This document shows, piece after piece, positions 1 to 64,000 of a DNA stretch of 64,000 nucleotides (its first letter is position 1; every line of letters begins with the position of its first letter). Location of the stretch: contig NZ_CP017781.1 of NCBI RefSeq assembly GCF_001856665.1, forward strand, positions 1,893,501-1,957,500, given 5' to 3'. The stretch is from Rhodobacter xanthinilyticus (GTDB lineage: Bacteria > Pseudomonadota > Alphaproteobacteria > Rhodobacterales > Rhodobacteraceae). Both the position numbers and the translations under genes were made by a program. The notes below the pieces were generated by a model. That model was not told the origin of the DNA. It saw nothing but the letters and a program-made list of their open reading frames with translations, and made no database searches.

Positions 1-1726
1 TCAGATCGCGGATCCCGTCCTGGGCGCGGATATTGGCGTGCAAGAACCGCCGCTGACGCAAGACCGGATGCGCCCGCCGGATCCGCGCGAGCCGCGCAAC
101 AAAGTCGACAAGCTCCGGCTCGCGCCCCCAATCGACCCAGCCAAGCGGGTTATCCTGCGCGTAAGCGTTGTTGTTGCCGCTTTGCGTGTTGCCCATCTCG
201 TCGCCCGCCAGCACCATCGGCACCCCCTGCCCGAGCATCAGCGCCGCCAGCATCGCCCGCTTGCGCGCCCCCCGTGCGCCGGGCTCCGCCAGCGCCTCGG
301 AGAAATTCGCATTATGGCCGTCGCGGTTGTTCTCGCCATTCGCCTGGTTTTGCTTTTCGCTATAGGAAACAAGATCTTGCAGGGTGAAGCCATCATGGGC
401 CGAGAGGAAATTCACGCTCGCCCAAGGCGCCCGGCCGGAATGGTCGAACACCTCCGCCGAGCCCGCCAACCGCCGCGCCGCCTCCGGCATCTGCCCCGCA
501 TCGCCGCGCCAGAACTTGCGCATCCCGTCGCGAAAGCGGTCGTTCCACTCGGCAAAAGGGTGCGGAAAGGCGCCGAGCTGATAGCCCCCCGGCCCGATAT
601 CCCAAGGCTCGGCGATCAGCTTGACCTGCGCGAGCACCGGGTCCTGGCGGATCGCGGCCAGAAAACACGACACCTGCGCGTTGAACGCCCCCGTCGCATC
701 GCGCGCGAGCGTCGCGGCGAGGTCGAAGCGGAACCCGTCGACGCCCAGATCCTCGACCCAGTGGCGCAGACAATCCATCACCATCCGCAGCACGAAGGGA
801 TGCGAGAGATCGAGCGTATTGCCGGTGCCGGTGTCGTTGACATAGGCCCGCCCGCCCTCGGCCAGCCGGTAATAGGCGGCGTTGTCGATGCCGCGCAGGC
901 TCACCGTCGGGCCCGCGCCATCGCCCTCGCCCGAATGGTTGAACACCACATCGACGATCACCTCGATCCCGGCGCCATGCAGCCCCCGCACCATGCGCCG
1001 AAACGCCTCGGGCCCGCCATAGCGCGGGTCGGGCGCGAAAAAGCCGACCGGCTGATAGCCCCAATAATTGCGCAGGCCCTTTTCGACGAGGAAGCGGTCG
1101 TCGAGAAAGGCCGCGCAGGGCAGAAGCTCGAGCGTGGTGACGCCGAGATGGCGCAGGTGGCGCAGGATCGGCTCAGAGGCGAGCCCCTCGAAACGGCCGC
1201 GCAGCGCGGCGGGCACCTCGGGGTGGCCCATCGTCAGCCCCTTCGGGTGCGCCTCATAAATAATCGTTTCGGACCAAGCCGTTGCGGGGCGTTCCCAATC
1301 CAGTTTCTCAACAGCGCAGACCTGCGCGCGCGGCATCACCGGGGCGCTGTCGCGCCGATCGGGGCGCGCGGTGCCAACCCCGCCTTGCATCAGCGGATCC
1401 CAGATGAGCGGCGCGCTGAGCGCGCGGGCATAGGGGTCGAGGAGCAGTTTCGCCGGGTTGAACCGATGGCCGAGATCGGGCGCCCAAGGCCCGTGCACCC
1501 GGTAGCCATAGCGCGCCCCCGCGCCAAGCCCGGGCACAAAGCCGTGCCAGACCTCGCCCGAGCGCTCGGGCAGCGTGAGCCGCGTCTCGCGCCCACCCTC
1601 GAAAAGGCAGAGCTCAACCCGCTCCGCATGGGCGGAAAAGAGCGCGAAATTCACCCCCTCGGGCGCATCGGCCGGGCCCACCAGCGTCGCGCCCAGATGC
1701 GTGCCGCGCCCCGGCTCGATGATCAT
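1..1726 (-). CDS. glgX: Glycogen debranching enzyme GlgX (3' end outside window)
   Basis: Hydrolyses alpha-1,6 branches of glycogen trimmed by phosphorylase (GH13 isoamylase type). About 575 residues are visible; the family is usually near 690, so the C-terminus lies beyond base 1. The N-terminal CBM48-like part contains GYRVHGPW. Catalytic GH13 residues can be placed: nucleophile Asp335 in DGFRFDLA, acid/base Glu373 in AEPWDIGP, and Asp445 in SAHDGFTL. The ATG at 1726 overlaps the glgA stop by 4 bases (ATGA), indicating translational coupling as last visible gene of the glg operon. No stop codon occurs in frame down to base 1. Confidence 0.95.
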   Translation of the reverse strand, partial: MIIEPGRGTHLGATLVGPADAPEGVNFALFSAHAERVELCLFEGGRETRLTLPERSGEVWHGFVPGLGAGARYGYRVHGPWAPDLGHRFNPAKLLLDPYARALSAPLIWDPLMQGGVGTARPDRRDSAPVMPRAQVCAVEKLDWERPATAWSETIIYEAHPKGLTMGHPEVPAALRGRFEGLASEPILRHLRHLGVTTLELLPCAAFLDDRFLVEKGLRNYWGYQPVGFFAPDPRYGGPEAFRRMVRGLHGAGIEVIVDVVFNHSGEGDGAGPTVSLRGIDNAAYYRLAEGGRAYVNDTGTGNTLDLSHPFVLRMVMDCLRHWVEDLGVDGFRFDLAATLARDATGAFNAQVSCFLAAIRQDPVLAQVKLIAEPWDIGPGGYQLGAFPHPFAEWNDRFRDGMRKFWRGDAGQMPEAARRLAGSAEVFDHSGRAPWASVNFLSAHDGFTLQDLVSYSEKQNQANGENNRDGHNANFSEALAEPGARGARKRAMLAALMLGQGVPMVLAGDEMGNTQSGNNNAYAQDNPLGWVDWGREPELVDFVARLARIRRAHPVLRQRRFLHANIRAQDGIRDL

Positions 1727-3150
1727 CGCGCGATCAGCCCCTCGTAAAGGGCGGCATAGCGCGCGGCCGAGGCCTCCCAGCCAAGCGCGGCCTTCATCCC
1801 GCGTTTCGCCATCGCCGCCCAGGCCTTGCGATCGGCATGAAGCGTGACGAGCCGGCGCAGCGCCTGGCGCAGGGCGAGCTCATCGACCGGGTGGAAGACC
1901 ACGCCCGTCGCCGCGCCCGCGGCCTCGGTGGCCGGGCTCGCGCCGATCACCGTATCGGCCAAGCCCCCGGTCGCCGCCACCACCGGCACCGTGCCGTAGC
2001 GCAGCCCGTAAAGCTGGGTCAGCCCGCAAGGCTCGAACCGCGAGGGCACGAGCACCGCATCGCCGCCCGCAAACATCCGGTGGCTGAGCCCCTCATCATA
2101 GCCGATCTTGACGCCGACCCGGCCGGGGAAGCGCGCGGCCAAGCCCCGCACCATATCCTCGGCCCAAGGGTCGCCCGAGCCCAGGATCGCGAGCCCGCCG
2201 CCCGCGGCGACGAAATCGGCCACCGCGCCGGGCAGCAGATCGATGCCCTTTTGCGGCGTCAGACGCGAGACGAGGATCGCGAGCGGCCCCGGCACATCCA
2301 GATGAAATTCGCGCTGCAAAGCCTTGCGATTGCGCGATTTTGCGGAAAATTTCGCGGCCGAGAACGGTTGGATCTCGGGGTCGGTTTCCGGGTCCCAAAC
2401 CGCGGTATCGACGCCGTTCAGGATACCATGGACAACGCCCGCGCGCGCCTGGATCACCCCCTCGAGCCCCATCCCGAATTCGGCCCGCATCAGCTCCTCG
2501 GCATAGCGCGGGCTGACCGTGGTGATCGCATCGGCCGCCATCAGCCCCGCCTTCAGCGTCGAGATATCGCCCCAGAACTCGAAGCCCTCGCGGTTGAAAT
2601 GCTCCGGCGGCAGCCGCATCGCGGCCATTTTCGCCGCCCCCACCCGGCCCTGAAACGCCATGTTGTGGATCGTCATCACCGAGGGCACCGCCACGCCCCA
2701 ATAGCGCAAGAACGCCGGCGCGAGCCCGGCCTGCCAGTCATGGGCATGGACGACATCGGGCCTCCAGCCCGCCACCCCGTCGCGCGCCACCACCGCCGCC
2801 ACCCAAGAGAGCGCCGCAAACCGCTCGGCATTGTCGCCGTAATCGCCCCACATATCGGCGTAAGGCCCGCCCGCGCGGTCGAAGAAATGCGGCGCATCGA
2901 GCGCCAGAACCTCGACCCCGCCCACCGAGCCGAGCATCAGCCGCGCCGGGCCGCCGCCGAGATCGGCCGTCTTCCAGACCTCCTCGGCCGGCGCGAGCTT
3001 CGCCAGAACCCCGGGATAGGCCGGGATCATCACCCGCATCTGCCACCCCTGCCCCGCGAGCGCCGCCGGCAGCGCCCCCACGACATCGGCCAGCCCGCCG
3101 GTTTTCACGAGCGGCACCGCCTCGGATGCCACCGACAGAACCCGTTTCAT
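1723..3150 (-). CDS. glgA: Glycogen synthase (ADP-glucose, GT5)
   Basis: Transfers glucose from ADP-glucose to the non-reducing end of alpha-1,4-glucan. The 475-residue length is normal for bacterial GlgA. The ADP-glucose-binding KTGGL motif is at residues 16-20. HAHDWQAGL lies in the N-terminal Rossmann domain, and the GT5 C-terminal signature PSRFEPCGLTQLYGLRYG is near residue 375. The ATG at 3150 is chosen because the KTGGL spacing fits the family and the in-frame extension upstream is arginine/glycine-rich shadow sequence. It lies 26 bases after glgC in the same operon and overlaps glgX by 4 bases. Confidence 0.96.
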   Translation of the reverse strand: MKRVLSVASEAVPLVKTGGLADVVGALPAALAGQGWQMRVMIPAYPGVLAKLAPAEEVWKTADLGGGPARLMLGSVGGVEVLALDAPHFFDRAGGPYADMWGDYGDNAERFAALSWVAAVVARDGVAGWRPDVVHAHDWQAGLAPAFLRYWGVAVPSVMTIHNMAFQGRVGAAKMAAMRLPPEHFNREGFEFWGDISTLKAGLMAADAITTVSPRYAEELMRAEFGMGLEGVIQARAGVVHGILNGVDTAVWDPETDPEIQPFSAAKFSAKSRNRKALQREFHLDVPGPLAILVSRLTPQKGIDLLPGAVADFVAAGGGLAILGSGDPWAEDMVRGLAARFPGRVGVKIGYDEGLSHRMFAGGDAVLVPSRFEPCGLTQLYGLRYGTVPVVAATGGLADTVIGASPATEAAGAATGVVFHPVDELALRQALRRLVTLHADRKAWAAMAKRGMKAALGWEASAARYAALYEGLIAR

Positions 3151-3176
3151 CGCGCCCTCCCCGGCCATTTCGCCGC

Positions 3177-4448
3177 TCAGCCGAGCACCGCCGCGCGGCG
3201 GTCGAGCATCGCTTGCGTGATCAGCACCACGCCCCCCTCGGTCCGCCGGAACCATTTCGCGTCCTCCTCCGGATCCTCGCCGACGACGAGCCCGGCCGGG
3301 ATCTTCACGCCGCGATCGACCACGCAACGGCTCAGGAGCGCGCCCCGCCCGATATCGACGTAAGGCAGCGCCACCGTGTAATCGAGGCTCGAGAAACTAT
3401 GCGCCCGGCAGCCGGTGAACAGCAGCGAATTGCGCACCTCCGAGCCCGAAACGATGCAATCGCCCGAGACCAGCGAGCTCACCGCCGAGCCGCGCCGACC
3501 GTCCTCGTCATGGATGAATTTCGCCGGCGGCACGAGCTCGGCATAGGTCCAGATCGGCCAGGCGTTGTCGTAAAGATCGAGCTTGGGCGTAAAATCGGTC
3601 AGGTCGATATTGGCCTGCCAGAACGCATCGACCGTGCCGACATCGCGCCAATAGGGCTCCGTCTCCAGCCCCGAGGTGACGCAGCTTTCCGAGAATTTAT
3701 GCGCCATCGCCTTGCCGTATTTGACGATCTGCGGGATCAGGTCATGGCCGAAATCATGGCTCGAATGCGGGTCTTCGGCATCGCGGATCAGCAGCTCGCG
3801 CAGGAACTGCCAATCGAAGACATAGATCCCCATCGAGGCGAGCGTCTGGCTCGGATCGCCGGGCATCCCGGGCGGGTCTTTCGGTTTTTCGAGAAACTCG
3901 GTAATACGCCCCGTCGCATCCACCGCCATGCAGCCAAACGCGCTCGCCTCGCGCCGCGGCACCGTCAGACAGCCGATCGTGACATCGGCGCCGGTCTCGA
4001 CATGCTGCATCAGCATGATCTCGTAATCCATCTTGTAGACATGGTCGCCGGCCAGGATCACGACATATTTCACGCCATAATCTTCAATGATATCAATATT
4101 CTGCGCGACCGCATCGGCGGTGCCCATATACCATTTGCTCTCATCGACCCGCTGGCTCGCGGGCAGGATGTCGAGATATTCATTGCGCTCGGCGCGGAAG
4201 AAGTTCCAGCCGCGCTGCATGTGGCGGATCAGGCTGTGCGCCTTGTATTGGGTCGCGATCGCCATCTTGCGGATGCCGGAATTGAGCGCATTGGAGAGCG
4301 CGAAATCGATGATCCGGGTCTTGCCGCCGAAATAGACCGCCGGTTTCGCCCGCCGGTCGGTCAGCTCGTTGAGCCGCGAGCCGCGCCCGCCGGCAAGCAC
4401 GAATGCCATCGCCTGCGACGAAAGCCTCTGGTTCGGTTGCGGTTTCAT
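3177..4448 (-). CDS. glgC: Glucose-1-phosphate adenylyltransferase (ADP-glucose pyrophosphorylase)
   Basis: Makes ADP-glucose from ATP and glucose-1-phosphate, the committed step of bacterial glycogen synthesis. The protein has 423 residues. The nucleotidyltransferase domain starts with LAGGRGSRL (about 18-26), followed by [12 protein letters not shown] and the substrate-site segment [13 protein letters not shown]. The C-terminal part is a left-handed beta-helix domain. The start is the ATG at 4448, preceded by a GGAGG ribosome site; a GTG five codons upstream lacks one. It sits between glgB and glgA. Fructose-6-phosphate/FBP activation is known for photosynthetic-bacterial homologues but is not visible here. 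Confidence 0.96.
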
Positions 4449-4466
4449 AATCCCTCCCCCCACGCC

Positions 4467-6626
4467 TCAATCGGGCGCGAACATGACCACCGCCAAGGGC
4501 GGCAGATAGACCTCTGCGCTGAAGGCGCGCCGCGACCACGGGATCTCTTCGGCCGAAATATAGCCCAAGTTCCCCCAGTTCGCCCCCCCGTAATGCGCGC
4601 TGTCGGTGTTGAGAATTTCCAACCACTCGCCCCCCTGCGGCAGGCCGATGCGCATCGTGCGCTCGACCGGCGTGAGGTTGGCGGCAATCACCACGGGCGC
4701 CGCCCCGGGGGCACGGCGCTCGAACACATAGACCGAGGTCTCGGAATCATCGGCCTCGATCCAGGAAAAGCCCGAAGGCTCGCAATCGCCCCAATGCAGC
4801 GCCGGGCGCGCGCGATAGAGACGGTTGAGATCGCGCACGAGCCGCTGCACGCCGGCATGGCGCGGCTCGTCGAGCAGCCCCCAATCGAGCGCCTCCGCAT
4901 GAGCCCATTCGCGCCATTGCGCGAATTCCTGCCCCATGAACAGAAGCTTCTTGCCCGGATGGGCCCATTGGAACGCGTAGAAGGCGCGCAGGTTGGCGAA
5001 TTTCTCCGCCTCATCGCCCGGCATCTTGTTGATCATCGAACCCTTGCCGTGAACCACCTCGTCATGGCTGATCGGCAGGATGAAGTTCTCGCTGTAAGTG
5101 TATGAACTAGCGAAGGTAAGTTCGTTATGGTGGAAGCGCCGATAGATCGGGTCGCGGGCGAAATAGCGCAGGCTGTCGTTCATCCAGCCCATGTTCCACT
5201 TGAAGCCGAAGCCAAGCCCGCCGCGGTCGACCGGGCGGCTCACGCCGGGGAAGGCGGTGCTTTCCTCGGCGATCGTCACGATCCCCTTGGCGCCGCCATA
5301 AGCCTGCGCATTCATCGCCTTGAGAAACTCGATCGCCTCGAGATTCTCGCGCCCGCCGAATTTGTTGGGCACCCATTCGCCCGCCGAGCGCGAATAATCG
5401 CGGTAGAGCATCGAGGCCACCGCATCGACCCGCAACCCGTCGAGGTGATATTCCTCCAGCCAGAACAAGGCGTTAGCCAGAAGATAATTGGACACCTCGC
5501 GCCGGCCGTAATTATAGATGAGCGTGTTCCAATCCTGATGGAACCCCTCTTTCGGGTCGGCATGTTCATAAAGCGCGGTGCCGTCGAAGCGGCGCAGCCC
5601 GTGGTCATCGGTCGGGAAATGGCCGGGCACCCAGTCGAGGATCACGCCCACGCCCCGCCGATGCGCCGCATCGACCAGCGCGGCGAATTCCTCGGGCCGG
5701 CCGTGGCGGATCGTCGGCGCATAGAGCCCGATCGGCTGATAGCCCCAGGAGCCGTCGAACGGATGTTCGGTGATCGGCAGGAGCTCGATATGGGTGAACC
5801 CCATATCCACAACATAATCAATGAGTTGCGAGGCGAGCTCAAAGTAGCTCAGCGGCCGTCCGCCGTCCTCCCAGACCCGCCGCCACGAGCCCAGATGCAC
5901 CTCATAGATCGAGATCGGCGTGTGGATGTTCTGCTGCGCCTCGCGCTTGGTCATCCAGGCGCCATCGCCCCAGGGGTGCAGCCCCAACTCGCGCACCACC
6001 GACGAGGTCGCCGGCGCATGTTCGGCGCCAAACCCGAGCGGATCGGCCTTCACCGGTAAGAGCGTGCCCTCCGCGCCGAGGATCTCGTATTTATAGGCCT
6101 CGCCCGCCTGGATGCCGGGGACGAAAATCTCCCAGACCCCGGTCGCGCCGCGCTTGCGCATCTGATGGCGCCGCCCGTCCCAGTTGTTGAACCCGCCGAC
6201 CACCGAGACCCGCTGCGCCGAGGGCGCCCAGACCGCGAAATGCACCCCGCGCACGCCCTCATGCACGATCACATGCGCGCCAAGCGCGTGCCAGAGCTGC
6301 CGGTGCGTGCCCTCGCCGATCAGATATTCGTCGATCTCGCCAAGCACCGGGCCGAACCGATAGGGGTCCTCGAAATCCCAGGTCGCCGTGGCGTTCTGCG
6401 CCCGCAGCCGATACCGCCCCGCAGACCACAAACCCGCGAAAACTCCGTCCCTTACGCGCTGAAGTTCAACCTCCCGCGCGCCAAGCGCCCAGACCCGATC
6501 GGCATCGGGCACCAAGGCCACGATCCGCCCGCCGCCCGGCCCCTCATGCCAGCCCAGAACCGCGAAAGGATCCCCGTGCCGGCCTTCTGCCAGAGCCTGT
6601 GCCGCGCCGTGGTCGATCAGTTCCAT
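4467..6626 (-). CDS. glgB: 1,4-alpha-glucan branching enzyme
   Basis: Cuts alpha-1,4 chains and rejoins them in alpha-1,6 linkage. The 719-residue protein has an N-terminal CBM48 region with [20 protein letters not shown], then a GH13 barrel. Catalytic residues are Asp401 in [10 protein letters not shown] and Glu454 in TIAEES, with the downstream [12 protein letters not shown] providing the transition-state-stabilising Asp. The ATG at 6626 is preceded by AGGAC and lies 20 bases after the glgP stop. A longer reading of the same frame would run into glgP and is not supported. It is the second gene of the glg operon. Confidence 0.96.
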
Positions 6627-6646
6627 ATCGTCCTGCCGTTCCGGGA

Positions 6647-9043
<2,397 letters not shown>

Positions 9044-9177
9044 GGTCACACCTTTCTGCGTCCTTTAACCAATTGATGGGCCGCGCGGCCGTCCCCGTCA
9101 AGCGCCCGTCGAGAAAGATTTGCCGCGCGCGCGAAGAGGGCTATGCTTTGCCCGAATCTGAGGCAGGAGAGCAGATC

Positions 9178-10764
9178 ATGGTAAAGGAATGGTGGCGCGG
9201 CGCGGTGATCTACCAGATTTATCCGCGCAGCTTCCAGGACAGCACCGGCAATGGCATCGGCGACCTCGCAGGCATCACCGCGCGGCTCGATCATGTCGCC
9301 CGGCTCGGCGCCGATGCGATCTGGCTCTCGCCGATCTTCCCCTCGCCGATGGCCGACATGGGCTATGATGTCGCCGATTATCGCGGCATCGAGCCGCTCT
9401 TTGGCACGCTGGCCGAGTTCGACGCGCTGATCGCGCGGGCGCATGATCTCGGGCTGAAGGTGATCATCGACCAGGTGCTCTCGCACAGCTCCGACCGCCA
9501 TCCGTGGTTTCTCGACTCCAAGCGCCGCGGCCCGAAAGCGGATTGGTATGTCTGGGCCGATCCGCGCCCCGATGGTTCGCCGCCCAACAACTGGCTCTCG
9601 GTCTTCGGCGGCTCGTCTTGGGAATATGCCCCCGAGCGCGGCCAGTATTACCTGCATAATTTCCTGATCCAGCAGCCCGATCTGAACCTGCGCAACCCCG
9701 AGGTGCAGGCCGAGATGCTCGAGGTGCTGCGCTTCTGGCTCGAGCGCGGCGTGGACGGCTTCCGCCTCGATACGGTCAACTACTACATCCACGACGCGGC
9801 CCTGCGCCCGAACCCGCCGATGCCCCCCGACCCGGAGCGCTGGCCGCCCGTCAACACCTATGACATGCAAGATCATATCTACGATAAGAACCAGCCGGAA
9901 AACCTTGATTTCCTGAAGAAAATGCGCGCGCTGATGGACCGCTACGAGGGCCGCTGCCTGATCGGCGAAGTGGGCGAACAACCCCATCGCGCGCTCACCC
10001 TGATGAAGCAATATACCGCCGGCTCGGAGCGGCTGCACATGGCCTACAGCTTCGACATGCTCGGCCCGAAATTCTCGCCCGCGCATTTCCGCAAGATCCT
10101 CGAGGGGTTCTTCCAGGGCGCGCCGGATGGCTGGCCGAGCTGGTCGTTCTCCAACCACGACGTGAACCGCCACGTCACCCGCTGGGCCGAGCACGGCACC
10201 CCCGAGGCGCTCGCCAAACAGGCGATCGCGCTCCTGGCCTCCTTCGAGGGCACGATCGGCCTCTATCAGGGCGAGGAGCTCGGCCAGACCGAGACCGAGC
10301 TCACCTATGACGAGCTGACCGATCCGCCGGGGCTGCGTTTCTGGCCCGAGAACAAGGGCCGCGATGGCTGCCGCACGCCGATGGTCTGGGACGCGGGCCC
10401 GAATGCGGGCTTCACCACGGGCAAACCCTGGCTGCCGGTCAAACCCGAACAGGCCGCCCGCAACGTCGCCGCCGAGGAGGCCCGCCCGGCCTCGGTGCTG
10501 CATTACTATCGCGAGATGCTCGCCTTCCGCCGCGCCACCGCGCCGCTCCGCCGCGGCCGCACCACCTTCCTCGACGCGCCCGACCCGGTGCTCGCCTTCC
10601 GCCGCGAGACCGAGAGCGCCCGGCTCACCTGCTATTTCAACCTCGGCCCGGTGCCCGTCACCCTGCCCGCCCCGCCCGGCCGCCCGACCGGCCCGGTGCG
10701 CGCCGCCGAGATCCGCGGCCAGAGCCTGCACCTCGGGCCCAATGCCGCGATCTGGTTCGCCTGA
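9178..10764 (+). CDS. Alpha-glucosidase, GH13 family
   Basis: Predicted to hydrolyse terminal alpha-linked glucose from maltose-type or isomaltose-type oligosaccharides. The 528-residue protein opens with WWRGAVIYQIYPRSFQD, typical of GH13 oligo-1,6-/alpha-glucosidases. The nucleophile is Asp198 in DGFRLDTVNYY, the acid/base Glu264 in LIGEVGEQ, and the third Asp is in SNHDVNRHVTRW. No signal peptide is visible, so it is likely cytoplasmic. The ATG at 9178 follows AGGCAGGAG. It is divergent from the glg operon, suggesting a role in clearing short glucans. The exact linkage preference cannot be read from sequence. Confidence 0.92.
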   Translation: MVKEWWRGAVIYQIYPRSFQDSTGNGIGDLAGITARLDHVARLGADAIWLSPIFPSPMADMGYDVADYRGIEPLFGTLAEFDALIARAHDLGLKVIIDQVLSHSSDRHPWFLDSKRRGPKADWYVWADPRPDGSPPNNWLSVFGGSSWEYAPERGQYYLHNFLIQQPDLNLRNPEVQAEMLEVLRFWLERGVDGFRLDTVNYYIHDAALRPNPPMPPDPERWPPVNTYDMQDHIYDKNQPENLDFLKKMRALMDRYEGRCLIGEVGEQPHRALTLMKQYTAGSERLHMAYSFDMLGPKFSPAHFRKILEGFFQGAPDGWPSWSFSNHDVNRHVTRWAEHGTPEALAKQAIALLASFEGTIGLYQGEELGQTETELTYDELTDPPGLRFWPENKGRDGCRTPMVWDAGPNAGFTTGKPWLPVKPEQAARNVAAEEARPASVLHYYREMLAFRRATAPLRRGRTTFLDAPDPVLAFRRETESARLTCYFNLGPVPVTLPAPPGRPTGPVRAAEIRGQSLHLGPNAAIWFA

Positions 10765-10773
10765 GCCTTCAAC

Positions 10774-10826
10774 GATGCAAAAATATCCCGGGGGGCGGCG
10801 CAGCCGCGGGGGCAGCGCCCCCTCCG
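10774..10826. repeat. Degenerate copy of the intergenic palindromic element (copy A)
   Basis: Between two convergent genes. GATGCAAAAATATCCCGGGG matches the A/T-C/G core of the family seen at 24199, 26745, 32932, 45795 and 50640, but lacks the CATCTTG half. It is followed by a GC-rich arm, GGGGGCAGCGCCCCC, like the outer arms of the larger copies. Confidence 0.6.
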
Positions 10827-10829
10827 CCC

Positions 10830-11885
10830 TCACCCGCGCGGCAAGATCACCGAAAACGTGCTGCCCTTGCCCTTCTCGCTCTCGATCTTCAGCCGCCCAC
10901 GGTGCCGCGCCACGATATGCTTGACGATCGCAAGCCCGAGCCCCGTGCCCCCCTGCTCGCGCGAGCGATGCGTGTCGACCCGGTAGAACCGCTCCGTCAG
11001 CCGCGGCAGATGCAGCGCCTCGATCCCCTCGCCGCGGTCGATCACCGCGACTTTGAGCGCCGGCCCCCGGCTCACCGGCTCATGCGCCAGCGCCTCGACA
11101 TGAACCGTCACCTCGCCCCCCGAGCCGCCATATTTCACCGCGTTTTCAATGAGGTTCGAGAAAACCTGCGTGAGCTGGTCGGGGTCGCCCACCACCGGCA
11201 AAGCCCCCGTCTCGCCCGAGCGCAACAGCCGCACCTGCGCCGCCTCCGCCACCGGCTGCAGGGTCTGCATCGCCCCGCGCAACACCGCTGAAATATCGAC
11301 CGTCGCGCGCGGGCGCTGCCGCTCCTCCGCCTCGACGCGGCTGAGCGAGAGAAGATCGCCCACGAGCCGGTTCATCCGCCCCGCCTCGCGCGCCATGATC
11401 GACAAGAACCGCTCGCGCGCGACCGGATCGTCCTTCGCAGCCCCGCGCAGCGTCTCGACAAAGCCGATCAGCGCGGTCAGCGGCGTGCGCAGCTCATGGC
11501 TGACATTGGCGACAAAATCGCGCCGCATCGCCTCGGCCTCCTCGGTCGCGGTGATATCCTCGATCGACAGCATCGCGCCTGCCTCGGCCAAACCGCTCTC
11601 CGGCATCGGCGCGAGCGGCGCCACGGTGACCTGCGCGAGCATCTCCTGCGCGGGCGTGCCAAGCCGGATCCGCACCTGCTCGGCCGCGCCGCCGCGCAGC
11701 ACCGCCTCGAGCGCCGCGCCAAGCGCGGGCTGGCGCAGCACCGTCACGAACGGCCGCCCGACGATCCCCTGCCCGAGCAGCGCCTCCGCCCGGCAGTTCA
11801 CCGCCACCACCCGCTCCTGCGCGTTTACCACGATAACCGGCAACGGTATCGCTTCCAGCAGCGGCATTGTTAACCAGACCGACAT
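10830..11885 (-). CDS. PhoR-like sensor histidine kinase without membrane segments
   Basis: A 351-residue two-component kinase. A PAS-like N-terminal domain (about 10-110) is followed by a HisKA dimerisation helix with phospho-acceptor His130 in NVSHELRTPL. The HATPase domain carries N-box NLIENAVKY, G1 DRGEGI and G2 GGTGLGLAIVKHI. It resembles the cytoplasmic half of PhoR. The usual N-terminal transmembrane hairpin is absent, and no phoB, phoU or pst gene is adjacent. The ATG at 11885 follows GGGGGAAATT; a TTG nine codons upstream (11912) is the alternative. It is convergent with the alpha-glucosidase. Phosphate sensing is an inference from similarity only. Confidence 0.85.
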   Translation of the reverse strand: MSVWLTMPLLEAIPLPVIVVNAQERVVAVNCRAEALLGQGIVGRPFVTVLRQPALGAALEAVLRGGAAEQVRIRLGTPAQEMLAQVTVAPLAPMPESGLAEAGAMLSIEDITATEEAEAMRRDFVANVSHELRTPLTALIGFVETLRGAAKDDPVARERFLSIMAREAGRMNRLVGDLLSLSRVEAEERQRPRATVDISAVLRGAMQTLQPVAEAAQVRLLRSGETGALPVVGDPDQLTQVFSNLIENAVKYGGSGGEVTVHVEALAHEPVSRGPALKVAVIDRGEGIEALHLPRLTERFYRVDTHRSREQGGTGLGLAIVKHIVARHRGRLKIESEKGKGSTFSVILPRG

Positions 11886-12054
11886 AATTTCCCCCGGATT
11901 TTCAATGCTCAACCTTGACCAAATCCTTGACCGAGTAAACCATGGACCGACCGATCTTGAGAGAGCGTAAACGGGCAGTTAAGGAATTAAGTGTAGCTTA
12001 TTAATCAGAATCAGCTTCTGGTTGTGTCGCACGGGCGACAAATGGGATGGATGG

Positions 12055-12453
12055 ATGACGGTTCCACCAGTGTTCTTTCCAAAGCGCCCCGCGGGCCTGC
12101 CAGGCCTGCGTGACGATCTTGGCGGGCGGCGTATTCTCGTCGTCGAACCCTCGCAAACGCTGCCGCTTGCGCTGCGCGGCGTGGCCGGGGCCTCGGTCAC
12201 CATCGCGCGCCTCGCGATGATCGATGCGGCACTCCTCGCCCGCGCCACGCCCGATGTGGTGCTCGCGCCCCTCCTGAGCCCCGAACATGACATCCTCGAT
12301 CTCGCCCGGCTGCTGCACAAGCTCGGCTATAGTGGCGCGCTGCGCGCCTATTGCCAGCCGGTGCCGAACGCGCGGCTGATCCGCGCCGAGGTGCAACAGA
12401 TCTGGCCCGAGGTGGATTTCGACATCCTCGAGGTGCATCCGCGCCCCGATTGA
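12055..12453 (+). CDS. Uncharacterised receiver-like protein
   Basis: A 132-residue soluble protein of unknown function. After a basic N-terminus it contains RRILVVEPSQTLPLAL, then alternating strand/helix segments ending with a DILEVHP strand. This looks like a CheY-type receiver fold, but the phosphorylatable Asp position reads VVLAPLLSP with no aspartate. It may therefore be a pseudo-receiver. The start is uncertain: ATG at 12055 is preceded by GGGATGGATGG, and a TTG at 12022 is in the same frame. It is divergent from the histidine kinase at 11885 and nearly abuts the convergent gene at 12457. Confidence 0.6.
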   Translation: MTVPPVFFPKRPAGLPGLRDDLGGRRILVVEPSQTLPLALRGVAGASVTIARLAMIDAALLARATPDVVLAPLLSPEHDILDLARLLHKLGYSGALRAYCQPVPNARLIRAEVQQIWPEVDFDILEVHPRPD

Positions 12454-12456
12454 GCG

Positions 12457-12630
12457 TTACGGCAGGAACATCCGCCGAAACACCCAGCCCCCCAGCCCCG
12501 CCAAAAGCGCCCCGGGCAGCACATAGCCCACCGCGAAGACATAAGCCGAAGCCATCAGCGGCACCGCGCACACCGCGATCCGCACCCAGAGCGGCCGAAA
12601 CATCGGCTCTTGCGGGTCGAAAAGCCGCAT
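12457..12630 (-). CDS. Small membrane protein, 57 aa
   Basis: Begins MRLFDPQEPMFRPLWVR, followed by two closely spaced hydrophobic segments (about 18-35 and 37-50) and a basic tail, so it is likely a two-helix inner-membrane hairpin with a cytoplasmic N-terminus. The function is unknown. The ATG at 12630 lies 10 bases after the gamma-carbonic-anhydrase stop, so it is probably the last gene of the yicC-gmk-gamma-CA operon. Its stop is 3 bases from that of the convergent gene at 12453. Confidence 0.65.
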   Translation of the reverse strand: MRLFDPQEPMFRPLWVRIAVCAVPLMASAYVFAVGYVLPGALLAGLGGWVFRRMFLP

Positions 12631-12640
12631 CCCCCCGCCC

Positions 12641-13158
<518 letters not shown>

Positions 13159-13162
<4 letters not shown>

Positions 13163-13800
13163 CGCGCTTCAAACTCCTTGTTCAGCCCGCGCACGAATTC
13201 GGTCAGCCAGGGCTGGCGCTCGGCCCGCGCCCGCTCGGCGCGCAAGATCACCTTCAGCTCCTCGGCCGCCTGATCGGCATCGTGGTTCACCACGACATAA
13301 TCATACTCCGCCCAATGGCTGATTTCATGCATGCTCTTCGCCATCCGCCCCGCGATCACCGCGTCGCTATCCTGCGCGCGCCCGCGCAACCGGCTCTCGA
13401 GCTCGGCGATCGAGGGCGGCAGGATGAAGATCGAGATCACATCCTTGCCAAGGCTCGAGCGGCGGATCTGCTGCCCGCCCTGCCAATCGACATCAAAGAG
13501 CGTGTCCTGCCCGGCCTTCATCGCCGCCTCGACCGGCGCTTTCGGCGTGCCGTAGAAATTGCCGAAAACCTCGGCATGTTCGAGCATCTCGCCCTCGGCG
13601 ACCATCTGTTCGAAGTCGTGCTTCGAGCGGAAATAATACTCCACCCCGTCGGTCTCGCCCGGGCGCGGCGCGCGCGTCGTGGCCGAGACCGAGAAGCGCA
13701 GGTTCGCGTCCCAGGCCATCAGGCGCTTGGCCAGCGTCGATTTGCCCGCCCCCGAGGGCGAGGACAGGATGATCAGAAGGCCGCGGCGGGTCGGGGTCAT
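13159..13800 (-). CDS. gmk: Guanylate kinase
   Basis: Phosphorylates GMP to GDP with ATP. The 213-residue length is usual. The P-loop [10 protein letters not shown] is at 13-22 (Lys20). The GMP-binding segment contains [13 protein letters not shown] and GVEYYF, and the lid region contains [10 protein letters not shown]. It lies 3 bases after the yicC stop and overlaps the downstream gamma-CA gene by 4 bases. The yicC-gmk pairing is common in alphaproteobacteria. Confidence 0.97.
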
Positions 13801-13803
13801 GGC

Positions 13804-14754
13804 TCACTCCACATTCTGGATCTGCTCGCGCATCTGGTCGATCACCTGCTTGAGGTCAAGCCCGATCGCGGTCAGCTCGCTCGAGCCCGATTTCGAGCAC
13901 AAGGTATTCGCCTCGCGCACGAATTCCTGGGTCAGGAAATCGAACCGCCGGCCGATCGGCGCGGCCTCGGCCAAAAGCGCGCGCGCCGCCGCCACATGGG
14001 CGCGCAGCCGGTCGACCTCCTCGGTGACATCGGCCTTGACGGCAAGGAGCGCGAGCTCCTGCGCGACGCGGTCGGGGTCGGCGCCGGGCGCGCCCTCCAT
14101 CACCCGGGCAAGGTTGGCGCGCATCTGCGCCGCCCAATCGTCCTTCCGCGCGGTGGCAATTGTGGCCGCCGACTCGGTTAATGCCTCAATTCGGCCCAAT
14201 TGTGCCGCAATCACCGCCCCGATCTGGGCCCCTTCGGCGCGCCGCATTGCCACAAATTCGCCCAAAACCCGGTCGAGATGTGTTAACAAAACCGTGCGCA
14301 GCGGGCCCGGGTCCTCGGTCTGGACCGGCCCCTGTTCGATCACGCCGCGCAACGAAATCACCTCCGCGGCCGAGGTCGGCGCGAGCACCATCCCGCGCTC
14401 GGCGGCGCGCGCCTCGACCTCGGCAAGCGCGGCGAGCGCCGCCGCCAGACCCGGCCCGCTCAGCCGCATCCCCTCGCCCGCGTCAACCCGCCCAAGCCTC
14501 AGATTCAGCTGGATATTTCCCCGCGCCGCCCGGGCCGCAACCATGCCCCGCGCAGCCGCCTCCAGCCCCTCGATCTCGGGCATCCGCAGCCGCAGATCGA
14601 GCCCTTTGCCGTTCACCGAGCGGATCTCCCAGGCCCAGTCATGGCCCAGATCATGGCCGCTCGCGGCGGCAAATCCGGTCATCGAAACCGGCCCGGCGAA
14701 GGGGGGCTGGGAGGGGGGGTGCGGCGCGCGTTGCGCAGGATCGGCTTTAACCAT
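13804..14754 (-). CDS. YicC family endoribonuclease
   Basis: YicC/YloC proteins are hexameric endoribonucleases; E. coli YicC has been linked to sRNA turnover. The family N-terminal signature SMTGFAAA and core RSVNGKGLDLRLR are present, and the C-terminal part reads RRFDFLTQEFVREANTLCSKS, the most conserved stretch of the family. The ATG at 14754 gives 316 residues with an unusual proline-rich 24-residue leader. The ATG at 14682 starts exactly at MTGF and would give a family-like 292 residues. Neither has a strong ribosome site. It is the first gene of the operon with gmk. Confidence 0.9.
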   Translation of the reverse strand: MVKADPAQRAPHPPSQPPFAGPVSMTGFAAASGHDLGHDWAWEIRSVNGKGLDLRLRMPEIEGLEAAARGMVAARAARGNIQLNLRLGRVDAGEGMRLSGPGLAAALAALAEVEARAAERGMVLAPTSAAEVISLRGVIEQGPVQTEDPGPLRTVLLTHLDRVLGEFVAMRRAEGAQIGAVIAAQLGRIEALTESAATIATARKDDWAAQMRANLARVMEGAPGADPDRVAQELALLAVKADVTEEVDRLRAHVAAARALLAEAAPIGRRFDFLTQEFVREANTLCSKSGSSELTAIGLDLKQVIDQMREQIQNVE

Positions 14755-14915
14755 TTAAGACTTTAGTTCCCACTAAGGCAGAAAAAAGGCGTATTAAGAG
14801 TTTCGTAAGCATTTCGCTCCCGTGGTCAAGAAGACCAGCACGGCAGAAGCCCTCGGAGCCCTCACAGTATAGCATCCCGCAAAGCGTGCGGGCGGACGAA
14901 TGAACGGGTGACAAG

Positions 14916-15659
14916 ATGGAACGCGACAACGGAAGCTTCGGGAAGGTGGTTTCGATGGTGAACCAGGCGGGCACCGCGCGGCGCGTGGCGGCGGAGGTTC
15001 GGGCCTATTGGGAAGGGCTGCGGCGCGGGCGTCTCGTGCCGCCGCGCTCCGAGGTCGACCCGCGTGGCATCGAGCGGGCGCTCGAATATGCGTTCATCAT
15101 CGAACGCGTGGCGCCGGGCATGGGCCGCTTCCGTCTCGCCGGCATGCATCTCAACGACCTGATGGGCATGGAAGTGCGCGGCATGCCGCTCACCGCGATG
15201 TTCACCCCCGAGGCGCGCAAACGCGTGGCCGACGCGACCGAGGTGATGTTCAACTCCCCCGCGGTGGTCGAACTGACGCTCGCCGGCGAAACCGGGGTGG
15301 GCAAGCCGCCGCTGACCGCGAAACTGCTGATGCTGCCGCTGAAATCGGATCTGGGCGATGTCACCCGCGCGCTTGGCTGCCTCGTGGCCGAGGGCGAGGC
15401 GATCGGGCGCACGCCGCGCCGCTTCGAGGTGGTGTCGGTCGAGGTGACCGAGATCGTCGCGGGCGAACCGCTCGCCGGCCCCGCGCCGGTGGCCGCGGAG
15501 CGGCTGCGCGAGATGGGCTTTGCCGAGCCGCAAACGCCCTTCGTGCCGCGCGTCGCCAAACCCGGCGCCGCCGCGCCGCAAGCGCCGCGCCCGGCCGTCA
15601 CCGCCACCACGCCCGAACAACGCCGCGCGATGTTCCGGGTTGTGGCCTCGGAGGAATGA
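14916..15659 (+). CDS. PAS domain-containing protein (Rhodobacterales PAS_5 type)
   Basis: A 247-residue soluble protein with one PAS-like sensory domain (about 20-165) of the PAS_5 type. It shows the characteristic WEGLRRGRLVPPRSEVDP, followed by RFRLAGMHLNDLMGMEVRGMPL. The C-terminal 70 residues are alanine/proline-rich and probably disordered. There is no kinase, GGDEF or DNA-binding domain, so the output partner is unknown. PAS_5 proteins are common in alphaproteobacteria and mostly uncharacterised. The ATG at 14916 is divergent from yicC across 160 bases. A bidirectional terminator follows the gene. Confidence 0.8.
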   Translation: MERDNGSFGKVVSMVNQAGTARRVAAEVRAYWEGLRRGRLVPPRSEVDPRGIERALEYAFIIERVAPGMGRFRLAGMHLNDLMGMEVRGMPLTAMFTPEARKRVADATEVMFNSPAVVELTLAGETGVGKPPLTAKLLMLPLKSDLGDVTRALGCLVAEGEAIGRTPRRFEVVSVEVTEIVAGEPLAGPAPVAAERLREMGFAEPQTPFVPRVAKPGAAAPQAPRPAVTATTPEQRRAMFRVVASEE

Positions 15660-15665
15660 GCCCCG

Positions 15666-15706
15666 AAAAAGCAACGGCCCGGAGCATGAACTTCGGGCCG
15701 TAACTT
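15666..15706. terminator. Bidirectional intrinsic terminator
   Basis: Perfect 8-bp stem ACGGCCCG/CGGGCCGT (15674-15681 with 15694-15701) and a 12-base loop. An A-run on the left (15666-15670) and a T-run on the right (15705-15709) allow termination on both strands. It sits between the convergent PAS gene and DAHP synthase. Confidence 0.88.
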
Positions 15707-15723
15707 TTTGATTTATCGCGAAA

Positions 15724-17094
15724 TCAGGCGTTCGCGGCCTTTTGCATCGCGCGCCGGTCCTGCAGTTCCTCGGCGACGAGGAACGCAAGCTCGAGCGATT
15801 GCGAGGCATTGAGCCGCGGGTCGCAGGCGGTGTGATAGCGGCTCGAGAGATCCTCGTCCGACACCGCCCGCACGCCGCCGGTGCATTCCGTCACATCCTT
15901 GCCGGTCATCTCGAAATGCACCCCGCCCGGGATCGTGCCCTCGGCCTTGTGCACCGCGAAGAACTCGCGCACCTCGCGCAGCACCGAGTCGAAGGGCCGC
16001 GTCTTGTAGCCCGAGGCCGATTTGATCGTGTTGCCATGCATCGGGTCGCACGACCAGAGCACATTCGCGCCCTCTTCGGCCACCGCGCGAATGAGCCGCG
16101 GCAGATGCTCGCCGACCTTGCCCGCGCCGAACCGCGCGATCAGCGTCAGCCGCCCGGGCTCGTTCTCGGGGTTGAGCTTGGCCATCAGCACCTTGAGATC
16201 CTCGGCAGTGGTCGAGGGCCCGCATTTCAGCCCGATCGGGTTTTGCACCCCGCGCGCGAATTCGACATGCGCGCCGTCGGGCTGACGGGTGCGGTCGCCG
16301 ATCCAGATCATATGGCCCGAGCCCGCGACCGGCAGGCCCGAGGTCGAGTCGATCCGGCACAGAGCCTCTTCATATTCCAGAAGCAGCGCCTCGTGCGAGG
16401 TGTAGAAATCGACCTTGGCAAGCTCCTGCGCGGTGGCCGAGGTGACGCCCGCAGCCGACATGAAATCCATCGCATCGGCGATCCGGCCGGCAACCTCGCG
16501 GTAGCGCGCCGCCTCATCCTCGTCGGTGAAGCCCGCGATCCAGCTCTGCACGCGGTGGATATCGGCGTAGCCGCCGGTCGAAAACGCGCGCAGCAGGTTC
16601 AGCGAGGCCGCGGCCTGGGTATAGGCCTGCAACATCCGCGCCGGATCAGGCAGACGCGCCTCCATCGTGGCGTCAAAGCCGTTGATGATATCGCCGCGAT
16701 AGCTCGGATATTCGACGCCGCCGATCATCTCGGTCGGCGCCGAGCGCGGCTTGGCGAACTGCCCCGCCATCCGGCCGACCTTGATCACCGGCACTTTCGC
16801 GCCCCAGGTCAGCACGATCGCCATCTGCAACATGACCTTGAACGTGTCGCGGATATTGTCGGCGGAAAACTCCGCGAAACTCTCGGCGCAATCGCCGCCC
16901 TGGAGCAAGAACGCCTCGCCCCGCGCCGCCTTCGCCAGATCCGCCTTCAGCCGGCGCGCCTCGCCCGCGAAGACGAGCGGCGGCATCTTCGCCAGCTGCT
17001 CCTCGACCGCGTTCAGCGCCGCCTGGTCGGGATAGTCCGGCATCTGCACCCGCGGTTTCGCGCGCCAGTCCGATTTCATCCATCCCTTGCCCAT
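15724..17094 (-). CDS. aroG: 3-deoxy-7-phosphoheptulonate synthase, class II
   Basis: Condenses phosphoenolpyruvate with erythrose-4-phosphate, the first step of the shikimate pathway. The protein has 456 residues, the usual length for the plant-like class II (AroA-II) family. It begins with [12 protein letters not shown]. The metal-binding Cys69 lies in [11 protein letters not shown]. Later conserved blocks include [27 protein letters not shown] and [19 protein letters not shown]. The ATG at 17094 follows GGAGGGGAAG. The upstream region shared with the GlxA regulator contains a GC-rich hairpin (about 17168-17186), possibly a leader structure. The gene symbol follows common usage; class II enzymes are also called aroH or aroF. 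Confidence 0.95.
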
Positions 17095-17287
17095 CTTCCC
17101 CTCCGAGCTCTCAAATTCGTTCGCCGCTTATAAAGCCTGCCGTTAGCGAGAACAAACCCCAATTTTGGGCGCCCCGCCCGGGCGCCGAAAGCACAGCCGC
17201 CCGCGCCGTTCAACGCGCCCCACGATCCCTCTTGCGGGCGCCGTGAAAGCCTGATTTCGTCGCCCAAACGACATATCAAGGTCGCAA

Positions 17288-18403
17288 ATGCGCATCCCCT
17301 CCTCGACCCCTCGCAGCCATACCCGCCCCGCCCCCTCGCAGGGCACCGTCCGCGTCGCCACGCTTGAGCGGCCCCGGCGCTATATTTTCCTTTTGCTGGA
17401 ACGCTTTACCATGATGGCCTTCGCCTCGGCCATCGAGCCCTTGCGGCTCGCCAATCAGGTCTCGGGGCAAAAGCTCTACAGCTGGAAGCTCGCCTCGGCG
17501 AACGGCTCGGATGCGTCGTGCTCGAACGGCGTGACGATGCGCGTCGATATGGGGCTCGAGGAAATCACCCGCGACGATACCGTGCTCGTGTGCGGCGGCA
17601 TCGATGTCGCCGAGGCCACGACGAAGCCGGTGCTCAACTGGCTGCGGCGCGAGGCGCGGCGCGGCGCGGCGGTGGGCGGGCTGTGCACCGGCGCCTGGTC
17701 GGTGGCGAAGGCGGGCCTGCTCGATGGCAAGCGCGCCACCATCCACTGGGAGAATCAGGACAGCTTTTGCGAGGATTTCGACGAGGTGAAGCTCACCAAA
17801 TCGGTCTTCGTGATCGACGGCAACCGGCTGACCACGGCGGGCGGCACCGCCTCGCTCGACCTGATGCTGAAACTGATCGCGCGCGACCATGGCGAGGGGC
17901 TGGCCAATACCGTCGCCGATCAGCTCATCTACAACGCGATCCGCACCGATCAGGACAGCCAGCGCCTCTCGATCCCGACCCGCATCGGCGTGCGCCACCC
18001 CAAGCTCGCCCAGGTGATCCAGCGGATGGAGGCCAATATCGAGGAGCCGATCAGCCCCGCGGTGCTCGCCACCGAGGTCGGCATGTCGACGCGCCAGCTC
18101 GAGCGGCTGTTCCGCCGCTATCTGAACCGCTCGCCCAAGCGCTATTACATGGAAATCCGCCTGCAAAAGGCGCGCAACCTGCTGATGCAGACCGAGATGA
18201 GCGTGATCAACGTGGCGCTGGCCTGCGGCTTTGCCTCGCCCTCGCATTTCTCGAAATGCTACCGCGCGCATTACTCGACCACCCCCTACCGCGAGCGCGG
18301 CACCTCCGGCACGCCCGGCGCCGAGGCCGAGTCTCCCCTGCTCGACCCGGCCGAGGATTTCGACGCCGATTTCGACGATCTCGACCTCGATGCGCTCGAC
18401 TGA
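17288..18403 (+). CDS. GlxA family AraC-type transcriptional regulator
   Basis: A 371-residue regulator. The N-terminal DJ-1/PfpI (GATase1-like) ligand domain (about 30-210) has the nucleophile-elbow motif GGLCTGAW with Cys133. The C-terminal AraC/XylS DNA-binding domain (about 235-330) has two helix-turn-helix units: LATEVGMSTRQLERLFRRYL and ACGFASPSHFSKCYR. An acidic tail rich in Asp ends the protein. Family members such as GbdR, CdhR and ArgR respond to glycine betaine, carnitine or arginine. It is divergent from DAHP synthase and immediately upstream of the ABC uptake operon, so it may control that operon. The ligand is unknown. Confidence 0.9.
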   Translation: MRIPSSTPRSHTRPAPSQGTVRVATLERPRRYIFLLLERFTMMAFASAIEPLRLANQVSGQKLYSWKLASANGSDASCSNGVTMRVDMGLEEITRDDTVLVCGGIDVAEATTKPVLNWLRREARRGAAVGGLCTGAWSVAKAGLLDGKRATIHWENQDSFCEDFDEVKLTKSVFVIDGNRLTTAGGTASLDLMLKLIARDHGEGLANTVADQLIYNAIRTDQDSQRLSIPTRIGVRHPKLAQVIQRMEANIEEPISPAVLATEVGMSTRQLERLFRRYLNRSPKRYYMEIRLQKARNLLMQTEMSVINVALACGFASPSHFSKCYRAHYSTTPYRERGTSGTPGAEAESPLLDPAEDFDADFDDLDLDALD

Positions 18404-18472
18404 AGGCGCGCCGGGGCCGCCTTCCCTTGCGTCGCGGCGCGAAAAATTTGGCCATGCGGTCGGAAATCGACA

Positions 18473-18502
18473 CGCCTGCGACGGCGCAGGCGCTTTTCTT
18501 TT
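18473..18502 (+). terminator. Intrinsic terminator after the GlxA regulator
   Basis: Stem CGCCTGC/GCAGGCG (18473-18479 with 18486-18492), a 6-base loop and the T-rich tail CTTTTCTTTT. It separates the regulator from the substrate-binding-protein gene, which therefore needs its own promoter in the 55 bases that follow. Confidence 0.75.
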
Positions 18503-18558
18503 CCCATGCCGCGCTCTAACCTCGCCGCCGGCACGCCGTTCCAACAGGGAGTGAACAT

Positions 18559-19743
18559 ATGAAAAAGCTGCTTCTCGCCACCGCCGCCACCGCGCTTGTC
18601 GCCGGCGGGGCCTTCGCCGAAGAGGTCAAGCTCGGGATTTCGCTGGGCTTCACCGGCCCGCTCGAATCGATGTCGCCGGCCATGGCGCAGGGCGCCGAGA
18701 TGGCGATGAAGGAAGTGTCGGACTCGGGCAAACTGCTGGGCGGCACCACCGTCACCGGCGTGCGCGGGGATTCGACCTGCATCGACGCCGCCGCCGCCAC
18801 CGCCACCGTGGAGCGCCTGATCACCGCCGAAAAGGTGAAGGGCATCGTTGGCGGCATGTGTTCGGGCGAAGCCACCGCCTCGCTGCAAAACGTCGCCATG
18901 CCGAACGGCATCGTGATGGTCTCGCCCTCGGCCACCTCGCCCGCGCTCTCGACGCTCGAAGACAACGGCCTGTTCTTCCGCACCTCGCCCTCGGACGCCC
19001 GTCAAGGCGAAGTCATGACCGACGAGATCATGGAGCGCGGCATCAAATCGGTCGCCGTGACCTATACCAACAACGACTACGGCAAGGGCCTCGCCGACAG
19101 CTTCGCGGCGGCCTTTGAGGCCAAGGGCGGCAAGGTCACCATCAACGCCGCCCATGACGACGGCAAGGCCGATTACGCCGCCGAAGTCGGCGCGCTGGCC
19201 TCGGCCGGCGGCGACGCGCTCGTGATCGCGGGCTATGTCGACCAGGGCGGCTCGGGCATCCTGCGCGGCGCGCTCGACACCGGCGCCTTCTCGACCTTCG
19301 TCTTCCCCGACGGCATGGTCGGCGAGGTTCTCGAAAAGAACTTCGGGCCGGAAATCAACGGCTCCTTCGGCCAGATCCCGTCCTCGGAAGGCGCTGGCAA
19401 GGAGAAATTCATCGAACTCGCGAAAGCCGCGGGCTTCGATGGCTCCTCGGTCTATTCGGGTGAGGCCTATGACGCGGCGGCGCTGATGCTGCTCGCGATG
19501 CAGGCGGCGAACTCGACCGACCCGGCGGTCTACAAAGAGAAGATCATGGAGATCGCGAACGGCCCGGGCGAGAAGATCCTGCCCGGCGAGCTGGGCAAAG
19601 GCCTCGAGCTTCTGGCCGCGGGCCAGGATATCGATTATGACGGCGCCTCCTCGGTGGAGCTGATCGGCGCGGGCGAATCCGCCGGCACCTTCCGCGAGAT
19701 CGAGATCAAGGACGGCAAGATCGAGACCGTGAAATACCGCTGA
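18559..19743 (+). CDS. ABC transporter substrate-binding protein, branched-chain amino acid type
   Basis: Periplasmic solute receptor of the Leu/Ile/Val family (394 residues; Peripla_BP_6/LivK-like). A cleavable signal peptide, MKKLLLATAATALVAGGAFA, is followed by EEVKLGISLGFTGPL. The mature protein has the two-lobe architecture, with GGMCSGEATAS, SPSATSPALS and VTYTNNDYGKG around the ligand cleft. It is the first gene of an operon with both ATPases and both permeases. The hairpin after its stop probably sets higher expression of this gene than of the transporter genes. The substrate could be an amino acid, an amide or another small organic acid; sequence alone does not decide. Confidence 0.92.
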   Translation: MKKLLLATAATALVAGGAFAEEVKLGISLGFTGPLESMSPAMAQGAEMAMKEVSDSGKLLGGTTVTGVRGDSTCIDAAAATATVERLITAEKVKGIVGGMCSGEATASLQNVAMPNGIVMVSPSATSPALSTLEDNGLFFRTSPSDARQGEVMTDEIMERGIKSVAVTYTNNDYGKGLADSFAAAFEAKGGKVTINAAHDDGKADYAAEVGALASAGGDALVIAGYVDQGGSGILRGALDTGAFSTFVFPDGMVGEVLEKNFGPEINGSFGQIPSSEGAGKEKFIELAKAAGFDGSSVYSGEAYDAAALMLLAMQAANSTDPAVYKEKIMEIANGPGEKILPGELGKGLELLAAGQDIDYDGASSVELIGAGESAGTFREIEIKDGKIETVKYR

Positions 19744-19760
19744 GACCGGCGGGCAAGCTG

Positions 19761-19788
19761 GAGACAGCCCGGGTTTCCGGGCTGTTTC
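19761..19788 (+). terminator. Hairpin between receptor and transporter genes (attenuator-like)
   Basis: Perfect 9-bp stem ACAGCCCGG/CCGGGCTGT (19764-19772 with 19777-19785), loop GTTT, then TTCTC. The flanking GAG/CTC adds pairs. The T-run is short, so partial termination or 3'-end protection of the receptor mRNA is likely. Confidence 0.65.
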
Positions 19789-19849
19789 TCATTCAAAAAC
19801 AAGGCTGTAAACAGCATTCTTCATGCAACGCATGAAGTCAGGGGACTGC

Positions 19850-20659
19850 ATGATACGGGTTGAGAACCTGCATAAGCACTTTGGCGGCTTCCATGCCGTC
19901 GATGGCGCTTCGCTCGAGATCGCCAAGGGCTCCATCACCGGGCTGATCGGCCCGAACGGGGCCGGTAAATCCACGCTTTTCAACGTCATAGCCGGGGTTC
20001 ATAAACCAACCTCAGGGCGCGTGACGATGGCGGGCGAGGATATCACCGGGCTTTCGCCGCACGAGCTCTTCCACAAGGGGCTGCTGCGCACCTTCCAGAT
20101 CGCGCATGAATTCCCGACGATGACGGTGCGCGAGAACCTGATGATGGTGCCCGGCGGCCAATCGGGCGAGACGCTCTGGAACGCCTGGTTCCACCGCGCC
20201 CGGATCGAGAAGGAAGAGGCGGAGCTTCTCAAGAAGGCCGATGAAGTCCTTGATTTTCTGACGATTTCGCATCTGAAGAACGAGCGCGCCGGCAATCTCT
20301 CGGGCGGCCAGAAAAAGCTCCTCGAACTTGGTCGCACGATGATGGTCGAGGCCCGGATCGTGTTCCTCGACGAGGTCGGCGCGGGGGTCAACCGCACGCT
20401 TCTCAACACCATCGGCGACGCGATCGTGCGGCTCAACCGCGAGCGCGGCTATACGTTTTGCGTGATCGAGCATGACATGGATTTCATCGGTCGGCTCTGC
20501 GACCCGGTGATCGTGATGGCCGAGGGCAAGGTGCTGGCCGAGGGCCCGCCCGCCACGATCATGCAAAACGAGGCGGTGATCGAGGCCTATCTGGGCCGCG
20601 GTCTGAAGAACAAGGTCAAGGCGGAAGCCGCGACCCTGCGCAACGGGGTGGCCGGGTAA
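19850..20659 (+). CDS. ABC transporter ATP-binding protein, LivG type
   Basis: Cytoplasmic ATPase of the branched-chain-amino-acid-type importer, 269 residues. Walker A GPNGAGKST, signature LSGGQKKLLELGR, Walker B RIVFLDEVGAGV and switch His in VIEHDMDF are in order. An unusual point is the Walker B/D-loop region, DEVGAGVNRTL, where most LivG proteins read DEPAAGLN: glutamate-valine replaces glutamate-proline. The ATG at 19850 follows AGGGGA; an in-frame ATG nine codons upstream lacks a ribosome site. It is followed at 56 bases by the LivF gene. Confidence 0.93.
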   Translation: MIRVENLHKHFGGFHAVDGASLEIAKGSITGLIGPNGAGKSTLFNVIAGVHKPTSGRVTMAGEDITGLSPHELFHKGLLRTFQIAHEFPTMTVRENLMMVPGGQSGETLWNAWFHRARIEKEEAELLKKADEVLDFLTISHLKNERAGNLSGGQKKLLELGRTMMVEARIVFLDEVGAGVNRTLLNTIGDAIVRLNRERGYTFCVIEHDMDFIGRLCDPVIVMAEGKVLAEGPPATIMQNEAVIEAYLGRGLKNKVKAEAATLRNGVAG

Positions 20660-20714
20660 TGCGTATTTTTTCCAAGAAGAAACAGGGTGTTGCACGCCTT
20701 ACCGGAGGTAACGC

Positions 20715-21419
20715 ATGAGCTTTCTCGATGCCTCTGACATGACCGGCGGCTATGGTGCTGCCGATATTCTGCATGGCTGCACCCTCAAGGTCGAAAAGGG
20801 TCAGATCGCGGTGATCGTCGGCCCGAACGGCGCCGGCAAATCGACCGCGATGAAGGCGGTGTTCGGCATGTTGAAGCTGCGCGCGGGCCGCGTCACGCTT
20901 GACGGCGAGGACATCACCACGCTCTCGCCGCAAGAGCGGGTGCGCAAGGGCATGGGCTTCGTGCCGCAGGTCAACAACGTCTTCCCGACCATGTCGGTCG
21001 AGGAGAACCTCGAAATGGGCGCCTTCATCCGCGAGGATGATTTCCGCGAGACGATGGAGCAGGTCTATGCGCTGTTCCCGATCCTGCGCGACAAGCGCCA
21101 CCAGAACGCAGGCGAGCTCTCGGGCGGCCAGCGCCAGCAGGTTGCCGTCGGCCGCGCGCTGATGACCAAGCCGAAGCTTCTGATGCTCGACGAGCCCACC
21201 GCCGGCGTCTCGCCGATCGTGATGGACGAGCTGTTCGACCGGATCATCGAGGTCGCGCGCACCGGGATCTCGATCCTGATGGTCGAGCAAAACGCCCGTC
21301 AGGCGCTCGAGATCGCCGATCAGGGCTATGTGCTCGTACAGGGCGCCAACAAATACACCGACACGGGCGCCGCGCTGATGGCCGACCCCGAGGTTCGGCG
21401 CACCTTCCTGGGGGGCTGA
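20715..21419 (+). CDS. ABC transporter ATP-binding protein, LivF type
   Basis: Second ATPase of the importer, 234 residues, the usual LivF length. Walker A GPNGAGKST is near 37. The signature ELSGGQRQQVAVGRALM is followed by Walker B LLMLDEPTAGVSP and MVEQNARQALEIAD. The ATG at 20715 is preceded by GGAGG. One base separates its stop from the next gene (a small periplasmic protein), so the operon is tightly coupled here. Confidence 0.95.
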   Translation: MSFLDASDMTGGYGAADILHGCTLKVEKGQIAVIVGPNGAGKSTAMKAVFGMLKLRAGRVTLDGEDITTLSPQERVRKGMGFVPQVNNVFPTMSVEENLEMGAFIREDDFRETMEQVYALFPILRDKRHQNAGELSGGQRQQVAVGRALMTKPKLLMLDEPTAGVSPIVMDELFDRIIEVARTGISILMVEQNARQALEIADQGYVLVQGANKYTDTGAALMADPEVRRTFLGG

Positions 21420-21420
21420 G

Positions 21421-21807
21421 ATGCGACACCTTCTGTTTGCCTTCGGCGCCCTCGTGCTGGCGCAGCCCGCGCCCGCGCAGGACATCACCGACGACGTGGC
21501 CTATGTGCTGCGCTGCCATTTCTCGCGCTCGTGCAGCGGCGGCGGCTGTGGCGAGGAAAACCATGACATCCTCCTCGAGGTCGAGGGCGCGGGCGCAACG
21601 CTGCGCGACGAGACCCAGGAGCTCGCCCTCTCGGGCGGCATCGACACCGCCACGGGCCAGGTGAGCTTCGTCTCCGAACCCGCTGACAACGCAAGCTATT
21701 TCGTCAGCGTCTTTGAAGAGGGCGGGGCGCTCATGACGACACATACCCAAGCCGAGGGCAAGCCCCTCGGCATCACCTTCGACGGCGCCTGCTGGGAGGA
21801 CAGCTGA
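21421..21807 (+). CDS. Small Cys-rich exported protein inside the ABC operon
   Basis: A 128-residue protein of unknown function. A signal peptide, MRHLLFAFGALVLAQPAPAQ, is followed by a mature chain of about 108 residues. The cysteines fall in CHFSRSCSGGGCGEE near the new N-terminus, plus one near the C-terminus (GACWED), suggesting disulfides in the periplasm. There is no lipobox and no recognisable domain. It starts one base after livF and its stop overlaps the livH start (TGATG). It is therefore co-translated with transporter subunits and could be an accessory to solute capture, but this is inference. Confidence 0.75.
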   Translation: MRHLLFAFGALVLAQPAPAQDITDDVAYVLRCHFSRSCSGGGCGEENHDILLEVEGAGATLRDETQELALSGGIDTATGQVSFVSEPADNASYFVSVFEEGGALMTTHTQAEGKPLGITFDGACWEDS

Positions 21808-22814
21808 TGGATTTCCTCAACGCGCTTGTCGCGATACTCAATTATGTCGTGGTCCCCGCCTCGGCCTATGGCGCCCAGCTCGCGCTCGGCGCGCTTGGCG
21901 TGACGCTGATCTACGGGATCTTGCGGTTCTCGAACTTCGCCCATGGCGACACGATGGCCTTTGGCACCGCGATCACGATCATCGTCACCTGGGGGCTGCA
22001 ATCGCTGGGGGTGAGCTTCGGCCCGCTGCCCACTGCGCTGATCGCCCTGCCCTTCGGCATCGCGGCGACGGCGGCGCTCGTTCTCGCCACCGACCGGATG
22101 GTCTATGCCTATTACCGCAAGGTGCGCGCGGCGCCGGTGATCCTGGTGATGGTCTCGGTGGGCGTGATGTTTGTGATGAACGGCGTCACCCGCTTCCTGA
22201 TCGGCGTCGATGAGATCCGCTTTGCCGATGGCGCGCGGTTTGCGATCTCGGCGGCCGAGTTCAAGGCTGCGACCGGGCTCGCCGAACCCCTCGCGATCCG
22301 CTCGACCCAGCTTCTCACGCTCGCGATCGCGGCGCTGGTGGTCTGGGCGCTTTTCTGGTTCCTCAACCACACCCGCACCGGCAAATCGATGCGCGCCTTC
22401 TCCGACAACGAAGACCTCGCGCTGCTCTCTGGCATCAACCCGAACCGCGTCGTCGCGGTGACCTGGATCCTCGCGGCCGCACTCGCCACCACCGCCGGCG
22501 TGCTCTACGGGCTCGACAAAAGCTTCAAGGCTTTCAACTACTTCCAGCTCCTTCTGCCGATCTTTGCCGCCGCCATCGTGGGCGGGCTCGGCAACCCGCT
22601 CGGCGCGATCGCGGGGGGCTTCATCATCGCCTTCTCCGAGGTCGGCGTGACCTATGCCTGGAAGAAGGTGGCGACCTATCTGATCCCCGGCTTCGAGTCC
22701 GAGGGGCTGCTGCAACTGCTGTCCACCGAATATAAATTCGCGGTGAGCTTCGCGATCCTGATCATCGTGCTTCTGTTCAAACCCACCGGCATCTTCAAGG
22801 GGAAATCGGTATGA
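21807..22814 (+). CDS. Branched-chain amino acid ABC transporter permease, LivH type
   Basis: Inner-membrane permease of 335 residues with about eight hydrophobic segments. The LivH signature appears early as TLIYGILRFSNFAHGD, with the later cytoplasmic segment RAFSDNEDLALLSGINPNRVVAVTWILAAALA and the C-terminal glycine-rich AAIVGGLGNPLGAIAGG coupling region. It overlaps the small exported protein by one base and the LivM gene by four. It would form a heterodimer with the LivM-type subunit at 22811. Confidence 0.94.
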   Translation: MDFLNALVAILNYVVVPASAYGAQLALGALGVTLIYGILRFSNFAHGDTMAFGTAITIIVTWGLQSLGVSFGPLPTALIALPFGIAATAALVLATDRMVYAYYRKVRAAPVILVMVSVGVMFVMNGVTRFLIGVDEIRFADGARFAISAAEFKAATGLAEPLAIRSTQLLTLAIAALVVWALFWFLNHTRTGKSMRAFSDNEDLALLSGINPNRVVAVTWILAAALATTAGVLYGLDKSFKAFNYFQLLLPIFAAAIVGGLGNPLGAIAGGFIIAFSEVGVTYAWKKVATYLIPGFESEGLLQLLSTEYKFAVSFAILIIVLLFKPTGIFKGKSV

Positions 22815-24142
22815 GCACCCATCAACCGACCGCCGCCAAGGGCGGCAAGCTGCGCGCGCCGGCGTTTTTCGCGGTGATGGCGGTGCTGATCGTGATCGAG
22901 GGGCTCTCGACGGGCTGGAACGGCGCGCTCGGCATCCTGAACATGGGGCTGATCTCGGCGATCCTGGCGCTCGGGGTCAACATGCAATGGGGCTACGCCG
23001 GGCTCTTCAACACCGGCGTCGTGGGCTTCATCGCGCTCGGTGGCCTCGCGCCGGTGCTGGTGGCGATGCCGCCGACCGCGGGCGCGATGGCCGCGGGCGG
23101 CTGGCGGATCCTCGGCGCGCTGGTGATCGCGGGGGCAGTGCTGATCGCCGCGGTCTGGCTCAACGGGCGGCTGAAGGGCCGCGCGAAAGCCGCCGCCATG
23201 ATCGCCACCCTCGTCGCGGGCTTCTTTGTCTACCGCGCGGTGCTCGACCCGGCCGTTGACGCGGTGCAGGCGATCAACCCCTCGGCGCTGGGCTATCTCG
23301 GGGGGCTCGGCCTGCCGGTCCTGCTCGCCTGGCCGGTGGGCGCGGCACTCGCCGCCGGCGCGGCCTGGCTCGTCGGCAAGACCGCGCTCGGCCTGCGCTC
23401 CGATTACCTCGCCGTGGCGACGCTCGGCATCGGCGAGATCATCGTCGCAGTGCTGAAAAACGAGGAATGGCTCGACCGCGGCGTGTTGAACGTGAACGGC
23501 ATCCCGCGCCCCTGGCCCGTGCCCTATGAGATCGACCTGCAAAACTCGGCCGATTTCGTCGCCCGCGCCGCCAAGCTCGGCCTCGACCCGGTCACCGCCT
23601 CGACGATCTTCGTCAAGCTGCTCTACGCGGGGCTCTTCGCCACCGTGCTCGCCCTGCTCCTGATCGGCGCGCAGCTCGCGCTGAAATCGCCCTGGGGCCG
23701 GATGATGCGCGCAATCCGCGACAACGAGATCGCCGCCGCCGCGATGGGCAAGAACGTCACCCGCCGCCACCTGCAGATCTTCGTGCTCGGCGCCGCGGTG
23801 ATCGGGCTCGCCGGCGCGATGATGATCTCGCTCGACGGCCAGATGACGCCCGCCTCCTACAACCCGCTGCGCTACACCTTCCTGATCTGGGTGATGGTGA
23901 TCGTCGGCGGCTCGGGCAACAACTGGGGCTCGGTGCTCGGCGGGCTCCTGATCTGGTATCTCTGGATCAAGGCCGAGGCCTGGGGCCCCGAGATCATGGC
24001 GATGATCACCGCCCATCTGGGCGAGGGCGCCTTCAAACAACATCTGGTCGATTCCGCGGCCCATATGCGGCTGATCGTGATGGGCCTCGTGCTGATCCTC
24101 GTGCTGCGCTTCAGCCCACGCGGCCTGCTGCCCGAACGCTGA
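22811..24142 (+). CDS. Branched-chain amino acid ABC transporter permease, LivM type
   Basis: Second permease, 443 residues, longer than the usual 300-430 of the family. LGVNMQWGYAGLFNTGVVGF is the LivM motif. The coupling region is SPWGRMMRAIRDNEIAAAAMGKNV, and a C-terminal block reads VGGSGNNWGSVLGGLLIW. An insertion of about 80 hydrophobic residues (approximately 95-180) may add membrane segments. It overlaps LivH by 4 bases and is the last gene of the operon, followed by a strong terminator. Confidence 0.93.
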   Translation: MSTHQPTAAKGGKLRAPAFFAVMAVLIVIEGLSTGWNGALGILNMGLISAILALGVNMQWGYAGLFNTGVVGFIALGGLAPVLVAMPPTAGAMAAGGWRILGALVIAGAVLIAAVWLNGRLKGRAKAAAMIATLVAGFFVYRAVLDPAVDAVQAINPSALGYLGGLGLPVLLAWPVGAALAAGAAWLVGKTALGLRSDYLAVATLGIGEIIVAVLKNEEWLDRGVLNVNGIPRPWPVPYEIDLQNSADFVARAAKLGLDPVTASTIFVKLLYAGLFATVLALLLIGAQLALKSPWGRMMRAIRDNEIAAAAMGKNVTRRHLQIFVLGAAVIGLAGAMMISLDGQMTPASYNPLRYTFLIWVMVIVGGSGNNWGSVLGGLLIWYLWIKAEAWGPEIMAMITAHLGEGAFKQHLVDSAAHMRLIVMGLVLILVLRFSPRGLLPER

Positions 24143-24159
24143 TCCGAGATCAGATCCAG

Positions 24160-24184
24160 AAGGGGCCCCGCGGGGCCCCTTTTC
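24160..24184 (+). terminator. Intrinsic terminator of the ABC uptake operon
   Basis: AAGGGGCCCC/GGGGCCCCTT is a near-perfect palindrome followed by TTTTC, 18 bases after the permease stop codon. Confidence 0.85.
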
Positions 24185-24198
24185 ACACCTGCCCCCCC

Positions 24199-24245
24199 TT
24201 TCATCTTGCCCAAAATATCCCGGGGTCCGGGGCAGAGCCCCGGCT
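24199..24245 (+). repeat. Single copy of the intergenic palindromic element (copy B)
   Basis: TTTCATCTTGCCCAAAATAT followed by CCCGGGG, then a small GC hairpin CCGGGGCAGAGCCCCGG. It is an unpaired (half) copy of the family, between the uptake operon terminator and guaA. Confidence 0.8.
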
Positions 24246-24313
24246 TGCCCTCCCCCCCGCTCTCCCCCCAGCAAACCCTTGCTTTCCGCCCCAACCCCGC
24301 CTATTCCCTCGCC

Positions 24314-25873
24314 ATGACCCAGCATCAACGCCTCCTCATCATCGACTTCGGCTCCCAGGTCACGCAGCTCATCGCGCGTCGCCTGCGCGAATTGAACGTC
24401 TACTGCGAAATCCACCCCTATCAGAACGTCACCGACACGTTCCTGCGCGATTTCGCCCCCCAAGCGATCATCTTCTCGGGCGGCCCGGATTCGGTGACCC
24501 GTGAAGGCTCCCCCCGCCCGCCGCGCGCCGCCTATGAGCTCGGCGTGCCGGTCCTCGGCATCTGCTATGGCCAGCAGGTGATGATGCAAGACCTCGGCGG
24601 CCTCGTCGAAGCCGGCCAAAGCCACACCGCCGAATTCGGCCGCGCCTATGTGACGCCCACCGAGAAGAGCCTCTCGATCCTCGAGGGCTGGTTCACCGAG
24701 GGCCGCGAACAGGTCTGGATGTCGCACGGCGACCACGTCTCGCGCCTCGCCCCGGGCTTCGAGGTCTTCGGCACCTCGCCCGGCGCCCCCTTCGCGATCA
24801 CCGCCGATCTCAGCCGCAATTTCTACGCCGTGCAATTCCACCCCGAGGTGCACCACACCCCGAACGGCGCGAAACTCTACGAGAATTTCATCCGCCTCGC
24901 GGGCTTCACCGGCGATTGGACGATGGCGGGCTACCGCCAACAGGCGATCGAACAGATCCGCGCCCAGGTCGGCAAATCCCACGTCATCTGCGGCCTCTCG
25001 GGCGGCGTCGACAGCTCGGTCACCGCGATCCTGCTGCACGAGGCGATCGGCGATCAGCTCACCTGCGTCTTCGTCGACCACGGCCTGCTGCGGCTGGGCG
25101 AGGCCGAACAGGTCGTCGCCATGTTCCGCGACAATTACAACATCAAGCTGATCGCGGCCGATGAGAGCGATCTCTTCCTCGGCGCGCTCGAAGGCGTCTC
25201 CGACCCCGAGGTCAAGCGCAAGACGATCGGCCGGCTCTTCATCGACGTGTTTCAGAAATACGCCAATGAAATCGAGGATGCCGAATTCCTCGCCCAGGGC
25301 ACGCTCTACCCCGATGTCATTGAATCGGTGAGCTTCTCCGGCGGCCCCTCGGTCACGATCAAATCGCACCACAATGTCGGCGGCCTGCCCGAGAAAATGG
25401 GCCTCAAGCTCGTCGAACCGCTGCGCGAGCTCTTCAAGGACGAGGTCCGCGCGCTTGGCCGCGAACTCGGCCTGCCCGAGAGCTTCATCGGCCGCCACCC
25501 CTTCCCGGGGCCGGGCCTCGCGATCCGCTGCCCGGGCGAGATCACCCGCGAAAAGCTCGAGATCCTGCGCAAGGCGGACGCCGTCTATATCGACCAGATC
25601 CGAAAACACGGGCTCTATGACGAAATCTGGCAAGCCTTCGTCGCGATCCTGCCGGTGAAGACCGTGGGCGTGATGGGCGACGGGCGGACCTATGATTACG
25701 CCTGCGCGCTGCGCGCGGTGACCTCGGTCGACGGCATGACCGCGGATTACTACCCCTTCACGCATGAGTTCCTCGGCGAGACCGCCACCCGGATCATCAA
25801 TGAGGTGAAAGGCATCAACCGCGTCACCTATGACATCACCTCGAAGCCCCCGGGCACGATCGAGTGGGAATGA
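24314..25873 (+). CDS. guaA: GMP synthase (glutamine-hydrolysing)
   Basis: Aminates XMP to GMP using glutamine and ATP. The protein has 519 residues. Class I glutamine amidotransferase domain (1-195): nucleophile Cys84 in GICYGQQ, and catalytic His/Glu in FHPEVHHT. The ATP-pyrophosphatase PP-loop GLSGGVDSS is near residue 227. The C-terminal dimerisation domain ends with [15 protein letters not shown], the family's standard terminus. The ATG at 24314 ([15 protein letters not shown]) matches homologues; the upstream in-frame codons run through the repeat element. A terminator follows the stop. Confidence 0.97.
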
Positions 25874-25880
25874 TCCCTTG

Positions 25881-25907
25881 AAAACGGCGCCCTCGCGGCG
25901 CCGTTTT
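25881..25907 (+). terminator. Intrinsic terminator of guaA
   Basis: Perfect 11-bp stem AAAACGGCGCC/GGCGCCGTTTT, loop CTCGC, ending in a T-run, 8 bases after the guaA stop. Confidence 0.92.
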
Positions 25908-25978
25908 TCTTGCCGCACCCCTCGCGCCGCGCTATGCCCGGCGAGAGAAAGGCGCGGCCCCGCCCCCGGGAGGAGCGC

Positions 25979-26740
25979 ATGACACTGACCCGTTTGACCG
26001 GCCGCCTGATCTGCGCAAGCGAGGCCGAACGCCGTCTGGTTCTGACCGAACTGCCGCTCCATATCCGCGCCACCGTCCGCGAGCCGGGCTGCCTGAGCTT
26101 CAATATCGCCCAAAGCGCCGATCCGATGGTCTGGCAGGTCGACGAGATCTTCGCCTCGAAAGCCGCCCTCGCCGCCCATCAGACCCGCGCCGCCGCAAGC
26201 CGCTGGGGCGCCGCCACCCAAGGCCTCCGGCGCGACTATACGATCCGCGCAATCCGCCCCGAGATCGCCCCCGAAACCGCCGAGGATGCCCGCGCGATCT
26301 ACCTGCTCACCCGCGCCGCCTTCGACGCCCCCGAAGAGGCCGAGCTGATCGACGCGCTGCGCGAAGCCGGCGATCTGGCGCTCTCGCTCACCGCGCGGGC
26401 GGGCCGCGCCTTCCTCGGCCATGCCGCCTTTTCGCCAATGACCGGGCCGATCCGCGCCTGGGCGCTGGCACCCGTCTCGGTGCGCGCCGCCGCCCGCGGC
26501 CAGGGCATCGCGGCAGCGCTGATCCAGGACGGCATCGCCATCGCCCGCGCGCGCGGGATCGAGGCGCTCTTCGTGCTGGGCGATCCGGCCTATTACGCCC
26601 GCTTCGGCTTTGCCGCCGCGCCCGCACGCGCCTATCCGAGCCCCTATGCGGGCGCGCATTTCCAGATGCTGAACTTGAGTGGTAAACCTCTCGCGACCGG
26701 GCCCGTCACCCATGCCCCCGCCTTCGCGGCGCTGGGCTGA
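25979..26740 (+). CDS. ABM domain-GNAT acetyltransferase fusion protein
   Basis: A 253-residue two-domain protein. Residues 1 to about 90 look like an antibiotic-biosynthesis-monooxygenase (ABM) ferredoxin-like domain: LPLHIRATVREPGCLSF, then WQVDEIFASKAALAAHQT. Residues about 95-253 are a GNAT acetyltransferase of the YhbS type: acetyl-CoA motif VRAAARGQGIAAALI, then EALFVLGDPAYYARFGF. The ATG at 25979 follows GGGAGGAG. Neither the substrate nor the purpose of the fusion can be read from sequence. It stands alone between guaA and convergent aroB. Confidence 0.82.
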   Translation: MTLTRLTGRLICASEAERRLVLTELPLHIRATVREPGCLSFNIAQSADPMVWQVDEIFASKAALAAHQTRAAASRWGAATQGLRRDYTIRAIRPEIAPETAEDARAIYLLTRAAFDAPEEAELIDALREAGDLALSLTARAGRAFLGHAAFSPMTGPIRAWALAPVSVRAAARGQGIAAALIQDGIAIARARGIEALFVLGDPAYYARFGFAAAPARAYPSPYAGAHFQMLNLSGKPLATGPVTHAPAFAALG

Positions 26741-26744
26741 GCGC

Positions 26745-26903
26745 GGAGGGGGCGCTGCCCCCGCGGCTTCGCCGCCCCCCGGGATATTTAGGGCAAGATG
26801 AAATGGGTAAGGAGCGCCTCCCAACCCTTTCATCTTGCTTGAAATATCCTCGGGGGTGAAGGCCGGGCGGAGCCCGGACGAGGGGGCGGAAAGCCCCCTG
26901 CGC
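26745..26903. repeat. Paired inverted intergenic palindromic element (copy C)
   Basis: Left arm (26777-26803) reads CCCCGGGATATTTAGGGCAA then GATGAAA; the right arm (26828-26855) is its inverted copy with few mismatches. The 24-base loop between them contains its own small palindrome, GGAGCGCCTCC. Outer GC arms GGGGGCGCTGCCCCC and GGGGGCGGAAAGCCCCC flank it. It fills the junction between the convergent ABM-GNAT gene and aroB. Confidence 0.85.
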
Positions 26904-26906
26904 CGG

Positions 26907-28019
26907 TCAGACCCGGCGCGCCGCCAGGGCCTCCTCGAGGAGCGTCTTGAGCACATCGCGCGGCACATCGGCCGTCACGAAAGCCTCGCCGATGCCGCGC
27001 GCGAGGATGAAGCGCATCTTGCCGTCGAGCACTTTCTTGTCCTGCGCCATCAGCGCGATCAGCCCCTCGGCGTCGGGCAATTCCCCTTCGATATCAGAGA
27101 GATCGACCTTCATCTTCATGTCGCGCAGATGGGCGCGCACGCGCGAGGGCGCCTCTTGCGAGCACAGCCCCAGCCGCTGGCTGAGCTCGAAGGCCAAGGC
27201 GCAGCCGATCGCCACCCCCTCGCCATGCAGGAGCCGGTCGGAATAGCCCGTCGCCGATTCGAGCGCATGGCAGAAGGTATGGCCGAGGTTCAAAAGCGCG
27301 CGGTCGCCCTCCTCGGTCTCGTCGCGCGCCACGATCTCGGCCTTCATCTCGACCGAGCGGCGCACCGCCGCGAGCCGCGCCGCGCGGTCGCCCGCGGCCA
27401 GTTTCGGGCCCATCTCCTCAAGCCAGTCGAAGAATTTCGCATCCCCCAGAAGCCCGTATTTCACCACCTCGCCATAGCCCGCGAGGAAATCGCGCGCGGT
27501 CAGCGTGCCCAGCACATCGATATCGGCGAGCACGAGGCTCGGCTGGTGAAACGCGCCGATCAGGTTCTTGCCGGCCGCGACATTGATCCCGGTCTTGCCG
27601 CCGACCGAGCTGTCGACCTGCGCCAGAAGCGAGGTCGGGACCTGCACAAACCGCACGCCGCGGCGCAGGACGGCCGCCGCAAAGCCCACCAGATCGCCGA
27701 TCACCCCGCCGCCGAAGGCCACCACGATATCCTTGCGCTCGACCTTCTCGGCGAGCAGCCATTCGCAGACCCGCTCGAACTGCGCCCAGCATTTCGTGGC
27801 CTCGCCCGCCGGGAGCGTGAGCGACACCATCTCGACATCGCCAAGCCCCGCCCGCAGCGCCTCCAGATGCAGCGCGCCGACGTTCTCGTCGGTCACCACC
27901 GCCACCCGCTTGCGGCGCAACAGCGGCGCGATCTCGGCGCCCGCCCGCGCGATCAGCCCCTCGCCGATCCGCACCTCATAGGCCCGTTCGCCGAGCTCCA
28001 CCCGCACCGTTTCGCGCAT
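26907..28019 (-). CDS. aroB: 3-dehydroquinate synthase
   Basis: Converts DAHP to 3-dehydroquinate, the second shikimate step, using NAD and a divalent metal. The 370-residue length is typical. NAD-binding GGGVIGDLVGFAAAVLRRG, substrate-site PTSLLAQVDSSVGGKTGIN, and metal ligands in the GHTFCHALE and HGEGVAIG segments are present. The start ATG at 28019 follows GGAGGGTTGAG and lies one base after the aroK stop, so aroK-aroB form an operon, a common arrangement. The first enzyme of the same pathway is at 15724 in this window. Confidence 0.96.
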   Translation of the reverse strand: MRETVRVELGERAYEVRIGEGLIARAGAEIAPLLRRKRVAVVTDENVGALHLEALRAGLGDVEMVSLTLPAGEATKCWAQFERVCEWLLAEKVERKDIVVAFGGGVIGDLVGFAAAVLRRGVRFVQVPTSLLAQVDSSVGGKTGINVAAGKNLIGAFHQPSLVLADIDVLGTLTARDFLAGYGEVVKYGLLGDAKFFDWLEEMGPKLAAGDRAARLAAVRRSVEMKAEIVARDETEEGDRALLNLGHTFCHALESATGYSDRLLHGEGVAIGCALAFELSQRLGLCSQEAPSRVRAHLRDMKMKVDLSDIEGELPDAEGLIALMAQDKKVLDGKMRFILARGIGEAFVTADVPRDVLKTLLEEALAARRV

Positions 28020-28020
28020 C

Positions 28021-28593
28021 TCAACCCTCCCCAAACAGCCCCGGCTGCTCCGCCAGCGCCTGCGCGACCTTGCGCGCCATCTCCTCGATCGACAGCCCCG
28101 GCTCCGCGCCCACCGCCACCTGCGCCAGCGCATAGACCGGCTCGCGCGCCGCGAGCAAGCCCTTGAGCGTCTCATAGGGGTTGTCGGTGCGCAAAAGCGG
28201 CCGCGTGGTCTTGTGGCGCACCCGGTTCCACAAGAGCTCCAGATCGGCCTGCAACCAGACCGACACCCCCATCCGCCCGATCATCTCGCGGTTATGCGCG
28301 CTCAAGAAGGCGCCGCCCCCCGTCGAGACCACCGCCGGCGGCCCCGAGAGCAGCCGCTCGAGAACCTCCGATTCGCGCGCGCGGAAGAACGGCTCGCCAT
28401 CGCGGGCGAAGATCTCCGCCACCGACATCTGCGCGGCCTTCACGATCTCCTCGTCGCTGTCGAGAAACGGCACGCCCAAGAGCCGCGCGAGCGCGGTGCC
28501 CACCGCGGTCTTGCCCGAGCCCATCATCCCCACCAGAACGATCGTCTTGCGCAGCGGCGCCCTCGCGGGCGGGGTTTGCGGGCTGTCGGTCAT
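28021..28593 (-). CDS. aroK: Shikimate kinase
   Basis: Phosphorylates shikimate at the 3-OH with ATP. The protein has 190 residues. P-loop GMMGSGKT is at 22-29. The shikimate-binding DSDEEI and RARESEVLERL segments follow, then VVSTGGGAFL and the lid arginine region HKTTRPLLRTDNP. The ATG at 28593 follows GGAGG; an in-frame TTG 14 codons upstream is unsupported. It is the first gene of the aroK-aroB operon and is divergent from the small gene at 28814. Confidence 0.95.
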   Translation of the reverse strand: MTDSPQTPPARAPLRKTIVLVGMMGSGKTAVGTALARLLGVPFLDSDEEIVKAAQMSVAEIFARDGEPFFRARESEVLERLLSGPPAVVSTGGGAFLSAHNREMIGRMGVSVWLQADLELLWNRVRHKTTRPLLRTDNPYETLKGLLAAREPVYALAQVAVGAEPGLSIEEMARKVAQALAEQPGLFGEG

Positions 28594-28813
28594 CGGGCCT
28601 CCCTCGCGCGGGCCCTTCGGCGGGGCCTTGCGCAAACGTGATCATTTTCCCCCTGAATGGCGTGAACTTCCGCCAATTGCCATATATAATTCCGCCCGAG
28701 GCAGTTTTCGGGGCTTGCTCCCGGGGCAAATCGGCGCCATGCGGCACTCAGGCGGCAGGGCTCCGCAGGACAGGACGCGCAAGAGCGCGCACAGGCGAAG
28801 CGAAAGGCAACTC

Positions 28814-28960
28814 ATGGGGCGAATTCTTCAGGCGATCGTGGTCTTGGTGATTTTGGCGGCGCTTGCGGTGGTGGGCTATGCCTATCTGGGCGACATGGCG
28901 CCGGTGCAGGCCCCCGCGGTGCAGGAAATCACCCTTCCGGGGGCGCCGAGTGGGACCTGA
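28814..28960 (+). CDS. Small single-span membrane protein, 48 aa
   Basis: MGRILQAIVVLVILAALAVV forms one hydrophobic helix, followed by GYAYLGDMAPVQAP and a polar C-terminus ending GAPSGT. It is probably an inner-membrane anchor with a short periplasmic tail. Its last 11 bases overlap the start of the exported protein at 28950 in another frame, which argues for translational coupling and for it being a real gene. Function unknown. No convincing ribosome site is visible (AAGGCAACTC precedes the ATG). Confidence 0.65.
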   Translation: MGRILQAIVVLVILAALAVVGYAYLGDMAPVQAPAVQEITLPGAPSGT

Positions 28961-30575
28961 GCGGCACGCGCTCCCCTTTCTGATCTGCGCGGCGCTGGCC
29001 GCGAGCCCCGGGGCAGAGGCCCGGGCCGAGGGCGCTTCTGCCCAGAAATCCGCGCCGATGTCGGCGATCGACTGGCTCTCGCGCTCGGTCGTCACGCCCG
29101 CGGCGATGGCGCCCGGCGCCCTGCCCGGCAGCCATGCGACGCCGGCCCCCGGCCACGGCGCGCGCGCGGGCGAGCCCCCCGTCTCGGGCGGGGTGAGCCT
29201 CGAGGATGTCTCGGTGGCCTCGCTCGACACCCCCTCCGCCAATGCGCTTGGCCTTTTGCCGACCGCGCGCACCGGCCTGCCGCCCGATCTGTGGGGCACC
29301 ACGCCCGAGGCCGATCTCGCCGCCGCGCTGCACAAGGAGCGGCTCGATACGCTGCCGGCGGTGCAATCCTTCCTGATCGAGCTGCTTCTGGCCGAGCTGC
29401 GCCCGCCGGTCACGCCCGCGCCCGAGGGGCGCAATGTGCTCTTCCTTGCGCGGATCGACCGGCTGCTCGATATCGGCGCGCTCGAGCCCGCGCTTGCCAT
29501 GCTCGAGGCCGCCGACACCACCGACCCGGAGATTTTCCGCCGCCATTTCGATACCGCGCTGCTGCTCGGGCAGGAGGATGAGGCCTGCAAGGTGATGGAG
29601 GAGACGCCCGCGCTCGCGCCCTCCTACCCCGCGCGGATCTTCTGCCTCGCGCGGCGCGGCGATTGGCAGGCGGCGGCGCTGACCTTCGACACCGGCGCCA
29701 CGCTTGGCCAGATCGAGCCCGATCTCGAGCCGCTGCTGGCGCGCTTTCTCGACCCCGAGCTTGCCGAGGGCGCCGAGGATCTGCCGCCGCCCGCGCGCCC
29801 CTCGCCGCTTGTCTTCCGGATGATGGAGGCGATCGGCCAGCCGCTGCCGACCGGGCCGCTGCCGGTCGCCTTCGCGCAATCCGATCTGCGCTCGAACACC
29901 GGCTGGAAGGCGCAGATCGAGGCGGCCGAGCGGCTGACGCGGATGGGCGCGCTCGACCCGAACCAGCTTCTGGGCCTTTATACCCAGCAAAGGGCCGCGG
30001 CCTCGGGCGGGGTCTGGGACCGGGTCTCGCTCGTCTCCGATCTCGATGCGGCGCTTGGCGCGGGGCGGGCGGCGCGGGTGGCGCAGCTTTTGCCCGCGAC
30101 CTTCGATGCGATGCAGGCCCAGGAGCTCGAACCCGCGCTCGCCGAGCTTTACGGGGCGCGCGTGGCGGCGCTCGGCCTGCCCTATGAGCCAGGCGCGCTG
30201 GCCTTCCGGCTCGGGCTCTTGTCCGAGGAGTTCGAGGCGGTGGCCGCCGCGCGCACGCCCGCCGATCTCGACGAGCGGCTCCTGATCGGGCTGGCGCGCG
30301 GCGCCACCGCCGGCGTGCCCGCGCAGGACCAGCTCGGGCTGGTGCTCAAACAGGTCTTCGACGCGCCCCCCGCGGCGGTGCCCGCGCCCTATCAGGCGCT
30401 CCTGCCCGGCCAGCTCGGCCTCGCCCTGCTCAGCGCGATCGACGATGTGACCGAGGGCGCGAAGGGCGATTACCCCCGCGTTGTCAATGGCTTGAACCTC
30501 CTGCGCTATACCGGGCTCGAGACGCTTGCCCGCCGCGCCGCGCTTGAGCTTGTGATCCTCGAGCGCAACGGATGA
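28950..30575 (+). CDS. Exported helical-repeat-like protein of unknown function
   Basis: A 541-residue protein starting at GTG 28950, which overlaps the previous gene by 11 bases. A signal peptide (MGPERHALPFLICAALAASP, cleavage near AEARA) is followed by a proline/alanine-rich linker. A long alpha-helical, leucine/alanine-rich region then recalls TPR/Sel1-like solenoids (for example ALEPALAMLEAADTTDPEIF), though no canonical repeat can be aligned by eye. It overlaps xerD by 4 bases. Likely periplasmic and perhaps a scaffold. The conserved linkage to xerD suggests envelope or division functions, but that is inference. Confidence 0.72.
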   Translation: MGPERHALPFLICAALAASPGAEARAEGASAQKSAPMSAIDWLSRSVVTPAAMAPGALPGSHATPAPGHGARAGEPPVSGGVSLEDVSVASLDTPSANALGLLPTARTGLPPDLWGTTPEADLAAALHKERLDTLPAVQSFLIELLLAELRPPVTPAPEGRNVLFLARIDRLLDIGALEPALAMLEAADTTDPEIFRRHFDTALLLGQEDEACKVMEETPALAPSYPARIFCLARRGDWQAAALTFDTGATLGQIEPDLEPLLARFLDPELAEGAEDLPPPARPSPLVFRMMEAIGQPLPTGPLPVAFAQSDLRSNTGWKAQIEAAERLTRMGALDPNQLLGLYTQQRAAASGGVWDRVSLVSDLDAALGAGRAARVAQLLPATFDAMQAQELEPALAELYGARVAALGLPYEPGALAFRLGLLSEEFEAVAAARTPADLDERLLIGLARGATAGVPAQDQLGLVLKQVFDAPPAAVPAPYQALLPGQLGLALLSAIDDVTEGAKGDYPRVVNGLNLLRYTGLETLARRAALELVILERNG

Positions 30576-31564
30576 CCCCGCCCCCCCTCGCGCGGCGCTG
30601 GATCGAGACCTTCCTCGAGGCGATGGCCGCCGAAGCGGGCGCGGCGCGCAACACGCTCCTCGCCTATGCCCGTGATCTGGAGGATTTCGCGGGCTTTGCC
30701 GCCCACAAGGGCCTCGAGTTCGCGACGCTCACCCAGGACGATATCGAGAGCTACCTGATCCGCTGCGAGGCCGAGGGCCTTGGCCCCGCGACCCGCGCGC
30801 GCCGCCTCTCGGCGATCCGCCAGCTCTTCCGCTTCGCCTATGAGGAGGGCTGGCGCGCCGAGGATCCGGCGATCCGGCTCAAGGGCCCGGGCAAGCCCGC
30901 GCGCCTGCCCAAGGTGCTCTCGCGCTCCGAGGTCGAGGCGATCCTGGCTCAGGCGCAGGAGCACGGCCGCTCGGCCGCCGAACAGGCGAGGAACCGCGCG
31001 CTGCTTGAGCTTCTCTACGCCACCGGCATGCGGGTGAGCGAGCTCGTCGGATTGCCGGTGGCGGCCGCGCGCGGCAATCCGCAGGTGCTCCTGATCCGCG
31101 GCAAGGGCGGCAAGGAGCGGATCGTGCCGCTGACCGCCCCGGCCCGCGCGGCGCTGGCCGACTGGCTCGCGCTGCGCGACGCGGCCGAGGAAGAGGCCCG
31201 CCTCGCCCGCCGCATCCCGCCCTCGCGCTATCTCTTCCCCTCCTCGGGCAAGGAGGGCCATGTCACCCGCCAGGCCTTCGCGGTGCTGCTCAAGGGCCTC
31301 GCGCTCGCAGCCGGGATCGCGCCCGCGCGGGTCTCGCCGCATGTGCTGCGCCACGCCTTCGCGACCCATCTTCTCGAAGGCGGCGCCGATCTGCGCGCGA
31401 TCCAGACGCTGCTCGGCCACGCCGATCTCTCCACCACCGAGATCTATACCCATGTGCTCGACGCCCATCTCAAGGCGCTGGTGCTCGACCATCACCCGCT
31501 CGCGCGCGCCCCCGCCCCTGAACCCGCGCCCGCGCCCGAGCCCGCCCCCCGCAAACCCTCTTGA
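30572..31564 (+). CDS. xerD: Site-specific tyrosine recombinase XerD
   Basis: With XerC, resolves chromosome dimers at dif. The protein has 330 residues, about 25 longer than usual because of a proline/alanine-glutamate tail (PAPEPAPAPEPAP). The N-terminal SAM-like core-binding domain contains RNTLLAYARDLEDF. In the catalytic domain, Arg154 (ATGMRVSEL), Lys in GKGGKERIVPL, the HVLRHAFATHLLEGG box and nucleophile Tyr292 (EIYTHV) are all present. It overlaps the upstream exported-protein gene by 4 bases. The context (no phage or integron genes) supports the housekeeping XerD rather than an integrase. Confidence 0.93.
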   Translation: MTPPPLARRWIETFLEAMAAEAGAARNTLLAYARDLEDFAGFAAHKGLEFATLTQDDIESYLIRCEAEGLGPATRARRLSAIRQLFRFAYEEGWRAEDPAIRLKGPGKPARLPKVLSRSEVEAILAQAQEHGRSAAEQARNRALLELLYATGMRVSELVGLPVAAARGNPQVLLIRGKGGKERIVPLTAPARAALADWLALRDAAEEEARLARRIPPSRYLFPSSGKEGHVTRQAFAVLLKGLALAAGIAPARVSPHVLRHAFATHLLEGGADLRAIQTLLGHADLSTTEIYTHVLDAHLKALVLDHHPLARAPAPEPAPAPEPAPRKPS

Positions 31565-31596
31565 ACTCGCCGCGGGCCTTGCCCAGATTGAGCGCC

Positions 31597-32913
31597 ATGG
31601 ATACCACCGTTCTCGACACCTCCTTCTGGCTCACCGCCGCCGGAATCCTCGCCCTTCTGGGCTTTTCGGCGTTTTTCTCGGGCTCCGAGACCGCGCTCAC
31701 CGCCGCCTCGCGGGCGAAACTGCGCGCCGGCGCCGACAAGGGCGAGACCGGCGCGACCGCCGCGCTCGAGGTCACCGAGGATAGCGAGCGGCTGATCGGC
31801 GCGGTGCTTTTGGGCAACAACGTCGTCAACATCCTCTCCGCCTCGCTCGCCACCTCGCTGCTCACCCAGCTCTTCGGCAATTCGGGCGTGGCGCTGGCGA
31901 CGCTGGTGATGACGGTGCTCGTGCTGATCTTCGCCGAGGTGCTGCCGAAAACCTATGCGATCTCGCAGCCCGAAGCGGTCGCGGCGCGGGTCGCGCTGCC
32001 GATCCGCTGGGTGATCCGGCTGCTCTCGCCGCTCGTCGCGGTGGTGCGGCTGGTGGTGCGGGGGCTCCTCTTCATCCTCGGCCAGCGGATCGAGGCGGGC
32101 CAGCACATGTTCTCGATTCATGACGAGATCATGGGCGCGCTCGCGATCGGCACCTCGGAGGGCACGGTCGACAAGGAAGACCGCGACCGGCTGATCGGCG
32201 CGCTCGATCTGGGCAACCGCACCGTCGAGGAGATCATGCTCCACCGCAGCCAGATCGAGATGCTCGACGCCGAGGCCGCGCCCGATGTGATCCTGACGGC
32301 GGTGCTGAACTCGCCCCATACGCGGCTGCCGCTCTACAAGGGCGAGCGCGAGAATGTCATCGGCGTGATCCACGCCAAGGACCTGCTGCGCGCGGTCGAA
32401 CGCTTCCTGCGCACCGGCGACGGCAACCTCGACAGCGTCGCCGATCTCGACATCACCAAGGTGATGATGAAACCCTATTTCATCCCCGAGACGACGCCGC
32501 TCGACGAGCAGATGCGCGAATTTCTCAAGCGGCGCACGCATTTCGCGCTAGTCGTCGATGAATATGGCGATCTGAAGGGGTTGCTCACGCTCGAGGATAT
32601 CCTCGAGGAGATCGTCGGCGAGATCACCGATGAATTCGACCCGAAGGCCGAGCGGATGCTCAAACCCACCGAAAGCGGCGATTACCTCGTCGAAGGCGCG
32701 ATGACGATCCGCGATCTGAACCGCGAGACGGATTGGACGCTGCCCGATGAGGAGGCGAACACCATCGCGGGCCTCGTCATCCATGAGGCGCAAACGATCC
32801 CCGAGGCGGGGCAGGTCTTTGCCTTCCATGGCTTCCGCTTCGAGGTGATGGAGCGCAAGGACAACCGGATCACCAAACTCAAGATCCGCCCGCTCGCGCC
32901 GCTCGCCCCCTGA
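31597..32913 (+). CDS. CNNM/CorC-type transporter or efflux protein (HlyC/CorC family)
   Basis: A 438-residue membrane protein with three domains. An N-terminal DUF21/CNNM domain (about 1-190) has several transmembrane helices and the conserved FFSGSETALTAASRAKL. Tandem CBS domains (about 205-330) include VDEYGDLKGLLTLEDILEEIVGEI. A C-terminal CorC_HlyC domain ends it. Family members are implicated in magnesium or cobalt handling. The ATG at 31597 fits the family start. It follows xerD by 32 bases on the same strand. The older name 'hemolysin' is not supported by any toxin feature. Confidence 0.92.
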   Translation: MDTTVLDTSFWLTAAGILALLGFSAFFSGSETALTAASRAKLRAGADKGETGATAALEVTEDSERLIGAVLLGNNVVNILSASLATSLLTQLFGNSGVALATLVMTVLVLIFAEVLPKTYAISQPEAVAARVALPIRWVIRLLSPLVAVVRLVVRGLLFILGQRIEAGQHMFSIHDEIMGALAIGTSEGTVDKEDRDRLIGALDLGNRTVEEIMLHRSQIEMLDAEAAPDVILTAVLNSPHTRLPLYKGERENVIGVIHAKDLLRAVERFLRTGDGNLDSVADLDITKVMMKPYFIPETTPLDEQMREFLKRRTHFALVVDEYGDLKGLLTLEDILEEIVGEITDEFDPKAERMLKPTESGDYLVEGAMTIRDLNRETDWTLPDEEANTIAGLVIHEAQTIPEAGQVFAFHGFRFEVMERKDNRITKLKIRPLAPLAP

Positions 32914-32931
32914 CCCGCCGCGCAGGGGGCG

Positions 32932-33057
32932 CTGCCCCCTCTGCCTTCGGCATTCACCCCCGGGATATTTTCGGCAAGATGAAGGGATTGATTTCATCTT
33001 GCCCGAAATATCCCGGGGGGTGAGGGCGCAGCCCGAGGGGGGCGGCGCCCCCCTGCC
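32932..33057. repeat. Paired inverted intergenic palindromic element (copy D, best copy)
   Basis: Arms 32957-32983 and 32993-33019 are inverted copies matching at 25 of 27 positions, separated by only 9 bases, so a very stable hairpin is expected. The right half-core is TTCATCTTGCCCGAAATATC. Outer arms are GGGGGCGCTGCCCCC on the left and GGGGGGCGGCGCCCCCC on the right. It occupies the junction of the convergent CNNM gene and mfd. Confidence 0.9.
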
Positions 33058-33063
33058 CGGTCC

Positions 33064-36000
33064 TCAGCTTTTCGCAGCCTTCTTCGCCTCGATGACCTTC
33101 TCGGCCAGATCCTTGGCGATCGCGAAAGCGCCCTTGATCTTCTCGGCATCCGAGGACCAATCGCGCTGCACCACCACCTTGTTGCCGGCGATCTTGGCCT
33201 GGCCGCGCTGGGCTTGCAGGAATTCGACGAGCCCCGCCGGGTTGGGGAACTTGTCGGCGTGGAACTGCACCGTGGCGCCTTTCGGCCCGGCATCCATCCG
33301 CGCGATATGGGCGCGTTTGCACATCGCCTTGATCCGCACGACGAGGAGCAGCGTGTTGACCTCTTTGGGCAGCTCCCCGAAGCGGTCGATGAGTTCGGCG
33401 GCGAAGCCCTCCAGCTCGACCTTGGTGGTCAGCCCCGAGAGCCGCCGGTAAAGCCCCAGCCGCACATCGAGATCGGGCACATAGGCCTCGGGGATCATCA
33501 CCGGCACGCCAAGGTTGATCTGCGGCGACCATTCGCCATCCTCGGCCATCTCGGTCAGCTCGCCCGATTTCAGCTTGGCGATCGTCTCCTCGAGCATCGC
33601 CTGATAGAGCTCGTAGCCCACTTCCTTGATATGGCCCGATTGTTCCTCGCCTAGAAGATTGCCCGCGCCGCGCAGATCGAGGTCCTGGCTGGCCAGATTG
33701 AACCCCGCGCCGAGGCTGTCGAGCGAGCCCAGAAGCCGCAGCCGCTTGGTCGCCTGCGGGGTGAGCGGCATCCGCGGTTTCGTGGTCAGATAGCAATAGG
33801 CGCGCAACTTCGAGCGCCCGACCCGGCCGCGGATCTGGTAGAGCTGCGACAGGCCGAACATATCGGCGCGGTGCACGATCATCGTATTCGCGGTCGGGAT
33901 ATCGAGGCCGCTTTCCACGATCGTGGTGGCCAAAAGCACATCGGCCTTGCCGTCGTAAAACGCGTTCATCCGCTCATCGAGCTCGCCCGCCGCCATCTGG
34001 CCATGGGCGACCATATAGCTCACCTCGGGCACATGGGTTTTCAGGAACTCCTCGACCTCGGCGAGATCGGTGATCCGCGGCACCACATAGAAGCTCTGCC
34101 CGCCGCGGAAGCGTTCGCGCAAGAGCGCCTCGCGGATCGTGACGGTATCGAACTCGCTCACATAGGTGCGGATCGCGAGCCGGTCGACCGGCGGCGTGCC
34201 GATGATCGAGAGATCCCGCACACCGGTCAGCGACAGTTGCAGCGTCCGCGGGATCGGCGTCGCGGTGAGCGTCAGCACATGGATCTCGGAGCGCATCTCT
34301 TTCAGCCGCTCCTTGTGGTTGACGCCGAAATGCTGCTCCTCGTCGATGATCAGCAGGCCGAGGTTGCGGAATTTCACCGCCTTGGCGAGCACCGCATGGG
34401 TGCCGATCACGATATCGACCGAGCCCTCGGCGAGGCCCGCGCGGGTCTCGGCGGCGGCTTTGGCCGAGACAAAGCGCGACAGCGGCCGGACATTGACCGC
34501 GGTGCCGCGGAAGCGCTCGGCGAAGGTCTTGTAATGCTGGCGCGCGAGCAGCGTGGTCGGCGCGATCACCGCCACCTGCACCCCCGAGACCGCCGCGATG
34601 AAAGCCGCGCGCATCGCGACCTCGGTCTTGCCAAAGCCCACATCGCCCACCACGAGCCGGTCCATCGGCCGCCCCGTGCCCAGATCGCTCACCACATCGT
34701 CGATCGCGCTGAGCTGGTCCTCGGTCTCGCTATAGGGGAAGCGCGCGGCGAAGGCCTCCCATTCGTGATGCGGCGCCTCGAGGATCGGGGCTGCGCGCAA
34801 CAGCCGCTCGGCCGCGATCCGCATGAGTTTATCGGCGATCTGGCGGATCCGCTCCTTGAGCCGCGCCTTCTTCGCCTGCCAGGCGCCGCCGCCGAGCTTG
34901 TCAAGCAGCCCCTCCTCATGGCCATAGCGGCTCAGAAGCTCGATATTCACCACCGGCAGATAGAGCCGATCGCCGCCCGCATATTCCAAAAGCACACAAT
35001 CGAGCGGCGCGCCGAGCGCCGAGACCGTCTCGAGCCCCTTGTAGCGCCCGACCCCGTGATCGACATGGACGACGAGATCGCCGGGCGTGAGGCTCTGCGC
35101 CTCGGTCAGGAAATTCTCCGCCTTGCGCTTTTTCTTCGGGCGGCTGACGAGCCGGTCGCCGAGCACATCCTGCTCGGAGATGACGGTGAGCCCGCCCGCC
35201 GCGCGCTCGACCTCGAAGCCCGCGTCGAGCGGCCAGACCGCGAGGTTCACGCCGGGCCCGATCTCGCGCGCGTCGCGAATGGCGCGCGCGCCGCTCAGCC
35301 CCTCATCCTCCAAAAGCCCCTTCAGACGCTCGCGCGCGCCCTCCGACCAGCTCGCGACGACCACCGGGCCAAGCGCGAGCTGTTTGAGAAGATGATCCTT
35401 CAACGCCCCGAAAAGGCTCACATTTTCAAGCTGCCGCTCGGGCGCGAAATTGCGCCCGATGCGCCCGCCCGCATCGACGACCCCGGGCCCGGGCGGGGCG
35501 CGCAGGATCTGGAGCTGCAACACCCGCCGGGGCGCGAGCGCCGCCCCCCAGGCCGCCTCGTCGAGATAGAGAAGCTCGGGCGGCGCGGGTTTGTAGACGC
35601 TGTCGAGCCGGTCGCGCCGGCTCATCGCCTCGCGGCGCGTATCATATTGATCGGCGATGCCTTCCCAGCGCGAGATCCGCTGCGGGCCGGTCTGGTCATC
35701 CAAGAGCACCGCCGCCTCGGGGAGATAGTCGAAAATCGTCTCGAGCCGGTCATGGAAGAAGCCCAGCCAATGCTCCATCCCCGCATGTTTGCGCCCCGCC
35801 GAGACCGCCTCGTAAAGCGGATCCTCCGCGCCGCCCGCGCCGAATTCGACCCGGTAATTCTGGCGAAACCGGCTGATCGAGGCCTCGTCGAGGATCACCT
35901 CGCTGACCGGGGCGAGCTCGATCGCGGTGAGCTTTTCGGTGGTGCGCTGGCTCACCGGGTCGAAGCGGCGCGCCCCGTCGAGCACATCGCCGAAGAGATC

Positions 36001-36513
36001 AAGCCGCACCGGGCCGGATTCGCCGGGCGGGAAAATGTCGATGATGCCGCCGCGCACCGCGTAATCGCCGGGCTCGGAGACGGTCGAGGCCGGCGAGAAG
36101 CCCATCCGCGCGAGAAACTGGCGCAGCCGCGCCTCGTCGATCCGCCCGCCGACGCGCGCGGTGAAGCTCGCCCCCGCGACGGTGGCGCGCGCGGGCACGC
36201 GCTGCATCGCGGCCGAGAGCGTGGTCAAGAGCACAAACGGCCCCGGCACGCCCGCGCTGAGCGCGGCCAAGGTCGCCATCCGGGTCGCCGAAATATCGGG
36301 GTTGGGCGAGACCCGGTCATAGGGCAGACAATCCCAGCCCGGAAAATTCAGCACCACCGCCTCGGGCGCGAAAAACGCCAAGGCCGCCCGCATCGCCTCG
36401 AGCCGGCGATCATCGCGCGCGACATGGATCACCGGCTGGCCCTTGGCCAATTCCTGCGCGATCAGCCGCGCATCAAACCCCTCGGGCGCGCCGGAATAGA
36501 GAAAATGCGCCAT
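33064..36513 (-). CDS. mfd: Transcription-repair coupling factor Mfd
   Basis: DNA translocase that removes RNA polymerase stalled at lesions and recruits UvrA. The 1149-residue length is typical. In order: a UvrB-like damage-recognition homology module (residues 1-350), the RNA-polymerase-interacting CarD-like domain (about 460-560; LVVHVDHGVGRYKGLE), a RecG-like helicase with Walker A VGDVGFGKTEVAMRAAF and box DEEQHFGV, motif TATPIPRTLQLSLTG and GRVGRS, and a C-terminal TRCF domain. The ATG at 36513 has GAGG five bases upstream; GTG 36516 is the alternative. The upstream membrane-protein gene ends 7 bases away. Confidence 0.96.
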   Translation of the reverse strand: MAHFLYSGAPEGFDARLIAQELAKGQPVIHVARDDRRLEAMRAALAFFAPEAVVLNFPGWDCLPYDRVSPNPDISATRMATLAALSAGVPGPFVLLTTLSAAMQRVPARATVAGASFTARVGGRIDEARLRQFLARMGFSPASTVSEPGDYAVRGGIIDIFPPGESGPVRLDLFGDVLDGARRFDPVSQRTTEKLTAIELAPVSEVILDEASISRFRQNYRVEFGAGGAEDPLYEAVSAGRKHAGMEHWLGFFHDRLETIFDYLPEAAVLLDDQTGPQRISRWEGIADQYDTRREAMSRRDRLDSVYKPAPPELLYLDEAAWGAALAPRRVLQLQILRAPPGPGVVDAGGRIGRNFAPERQLENVSLFGALKDHLLKQLALGPVVVASWSEGARERLKGLLEDEGLSGARAIRDAREIGPGVNLAVWPLDAGFEVERAAGGLTVISEQDVLGDRLVSRPKKKRKAENFLTEAQSLTPGDLVVHVDHGVGRYKGLETVSALGAPLDCVLLEYAGGDRLYLPVVNIELLSRYGHEEGLLDKLGGGAWQAKKARLKERIRQIADKLMRIAAERLLRAAPILEAPHHEWEAFAARFPYSETEDQLSAIDDVVSDLGTGRPMDRLVVGDVGFGKTEVAMRAAFIAAVSGVQVAVIAPTTLLARQHYKTFAERFRGTAVNVRPLSRFVSAKAAAETRAGLAEGSVDIVIGTHAVLAKAVKFRNLGLLIIDEEQHFGVNHKERLKEMRSEIHVLTLTATPIPRTLQLSLTGVRDLSIIGTPPVDRLAIRTYVSEFDTVTIREALLRERFRGGQSFYVVPRITDLAEVEEFLKTHVPEVSYMVAHGQMAAGELDERMNAFYDGKADVLLATTIVESGLDIPTANTMIVHRADMFGLSQLYQIRGRVGRSKLRAYCYLTTKPRMPLTPQATKRLRLLGSLDSLGAGFNLASQDLDLRGAGNLLGEEQSGHIKEVGYELYQAMLEETIAKLKSGELTEMAEDGEWSPQINLGVPVMIPEAYVPDLDVRLGLYRRLSGLTTKVELEGFAAELIDRFGELPKEVNTLLLVVRIKAMCKRAHIARMDAGPKGATVQFHADKFPNPAGLVEFLQAQRGQAKIAGNKVVVQRDWSSDAEKIKGAFAIAKDLAEKVIEAKKAAKS

Positions 36514-36520
36514 CACCGCC

Positions 36521-37060
36521 TCAATGAATCCCGAAACTGGAGAGCCGCAGGTTCTGCATCATCCCCCAGAAGGCGGTCGCGGTGATCGCCGCGATGCCGA
36601 TCAGCTGGATGCGGAAGCGGTGGTGGGTGAGCGCCTCGGCCACCGCCTCGGGGCGCGGCGCGGCGGCCAGAACCGGCGCGAGCCGCGCCGCGGCGCGCAG
36701 GCTGATCAGCCAGACCACCGCGAGCGGCACGAGGATCAGCGCGAGCGCCTGGGCGAACTCCATGTCATAGCCAAAGCCGAGCACGACGAGCACGCTCAGC
36801 ACGAAGGGAATCACCACCGCGAGCACCATGCCCGCCTCGCGCCCGATGCCCAGCAGCCGCTCGGTCGAGATCCGCGTCTGATCGAGCAGCGCCTCGGCCG
36901 AGGCCCCGCCCCGCCGGCGCGCGCGCAGCACCATGTCAAACGGCACGCCGAGCACCCAATGCGAGGCCGTCGACCAGGTCACGGCGAGCGCGATCCAATA
37001 CCAGAGGTTGGAAAACGACCGCATGTCGATCAGCGAAAGGAGGATATTGAGGATCTGCAC
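36521..37060 (-). CDS. Four-helix membrane protein (often labelled 'component of SufBCD complex')
   Basis: About 179 residues with four hydrophobic segments: WYWIALAVTWSTASHWVLGV, AGMVLAVVIPFVLSVLVVLG, ALALILVPLAVVWLISL and IGIAAITATAFWGMMQNL. As I recall, homologues in Rhodobacteraceae carry the label 'component of SufBCD complex', but nothing in the sequence supports a role in Fe-S assembly. Homologues usually have a short stretch ending LIDMRSFSNLWYW, so GTG 37060 is preferred over ATG 37024. It lies 7 bases before mfd and is divergent from hemB. Confidence 0.75.
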   Translation of the reverse strand: MQILNILLSLIDMRSFSNLWYWIALAVTWSTASHWVLGVPFDMVLRARRRGGASAEALLDQTRISTERLLGIGREAGMVLAVVIPFVLSVLVVLGFGYDMEFAQALALILVPLAVVWLISLRAAARLAPVLAAAPRPEAVAEALTHHRFRIQLIGIAAITATAFWGMMQNLRLSSFGIH

Positions 37061-37193
37061 CTGAGCGTCCGCGAGAGTGATTTGCGCCAGACTAGACCAA
37101 AGCCGGGGCGGCTCCAACCCGCTCCCAGCACGGTTTGACTTGCCGCCTCCGCCGATCCGTGGCACCCCAAGGCCAAGCCAGAGGAGTGAGCCC

Positions 37194-38192
37194 ATGCATC
37201 CGATCCTTCCGCCCTTCCCGACGACCCGCCTGCGCCGCATGCGCCGCACCGAGGCGCTGCGCGATCTGGCGCAGGAGCACCGGCTCTCGGTCAAGGATCT
37301 GATCTGGCCGATCTTCATCACCGATGTCGCGGGCGCCGATTGCGAGATCGCCTCGATGCCGGGGGTGATGCGCCTCACGCTTTCGGGCGCGGTGCGCGCC
37401 GCCGAAGAGGCCGCGCGCCTCGGGATCCCGGCGATCTGCCTCTTCCCCTATACCGACCCGGCCGAGAAGACCGAGGGCTGCGAAATGGCCTGGAACCCGG
37501 AGAATATCTCGAACCGGGTGATCCGCGCGATCAAGGCCGAGGTGCCCGAGATCGCGATCATGACCGATATCGCGCTCGACCCCTATAACGCCAACGGCCA
37601 TGACGGGCTGGTCCGCGACGGCGTGATCCTCAACGACGAAACCGTTGAATGTCTTGTGAAAATGGCGATCGCTCAGGCCGAGGCTGGCGCCGATATCCTC
37701 GGCCCCTCGGATATGATGGATGGCCGGATCGGCGCGATGCGCAGCGCACTCGAGGCCGCGGGCCACGCCGATGTCACGATCCTGAGCTATGCCGCGAAAT
37801 ATGCCTCGGCCTTCTATGGCCCCTTCCGCGACGCGGTCGGCGCCTCGGGCGCGCTCAAGGGCGACAAGAAGACCTATCAGATGAACCCGGCCAATTCCGA
37901 CGAGGCGATCCGGCTCGTCGCGCGCGATCTCGCGGAGGGCGCCGATATGGTCATGGTCAAACCCGGCATGCCCTATCTCGACATCGTGCGGCGCGTGAAG
38001 GAGAGCTTCGGCGTGCCGACCTATGCCTATCAGGTCTCGGGCGAATATGCGATGATCATGGCGGCGGTGAAGAACGGCTGGCTCGACCATGACAAGGTGA
38101 TGCTGGAGAGCCTGATGGCGTTCCGCCGGGCGGGCTGCGACGGGGTGCTGAGCTATTTCGCGCCCGCCGCGGCGCGGCTTCTGGGCGCCTGA
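37194..38192 (+). CDS. hemB: Delta-aminolevulinic acid dehydratase (porphobilinogen synthase)
   Basis: Condenses two 5-aminolevulinates to porphobilinogen for haem, bacteriochlorophyll and cobalamin. The 332-residue length is normal. Schiff-base lysines are Lys202 (YAAKYASAFYGPFRDA) and Lys256 (MVMVKPGMPYLD). The metal-binding region reads TDIALDPYNANGHDG, lacking the cysteine triad of zinc enzymes, as in magnesium/metal-variable HemB of Rhodobacter. The ATG at 37194 follows AGAGGAG. It is divergent from the membrane protein at 37060. Confidence 0.96.
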   Translation: MHPILPPFPTTRLRRMRRTEALRDLAQEHRLSVKDLIWPIFITDVAGADCEIASMPGVMRLTLSGAVRAAEEAARLGIPAICLFPYTDPAEKTEGCEMAWNPENISNRVIRAIKAEVPEIAIMTDIALDPYNANGHDGLVRDGVILNDETVECLVKMAIAQAEAGADILGPSDMMDGRIGAMRSALEAAGHADVTILSYAAKYASAFYGPFRDAVGASGALKGDKKTYQMNPANSDEAIRLVARDLAEGADMVMVKPGMPYLDIVRRVKESFGVPTYAYQVSGEYAMIMAAVKNGWLDHDKVMLESLMAFRRAGCDGVLSYFAPAAARLLGA

Positions 38193-38316
38193 GCGCGCCA
38201 CCGATCGGCAAGAGCCCGCCCGTCGCTCTCAAGAATGAGTGACAGGGCGCATAATCTTGCCTATAGTTTGTGCCAACGGGCGCGGATGACGCCCGATCAC
38301 AGGAGCGGAGCAGCAC

Positions 38317-38874
38317 ATGACGCATTTCACCAGACGCGGTCTTCTGGCCCTCGGCGGCGCGGGCTTGGGCCTTGCGGCCTGCGGCAACGGGGTCGGCAGC
38401 CAGGGCGCGGCACGGCTTGACGCCCGGGTCGATGCCACCCGCAACTACCTCCTTCAGAAATACCCCGGCACCGATACGCTGATGAACAAATCGGTGGGCG
38501 TGCTCTACATGCCGTTGATGACCGAAGCGGGCTTCGGGATCGGCGGCGCCTATGGGCGCGGCGCGCTGCGGATCAACAATGTCACGGTGGATTATTACTC
38601 CGCCGCCTCGGCCTCCTTCGGCTTCCAGATCGGCGCGCAGCAATATGCCCATGCGCTGTTCTTCATGACGCAAGAGGCGCTCGCCGATTTCCGCCGCAAC
38701 CCGGGCTGGGAGATGGGCGCGGATGCGCGCTATGCGCTGCCCGACCGCGGCGGCGCGATCGGCGCCGATACCACCACCTCGCTCGCGCCGGTGATCGCGC
38801 TGGTCTTCGGGCAATCGGGGCTGATCGCGGGGGCGACGCTCGCGGGCACCAAATATACCCGGATTATCCCGTAA
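38317..38874 (+). CDS. SYLF (Ysc84-like) domain lipoprotein
   Basis: A 185-residue exported protein. The N-terminus MTHFTRRGLLALGGAGLGLA ends in a lipobox-like LAACGN, with Cys21 or a near neighbour as the lipidated residue. The mature chain contains the SYLF-type core: KSVGVLYMPLMTEAGFGIGG, GFQIGAQQYAHALFFM and the repeated glycine-rich turns. SYLF proteins bind lipids in eukaryotes; bacterial members are uncharacterised envelope proteins. The ATG at 38317 follows GGAGCGG. It is monocistronic, convergent with the lytic transglycosylase gene. Confidence 0.85.
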   Translation: MTHFTRRGLLALGGAGLGLAACGNGVGSQGAARLDARVDATRNYLLQKYPGTDTLMNKSVGVLYMPLMTEAGFGIGGAYGRGALRINNVTVDYYSAASASFGFQIGAQQYAHALFFMTQEALADFRRNPGWEMGADARYALPDRGGAIGADTTTSLAPVIALVFGQSGLIAGATLAGTKYTRIIP

Positions 38875-38875
38875 A

Positions 38876-38910
38876 AACAAAAAGATGGCGCATGATCTTC
38901 ATGCGCCATC
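38876..38910 (-). terminator. Intrinsic terminator of the lytic transglycosylase gene
   Basis: Perfect 12-bp stem GATGGCGCATGA/TCATGCGCCATC (38884-38895 with 38899-38910), loop TCT. On the minus strand it is followed by TTTTTGTTTTT. The plus strand has no T-run, so it mainly serves the minus-strand gene. Confidence 0.88.
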
Positions 38911-38948
38911 CGAAGCTCGGCCCAGAACGGGTTGAACGAAAACGGAAA

Positions 38949-39557
38949 TCAGCTTCCGTAGATCACCCGCACATAATTCTTCGTCTCCGCATAGGGCGGG
39001 ATTCCGTTATATTTCTCAACGGCTTCCGGCCCGGCGTTATAGGCCGCGAGCGCATGGCGCCAATTGCCGAAGCGCTCATACATCCGCCGCAGATAGCGCG
39101 CGCCGCCCTCGAGGTTCTGCTTGGGGTCATTCGGGTTCACACCCAGAAGCGCCGCGGTTTCCGGCATCAGCTGCGCAAGCCCCGTCGCGCCCTTGGGCGA
39201 GACTGCCCCCGCATTCCAGCCGCTTTCCTGCTGCACAAGCCGCAAGAACAGATCCTCCGGCACCCCATGGCGCGCCGCCGCCGCCCGCGCGAGCGTCATA
39301 TATTCGCCGCGATAGGCGCCGCTGTAGCGCGGCAGAGCCGCCGCCGCCGTGACCTCGGCGCCGGCATTGGGCTTGAGCCGGCCGGAATTGGCGTATTGTT
39401 GCGAGGCGCGGCTGTCGAGAAGCTGCGTCTGGTTGCGAAACAGCAGCGCGCGCGATTTCGACGACGCGCCCTTCAGCGACAGGCCTTCAGCCATGACCCC
39501 CGCCGGCGCAAGCCCGACAGCCAGCCCCAGCACGATCCCACCGGCGAATTTCCGCAT
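38949..39557 (-). CDS. Lytic transglycosylase (SLT domain)
   Basis: Cleaves the beta-1,4 MurNAc-GlcNAc bond of peptidoglycan, forming 1,6-anhydroMurNAc. The protein has 202 residues. A signal peptide ([20 protein letters not shown], cleavage at VMA) is followed by a linker and a C-terminal SLT (goose-lysozyme-like) domain. The catalytic Glu is in [20 protein letters not shown], followed by [20 protein letters not shown] and [10 protein letters not shown]. The ATG at 39557 gives a clean signal peptide; GTG 39572 is the alternative. It is divergent from ssb. Confidence 0.93.
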
Positions 39558-39784
39558 GCGTTCTCTACCCACAGCCCCAAACTCGCGCGACTATACGGGA
39601 TTTTTCGCGCCCTGAAAAGCCGCGAGACCAACGGGTTCCCTGGGGATTTTCCGCATCGGCAGGGTTTGGCTCACCGGCCCGGGCCGCGCCCCCTATGCCC
39701 CGGGCCGCACCTGCTTTATACCTCCCGGACAAGGTTCAGAATCGCCGCGCGCCCCTGCCGTGCGGCTCAATCGGCGGAGGAAGC

Positions 39785-40312
39785 ATGGCGGGCAGCGTCA
39801 ACAAGGTCATTTTGGTGGGCAATCTGGGGCGCGACCCCGAGGTGCGCAGCTTCGCCAACGGCGGCAAGGTCTGCAACCTGCGCATCGCGACCTCGGAAAC
39901 TTGGCGCGACAAGGCATCGGGCGAGCGCAAGGAGCGCACCGAGTGGCATTCCGTCGCGATCTTCTCCGAGCCGCTGGCGAAAATCGCCGAGCAATATCTG
40001 CGCAAGGGCTCGAAGGTCTATATCGAGGGCAGCCTCGAGACCCGCAAATGGCAAGATCAATCGGGCCAGGACCGCTACACGACCGAGGTCGTGCTGCGCC
40101 CCTTCACCGGCAACCTGACGCTGCTTGACGGGCGCGATGGCGGCGGCTCGGGCGGCGGCGGCGGCGGCAATTACGGCGGCGGCGCCTCGGGTGGCGGCTA
40201 TGGCGGCGGCTATGATGACGGCCCGTCCTATGGTGGCGGCGCGGGCGGCGGCGGCCGTTCGGGTGGCGGCGGCGGCGGCCGGCCGGATTTCGACGACGAA
40301 ATCCCCTTCTAA
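39785..40312 (+). CDS. ssb: Single-stranded DNA-binding protein
   Basis: Tetrameric SSB, 175 residues. The OB-fold (1-112) begins [20 protein letters not shown], with [20 protein letters not shown] and [17 protein letters not shown] glycine-rich disordered linker (about 118-168) with Tyr and Asp islands follows. The C-terminal acidic tip is DFDDEIPF, the peptide that docks partner proteins. The ATG at 39785 is preceded by GGAGGAAGC. It is a single gene with its own terminator. The sibling gene uvrA, often adjacent, is not here. Confidence 0.97.
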
Positions 40313-40316
40313 GACC

Positions 40317-40347
40317 AAGGGCGCCCGAGAGGCGCCCTTTTCTTTTC
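40317..40347 (+). terminator. Intrinsic terminator of ssb
   Basis: Perfect 9-bp stem AAGGGCGCC/GGCGCCCTT (40317-40325 with 40331-40339), loop CGAGA, tail TTCTTTTC. It lies 4 bases after the ssb stop, between convergent ssb and mntR. Confidence 0.9.
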
Positions 40348-40380
40348 AATCCCTTGGCGGGCGAAGTTCATGCACCGGGC

Positions 40381-40833
40381 CTAGCCGCCCGCGCGCCCCG
40401 CCAGATAGGCCTCGAAGGCGCGCAGCGTCGCCTCCGAGACATGATGCTCCATCCCCTCGGCGTCCATCTCGGCGGTCTCGGGCGGCACCCCCACCGCGAT
40501 CAGGAGATCCACCACCACCCGATGCCGCGCGCGCACCTTCGCGGCGAGATCGGCCCCCGCTTCGGTCAAAAACACCCCCCGATAGGGCCGCGACACGGCG
40601 AGCCCCGCGCGTTTGAGCCGCGCCACCGCCTTCGTCGCGCTCGGATGCGTCACCCCCATCCGCGCCGCGATATCGGCGATCCGCGCCTCGCCATGATCGG
40701 CCATCAGATCGCCGATCATCTCGACGTAATCCTCCAGCACTGCCGAGGCCTGCGCCACCCGCGCATGGGCAAAGCGCTCGGGCAACGCGCCCTCGGCCTC
40801 ATCGGCGCTCTCGAAACTCTCGTCCTCGGCCAT
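40381..40833 (-). CDS. mntR: Manganese-responsive transcriptional regulator MntR (DtxR family)
   Basis: A 150-residue metalloregulator. The winged-helix DNA-binding domain contains IADIAARMGVTHPSATKAVARLKRAGL (about 55-80). The dimerisation domain has metal-ligand-type residues (RHRVVVDLLIAVGVPPETAEMDAEGMEHHVS). With Mn(II), MntR represses manganese uptake. The ATG at 40833 follows GGGGGGCGAG; an upstream ATG (40845) has no ribosome site. It is divergent from mntH, with one operator-like box in front of each gene, implying joint control and autoregulation. No SH3-like third domain is present, as in other MntR proteins. Confidence 0.92.
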   Translation of the reverse strand: MAEDESFESADEAEGALPERFAHARVAQASAVLEDYVEMIGDLMADHGEARIADIAARMGVTHPSATKAVARLKRAGLAVSRPYRGVFLTEAGADLAAKVRARHRVVVDLLIAVGVPPETAEMDAEGMEHHVSEATLRAFEAYLAGRAGG

Positions 40834-40858
40834 CTCGCCCCCCATTTGCGCATATTCT

Positions 40859-40873
40859 ATAGCCTCGGCTTCA
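40859..40873. promoter_or_regulatory. Putative MntR operator of mntR
   Basis: ATAGCCTCGGCTTCA is a partial palindrome (AGCC-TC-GGCT) that recurs, inverted, at 40970-40984. On the minus strand its end overlaps TATAGA, a possible -10 element 26 bases upstream of the mntR start. Confidence 0.6.
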
Positions 40874-40959
40874 ATATGAAAACCCGCCGCCCCGCCAGCC
40901 CCTCGCGACAAAGTGAGGCAGAGCCCCTGCCCTTTTTGCGCCCCGCCGCGGATTGGCGC

Positions 40960-40987
40960 TTGCGGAAAATGAAGCCAAGGCTATATT
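40960..40987 (+). promoter_or_regulatory. Putative mntH promoter with MntR operator
   Basis: -35-like TTGCGG (40960-40965), 16-base spacer, -10-like TATATT (40982-40987). The box TGAAGCCAAGGCTAT (40970-40984) fills the spacer and overlaps the -10, the geometry expected for Mn-dependent repression. It matches the inverted mntR box at 14 of 15 positions. Confidence 0.6.
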
Positions 40988-41019
40988 TTTGAGCCGCGAC
41001 AGGATGCAAGGACGGACCG

Positions 41020-42309
41020 ATGCGCACGAGCCTGACCGAAAAGACCCGCACCGGCCTCTCGCAGGTGCTTGCCGGCGAGCGGCACGGGCTGCGCGCGGTG
41101 CTGGTGGTGGCGGGGCCGGCGGTGATCGCATCGGTGGCCTATATGGACCCGGGCAATTACGCGACCAACATCCAGGCCGGCGCGGGCTATGGCTATACGC
41201 TCCTGTGGGTGGTGCTGCTCGCCAATCTGATCGCGATGCTGTTTCAGGCGCTCTCGGCGCGGCTCGGGATCGTGACCGGCAAGAACCTCGCCGAGCTCAG
41301 CCGCGACACCTTCCCCCGCCCGGTGGTGCTCGCGATGTGGGTGGTGAGCGAGATCGCCGCGATGGCGACCGATCTGGCGGAGTTTCTGGGCGGCGCGATC
41401 GGGCTGGCGCTTCTCTTCAACATGCCGCTGATCGTCGGCATGGGGGTCACGGCGGTGATCACCTATGCGCTCTTGATGTTTGAAAGCCGCGGGTTCCGGC
41501 CGATGGAGCTGGTGATCGGCGCGCTCGTCGGTGTGATCGGGCTTTGTTATCTCGCCGAGGTGCTGATCGCGCCGATCGATTGGGAGGCGGCGGGCTTCGG
41601 CCTCGTCACCCCCGCGATGCCCGATGCCGCGGCGCTGACCATCGCGGTGGGCATCATCGGCGCGACCGTGATGCCCCATGCGATCTATCTCCATTCCGGC
41701 CTGACCCAGGCGCGCGCGCAGTTTCGCAACGAGGCCGAGCGCGGGCGGATGCTGCATTTCTCCAATATCGAGGTGGTGGTGGCGCTCGCGGTCGCGGGGA
41801 TGATCAACATGGCGATGGTGATGATGGCGGCCTCGGCCTTCCATGCGGGCCATTCCGAGGTGGCCGAGATCGAGAGCGCCTATCACACGCTCACCCCGCT
41901 TCTGGGCGCGGCCGCGGCGGGGGTGTTTCTCGTCTCGCTGATCGCCTCGGGGGTCTCGAGCTCGGTTGTGGGCACGATGGCGGGCCAGATGATCATGCAG
42001 GGCTTTCTGCGGGTGTATATCCCGGTCTGGCTGCGCCGCGCGATCACCATGGTGCCGGCTTTCGCGGTGGTGGCGGCGGGGGTCAACGCGACCGATGCGC
42101 TGGTGATGAGCCAGGTCGTGCTCTCGATCGCGCTGCCGGTGCCGATGGTGGCGCTGATCGTCTTCACCTCGCGGCGCGACATCATGGGCGCGCATGCCAC
42201 GCGCCCGCTCACCCGCACCCTCGCGATCGTCGGCGCGGGGGTGGTCCTGAGCCTGAACTTCGTGCTGCTGGCCGAGGCGTTCGGCCTGCCGATCCCCTAT
42301 CTCAGCTGA
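41020..42309 (+). CDS. mntH: Nramp-family divalent metal (Mn2+) proton symporter
   Basis: Imports Mn(II), and to a lesser extent Fe(II), across the inner membrane with protons. The 429-residue protein has about eleven hydrophobic segments. Helix-1 metal-binding DPGN is at 43-46 (SVAYMDPGNYATNIQ). The helix-6 motif is VMPHAIYLHSGL, and the Nramp 'transport signature' loop contains GTMAGQMIMQGFLR. The ATG at 41020 is the first after the promoter. It is divergent from its presumed regulator mntR. Its 3' end overlaps the convergent dehydrogenase gene by 8 bases. Confidence 0.95.
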   Translation: MRTSLTEKTRTGLSQVLAGERHGLRAVLVVAGPAVIASVAYMDPGNYATNIQAGAGYGYTLLWVVLLANLIAMLFQALSARLGIVTGKNLAELSRDTFPRPVVLAMWVVSEIAAMATDLAEFLGGAIGLALLFNMPLIVGMGVTAVITYALLMFESRGFRPMELVIGALVGVIGLCYLAEVLIAPIDWEAAGFGLVTPAMPDAAALTIAVGIIGATVMPHAIYLHSGLTQARAQFRNEAERGRMLHFSNIEVVVALAVAGMINMAMVMMAASAFHAGHSEVAEIESAYHTLTPLLGAAAAGVFLVSLIASGVSSSVVGTMAGQMIMQGFLRVYIPVWLRRAITMVPAFAVVAAGVNATDALVMSQVVLSIALPVPMVALIVFTSRRDIMGAHATRPLTRTLAIVGAGVVLSLNFVLLAEAFGLPIPYLS

Positions 42310-43174
42310 GCTTGCGCAGCCGCGCAATAAGCGACGAGGTATCCCAGCGCCCGCCGCCCATCGCCTGCACATCCTTGTAGAACTGATCGACGAGCGCGGT
42401 GACCGGCAGCCCCGCGCCGGTTTCCTCGGCGGTGGCGAGGCAGATGCCCAGATCCTTGCGCATCCAGTCGACCGCGAAGCCGAAGGCGAACTCGCCCGCC
42501 TCCATCGTCTTGAAGCGGTTGGCCATCTGCCAGCTGCCCGCGGCGCCCTGGCTGATCACCTCGACCACGTCGGAGATCGAGAGCCCCGCCTTCTCGGCGA
42601 AATGCAGGCTCTCCGAGAGGCCCTGCACGAGCCCCGCGATCGCGATCTGGTTGCACATCTTGGTGAGCTGGCCCGCGCCGCTCTCGCCCATCCGGCGGCA
42701 GATCTTGGCGTAAGCCGCGATCACCGGCTCGGCGGCGGCGTAATCGGCCTGCGAGCCCCCGCACATCACCGAGAGCACGCCGTTTTCCGCCCCCGCCTGG
42801 CCGCCCGACACCGGCGCATCGACAAAGCCGAGCCCCGCCGCCGCGGCCGCCGCCGCGAGCTCGCGCGTGACCTGCGCCGAAACCGTGGTGTGATCGACAA
42901 AGATCGCGCCCGGTTTCATCCCCGCGAAAGCCCCCTCGGGCCCGGTGCAAACCGCGCGCAGGTCATCGTCATTGCCCACGCAAGCCATCACGAAATCGCA
43001 ATCGCGCGCCGCATCGGCAGGGGTCGCCGCCCATTCGCCGCCCTTCGCGCGCACCCAATGTTCGGCCTTCGAGACGGTGCGGTTATAGACCGTCACCTGA
43101 TGGCCCGCCGCGGCCAGATGCCCCGCCATCGGAAAGCCCATCACCCCGAGCCCGAGAAACGCCACTTTCGCCAT
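42302..43174 (-). CDS. NAD(P)-dependent beta-hydroxyacid dehydrogenase (3-hydroxyisobutyrate dehydrogenase family)
   Basis: A 290-residue oxidoreductase. The N-terminal Rossmann domain has VAFLGLGVMGFPMAGHL. The substrate-binding DAPVSGGQAGAENGVLSVM (about 122-140) follows, with catalytic-lysine region GAGQLTKMCNQIAIAG (about 168-183) and an all-helical C-terminal domain. After the Rossmann GXGXXG, VYNRT rather than an Asp at the end of beta-2 suggests NADPH preference. Candidate substrates are 3-hydroxyisobutyrate, tartronate semialdehyde and succinic/glyoxylic semialdehyde. The ATG at 43174 follows GGAGG. The stop codon lies inside the end of mntH. Confidence 0.9.
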   Translation of the reverse strand: MAKVAFLGLGVMGFPMAGHLAAAGHQVTVYNRTVSKAEHWVRAKGGEWAATPADAARDCDFVMACVGNDDDLRAVCTGPEGAFAGMKPGAIFVDHTTVSAQVTRELAAAAAAAGLGFVDAPVSGGQAGAENGVLSVMCGGSQADYAAAEPVIAAYAKICRRMGESGAGQLTKMCNQIAIAGLVQGLSESLHFAEKAGLSISDVVEVISQGAAGSWQMANRFKTMEAGEFAFGFAVDWMRKDLGICLATAEETGAGLPVTALVDQFYKDVQAMGGGRWDTSSLIARLRKLS

Positions 43175-43296
43175 GCAAGCCTCCGCCAAGCTGTGCCCTC
43201 GCGCGCGAAACGCGCGTTGATCATTTGTCTGGCCTGACTTAGTAACGCCCTCGCCCGCGCCGTCAACCAGGCCCGGGCCAAATCACGCGAGGCGCC

Positions 43297-45762
43297 ATGT
43301 ATCAGCTCTTCCAATGGATGGTCCGGATCGTTTCGGCGGCGCTTCTGGCGCTGCTCGTCGCGGGCTTCTTCATCTGGTATTTCGCGGCGCGCTCGCTGCC
43401 CGATTACAACGCGACCTATGAGGTCTCCGGCATCTCGGCGCCCGTCGAGATCGTGCGCTCGACCGAAGACGTGCCCCATATCTTCGGCGCGACCGACCGC
43501 GATGTATTCTTCGCGCTGGGTCTGGCCCATGCGCAGGACCGGCTCTGGCAGATGACCATGCTGCGCCGCACCGTGCAGGGCCGCCTCTCCGAGGTGTTCG
43601 GCGCCGATACGCTGAAGACCGATGAGCTGATGCGCCGGCTCGATCTGGCGGGCGCGGCGCGCAAATCGCTTGCCGCCCAGGACGCCGATACCCGCGCCGC
43701 CCTCGAGGCCTATGCGGCGGGCGTGAACCAATGGATCACGCTGGTGAACGAAGGCGCGCGCGGCCGTGGCGCGCCGGAGTTCTTCCTCTTCGACGCGCCG
43801 ATCGCCTATTGGACCCCCGAGGATTCGCTTTCGATCCTGAAACTCCTCGCGGTGCAGCTCGAAAGCCAGATCGAGACCGAGGTCCTGCGCGCCCGCGTCT
43901 CGATGCTCGGCCAGGATTTCGTGCGCGACATCCTGCCCGACATGCCCGGCCAGGGCACCGCCGCCCTGCCCGATTATGCCGCCCTCTTCCCCGGCACGCC
44001 GCGCGCCGCGCGCGTGGCCGAAAGCGCCCCGCCGCCGCTCTCGCCCTTCCCCGGGCGCGATTTCGCCGGCGCCTCGAACGCATTCGCCGCCGCCCCCGGG
44101 CGTTCGGCGGCGGGCGGCTCGCTCATGGCCAACGACCCCCATCTCGGCCTCACCGCCCCCTCGATCTGGTATCTCGCCCGCCTCGAGCTCGCCTCGGGAG
44201 GCGTGATCGGCGGCACGATCCCGGGGATCCCGCTGGTGCTCACCGGGCGCAACCCGCGCCTTGGCTGGGGCATCACCTCGGCCTATGTCGACGATCTCGA
44301 CCTGCATATCGAGGCGCTCGACCCCGCGCGCCCGGAGCGCTACCGCACGCCCGAGGGCTGGGCCAGCTTCACCACCCGCCGCGAGATCATCCAGGTGAAA
44401 GACGCCGAGCCCGTCACGATCACCCTGCGCTGGACCGAAAACGGCCCCGTGATCCCCGGCGGGCATTTCAACCTCGCCACCATCACGCCGCCCGATCATG
44501 TCGTCTCGATGAGCTGGACCGCGCTCGACACCGCCGATACCTCGATGAGCGCAGGGCTCGCGCTGATGCGCGCGGGCTCGGTGGCCGAGGCCGCGGCGGC
44601 GGGCGAGCGCTATATCGCGCCCGCGCAAAACCTGATCCTCGCCGATCAGACCGGGGTGGGCATGGTCACCGTCGGCGCGATCCCCGCGCGCGACCCGGGC
44701 CATGTCACCCAAGGGCGGATGCCCTCGCCCGGATGGGAGGCGCAAAACCGCTGGCAGGGCCGCGCCCCCTTCGCCAAGAACCCGCGCTTTCTCGACCCGG
44801 AGGGCGGGATCGTGATCAACACCAACAACAAGACCGTCGAGCGCCCCTTCCCCGATCATGTCAGCTTCGACTGGGGCGACAGCCAGCGCGTGCAGCGCCT
44901 CACCCGGCTGATGGGCGAGCGCGAGGTCCATACCCGCGAGAGCTTCATCGCCGCCCAGCTCGATACCGTGAGCCCCGCCGCGCGCGGGCTCCTGCCGCTC
45001 GTCGGCGCCGATCTGTGGTTCACCGCCGCCCCCGCGCCCGAGGGCACGCCCGAGCGGATGCGCCAACGCGCGCTCGAGCTGCTCGCGGCCTGGGACGGCG
45101 AGATGAACGAACACCTCCCCGAGCCGCTGATCTACGCGGCCTGGATGCGGGCGCTGCAAAACCGGCTGATCCGCGACGAGCTCGGCCCGCTCGCGAGCGA
45201 GTTCAAACACCTCGAGCCGCTCTTCATCGAACGCGTGTTCCGCAACACCGAAGGCGCGGCCCGCTGGTGCGACGTGATGCAATCGGCGCCGGTCGAGAGC
45301 TGCACCGATATCGCGCGGATCGCGCTCGACGAGGCGCTGCTTGCGCTCAGCGAAAAATACGGCCCGAAGATCGAGAGCTGGCGCTGGGGCGATGCCCATG
45401 AGGCGGTGCATCAACACCAGGTGCTCGGCCGCGCGCGGCTCTTCGGCTGGCTGACGAATATCCGCCAATCGACCTCGGGGGGCGATTTCACGCTGATGCG
45501 CGGCATGACCCGCGGCTCGGGCGCGATGCCGTTCGAGAACGTCCATGCGGCGGGCTTCCGCGGCGTCTATGATTTCGCCGACCCCGACAGCTCGGTCTTC
45601 ATCATCGCAACCGGTCAATCGGGCCACCCGTTCTCGCGCCATTACGACGATCTGGCGGAACTATGGCGCCGCGGCGACTATATCCCGATGTCGCTCGACC
45701 CCGAACTCGCCCGCGCCGCCGCCGCCGGCATCACCCGGCTCGAACCCGCCCCCGCGCCCTGA
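43297..45762 (+). CDS. Penicillin acylase family protein (Ntn hydrolase, S45)
   Basis: An 821-residue N-terminal-nucleophile hydrolase. A membrane anchor or uncleaved signal (about 9-32) precedes the alpha chain, which contains DVPHIFGATDRDVFFALGLA and HAQDRLWQMTMLRRTVQGRL. Autocleavage should occur before Ser260 in FAGASNAFAAAPG, freeing the nucleophile of the beta chain. The beta chain has NDPHLGLTAPSIWY and a conserved Asn near NTNNK. Physiological substrates in this family include N-acyl compounds such as acyl-homoserine lactones and beta-lactams; which applies here is unknown. It is a single gene, divergent from the dehydrogenase gene. Confidence 0.9.
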   Translation: MYQLFQWMVRIVSAALLALLVAGFFIWYFAARSLPDYNATYEVSGISAPVEIVRSTEDVPHIFGATDRDVFFALGLAHAQDRLWQMTMLRRTVQGRLSEVFGADTLKTDELMRRLDLAGAARKSLAAQDADTRAALEAYAAGVNQWITLVNEGARGRGAPEFFLFDAPIAYWTPEDSLSILKLLAVQLESQIETEVLRARVSMLGQDFVRDILPDMPGQGTAALPDYAALFPGTPRAARVAESAPPPLSPFPGRDFAGASNAFAAAPGRSAAGGSLMANDPHLGLTAPSIWYLARLELASGGVIGGTIPGIPLVLTGRNPRLGWGITSAYVDDLDLHIEALDPARPERYRTPEGWASFTTRREIIQVKDAEPVTITLRWTENGPVIPGGHFNLATITPPDHVVSMSWTALDTADTSMSAGLALMRAGSVAEAAAAGERYIAPAQNLILADQTGVGMVTVGAIPARDPGHVTQGRMPSPGWEAQNRWQGRAPFAKNPRFLDPEGGIVINTNNKTVERPFPDHVSFDWGDSQRVQRLTRLMGEREVHTRESFIAAQLDTVSPAARGLLPLVGADLWFTAAPAPEGTPERMRQRALELLAAWDGEMNEHLPEPLIYAAWMRALQNRLIRDELGPLASEFKHLEPLFIERVFRNTEGAARWCDVMQSAPVESCTDIARIALDEALLALSEKYGPKIESWRWGDAHEAVHQHQVLGRARLFGWLTNIRQSTSGGDFTLMRGMTRGSGAMPFENVHAAGFRGVYDFADPDSSVFIIATGQSGHPFSRHYDDLAELWRRGDYIPMSLDPELARAAAAGITRLEPAPAP

Positions 45763-45794
45763 GGCCGAGCCCCCCGGCCGGTCGCCTCCCCCAC

Positions 45795-45920
45795 CCGGCG
45801 GAAGCCTCCGGCGGGGATATTTGGAGCAAGATGAAAGAGTAAGAACGTTCTCATTCATCTTGCCGCAAATATCCCGGGGGGTGAGGGCGCCAGCCCGAGG
45901 GGGGCGGCGCCCCCCTGCGC
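45795..45920. repeat. Paired inverted intergenic palindromic element (copy E)
   Basis: Left half-core 45812-45835 (CGGGGATATTTGGAGCAAGA then TGAA) and right half-core 45853-45880 are inverted copies around a loop containing the palindrome GAACGTTC. The right flank (45881-45920) is nearly identical to the right flank of copy D at 33020-33057. It occupies the junction of the convergent acylase gene and hflX. Confidence 0.88.
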
Positions 45921-45926
45921 GGCGGA

Positions 45927-47210
45927 TCAAAGTGCGCGGAAGCGCGCGCGCTGGCTTGCGGCCCAGTTCACCTCGAGCTGCCAGCCCTCTTCGGTCTCGA
46001 CCTCGGAGCGCACGACATTTTGCTCATGCAGCCAGGCCCGCGCGCGCCCCTTCTCGAAGGGCAGGATCAGCGCCTCGTCGAAGCGCTCCTCGCCCAGCCG
46101 CGTCTCGATCGCGGCGTAGAGCGCCTCGATCCCCTCGCCGGTGAGCGCGGAGACTGCCTGCACCTCCTCGCGCCGCGCGTCTTGCGCCAGAAGCGCCGCG
46201 CGCAGGCTCGGCGAGAGCGCGTCGATCTTGTTCCAGACCTCGAGCAGCGCCACATCCTCGGCCACGCCGAGGCTCTCGAGGATCTCGCCGACATCGGCGG
46301 CCTGTTCCTCGGTCTCGGGGTGGGCCACGTCGCGCACATGCAAGATCAGATCGGCCTCGAGCACCTCTTCGAGCGTGGCGCGGAAGGCCGCGACGAGTTC
46401 ATGGGGCAGCTCGGAGATGAAGCCCACCGTATCCGAGAGGATCACTTTGCGCCCGTTGGGCAGCGTGATGCCGCGCATCGTCGGGTCGAGGGTGGCAAAG
46501 AGCATGTCCTTCGCCATCACATCGGCGCCAGTCATCCGGTTGAACAGCGTCGATTTCCCCGCGTTCGTATAGCCCACCAGCGCGACGACCGGGAACGGCA
46601 CCTTGCGACGCGCGGCGCGGTGCAATTCGCGGGTTTTCACGACCTTGGCGAGTTGGCGGCGGATCTTGACCACCTGATCGTCGATCGCGCGGCGGTCGGC
46701 CTCGATCTGGGTCTCGCCGGGGCCGCCGACGAAGCCAAGCCCGCCCCTTTGCCGCTCGAGGTGGGTCCAGGCGCGCACCAGCCGCGTGCGCTGATAGGAG
46801 AGCGCGGCGAGCTCGACCTGCAGCACCCCCTCGCGGGTGCGGGCGCGATCGGCGAAGATCTCGAGAATGAGCCCGGTGCGGTCAAGGAGCTTGACGCCCC
46901 ATTCCTTCTCGAGGTTGCGCTGCTGCACCGGGCTGACCGGCCCGTCGACGAGCACGAGATCGACCTCGGCCTCGGCGAGGCGCTCTTTCAGCTCGGCCAG
47001 CTTGCCGGTGCCGAAGAGATGGCCGGCATGGGGTTTGGGCAGGCGCACGACCTCGGCCCCCACCACCTCGAGCATCGGCAGCGCAACCGCGAGCGACACC
47101 GCCTCGGCGAGGCGGTGTTCGGGCATGCGGCGCGCGTCCTGCGCCTTCAGATCGGGATGCAGCACATAGGCCCGGGTCGGGCGCTCACGCTGAAAGACGG
47201 GTTCGGTCAC
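45927..47210 (-). CDS. hflX: GTPase HflX
   Basis: Ribosome-associated GTPase that splits or rescues ribosomes under stress. The protein has 427 residues. The N-terminal HflX domain contains HLFGTGKLAELKERL and GLGFVGGPGETQIEADRR. G1 is VGYTNAGKSTLFNRMTG, G3 is DTVGFISELPHELVAAF and G4 is NKID. GTG at 47210 starts it; no ATG nearby fits. The start lies 11 bases after the hfq stop, so hfq-hflX are co-transcribed, as in many proteobacteria. Confidence 0.95.
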   Translation of the reverse strand: MTEPVFQRERPTRAYVLHPDLKAQDARRMPEHRLAEAVSLAVALPMLEVVGAEVVRLPKPHAGHLFGTGKLAELKERLAEAEVDLVLVDGPVSPVQQRNLEKEWGVKLLDRTGLILEIFADRARTREGVLQVELAALSYQRTRLVRAWTHLERQRGGLGFVGGPGETQIEADRRAIDDQVVKIRRQLAKVVKTRELHRAARRKVPFPVVALVGYTNAGKSTLFNRMTGADVMAKDMLFATLDPTMRGITLPNGRKVILSDTVGFISELPHELVAAFRATLEEVLEADLILHVRDVAHPETEEQAADVGEILESLGVAEDVALLEVWNKIDALSPSLRAALLAQDARREEVQAVSALTGEGIEALYAAIETRLGEERFDEALILPFEKGRARAWLHEQNVVRSEVETEEGWQLEVNWAASQRARFRAL

Positions 47211-47221
47211 CGCGGCGCCGC

Positions 47222-47455
47222 TCAGTCCTCGCCCTCATAGAGCGAGATCGGCGCGCCCGGCATGATCGTCGAGATCGCATGTTTGTAGACGAGCTGGCTC
47301 TGGCCATCGCGGCGCAGCAACACGCAGAAATTGTCGAACCAGGTGATCACCCCTTGCAGCTTCACCCCGTTGATCAGGAAAATCGTGACCGGCACCTTGG
47401 TCTTGCGGACGTGGTTAAGGAACGCGTCCTGCAAATTCTGTTTATCGGCTGCCAT
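47222..47455 (-). CDS. hfq: RNA chaperone Hfq
   Basis: Sm-like hexameric protein for sRNA-mRNA pairing. The protein has 77 residues, the length known for Rhodobacter Hfq. The Sm1 motif reads [20 protein letters not shown]; the Sm2 motif is YKHAIST. The N-terminal [18 protein letters not shown] is typical. The acidic C-terminal tail is very short (SLYEGED), so the long disordered tail of E. coli Hfq is missing. The ATG at 47455 gives the canonical start. R. capsulatus Hfq is known to affect nitrogen-fixation gene expression. It is followed by hflX. Confidence 0.97.
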
Positions 47456-47564
47456 TTTTATTATGCCTTTATGTTCTTGAAGCTCCGCGGAGCTCATGTC
47501 GCGCGTCTGGGCGGGCGTTTTGCCCGCTCAGAATCAGTATGCGGAAGAAACCGCCAGATTCCAG

Positions 47565-47589
47565 CCCCAAAAACAGCCCGTTAGCGGGC
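47565..47589 (-). terminator. Intrinsic terminator of the trk genes
   Basis: 5-bp stem GCCCG/CGGGC (47576-47580 with 47585-47589), loop TTAG, followed on the minus strand by TGTTTTTGG. It lies 18 bases after the trkH stop and would separate the trk genes from hfq. Confidence 0.65.
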
Positions 47590-47606
47590 AAAAGCGGCGC
47601 CTTGTG

Positions 47607-49133
47607 TCAGGCGCGCCATAGTTCGGGGTTGAAGAGCGCGATGATCGCCAGCGTTTCGAGCCGCCCGACCACCATCGCCATCGCCAGGATCGCGCGCGTG
47701 GCCTCGCTCAGCTCGGCCCATTGCAAGGGCGTATCGGCGGCGACCGAGGCGAGCGGCCCCGTGTTCGAGAGCGCCGCGATCGAGAGAATCGTCGCCGGCT
47801 CGAAGGGCAGCCCGACGAAAGAGACCGCCATCATCACCACCGCGATCGAGAGCGCGAAGAGCATGAAGAAGATCCAGGCGATATAGGCGCCCTCGCGGCG
47901 CAGCCGCCGCGCCATGTCGCCGCCGCCCGCGATCGAGGTCGGGTGGATCAGCTTGTCGAGCTCGCGCTCGCCGTGGCGCAAGAGCGCATAGACCCGCAAG
48001 AGCCGCACGCCCCCCGCCGTGGTGGCGATGCCGCCCCCGGTGATCGCGAGCCCGGCCAGCACGAGCCCGGGCGTGCCAAGCCCCGACCAGTTGCGCGCAT
48101 CATCCCAGGTCGAGCCCTCGAAGCCGGTCGTCGTCAGGAAGGAGAGCGAGGTGAACGCGCCCCCCCAGAGCGATTTCACGATCGGCCCGAGCGCGGTGGG
48201 CGTCTGCACCTCGAGCGCCGCGATCCAGTGGCGCAAGAACAGCACCACCGGCACCAGCGCCACCAGCGCAGCGGCCAGCCGCAGCTCCGGGTCGTCGATG
48301 AGCCGCGCCGAGGCGCGCAGCTCGCCCCCGCCCGGCCAGAGCCTGCGCGAGAGCGCCGGGATCAGGAACAGGAAGATCAGCATCTCGCCCACGATCCCCG
48401 AAGGCGCGCCGCCGACCCCGCCCACCGGCGAGATCCCCGAGGTCGAGAGCGTCGACATCGCATGAATGAGCGCGATCAGCGGCGGATCGCCCGCGACAAG
48501 CAGCGCCAGCCACAAAAGCGCCGTCAGCCCGAGATAGGCCGGCAGCAGCTTGAGCGTATAATGCACGATCCGCTCGCCGGGCTCCGCGCTGTCCTCGCCC
48601 GCCGCCAGAAGCGGCGCCGAGCTCGCCCCGCCCGAGACGAACATCTCGAAGCCGCCAAGCCGCAGGGGCGCGAGCACCGCAATCGCCATCACCAGCATGA
48701 AGAACCCGCCCAGCCACGCCACCTCGGCGCGCCACAGATGCAGCGTGGCGGGCAGCCGCTCGGGCGCGTAAAGGCTCGCGCCGGTGGTGGTCAGCGCGGA
48801 GACCATCTCCCACCAGCTGTTGAAGAACCCGGTATCGGGCACCGCCTCGTTGAACGGCACCGCGAGCATCACCGGCAAGAGCGTGAAGGTCGCGAGCATG
48901 GCGAGGAGCTGGCTGCGGCCCTGCGGCCCGCGCGGGTTGGCGCCGGTGGCGAGCGCGAGCAGCGCGGTCAGCACGCCAAACAGGATCAGCGAATAGAGAA
49001 ACGGCCGCGCCGCATCATAATCGCGCAGGAAGAACCCGTGCAGCGCCGGGAGGAGCATCGCCACCGCGCCGATCCCCATCTCGATGAGGATCAGCGGCAG
49101 CTCCTGGATCTGGCGCCCGATGCGCTGCAACAT
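47607..49133 (-). CDS. trkH: Potassium transporter membrane subunit TrkH
   Basis: Membrane subunit of the Trk K+ uptake system. The 508-residue protein contains the four pore repeats with selectivity-loop sequences, including SALTTTGASLY, STLSTSGISPVGG, LSFLTTTGFEGS and AALSNTGPLAS. The glycine after each Ser/Thr is the filter residue. About ten membrane helices are apparent. The ATG at 49133 lies 9 bases downstream of the trkA stop, so the pair is co-transcribed and TrkA supplies the cytoplasmic NAD/ATP-binding ring. Confidence 0.94.
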   Translation of the reverse strand: MLQRIGRQIQELPLILIEMGIGAVAMLLPALHGFFLRDYDAARPFLYSLILFGVLTALLALATGANPRGPQGRSQLLAMLATFTLLPVMLAVPFNEAVPDTGFFNSWWEMVSALTTTGASLYAPERLPATLHLWRAEVAWLGGFFMLVMAIAVLAPLRLGGFEMFVSGGASSAPLLAAGEDSAEPGERIVHYTLKLLPAYLGLTALLWLALLVAGDPPLIALIHAMSTLSTSGISPVGGVGGAPSGIVGEMLIFLFLIPALSRRLWPGGGELRASARLIDDPELRLAAALVALVPVVLFLRHWIAALEVQTPTALGPIVKSLWGGAFTSLSFLTTTGFEGSTWDDARNWSGLGTPGLVLAGLAITGGGIATTAGGVRLLRVYALLRHGERELDKLIHPTSIAGGGDMARRLRREGAYIAWIFFMLFALSIAVVMMAVSFVGLPFEPATILSIAALSNTGPLASVAADTPLQWAELSEATRAILAMAMVVGRLETLAIIALFNPELWRA

Positions 49134-49142
49134 GCCCCCGCC

Positions 49143-50519
49143 TCAGAAGAAGTCGATCGAGACTTGCAAGAGCCGCTCGACGACCGGCACATCGGCGGCG
49201 AGCGCGAAGATCGCGACGACATCGCCCTCCTCGATCTTGGTATCGCCCGCGGGCTTGATCACCTTCTCGCCCTTCATCACCGCGCCGAGGAGCACGCCCT
49301 CGGGGAAATCAATGTCGCGCACCATCTTGCCCGCCATCGGCGAGGTGCCCATCACCTGCGCCTCGATCACCTCCGCCTCGGCGTCGCCAATCGAATAGAT
49401 CGCGCGCACGCGGCCGAGCCGGATATGGCGCAGGATCGAGGAGACGGTGGTGGCGCGCGGGTTGATATAGGCGTCGATGTCGAGGGGCGCCATCAAGGGC
49501 ACCAGCGTCGGGTCGTTGACGAGCGAGATCGCCATCTTGCAGCCCGCCTGCTTGGCGCGCACCGCGGCGAGGATATTGGTCTTGTCGTCATCGGTGACGA
49601 CCAGCACCGCATCGGCGCGCTCGATATTGGCCTCCTCGAGAAGCTCCGCACTCATCCCATCGCCGTTGAGCACGATGGTGCGCTCGAGCGCATCGGCGGC
49701 GCGTTCGGCAATCGCGCGGTCCTTCTCGATGATCTTGGCCCGCACCCGGTCCGAGCGCGCCTCGAGCGCCCGCGCGACCCCAAGGCCCACATTGCCGCCG
49801 CCGATGATCACGATCCGCTCCTGCTTCTTCGAGGCCTTGCCGAAGATCTCGAGCGTGCGCCCGACATCCTGGCTGTGCGAGAAGACATAGATCTGATCCT
49901 CGGCGAAGAGCTGATCGCCCGGCTCGGGCGCGAAGAGCCGCCCGTCGCGGCGCACGCCCACGACCAGCGCGCGGAGCGTCGAGAAGAGCTCGGTGAGCTG
50001 GCGCAGGGGGGTGTTGAGCACCGGGCAATCGTCATCGAGCACGATGCCGAGGAGCTGGATCTGGCCCTTGAGGAAACTCTCGGTGTCGAAGGTGGTGGGC
50101 GCGGCAAGGCGCTGCAACGCGGCCTCGGCGACCTCGCGCTCGGGCGAGATGATCACATCGATCGGCAGGTGATCGCGGCGGTAAAGGTCGGCATATTGCG
50201 GCGCGAGATAGGTCTGGGCGCGGATCCGGGCGATCTTGCGGGTGATGCCGAAGACCGATTGCGCGACCTGACAGGTCACCATGTTGACCTCGTCGGAATG
50301 GGTCGCGGCGATGATCAGATCGCAATCGCGCGCGCCGGCACGCTCGAGCACATCGGGATGCGAGGCAAACCCCACCACGCCCTGAACATCGAGCGTATCG
50401 GAGGCGCGGCGCACAAGCTCGGGGTTGCTGTCGACGATGGTCACATCGTTGCGCTCGCCCGCAAGATGGCGCGCGATCTGCCAACCGACCTGACCCGCGC
50501 CGCAGATGATCACCTTCAT
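49143..50519 (-). CDS. trkA: Trk potassium uptake regulatory subunit TrkA
   Basis: Cytoplasmic RCK-domain protein that gates TrkH. The 458-residue protein has two RCK_N/RCK_C repeats: MKVIICGAGQVGWQIARHLA starts the first, RIVIIGGGNVGLGVARALE the second (about 232). Both have the GXGXXG dinucleotide fold. The ATG at 50519 follows AAAGGACAGC. Its 3' end is 9 bases from the trkH start. A 220-base gap upstream to ntrX contains copy F of the intergenic element, so it may also have its own promoter. Confidence 0.95.
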   Translation of the reverse strand: MKVIICGAGQVGWQIARHLAGERNDVTIVDSNPELVRRASDTLDVQGVVGFASHPDVLERAGARDCDLIIAATHSDEVNMVTCQVAQSVFGITRKIARIRAQTYLAPQYADLYRRDHLPIDVIISPEREVAEAALQRLAAPTTFDTESFLKGQIQLLGIVLDDDCPVLNTPLRQLTELFSTLRALVVGVRRDGRLFAPEPGDQLFAEDQIYVFSHSQDVGRTLEIFGKASKKQERIVIIGGGNVGLGVARALEARSDRVRAKIIEKDRAIAERAADALERTIVLNGDGMSAELLEEANIERADAVLVVTDDDKTNILAAVRAKQAGCKMAISLVNDPTLVPLMAPLDIDAYINPRATTVSSILRHIRLGRVRAIYSIGDAEAEVIEAQVMGTSPMAGKMVRDIDFPEGVLLGAVMKGEKVIKPAGDTKIEEGDVVAIFALAADVPVVERLLQVSIDFF

Positions 50520-50639
50520 ATGCTGTCCTTTCGCGCCCTTCGCGGCCCGCGGGCCCAAGGGCTGTTCTATGCGTGCCCGCGCGGGCGGTCAATCGCGCGG
50601 CCCCGCGCCCCTGCCCGCCGGCGCCGCGGCCCCGGGCGG

Positions 50640-50708
50640 CGGATGCCTCCGGCGGGGATATTTGCGGCAAGATGAAACGCAACTTCCGCTTCTTCTTGGC
50701 CCAAATAC
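50640..50708. repeat. Degenerate paired intergenic palindromic element (copy F)
   Basis: Left half-core GGCGGGGATATTTGCGGCAA then GATGAAA (50651-50677) closely matches copies C-E. The right half, CTTCTTCTTGGCCCAAATAC (50689-50708), is a decayed inverted partner. The flank GGATGCCTCCGGCGGGG matches GGAAGCCTCCGGCGGGG of copy E. It lies in the ntrX-trkA gap of a tandem pair. Confidence 0.75.
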
Positions 50709-50739
50709 GCAAAATCCGACAGCCGCCCGGGGGCGCGGC

Positions 50740-52146
50740 TCAGACCTCTTCGTCCTCGTCCTCGAAATGCGCGACGCGCCCGCCGGCCTTGGCCGAGGTC
50801 ACCACACCGAGCGATTTCAGCTTGCGGTGCAACGCCGAGCGTTCCATGCCGACGAAATTCGCAGTGCGCGAGATATTGCCGCCGAAGCGGTTGATCTGGG
50901 TGAGCAGATATTCGCGCTCGAAAAGCTCGCGCGCCTCGCGCAGGGGCAGCGTGGCGAGCTGGCCGCCGAGCACGATCCGCCCCTCCTCGGCGGGCGCGGC
51001 CTCGCCGGGCAGCTCGCGCGCCTCGATCGGGCCCTGCCCCTCGCCGAGGATCAGCACCCGCTCGATGACATTGCGCAGCTGGCGGATATTGCCGGGCCAT
51101 TCCATCGTCTGGAGCGCCGCCGCCGCCTCCTCGGAGATCTCGCGCGCGGGCAGGCCTTGGGTGCGGTTGAAGGCCTCGATGAAATGGCTCGCCAGAAGCG
51201 GCACATCCTCGCGCCGCTCGGAAAGCGCGGGCACCGCGATCGGCACCACGTTGAGCCGGTCGAAGAGCTCCTGGCGGAACCGCCCCGCCGCGATCTCGGC
51301 CGCCAGATCGCGCGTCGTCGACGAGATCACCCGCAGATCGACCCGCACCTTGTCGGCGCCGCCCACCCGCATGAACTGCTGCTCGGTGAGCACCCGCAGG
51401 ATCTTCGATTGCGTGCCCGGCGGCATCTCGGCCACCTCGTCGAAATAGATCACCCCGCCATGGGCCTGCTCGAGCAAGCCCTTCTCGATGCCGCGCTCGG
51501 GCGTTTCGCGACCAAACAGCACCTCCTCCATCCGCTCGGGCGCGATCGAGGCGGAATTGACGGTGATGAAAGGCGCCGAGGCGCGGCTCGAATGCTGATG
51601 GATGAAGCGCGCGGCCGATTCCTTGCCCGAGCCCGGCTCGCCCGTCAGCATCACCCGCCCGTTCGATTTGGTGACCTTCTCGAGCTGGTCCTTGAGCTTG
51701 CGGAAGGCCGCGGAGGTGCCGAGCATCTCGCCTTGATGCAGATCGCGCCGGCGCAGGCTCGAATTCTCGCGCCGCAGCCGCGCGGTTTCCATCGCGCGCC
51801 CGATCACCACCATCAACTGGTCGATATTGAAGGGTTTTTCGATGAAATCATAGGCGCCCTGCTTGATCGCCGCGACCGCGATCTCGATATTGCCATGGCC
51901 CGAAATGATGATGATCGGGATATCGGGGTTGTCGCGCTTGACGGTTTTCAGGATGTCGATCCCGTCCATCCGGCTGTCCTTGAGCCAGATGTCGAGCACC
52001 ATCAGCGCCGGCGCCTCGGCGTTGATCGCCTCCATGCATTCGTCGGAATTCGCCGCCATCCGCGTCGCGAACCCCTCATCGCCCAGAATATCGGCGATCA
52101 GCTCGCGGATGTCCTTTTCGTCGTCAACAATCAGAATATCGCTCAT
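50740..52146 (-). CDS. ntrX: NtrX response regulator (nitrogen/redox)
   Basis: Partner of NtrY. 468 residues: receiver domain with phospho-acceptor Asp52 (MVLDIWLKD), AAA+ ATPase domain with Walker A GEPGSGKESAARF and Walker B GGVIYFDEVAEM, and a C-terminal Fis-type helix-turn-helix (LTQINRFGGNISRTANFVGM). The sigma-54 contact loop GAFTGA is absent: the stretch reads LFGRETPERGIEKGLLEQ. Activation through sigma-54 is therefore doubtful. The ATG overlaps the ntrY stop by 4 bases. Acidic residues end the protein (FEDEDEEV). Confidence 0.94.
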   Translation of the reverse strand: MSDILIVDDEKDIRELIADILGDEGFATRMAANSDECMEAINAEAPALMVLDIWLKDSRMDGIDILKTVKRDNPDIPIIIISGHGNIEIAVAAIKQGAYDFIEKPFNIDQLMVVIGRAMETARLRRENSSLRRRDLHQGEMLGTSAAFRKLKDQLEKVTKSNGRVMLTGEPGSGKESAARFIHQHSSRASAPFITVNSASIAPERMEEVLFGRETPERGIEKGLLEQAHGGVIYFDEVAEMPPGTQSKILRVLTEQQFMRVGGADKVRVDLRVISSTTRDLAAEIAAGRFRQELFDRLNVVPIAVPALSERREDVPLLASHFIEAFNRTQGLPAREISEEAAAALQTMEWPGNIRQLRNVIERVLILGEGQGPIEARELPGEAAPAEEGRIVLGGQLATLPLREARELFEREYLLTQINRFGGNISRTANFVGMERSALHRKLKSLGVVTSAKAGGRVAHFEDEDEEV

Positions 52147-54422
52147 GTGAGATCCCCGGAGGTCTCCGCCCCCCGCTCCTTGATCGCCCGGGCGACCGCG
52201 CGCGCGCGCGGCAGCCGGATTTCGGCCAATGCGCCAAAATGCGCGCAGCCCTCGAAGACGGGCGCGTCGAGAAGGCTCAACGTCCCGCCATGTTCCTCAA
52301 TGATCTTCTTCACGATCGGCAGGCCGAGCCCGGTGCCCTTGGCGCGCGTCGTGACATAGGGCTCGAAGAGCCGCGCGCGCTCGGGCGGCAGGCCGATGCC
52401 ATTGTCGGCGATGCGGATCAAGACCTGCTCGGGGCTCTCCTCGAGGCTCACCCGCACCTGCGGCACATAGCCCTCAGGCGCGCCCTTTTCATAAAGCGAT
52501 TCAATGGCTTCGCCGGCGTTCTTGATAAGGTTCGTGACCGCCTGCGAGATCATCGTCGCATCGAGCTCGACGGTGACCGGCCCCGCCGGGATCGTCGCGG
52601 CAAGCGTCGCGCCATGCAAGGCGCCCTCTTGCAGCGTCACCGCATCGCGCAGGAGCTGCGCGAGATCATGGTCGCGCCGGTCGGGCTCGGGCATCCGCGC
52701 GAACCGCGAAAACTCATCAACAATGCGCCGCAAGTCATTGGTTTGGCGCACGATTACCCCGGTAAGCTGATCGAGCGCCTCGGCCTCCTCCGCGCCCAGA
52801 CCTTTCGAGAACTTGCGCTTGATCCGCTCGGCCGAGAGCTGGATCGGCGTCAGCGGGTTCTTGATCTCATGGGCGATCCGCCGCGCGACATCGCCCCAGG
52901 CCGCGAGCCGCTGCGCCGAAACGAGCTCGGTCACGTCGTCAAAGGCCACCACATAGCCCTCCGGCGCGCCATCATCGCCGCGCCGCACCGCCATCCGCAC
53001 GAGCAAACTCTCGAGCCGCCCGCCGCGCGAGACCCGCACCTCTTCTTGAACCACCTCGTGAAGACCGTCCTGCAAGCGTTTGAAAAGGCTTTCAAACTCC
53101 GGGACAGCCTCGGCGAGCGCCCGGTCGTGGTCACGGCTCCGCTCGAGCTCCAAGAGCCGGATCGCAGAGCGGTTGAGGAAATCGACCTGCCCCTCGGCGT
53201 CGAGCCCGATCACCCCCGAAGTGACCGAGGAGAGCACCGAGTCAAAGAGCCGCCGGCGCTCCTCGGTGGCGCGGTGGTTCTCGATCAGCGCGACACGCTG
53301 GCCCTTCAGCTGCCGCGTCATGCGGTTGAAGGCCGAGCCCAGCGTCGCGATCTCGTCATCGCCCTCCGCCTCGATCACCTGCGCGTCGAGATCGCCCGCG
53401 CCGACCCGCTCGGCCGCCGCCGCCAGCCGCCCGATCGGCCGCGAGAGCCGCTCGGCGAACCACAGCCCCATCCAGACCGCGGCGAGAATCAGGATCAGCG
53501 CGAAGCCGATATAGACGAGGCCGAACTCAAAAAGCACCCGCCCGCGCGTCGCCTCGAGCTGTTGATAGAGCCGGACGGTGGCGCGCGTGTCGTCGAGCAG
53601 CGACAGGATCTTGCCGTCGACCGAGCGCGAGACATAGAGATAGCGGTCGACGAAGGCCGAGAGCTGGATCAGCGCGCGGAACTCGCTGTTCGGCCAATCC
53701 TCGATCAGGACGGTCTCGCCCTTTTGCGCGGCGACGAGCTTTTCAGGCGCGGGTTTTTCAAAGTCAAAGAGATAGGAGCGATCGCCGCGCGCGATGATTT
53801 CGCCTGTTCCGTCAATGACATAGGCCTCCTTGAGGCCGCGCTGGATGCCCGCTTGGCCGGCGACAAGAACCTCGCGCAGATCGCCATCCGACATGAAGGT
53901 CGCGGCCTGACCGCGCAGGTTGATGAAGCCCGCGAGCGCCTCGGCATCCGCGGTCAGATCGCGGCGGTGCTCGTCCTGATAGGCCTCGGCGGCGGTGAGC
54001 GAGGTGCCCACCACCTCGCGCACCCGGTCCGAAAACCAGCCCTCGAGGCCGATATTCACCGTGAGCCCGGCAAACAGCGCGACAAGCACCGTCGGCACCA
54101 GCGCGATCCCGGCGAAAACCCCGGTCAGCCGCAGCGTCAGCCGCGAGCCCGAGGCCCGCGCGCGCCGCGCCGCCAGCATCTGCACGACGCGCATCACGAT
54201 CAGCCCGGCGAGCAGCAGGAAATAGATGAAATCGCCCAGCAGGATCAGCCGCAGCGCGGTCGAATCGGCGCCCTGACCGAACGGGCCGAGCACCGTGAAC
54301 GTGCCAAGCGCGAGCACCGGCCCGAGCCCGACGAGGCCCAGCGTGGCCGCGTTCTGAAAGCGCCGCTGACGGCGCAAACGAACGAATTGGTCCCACACGG
54401 AACGATGTGCAAGCGCGCTCAA
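52143..54422 (-). CDS. ntrY: NtrY sensor histidine kinase
   Basis: Membrane sensor partner of NtrX. About 759 residues: N-terminal helices, a large periplasmic sensor loop (roughly 130-290), another helix, a HAMP domain (RLSRPIGRLAAAAERVGAGD), a PAS domain, a HisKA domain with His518 (ARRIAHEIKNPLTPIQLS), and a HATPase with NLIKNAGEAIES and GTGLGLPIVKKI. The start is uncertain. TTG 54422 follows GGGGGG at 4 bases; TTG 54476 and GTG 54395 are alternatives. An 8-bp inverted repeat CAACAGGG/CCCTGTTG lies in the ntrC-ntrY gap. Confidence 0.92.
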   Translation of the reverse strand: MSALAHRSVWDQFVRLRRQRRFQNAATLGLVGLGPVLALGTFTVLGPFGQGADSTALRLILLGDFIYFLLLAGLIVMRVVQMLAARRARASGSRLTLRLTGVFAGIALVPTVLVALFAGLTVNIGLEGWFSDRVREVVGTSLTAAEAYQDEHRRDLTADAEALAGFINLRGQAATFMSDGDLREVLVAGQAGIQRGLKEAYVIDGTGEIIARGDRSYLFDFEKPAPEKLVAAQKGETVLIEDWPNSEFRALIQLSAFVDRYLYVSRSVDGKILSLLDDTRATVRLYQQLEATRGRVLFEFGLVYIGFALILILAAVWMGLWFAERLSRPIGRLAAAAERVGAGDLDAQVIEAEGDDEIATLGSAFNRMTRQLKGQRVALIENHRATEERRRLFDSVLSSVTSGVIGLDAEGQVDFLNRSAIRLLELERSRDHDRALAEAVPEFESLFKRLQDGLHEVVQEEVRVSRGGRLESLLVRMAVRRGDDGAPEGYVVAFDDVTELVSAQRLAAWGDVARRIAHEIKNPLTPIQLSAERIKRKFSKGLGAEEAEALDQLTGVIVRQTNDLRRIVDEFSRFARMPEPDRRDHDLAQLLRDAVTLQEGALHGATLAATIPAGPVTVELDATMISQAVTNLIKNAGEAIESLYEKGAPEGYVPQVRVSLEESPEQVLIRIADNGIGLPPERARLFEPYVTTRAKGTGLGLPIVKKIIEEHGGTLSLLDAPVFEGCAHFGALAEIRLPRARAVARAIKERGAETSGDLT

Positions 54423-54491
54423 GCGACCCCCCAACAACAGGGCGGGTGGCGAATCCGACGGGCAGATTTGCCACAACCCCCTGTTGCGGGT

Positions 54492-55862
54492 TTACATCAG
54501 TTTGCGGCGCCGTGTCACCTGAATATCCAGATCGGTGATCTTCTTGCGCAAGGTATTGCGGTTGATGCCCAGCAAATCGGCACATCTGGCCTGGTTCCCG
54601 CCGGTCGCATCGAGCGCGATTTCGATCAGCGGCCCCTCCATTTCCTTCAGGATCCGGTCATAAAGCCCCGGCGCCGGCAGGTTGCCGCCATGCAGGTCGA
54701 AATAGCGCCGCAGATGCCGCGCGATCGAGGCGGAGAGCTTCTCCCCCTCGCCGCCCTGACGCAACGGCTCGATCGCCGGCTGGTTGCCGAGCACGAATTC
54801 GACCTCGGCGCGGCTGATCTCCTCCTCCGACGAGGTCACCACGAGGCGGCGGATCGTGTTCTCGAGCTGGCGGACGTTGCCCGGCCAGGCATAGGCCCGC
54901 ACCAGCGCCATCGCATCGGCCGAGAAGCGGCGCGTGCCGAGCCCGTCGCGCTCGGCGCGGGTCAGGAAATGGTCGGAGAGCAGCGGAATATCCTCGACCC
55001 GCTCGCGCAGGCTCGGCACCGCAAGCGTGACGCCGCCGAGCCGATAGAAGAGATCCTGGCGGAACTTGCCCGCCTCCATCTGCGCCGAGAGGTCGATCTG
55101 GGTGGTGGCCATGATCCGCGGCGCGGGGTCGGGCAGCGCGTCGAGCATCCGCACGATCCGGCCCTGGGTATCGTCGTCGTAATCGCCCACCTCGTCAAAG
55201 ACGAGCGAGCCGCCCTTGGCCCGCGCCAGAAGGCTCGAAGGGCCGTCCGCGCCCGCGAGATCGGCCGCCTGCGCCACCACGAAAGGCAGCGTCCGCCGGT
55301 CGGAGAAATCGTGAATTGCCCGCGCGATCAAGGACTTGCCGGTGCCACTTTCACCAAGGATCAACACCGGCAGATCGGCGTTCATCACCCGCGCGACGAG
55401 CCGGTAGAGCGCCTGCATCGAGGTCGTGCGCCCGACGAGCGGCAGATCGCCCCCCTCGGTGCGCGGCTCGATCACCTTCGGCGCCACCTGCGCGCGCCGC
55501 TTTTGCTCGAGCGCGCGCGCGGCGCGTTTCATCAGATCGGGCAGATCGAAAGGCTTGGGCAGATAGTCATAAGCCTCCGCCTCGGCCGCCTGAATCGCGG
55601 TCATGATCGTGTTTTGCGCCGAGATCACGATCACCGGCAGCCCGGGCCGCTCCTGCGCGATCTTCGGCAGCGCCTCGAGCCCGTTGCCGTCGGGCATCAT
55701 CACGTCGGAGATCACAAGATCGCCCTTGCCCTCCTCGACCCAGCGCATCAGCGTCATCAGCGACGCCGTCGCATGGACCTTGCAGCCCGCGCGCGTCAGC
55801 GCCTGGGTCAGCACGGTGCGGATCGTGCGGTCGTCGTCAGCTACGAGAACGGTGCCGTCCAT
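54492..55862 (-). CDS. ntrC: NtrC nitrogen response regulator, GAFTGA-less type
   Basis: Activator of nitrogen-control genes. 456 residues: receiver with Asp53 ([13 protein letters not shown]), AAA+ domain with Walker A GESGTGKS and Walker [13 protein letters not shown], and a Fis-type C-terminal DNA-binding helix-turn-helix ([18 protein letters not shown]). The segment between Walker A and B is shortened and has no GAFTGA loop ([20 protein letters not shown]). R. capsulatus NtrC is established to activate sigma-70, not sigma-54, polymerase and to lack this motif. It is spaced 3 bases from ntrB. Confidence 0.96.
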
Positions 55863-55865
55863 CGG

Positions 55866-56933
55866 TCAAGTCTCCTTCGGGGCGACAGGGAGTGAAATGC
55901 GGAACACGGTGCGCCCAGGCACAGAATCGAGGCTGATCCAGCCGTCGTGTTCGGAAATGATCTTGGACACCAGCGCGAGGCCGAGGCCGGTGCCGTTTTC
56001 GCGCCCCGAAACGAAGGGCTCGAAGATCGAATTGGCGAGATCGGGCGGGATCCCGGGGCCGTCGTCGATCACCTCGATCTGCAAGGGCAGAGCCTGGCCC
56101 TTGCCATCGGCGCGCCGCAGCCGCAGCCCGAAATCGTAGAAGGTATGCAGCCGGATCGTGCCCGAGCCCTTGGCCGCCTCGGCGGCGTTCTTGAGCAGAT
56201 TGAGGAACACCTGAGTGAGCTGATCGGCGTCGCCAAGCGTGTTCGGCAGCGAGGGGTCGTAATCCTCGAGGATCGTCATATGCGCGCCGAAGCCCACCAT
56301 CGCGGATTTGCGCGCCCGGTCGAGAACGTCATGGATATTGACTGATTTCTTCTCCGGCGGGCGGACATTGCCAAACTGCTCGACCTGTTCGAGCAGCTTC
56401 ACGATCCGCCGGGTCTCATCGACAATAAGATCTGTCAATTCAAGGTCTTCGCCGGATAAGTTCATGCTCAGGAGCTGCGCCGCCCCGGCGATCCCCGCGA
56501 GCGGGTTCTTGATCTCATGGGCCAGCATCTCCGCCATCCCGATCGCCGAACGCGCCGCCGATTTGACCATGCTCGCCCGGCCCAGCCGGTCGGCGATCTC
56601 GCGCGGGCTGATCAGCAGAAGCACCGTGCCCGGCTCCTCGCCCACCGGCGCCGCCTGCAGGTTGCACTGCACCGGCGCCTTCTCGCCCGTGGTGACATCG
56701 ACATCGTTCACAAACAGCGAGGCGCGGTTCTTGCGCACCCGAAAGAAGATCTCCTCCAGCGGCGCGGTGATCGCCAGACGTTCGAGAATAGACTGCCCTT
56801 TCAAGGACTTGGCGGACAGATTCAAGAAAAGCTCCGCCGCCGGATTGACCTCGACCATGCGGTCGTTCTCGTCGATCAACAACGCCGGCGTCGGCAGCGA
56901 GTTCCAGATGATCCCGGGCGGCGGCAGGTTCAT
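55866..56933 (-). CDS. ntrB: NtrB nitrogen sensor kinase
   Basis: Cytoplasmic kinase/phosphatase for NtrC, controlled by PII (GlnB/GlnK) in known systems. 355 residues: PAS domain (about 10-110), HisKA with His139 (EMLAHEIKNPLAGIAGAAQL), HATPase with N-box NLLKNAAEAAK, G1 DDGPGI and G2 GTGLGLALVSKI. No transmembrane helix is seen, as expected. The ATG overlaps the dusB stop by 4 bases and ntrC follows at 3 bases, so the three genes form one operon as in R. capsulatus (nifR3-ntrB-ntrC). Confidence 0.96.
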   Translation of the reverse strand: MNLPPPGIIWNSLPTPALLIDENDRMVEVNPAAELFLNLSAKSLKGQSILERLAITAPLEEIFFRVRKNRASLFVNDVDVTTGEKAPVQCNLQAAPVGEEPGTVLLLISPREIADRLGRASMVKSAARSAIGMAEMLAHEIKNPLAGIAGAAQLLSMNLSGEDLELTDLIVDETRRIVKLLEQVEQFGNVRPPEKKSVNIHDVLDRARKSAMVGFGAHMTILEDYDPSLPNTLGDADQLTQVFLNLLKNAAEAAKGSGTIRLHTFYDFGLRLRRADGKGQALPLQIEVIDDGPGIPPDLANSIFEPFVSGRENGTGLGLALVSKIISEHDGWISLDSVPGRTVFRISLPVAPKET

Positions 56934-57904
56934 GCGGCAGCCCTCTCGCCAAAGGCCGCCCGGATCAGCGCGAGCACCGCCTCCGGGCTTTGCGCCACCA
57001 TCATCTCGGCGCGCAAGGGCGCCCCCAGACGGTCGGCATACCAGCCCAGATGCTTGCGCGCGAGCCGCAGCCCGACATCGCCCCCGTAAAACCTCAACAT
57101 CGCCTCGTAATGCTCTGAAATCAGGTCAGAAAGCTCGTTGCCTCGCGGGATGCGCGGGGCCGGCCCGCCATGCAGCGCATGACCGATCTCCGCCAGAACC
57201 CAAGGCGCCCCCTGCGCGCCACGCCCGACCATCACCCCCGCCGCGCCGCTCGCCGCCAAGGCCGCCCGCGCGCTCGCCGCATCGGTGATATCGCCATTGG
57301 CCACCACCGGCACCGAAACCGCCTCGACCACCTCGCGGATCGCCGACCAATCGGCCTGGCCCTGATAAAACTGCATCCGCGTGCGGCCATGCACGACAAT
57401 CATCCTGACCCCGGCGCCCTCGGCCCGGCGCGCCAGATCGGCCGCGTTGCGGCTCTCGTCATCCCAGCCGAGCCGCATCTTCAGCGTCACCGGCACGTCA
57501 ACCGCCGCCGTCACCGCCTCGATCAGCCGCAACGCATGGTCCGGGTCGCGCATCAGCGCCGCGCCCGAGGCCCCGCCGGTGACCTTTTTCGCCGGGCAGC
57601 CCATGTTGATATCGATGATCCGCGCGCCCATGTCGGCGACCATTTTCGCCGCCTCCGCCATCGGCCGCGCCTCGCGCCCGGCAAGCTGCACCGAAGACGG
57701 CAGATCGAGCCCGAGCTCGCTGCGCGCCTTGGCCCGCACCGAAGGCTTGGCCGTCAGCATCTCGCCCGAAGCGACCATCTCCGACACCACGAGCCCCGCG
57801 CCAAACCGCGCCACCATCCGCCGGAACGGCAGATCGGTGATCCCCGCCATCGGCGCAAGCAGCACCGGCGGATCGAGGCGATGATCGTCGAGATGAATGG
57901 TCAC
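56930..57904 (-). CDS. dusB: tRNA-dihydrouridine synthase (NifR3/DusB type)
   Basis: FMN-dependent reduction of specific uridines in tRNA to dihydrouridine. The 324-residue TIM-barrel protein has catalytic Cys103 in NMGCPAKKVTGGASG. Other family blocks are APMAGITDLPFR, VTLKMRLGWDD and VHGRTRMQFYQG. GTG at 57904 starts it, preceded by AAGGTAG. It is first in the nifR3-ntrB-ntrC operon. Despite the historical nif name, nothing in the sequence suggests a direct nitrogen-fixation role. Confidence 0.95.
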   Translation of the reverse strand: MTIHLDDHRLDPPVLLAPMAGITDLPFRRMVARFGAGLVVSEMVASGEMLTAKPSVRAKARSELGLDLPSSVQLAGREARPMAEAAKMVADMGARIIDINMGCPAKKVTGGASGAALMRDPDHALRLIEAVTAAVDVPVTLKMRLGWDDESRNAADLARRAEGAGVRMIVVHGRTRMQFYQGQADWSAIREVVEAVSVPVVANGDITDAASARAALAASGAAGVMVGRGAQGAPWVLAEIGHALHGGPAPRIPRGNELSDLISEHYEAMLRFYGGDVGLRLARKHLGWYADRLGAPLRAEMMVAQSPEAVLALIRAAFGERAAA

Positions 57905-58122
57905 GCAGGCTACCTTGGGTTGATGTGTCTTCTCGCTAACGGTTTCGCGGGGGAATCACAATTCCGGCCGCGCGAAAACGGCGGCAAAAATCAGCATCAG
58001 CCTAATATTTCAGCATGCAAGCCCTGTTAGCGCGCCAAACTGCGACCGAAAGGCGCGGATTGCATGGGATGCGCGCATGACCTAAGCCTGTAGCCCAAGG
58101 CTTGAGCAGCGAGGAGTCGGGG

Positions 58123-59262
58123 ATGACGGTGGCAGTGGTGATCGTGGCCGCGGGGCGCGGCACGCGCGCGGGCACGGCCGAGCCCAAACAATGGTGCGAT
58201 CTGGCGGGCCTGCCGGTGCTCGCTCGGACCGTCGCGGCCTTTCGCGGGCTGGGGCGGATCGTGGTCGTGCTGCACCCCGAGGATATGGCGCGCGGCGCGG
58301 CGTTGCTCGGCGGCTCGGCGACCCTGGTCGCGGGCGGGGAAAGCCGCTCGGAGAGCGTGAAGAACGCGCTCGAAGCCCTTGAGGGCATGGATATTTCCAA
58401 GGTTCTGATCCATGACGGTGCGCGCCCGCTGGTGCCCGCCGAGGTGACCCGGCGCGTGCTTGAGGCGCTCGACCGGGGCCCCGCCGCGGCGCCGGCACTG
58501 CCGGTCTCGGATGCGCTTTGGCGCGGCGCCGAAGGGCGCGTTGCGGGCCCCCAATCGCGCGAGGGCCTGTGGCGCGCGCAAACCCCGCAGGGCTTCCGCT
58601 TCGACGCGATCCTCGCCGCGCATCGCGCCCATCCGGGCGGCGCGGCCGATGATGTGGAGGTCGCGCGTGCCGCAGGCCTCGCGGTGGACATCGTCGCGGG
58701 CTCGGAGGACAATCTGAAAATCACTTATCCCGAGGATTTCGCCCGCGCCGAGGCGATCTTGCGGGCCAGAAAGGAGCGCGCGATGGATGTGCGGCTGGGC
58801 AATGGCTATGATGTGCATGCGTTCTGCGAGGGCGACCATGTCGTGCTCTGCGGGGTAAAAGTCCCGCATTCCAAGGGGTTGCTGGGCCATTCTGATGCAG
58901 ATGTCGGGATGCATGCGCTCACCGATGCGATCTATGGCGCGCTGGCCGAGGGCGATATCGGCCGCCATTTCCCGCCCTCCGACCCGCAATGGAAGGGCGC
59001 GGCGAGCTGGATCTTCCTCGATCACGCGGTGAAACTCGCCGCGGCCAAGGGCTACCGGATCTCGAACTGCGATGTCACGCTGATCTGCGAGCGCCCGAAG
59101 ATCGGCCCGCATGCCCTTGAAATGGCGGCAGAACTTGCCCGCATCATGGGGCTCGAGGCGGGCCGGATCTCGGTCAAGGCCACCACCTCGGAGCGGCTTG
59201 GCTTCACCGGCCGCGAGGAAGGCATCGCCGCCATCGCCACCGCCACGCTGATCGGAGAGTAA
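58123..59262 (+). CDS. ispDF: Bifunctional 2-C-methylerythritol 4-phosphate cytidylyltransferase / 2,4-cyclodiphosphate synthase
   Basis: Fused MEP-pathway enzyme, steps 3 and 5 of isopentenyl-diphosphate synthesis. The 379-residue protein has an IspD domain (1 to about 220) with nucleotide-binding [20 protein letters not shown] and [15 protein letters not shown]. The IspF domain (about 223-379) has zinc-binding [31 protein letters not shown] and [17 protein letters not shown]. The fusion is typical of several alphaproteobacteria. The ATG at 58123 follows GAGGAG. It is divergent from dusB, and pgpA follows after one base. Confidence 0.96.
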
Positions 59263-59263
59263 C

Positions 59264-59743
59264 ATGCGCGCGATCACCACCTTCGGCTTTGTCGGCCTGA
59301 TGCGCCCGGCGCCGGGCACCTGGGGCTCGCTCGTGGCGGTGCTCCTTGGCTGGGCGATCGAGCATTTCTGGGGCGCCTGGCCGCTCGCGGTGGCCACCGT
59401 CGCGGTCACCGCGCTCGGCTTTTGGGCGGTGGGGGTCGAGCTGCGCGGCCGCCCCGGCGAAGACCCGTCCGAGATCGTCATCGACGAGGTCGCGGGGATG
59501 TGGCTCGCGCTGCTGTTCCCGGCCTTCGGCTTCTGGATGCGCGATGTGCCGATGGTCTGGCCCGGCCCGTTCGCGGCCTTTTTGCTGTTTCGCCTCTTCG
59601 ACATCTGGAAACCTTGGCTCGTCGGCCGCGCGGATCGGCGCGGCGATGCGCCGGGCGTGATGCTCGACGACCTCTGGGCGGGCCTCTTCGCCGGGATCGG
59701 AACGCTCATTCTTGCAGGGCTTTACCACGGGTTCTTCATGTAA
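59264..59743 (+). CDS. pgpA: Phosphatidylglycerophosphatase A
   Basis: Dephosphorylates phosphatidylglycerophosphate to phosphatidylglycerol in the inner membrane. 159 residues with several hydrophobic helices. PgpA signatures are the N-terminal APGTWGSL, the acidic active-site block [14 protein letters not shown], and [10 protein letters not shown] with the later [17 protein letters not shown]. It begins one base after ispDF and overlaps cinA by one base. The three genes therefore form a compact operon. Confidence 0.94.
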
Positions 59744-60225
59744 TGTCTGAAGTTCGGATCCTAGCCGCCGCCCGCGCCCAAGGCGCCCGCATCGCCACCG
59801 CGGAGAGCTGCACCGGCGGGCTCGTCGCCGCCGCGCTGACCGAGATCCCGGGCGCCTCCGATGTCTTCGAGCGCGGCTTCGTCACCTATTCCAACGCCGC
59901 CAAGGAGGCGATGCTCGGCGTCTCGGCCGCGACGCTTGCCGCCCATGGCGCGGTCTCCGAGCCCGTCGCGCGCGAGATGGCCGAGGGCGCGCTCGCCCGG
60001 TCGCTCGCCGATCTCGCGGTCTCGATCACCGGCATCGCCGGCCCCGGCGGGTCGGAGTTCAAACCCGAAGGCCGGGTCTGTTTCGGCCTCGCCCGCAAGG
60101 GCGCGCCGACGCGGGTCGAGACGGTGGAGTTCGGCGCGCTTGGCCGCTCCGCGGTGCGCGCCGCGGCGCGCGATCATGCGCTCGGGCTGTTGGAAGCGGC
60201 GTTGGGCGCTTCGGAAGGCGCCTAA
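59743..60225 (+). CDS. CinA family protein (nicotinamide-nucleotide amidohydrolase, PncC type)
   Basis: A 160-residue single-domain CinA C-terminal protein. In E. coli PncC this domain deamidates NMN to nicotinic acid mononucleotide in the pyridine-nucleotide salvage cycle. Conserved motifs are [22 protein letters not shown], then [15 protein letters not shown] and [20 protein letters not shown]. The N-terminal molybdopterin-binding-like half of full-length CinA is absent. The ATG at 59743 overlaps the pgpA stop. No terminator is apparent downstream, before the ammonium transporter. Confidence 0.92.
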
Positions 60226-60340
60226 TTTTCACCCCGCGCGCCAGAATATCGCCCAAACAAACGGCACTCCTCGAACTGCCGTCGATTTAAGCGCCCAATC
60301 CGCGCATCTGCCGATTTTCCGAACGCCCAATTCATGCGCC

Positions 60341-60359
60341 TTGCCTGCGCAATAGGCAA
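60341..60359. promoter_or_regulatory. Inverted repeat upstream of the ammonium transporter
   Basis: TTGCCT-N7-AGGCAA ends 17 bases before the ATG of the transporter, just upstream of its GGAGGG ribosome site. It could be an operator or a 5'-UTR hairpin. No family-specific consensus is claimed. Confidence 0.4.
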
Positions 60360-60376
60360 ATCGGAGGGATTCGGGG

Positions 60377-61477
60377 ATGAACGGGGCGGATACCGCCTGG
60401 ATCATGGTGGCGCTGGTGCTGTTCATGACGCTGCCGGGGCTGGCGCTGTTCTATGGGGGGCTGGTGCGGGCGCGCAACGTGCTCTCGGTCTTCATGCAAT
60501 GTTTCGGCATCGCGGCGCTGATGAGCGTTCTGTGGCTGCTTCTGGGCTATTCGATCGCCTTTGGCGGGGCGAACGGCGTCTGGGGCGGGCTCGGGCGGGT
60601 CGCGCTCCTCGGCGTCGGGCCCGAGACGCTGCGCGGCACCCTCCCCGTGATCGCGTTTTTCGCCTTCCAGATGACCTTCGCGGTGATCACCCCGGCGCTG
60701 ATCCTCGGCGCCTTTGTCGAGCGGGTGAATTTCGCCTTCGTGATGACCTTCTCGGGGCTGTGGATGCTCGCCGTCTATGCGCCGGTCACGCATTGGATCT
60801 GGGGCGGCGGGCTGATGGCCGATGGCGGGATCTGGGGCGCGACCGGCACGCGCGATTTCGCCGGCGGCATCGTCGTGCATGAGACCGCGGCGCTCGCGGC
60901 GCTGCTTCTGGCGGTGATGATCGGGCCGCGGCGCCACCGCACCACGCCGCCGCACAGCCCCGGCATGGTGGCGATGGGCGCGGGCATGCTCTGGGTCGGC
61001 TGGTTTGGCTTCAACGGCGGCTCGCAGCTCGCGGCCGATGGCGGCGCGGCGATGGCGATCACGGTCACGCATCTCTCCGCCGCCGCCGCGAGCCTGAGCT
61101 GGGCCGCCTGGGAGCGGATCAAATTCGGCCGCAGCTCGCTCGTCGGCATCGTCACCGGCACGCTCGCGGGGATCTTGTGCCAGGAGGCGGTGGTGCTGAT
61201 CCGCGAGCGGATCGGCGTCGATGACACGCGCGATGTCTTCGCCGTCCATGGTGTCGGCGGGATCTTCGGCACGGTGATGATCGCGGTCTTCGGCCACGGC
61301 ACCTGGGTCGCGCAGCTCGGCGCGCTGGCGGTGGTCGGGGTCTATACGCTCGCGGTGAGCTGGCTCCTCGCGAAGGCCGTGGCGCTCGTCTTGCCGATGC
61401 GGGTCGACCGCGAGGCCGAGACGAACGGGCTCGATCTCTCCACCCATGGCGAGCGCGCCTATGACATGAACTCCTGA
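60377..61477 (+). CDS. Ammonium transporter (Amt family), unlinked to glnK
   Basis: A 366-residue channel-like ammonium transporter with about ten or eleven helices, shorter than the 400-plus residues of most AmtB proteins and with no visible signal peptide. The pore twin-histidines are present: His168 (FAGGIVVHETAALAAL) and His291 (DVFAVHGVGGIFGT). The usual HINA after the first histidine is HETA here. The substrate-recognition Asp is in TRDFAGG. No glnK is adjacent. R. capsulatus has a second, glnK-free ammonium transporter (AmtY); this may be it, but that is a guess. Confidence 0.9.
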   Translation: MNGADTAWIMVALVLFMTLPGLALFYGGLVRARNVLSVFMQCFGIAALMSVLWLLLGYSIAFGGANGVWGGLGRVALLGVGPETLRGTLPVIAFFAFQMTFAVITPALILGAFVERVNFAFVMTFSGLWMLAVYAPVTHWIWGGGLMADGGIWGATGTRDFAGGIVVHETAALAALLLAVMIGPRRHRTTPPHSPGMVAMGAGMLWVGWFGFNGGSQLAADGGAAMAITVTHLSAAAASLSWAAWERIKFGRSSLVGIVTGTLAGILCQEAVVLIRERIGVDDTRDVFAVHGVGGIFGTVMIAVFGHGTWVAQLGALAVVGVYTLAVSWLLAKAVALVLPMRVDREAETNGLDLSTHGERAYDMNS

Positions 61478-61501
61478 CCGCAACCGGTTGATAGGAAAGA
61501 A

Positions 61502-61528
61502 AAAGGCCGCCCCCCTGGGGCGGCCTTT
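61502..61528. terminator. Bidirectional intrinsic terminator
   Basis: 12-bp stem AAAGGCCGCCCC/GGGGCGGCCTTT with loop CCT. It has A-rich (GAAAGAAAAA) left and TTT right flanks and sits between the convergent transporter and RTX-protein genes. Confidence 0.88.
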
Positions 61529-61533
61529 CGCGC

Positions 61534-62976
61534 TCAGGCCATCTGCGGGAAATCCGCGACCGAAAGCGCCGTGATGCCCTGCAAGATCACATAGACCCGC
61601 CCGGCCTCATCGACGATCTCGAGATCGGTGCCGCTCGCGGCGAGCTGCGTCGACCAGATCCCGCTCGCATCCCCCCCGGCATATTGCACCGAGAGCTCAT
61701 CCACCCCCGGCTCGAAATCGGTGATCAGAACCGGCTCGGTCCCCTCGCCATATTCGACCACGATCAGATCTGCGCCCGAGCCCCCCGCGACGGTATCGGC
61801 GTTCGAGGCGGTGATCGTATCATTGCCCGAGCCGCCCTCGATCACCGCCGCATCATCGGCCGCAAAATCGGAGAGATGCGCGGGGTTCTGGATCATCCCG
61901 TCATCGAGAAAATCGCCGCCCGCCCCGCCCGAAAGCGTATCCGCGCCGGAGGTGCCGATCAGCGTATCGCCGCCGCCAAGCCCCGAGAGAAGATCATCGC
62001 CCGCGGTATCGACGAGCGTATCCGAAAGCGCGGTGCCGGTGATCTCATGGACCGTCGCGCGCGTGAAGAGCGCCGCCGGATCGGTGCCCGCGAGCCCGGT
62101 GAAAAACCCGATCTCCGCGCCGTCGAGCGTCACCACGAGCGCGCCCGTATCGGTGTCATAGCCGCCGATCACATGATCGGCCGGGTCGCTGCCATCGGCG
62201 AGCTGCAAAAGATCGGTGCCCACCACGAAATCGGCCACGGTCGGGAACCCCTGGTTCTCCCAGAGCCCGAGCTCGAGCACATCGGCGGCCGATCCGCCCT
62301 CCTCGTCGAGCCAGATCGTCGCGGTGCCGCTCGCGATCACCGTATCGGCGCCCGCCCCCGCCCAGACCGCAACGTCATCGGCCTGGCCGACCGAGATCAG
62401 ATCATCACCATCCTCGCCGCGGATCACCCCCACGCCGCCCGCCGCCGTGATCACATCATCGCCGCCGCCCGCGTTCACGGTATCCTCCGCCATCGCGCCG
62501 AGCGTGATCCTATCCGCCCCCGGCCCGCCGCCGATATAATCGGCCTCCGCGTCGTCCGAGAGGATCAGATCATCGCCGTCGCCGCCCAGAAGCGTGTCGA
62601 GCCCGTCAAAATCGCGGATCGTATCGGCGCCGTCATCGCCCGAAACCTGATCGTTGCCGGCATTGCCGTTGAGCAGATCGCGCTCAGACCCGCCGATCAG
62701 CGTATCGCGGCCCGCGCCGCCCGCAAGCGTATCATCGCCCGCCCCGCCGGTGATCGCATCCCAGCCATCGCCCCCCGCAAGCAGATCAGCCCCGCCAAGC
62801 CCGGTCAGCGTATCGGCCCCATCGCCGCCCTCGAGCGTATCGGCGCCCTGGCTGCCGAGCAGATCCTGCCCCGCCTCGGGCGCGGGCTCCCCCGGCTCGT
62901 CCTCGTCCTCGTCTTCGTCAAACGCCTCCACCGCAAAGCCGATCCCGACAATCGCCGGCAGAAACGCCAAAACCAT
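61534..62976 (-). CDS. RTX-type calcium-binding repeat protein with N-terminal membrane anchor
   Basis: A 480-residue acidic protein. An N-terminal hydrophobic helix (MVLAFLPAIVGIGFAVEAF) is followed by an acidic spacer DEDEDEDEPGEPAPE. Then come nonapeptide repeats of GGXGXDXUX type, for example LEGGDGADTL, ITGGAGDDTL and LLGGDGDDLI (about 45-165). A second repeat group (about 330-400) surrounds a non-repeat domain. These repeats fold into Ca2+-bound beta-rolls. No type I secretion genes are adjacent and the tail lacks an obvious signal. The ATG at 62976 follows AGGG. Function unknown. Confidence 0.85.
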   Translation of the reverse strand: MVLAFLPAIVGIGFAVEAFDEDEDEDEPGEPAPEAGQDLLGSQGADTLEGGDGADTLTGLGGADLLAGGDGWDAITGGAGDDTLAGGAGRDTLIGGSERDLLNGNAGNDQVSGDDGADTIRDFDGLDTLLGGDGDDLILSDDAEADYIGGGPGADRITLGAMAEDTVNAGGGDDVITAAGGVGVIRGEDGDDLISVGQADDVAVWAGAGADTVIASGTATIWLDEEGGSAADVLELGLWENQGFPTVADFVVGTDLLQLADGSDPADHVIGGYDTDTGALVVTLDGAEIGFFTGLAGTDPAALFTRATVHEITGTALSDTLVDTAGDDLLSGLGGGDTLIGTSGADTLSGGAGGDFLDDGMIQNPAHLSDFAADDAAVIEGGSGNDTITASNADTVAGGSGADLIVVEYGEGTEPVLITDFEPGVDELSVQYAGGDASGIWSTQLAASGTDLEIVDEAGRVYVILQGITALSVADFPQMA

Positions 62977-63149
62977 AAGCCCTAGATACTTGATGCAGCC
63001 CCCCCAGGCTGACGGCCCAAACGGCCAGCCTGAAGATACCACGGATCACGAAATCGTTAACCTTGATTTCGCCAGATTTCAGCGGGTTACGACAGTCGGC
63101 GCTAGGCGCGCGCGAAACAATCCGCGCCATGGCGCGCGATTGTTTCCGC

Positions 63150-63608
63150 TCAGGCCTTGCCGTAAAGCGCCACCGCCCGGTCCTCGAAAGCGCGCACGAT
63201 TCGCCGCATCGCCTCGTCGAAGACCACCCCGATCACCTTTTGCAAGATCGCGTTGCGGAACTCGAAATCGACGAAAAACTCGACATCGCAGCCGCCCTCC
63301 GCGCGATCGGCGAATTGCCACCAGCTGCGCAGATATTTGAACGGCCCGTCGAGATAGTCGACCTCGACCCGGTGCCGCCCGGGGTAGAGCGCCGCGCGCG
63401 AGCCAAACCGCTCGCGAAACACTTTGAACGAGATCACCAGATCCGCCTCGAGCACCTCGGAGCCCGGCTCCGGGCCCGGGCGGCGCGTGCGCACCCGCGC
63501 GGCCGAGTTCCAGGGCAGAAACTCCGGGTAGCGCGCCACATCCGACACGAGATCATACATCTGCTGCGCAGAATACGGCATCACACGCTTTTCGGAATGT
63601 GTCGGCAT
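63150..63608 (-). CDS. ratA: Coenzyme Q-binding/toxin-like START-domain protein (RatA/Coq10 family)
   Basis: A 152-residue SRPBCC (START-like) protein. It begins with PTHSEKRVMPYSAQQMYDLV, then DVARYPEFLPWNSAARV, and ends with FEFRNAILQKVIGVVFDEAM, matching the family. Mitochondrial Coq10 homologues bind ubiquinone and support respiration; the E. coli member RatA is reported to inhibit 70S ribosome assembly. A quinone-related role is the safer guess in a respiring alphaproteobacterium. The ATG at 63608 follows GGGGACGAG. It is divergent from hpt. Confidence 0.9.
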   Translation of the reverse strand: MPTHSEKRVMPYSAQQMYDLVSDVARYPEFLPWNSAARVRTRRPGPEPGSEVLEADLVISFKVFRERFGSRAALYPGRHRVEVDYLDGPFKYLRSWWQFADRAEGGCDVEFFVDFEFRNAILQKVIGVVFDEAMRRIVRAFEDRAVALYGKA

Positions 63609-63698
63609 CGCTCGTCCCCGGTTCCTTCCCGCCCCTTGTTGCGATAAACCGGGGGCGGGTTCAAGGCCCGGAACCGCCGGGCAGCCAAGGAGAAACGG

Positions 63699-64000
63699 AT
63701 GTCGCAGCCCCCCTATGTCATCGAGCAGATGATCTCGGCCAAACAGATCGCCGCGCGGGTCGAGGCCCTCGGGCGGGAGATCTCGGAGAGCTTCCGCGGC
63801 ACCGACAAGCTCGTGGTGATCGGGCTTCTGCGCGGCTCGTTCCTGTTCATCGCCGATCTGATCCGCGAGATCGACCTGCCCTGCGAGGTCGATTTCCTCG
63901 AGGCCTCGAGCTATGGCAATGAAACGACCTCGAGCCGGGAGGTTCGCATTCTCAAGGACTTGCGCGGCAATATTGGCGGGCGCGATGTGCTGGTCGTCGA
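63699..64000 (+). CDS. hpt: Hypoxanthine phosphoribosyltransferase (3' end outside window)
   Basis: Salvages hypoxanthine (and possibly guanine) with PRPP. About 100 N-terminal residues are visible: [20 protein letters not shown], then [31 protein letters not shown] and [17 protein letters not shown], in the order expected for the family. The PRPP loop (typically EDIIDTG) lies just past the window end. The ATG at 63699 follows AAGGAGAAACGG. Confidence 0.9.

What the first reader, a model, noticed from the sequence alone, without database searches (positions are those of the whole stretch)
10774..50708. Family of intergenic palindromic elements with complementary distribution to terminators
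Copies of TTCATCTTGCCCGAAATATC (and its complement) with flanking C/G-runs occur at 10774, 24199, 26745, 32932, 45795 and 50640, never inside a coding region. Three are paired inverted copies at convergent gene junctions; one degenerate copy is at a fourth. The other four convergent junctions with room carry classical hairpin terminators, and the remaining two have overlapping or abutting stop codons. This either/or pattern suggests the element does the terminator's job, or insulates against convergent transcription and supercoiling.
Basis: partly seen in the sequence, partly recalled or inferred. Interest (0 to 1): 0.72.

Follow-up and report, generated by a model that had tools for sequence, protein, structure and literature searches.

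The report
Mobile hairpin tags at gene ends
Short repeated DNA tags with a nearly unchanging sequence sit at the ends of genes in this bacterium, look inserted, and come in different sets of spellings in related species, which suggests that something in the cell reads them.

Summary
The genome has 378 exact copies in three tail families (121, 146, 111; reversed controls 0). The unit is one arm: [G+C hairpin, clearest in families I/III]-GATATTT (II: GCGTATTT)-2-3 free bases-10-nt tail. In 850 kb: 167 copies, 67 pairs (60 tail-to-tail), 33 singles; 164 lie outside called genes. Junctions with elements: convergent 38/99, tandem 52/553, divergent 8/98. The 'either/or' with classical terminators is a tendency (convergent OR 0.24, P 0.014; tandem OR 0.23, P 0.008), not a rule: 10 of 37 convergent element junctions also have one. 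Against the congener G007, element junctions are longer by about one unit, so units look inserted. They resemble REPINs but lack a Y1 transposase, GTAG/CGTC tag and decayed singles. Fixed bases are almost invariant; free bases of paired arms avoid complementarity (families II, III); related species use other sets of tails. Best reading: insertion-spread 3'-end cassettes, read in a sequence-specific way, acting as transcript 3' ends in both directions. The transcript-ending step is inferred, not shown.

The parts
10768..10829 (-). single arm, family III (core 10768-10787 plus G+C hairpin); convergent junction
   Evidence: G007 has a 3-bp gap here
   Evidence: in G007 and G010 the two genes overlap by 4 bp here
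24200..24245 (-). single arm, family I, antisense to both tandem genes; a G+C hairpin followed by TTTT (24160-24183) precedes it
26745..26802 (+). left arm of a pair: hairpin plus family I core 26783-26802; convergent junction
26829..26900 (-). right arm of the pair: family I core 26829-26848 plus hairpin
32923..32983 (+). left arm: hairpins plus family I core 32964-32983; convergent junction (right gene matches the mfd model)
32993..33055 (-). right arm: family I core 32993-33012 plus hairpin
45795..45835 (+). left arm: GCCTCCGGCGGGG-type stretch plus family I core 45816-45835; convergent junction (right gene matches the HflX model)
   Evidence: G007 has a 0-bp gap here, G010 a family II pair
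45854..45920 (-). right arm: family I core 45854-45873 plus hairpins
50640..50676 (+). left arm: GCCTCCGGCGGGG-type stretch plus family I core 50657-50676; tandem junction
50690..50710 (-). right arm of the same pair, family II core (mixed pair)

Best explanation
A multi-copy family of small 3'-end cassettes. The unit is one arm of roughly 45-65 bp: a G+C-rich hairpin (families I and III, less clear in II), then GATATTT (family II: GCGTATTT), two to three free bases, and a nearly invariant 10-nt tail (I GCAAGATGAA, II CCAAGAAGAA, III CATC[G/A]TTGAA). Arms occur alone or, twice as often, as pairs, mostly tail-to-tail. They reach gene ends by insertion (inferred from gap lengths against a congener), and those that land just after stop codons, above all between convergent genes, are kept. 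Proposed action: an arm gives the transcript arriving from its hairpin side a 3' end (hairpin plus AUAUUU as a weak intrinsic terminator or pause, and a barrier to 3' exonucleases), and a pair does this for both directions. The tail is read by an unknown trans-acting factor, either the mobilising enzyme or a protein that acts at the site. Shown: anatomy, copy number, near-invariance, pairing rules, junction preference, gap differences, other tail sets in other species.
For: Copy number with zero reversed-pattern controls. In 850 kb 163 of 167 copies match every fixed position and 4 have one mismatch; beyond these only 1 non-coding and 2 coding sequences stand at 2-3 mismatches, while the two freest positions carry 0.12-0.75 bit and the third 0.64-1.22: this fits selection on the fixed bases, not recent clonal copying. 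164 of 167 outside called genes. Junction preference. Pairs: 60 of 67 tail-to-tail; 54 of those 60 of one family, permutation mean 20.6, maximum 34. Complementarity at the two free positions of paired arms is avoided: 13 of 108 against 37.4 expected, minimum 18 in 20,000 permutations, carried by families II and III. Insertion: against G007, orthologous gaps differ by a median of 47 bp for singles (n=7), 144 bp for pairs (n=12), 0 where G000 has no element (n=124); five G007 junctions there have gaps of -4 to 3 bp. Negative association with canonical terminators in G000. Upstream stretches of I and III fold below the mean of their own shuffles in 57/70 and 37/45.
Against: No transcript data. 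There is no true U-tract (4 T in GATATTTN). Family II has no clear upstream hairpin (33/52 below shuffle mean, stem ending at the core in 21/52), and a simple purine-run hairpin was found in only 204 of 353 arms of all families. Singles at tandem junctions point both ways (11:7) and 6 of 11 sense singles abut the next start codon. 8 of 98 divergent junctions carry elements. The terminator association is absent in G010 and does not depend on arm orientation for singles. G007 mostly has neither at the same place, 14 of 19, though only G000's motifs were sought there. Gain and loss were not polarised; against G010 the gap differences are noisier (singles -233 to 100, n=5; pairs 13 to 175, n=7). 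In family I pairs identical free dinucleotides are as frequent as expected (2 of 21 against 2.25). At one orthologous junction of G016 and G011 the two arms have different tails. No mobilising enzyme was identified: Y1_Tnp gave 0 matches; other transposases were not tested.
Confidence: 0.45

Rival explanations
1. A selfish miniature mobile element, REPIN-like, moved by an enzyme that is not a Y1 transposase. It has no cellular role; selection merely removes insertions in genes and promoters, leaving those at 3' ends.
For: Insertion-like gap differences, inverted pairs, copy numbers of the skeleton from 7 to 230 in 15 congeners, copies between closely spaced tandem genes near the next start codon, empty sites in G007.
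Against: Singles are as intact as paired copies (32 of 33 against 131 of 134), unlike REP singlets, which the REPIN paper reports as less conserved (PMC3116915, passages). Few copies with 1-3 mismatches: 163 perfect against 7, where that paper's table gives 1053 against about 476 after chance (passage; Fisher P 2e-16, run with 8 instead of 7). No Y1_Tnp. 60 of 99 convergent and 91 of 98 divergent junctions have 60 bp or more, yet 37 against 8 of these hold elements.
Confidence: 0.27
2. DNA sites for a sequence-specific protein (roadblock, supercoiling or nucleoid function) at 3' ends, with pairs serving both directions.
For: Near-invariance of 17-18 bases, no preference for G-U over A-C on the sense strand at the third free position of tandem family I pairs (5 against 4, counted by eye), avoided complementarity between paired arms in families II and III, other tail sets in other species.
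Against: Spacers between paired arms spread from 9 to 49 bp, so no rigid dimer; the upstream hairpins have no obvious role; no candidate protein was sought or found.
Confidence: 0.15
3. Ordinary intrinsic terminators that share sequence through common descent.
For: Hairpins upstream of AUAUUU, 3'-end location, negative association with canonical terminators in G000.
Against: An intrinsic terminator needs no invariant 10-nt tail downstream of the release site (established knowledge), and tails differ between species at the same gene end; family II lacks a clear hairpin.
Confidence: 0.08
4. DNA uptake sequences with species dialects.
For: Many near-identical short motifs, inverted pairs, different versions in different species.
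Against: Hardly any copies in coding DNA (3 of 167 inside called ORFs, all within 143 nt of a called start), whereas an uptake bias should act on coding DNA too (recalled for Neisseria; PMC3630211 seen in a search listing only).
Confidence: 0.03

Closest known systems
REP / REPIN (doublets of repetitive extragenic palindromes)
   Same: Hundreds of short extragenic repeats, inverted doublets and singlets, several sequence families per genome, variants that differ between species.
   Different: No Y1_Tnp gene, no GTAG or CGTC tag, the conserved part is a core and tail rather than the palindrome, singlets not decayed, free bases inside an invariant core, convergent-junction preference.
BIMEs of enterobacteria (recalled)
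   Same: Located at 3' ends, unlike arms in inverted orientation, candidate roles in transcription attenuation, mRNA stability and gyrase binding.
   Different: Arms of different construction; no sequence comparison was run.
Intrinsic (Rho-independent) terminators
   Same: G+C hairpin then A/U-rich tract at gene ends; in G000 found less often together with a canonical one.
   Different: No U-tract proper; invariant tail; family II without clear hairpin; copies between closely spaced tandem genes.
DNA uptake sequences of Neisseriaceae (recalled; PMC3630211 in a listing only)
   Same: Short repeated motif, inverted pairs, dialects between species.
   Different: Nearly confined to non-coding DNA here.

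Membership tests
REP/REPIN | High-copy extragenic repeats, mostly inverted doublets | tested here: met
   164 of 167 outside called genes; 67 doublets of 100 clusters, 60 of 67 tail-to-tail
REP/REPIN | Cognate RAYT (Y1_Tnp) in the genome | tested here: not met
   PF01797: 0 matches in G000; the control rings in 5 of 14 genomes. [quoted passage not shown]
REP/REPIN | GTAG or CGTC tag at one end of the palindrome | tested here: not met
   Position frequencies of the three cores with 16 bases before and 14 after show neither
REP/REPIN | Singlets less conserved than doublets | tested here: not met
   No mismatch in 32/33 singlets and 131/134 doublet copies; feature from passages of PMC3116915
Intrinsic terminator | G+C-rich stem directly upstream | tested here: inconclusive
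   45 nt upstream below own shuffle mean in 57/70 (I), 37/45 (III), 33/52 (II); stem ends within 3 nt of the core in 52/70, 28/45, 21/52
Intrinsic terminator | U-tract after the stem | tested here: not met
   Consensus GATATTTNN, below the 5-of-8 T rule used for canonical ones
Intrinsic terminator | Transcript 3' ends at the site | not testable with these tools
   No RNA data available
DNA uptake sequence | Copies also in coding DNA | tested here: not met
   3 of 167 inside called ORFs, all within 143 nt of a called start
DNA uptake sequence | Uptake bias in transformation | not testable with these tools
   Needs an experiment
Known RNA family (Rfam 15) | Match above gathering score | tested here: not met
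   0 matches in the window

The most novel reading that the evidence does not exclude
Gene 3' ends in Rhodobacteraceae carry an address: fixed anchors (GATATTT and, in most tails seen, GAA) around a spelling of about 8 nt that is nearly invariant within a family, with related species using different sets of spellings, read by an unknown, fast-evolving factor that both spreads the cassettes and ends or protects transcripts there; the free bases are kept mismatched between paired arms so that the palindrome does not become perfect.
Probability: 0.2. Interest if true: 0.85.

Novelty: new variant of a known kind. Interest (0 to 1): 0.6.

Why it matters
REPINs are explained as RAYT-driven mobile DNA whose single copies decay. 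Here an abundant repeat family without that transposase shows almost no decay, and related species carry other spellings of it at gene ends. Finding the factor that reads it would show either a new miniature-element machine or a dedicated 3'-end system, and it matters in practice for terminator prediction and genetic tools in Rhodobacter-type bacteria.

Tried and rejected
Triplex/mirror-repeat idea for the C-run next to the core: first count 22 mirror against 1 direct with 44 ties, among 204 of 353 arms where a purine-run hairpin was found. The control showed no link between an A-T pair flanking the G-arm and a T beside the last C-run (14 of 56 against 38 of 125); the remaining internal-A cases are few and look partly related; dropped.

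RNA-strand test by G-U against A-C at the third free position of tandem family I pairs: 5 against 4, no preference (by eye). Replication polarity: an apparent strand switch after 2.11 Mb looks like a listing artefact (54 + rows, then - rows cut); GC skew in samples was too noisy to place origin and terminus.

Literature: searches listed no paper that, by title or abstract start, describes these motifs. One search for the letters themselves gave 181 papers, 40 listed, none opened; their titles are unrelated. The library holds open-licence papers only, so this is no proof of absence. Seen as passages only: PMC3116915, PMC3733652, PMC8632094, PMC2267715; PMC6238624 and PMC3630211 in listings only.
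Full report
What is there. The 20-mer is real and far from chance: 8 copies with at most 2 mismatches in the window, none in 100 shuffles. Read in the other direction it is GATATTTNNGGCAAGATGAA. The whole genome (3.78 Mb, G000) holds 121 copies of TTCATCTTGCNNNAAATATC, reversed control 0. Scans of the intergenic DNA of 850 kb around the window gave two further tail families on the same plan: GCGTATTTNNNCCAAGAAGAA (pattern GTATTTNNNCCAAGAAGAA: 146 in the genome) and GATATTTNNNCATC[G/A]TTGAA (111), reversed controls 0. In those 850 kb, of 121 GATATTT outside coding DNA 68 go on to AAGATGAA, 30 to TCGTTGAA and 13 to TCATTGAA. The window holds 8 copies of I, 2 of II and 1 of III at 7 places.

Anatomy. 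Families I and III are mostly preceded by a G+C hairpin ending in a C-run before GGGATATTT. In arms from other Rhodobacterales (119 loci, titles shown for 80; arms printed) the stem sequences vary while pairing seems to stay, by eye; no formal covariation count was run. A few rows from unrelated groups (L089, L109, L141, L142) lack the hairpin and look like chance matches. The 45 nt upstream fold at -23.3 (I), -23.5 (III) and -17.1 kcal/mol (II) on average against -20.3, -20.0 and -15.9 for mononucleotide shuffles; below the own shuffle mean in 57/70, 37/45 and 33/52. Fixed positions (17-18 per core): 163 of 167 copies have no mismatch and 4 have one. Copies were collected with at most one mismatch, so the wider search matters: outside the 167 there is 1 non-coding sequence with two mismatches and 2 coding ones with three; the many hits at 4-5 mismatches on the 167 themselves are cross-matches between families. 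Four length variants of the free stretch exist (II 1, III 3) and are not counted. For comparison, REP 16-mers of P. fluorescens SBW25 rise from 1053 with no to 1560 with up to three substitutions, 31 by chance (PMC3116915, table passage); Fisher P 2e-16 (with 8 imperfect copies where one search leaves 7). The comparison is rough because the motifs differ.

Pairs and singles. The 167 copies form 100 clusters: 67 pairs, 33 singles; 60 pairs are tail-to-tail, 54 of them within one family against 20.6 expected. Spacers of these 60 are 9-49 bp, 22 of 60 at 9-11. About 3 of 33 singles have a decayed or length-variant partner nearby. The two free bases avoid Watson-Crick complementarity between paired arms of one family: 13 of 108 against 37.4, never reached in 20,000 permutations. 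By family, identical dinucleotides: II 0 of 18 against 6.8, III 0 of 15 against 2.35, I 2 of 21 against 2.25, so the effect rests on II and III. In family II one arm mostly has TT and the other GG. Selection against a perfect palindrome, or for an internal loop, would both explain this.

Place. Junctions with an element: convergent 38 of 99, tandem 52 of 553, divergent 8 of 98 (own gene caller, 751 genes, so borders are approximate). With gaps of 60 bp or more: 37/60, 49/247, 8/91; elements lengthen gaps, so this conditioning is imperfect. Three of 167 copies fall inside called ORFs, within 143 nt of the called start: two are left outside by my first caller's start, the third (2330383) is inside by both callers, where third-position G+C is low. 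At tandem junctions pairs mostly begin close to the upstream stop codon. Canonical terminators (stem of 5 bp or more, 5 T in 8; cores masked) occur at 10 of 37 convergent junctions with an element and 14 of 23 without, and at 3 of 49 against 44 of 198 tandem ones; in G010 there is no such difference and few elements. Per gene end, both arms 9/52, sense arm only 3/12, antisense arm only 3/12, none 26/58 at convergent junctions; tandem 3/34, 1/11, 0/7, 41/239: lower with pairs, no orientation effect for singles. Detection is conservative: the hairpin with TTTT at 24.16 kb is missed.

Evolution. The exact family I motif is in 9 of 61 genomes (own included) and absent from 10 of 18 of the genus, yet occurs in other genera. 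At gene ends orthologous to those of the window other species carry the skeleton with other tails (read by eye): both arms CCAGAAAGAA (G008), CCAAGTCGAA (G004) or CACTGTTGAG (G013) beside the 33.0-kb gene, whose right neighbour seems to differ from G000's; in G016 and G011 beside the 26.9-kb gene the two arms differ (GCAATTGGAA in one). At the hflX junction (45.8 kb), of 18 species, by eye, G000 has a family I pair, seven a family II-like pair (some degenerate), three an A-run/hairpin/T-run terminator, one a single arm, two a weak hairpin and four nothing. The skeleton CCCCGGGATATTTN10GAA is in 15 of 15 congeners searched (of 17; G007 and G010 were not given), 7 to 230 copies, reversed control 0; rows were listed for three only: in G002 10 of 18 read CAAAGTCGAA and 6 GCAAGATGAA, in G012 and G014 most listed rows read CCAAGGTGAA with some GCAAGATGAA. 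So species differ in sets and shares of tails, and several tails coexist in one genome. A looser pattern occurs in 82 of 198 genomes of the family, 58 of them (my count of the rows) with five or more; four reversed-control hits. Gaps against G007 are longer by 47 bp (7 singles) and 144 bp (12 pairs), 0 at 124 other junctions. Of 17 conserved element junctions, G010 has an element at 5. Loss in G007 is not excluded.

What it does. Location, the negative association with terminators in G000 and the alternation with terminators at one orthologous junction fit a 3'-end function; orientation of singles, singles close to the next start codon and empty sites in G007 speak against a strong terminator. 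The invariant tail and the differing tail sets ask for a reader; none was found. I put 0.45 on insertion-spread 3'-end cassettes, 0.27 on a selfish element only, 0.15 on a DNA-binding site function.

Membership. It is not filed as REPIN: tag, transposase and singlet decay were tested and not met. It works somewhat like one. It is not an intrinsic terminator by definition (no U-tract), though it may act as one.

Noticed in passing
G000 C1:3035380-3462926 plus 1-205324, and contigs C2-C4: No copy of GATATTTNNGGCAAGATGAA (95 listed, all on C1) in an arc of about 0.63 Mb if C1 is circular; with 85 places (second copies of pairs left out) 0 of 20,000 simulations give such a gap. Of the listed family II rows one lies there (2621). 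Cause unknown.
   Followed up: partly
G007, orthologous to window 24.2 kb: G007, with no G000-type element at one mismatch in the 388 kb read, has one arm at this place with tail CCAAGAAGAA where G000 has GCAAGATGAA.
   Followed up: no
G000 C1:1630294-1630506: A canonical A-run/hairpin/T-run terminator lies in the spacer between the two arms; G010 has the same nesting with a different tail in one arm.
   Followed up: no
window 24314-25873, 26907-28019, 33064-36513, 45927-47210: Neighbours of elements match the models for GMP synthase, 3-dehydroquinate synthase (aroB), transcription-repair coupling factor (mfd) and GTPase HflX. No functional theme seen.
   Followed up: no
family II pairs, G000: Paired arms mostly combine one TT arm with one GG arm at the free positions, an asymmetry not explained.
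   Followed up: partly
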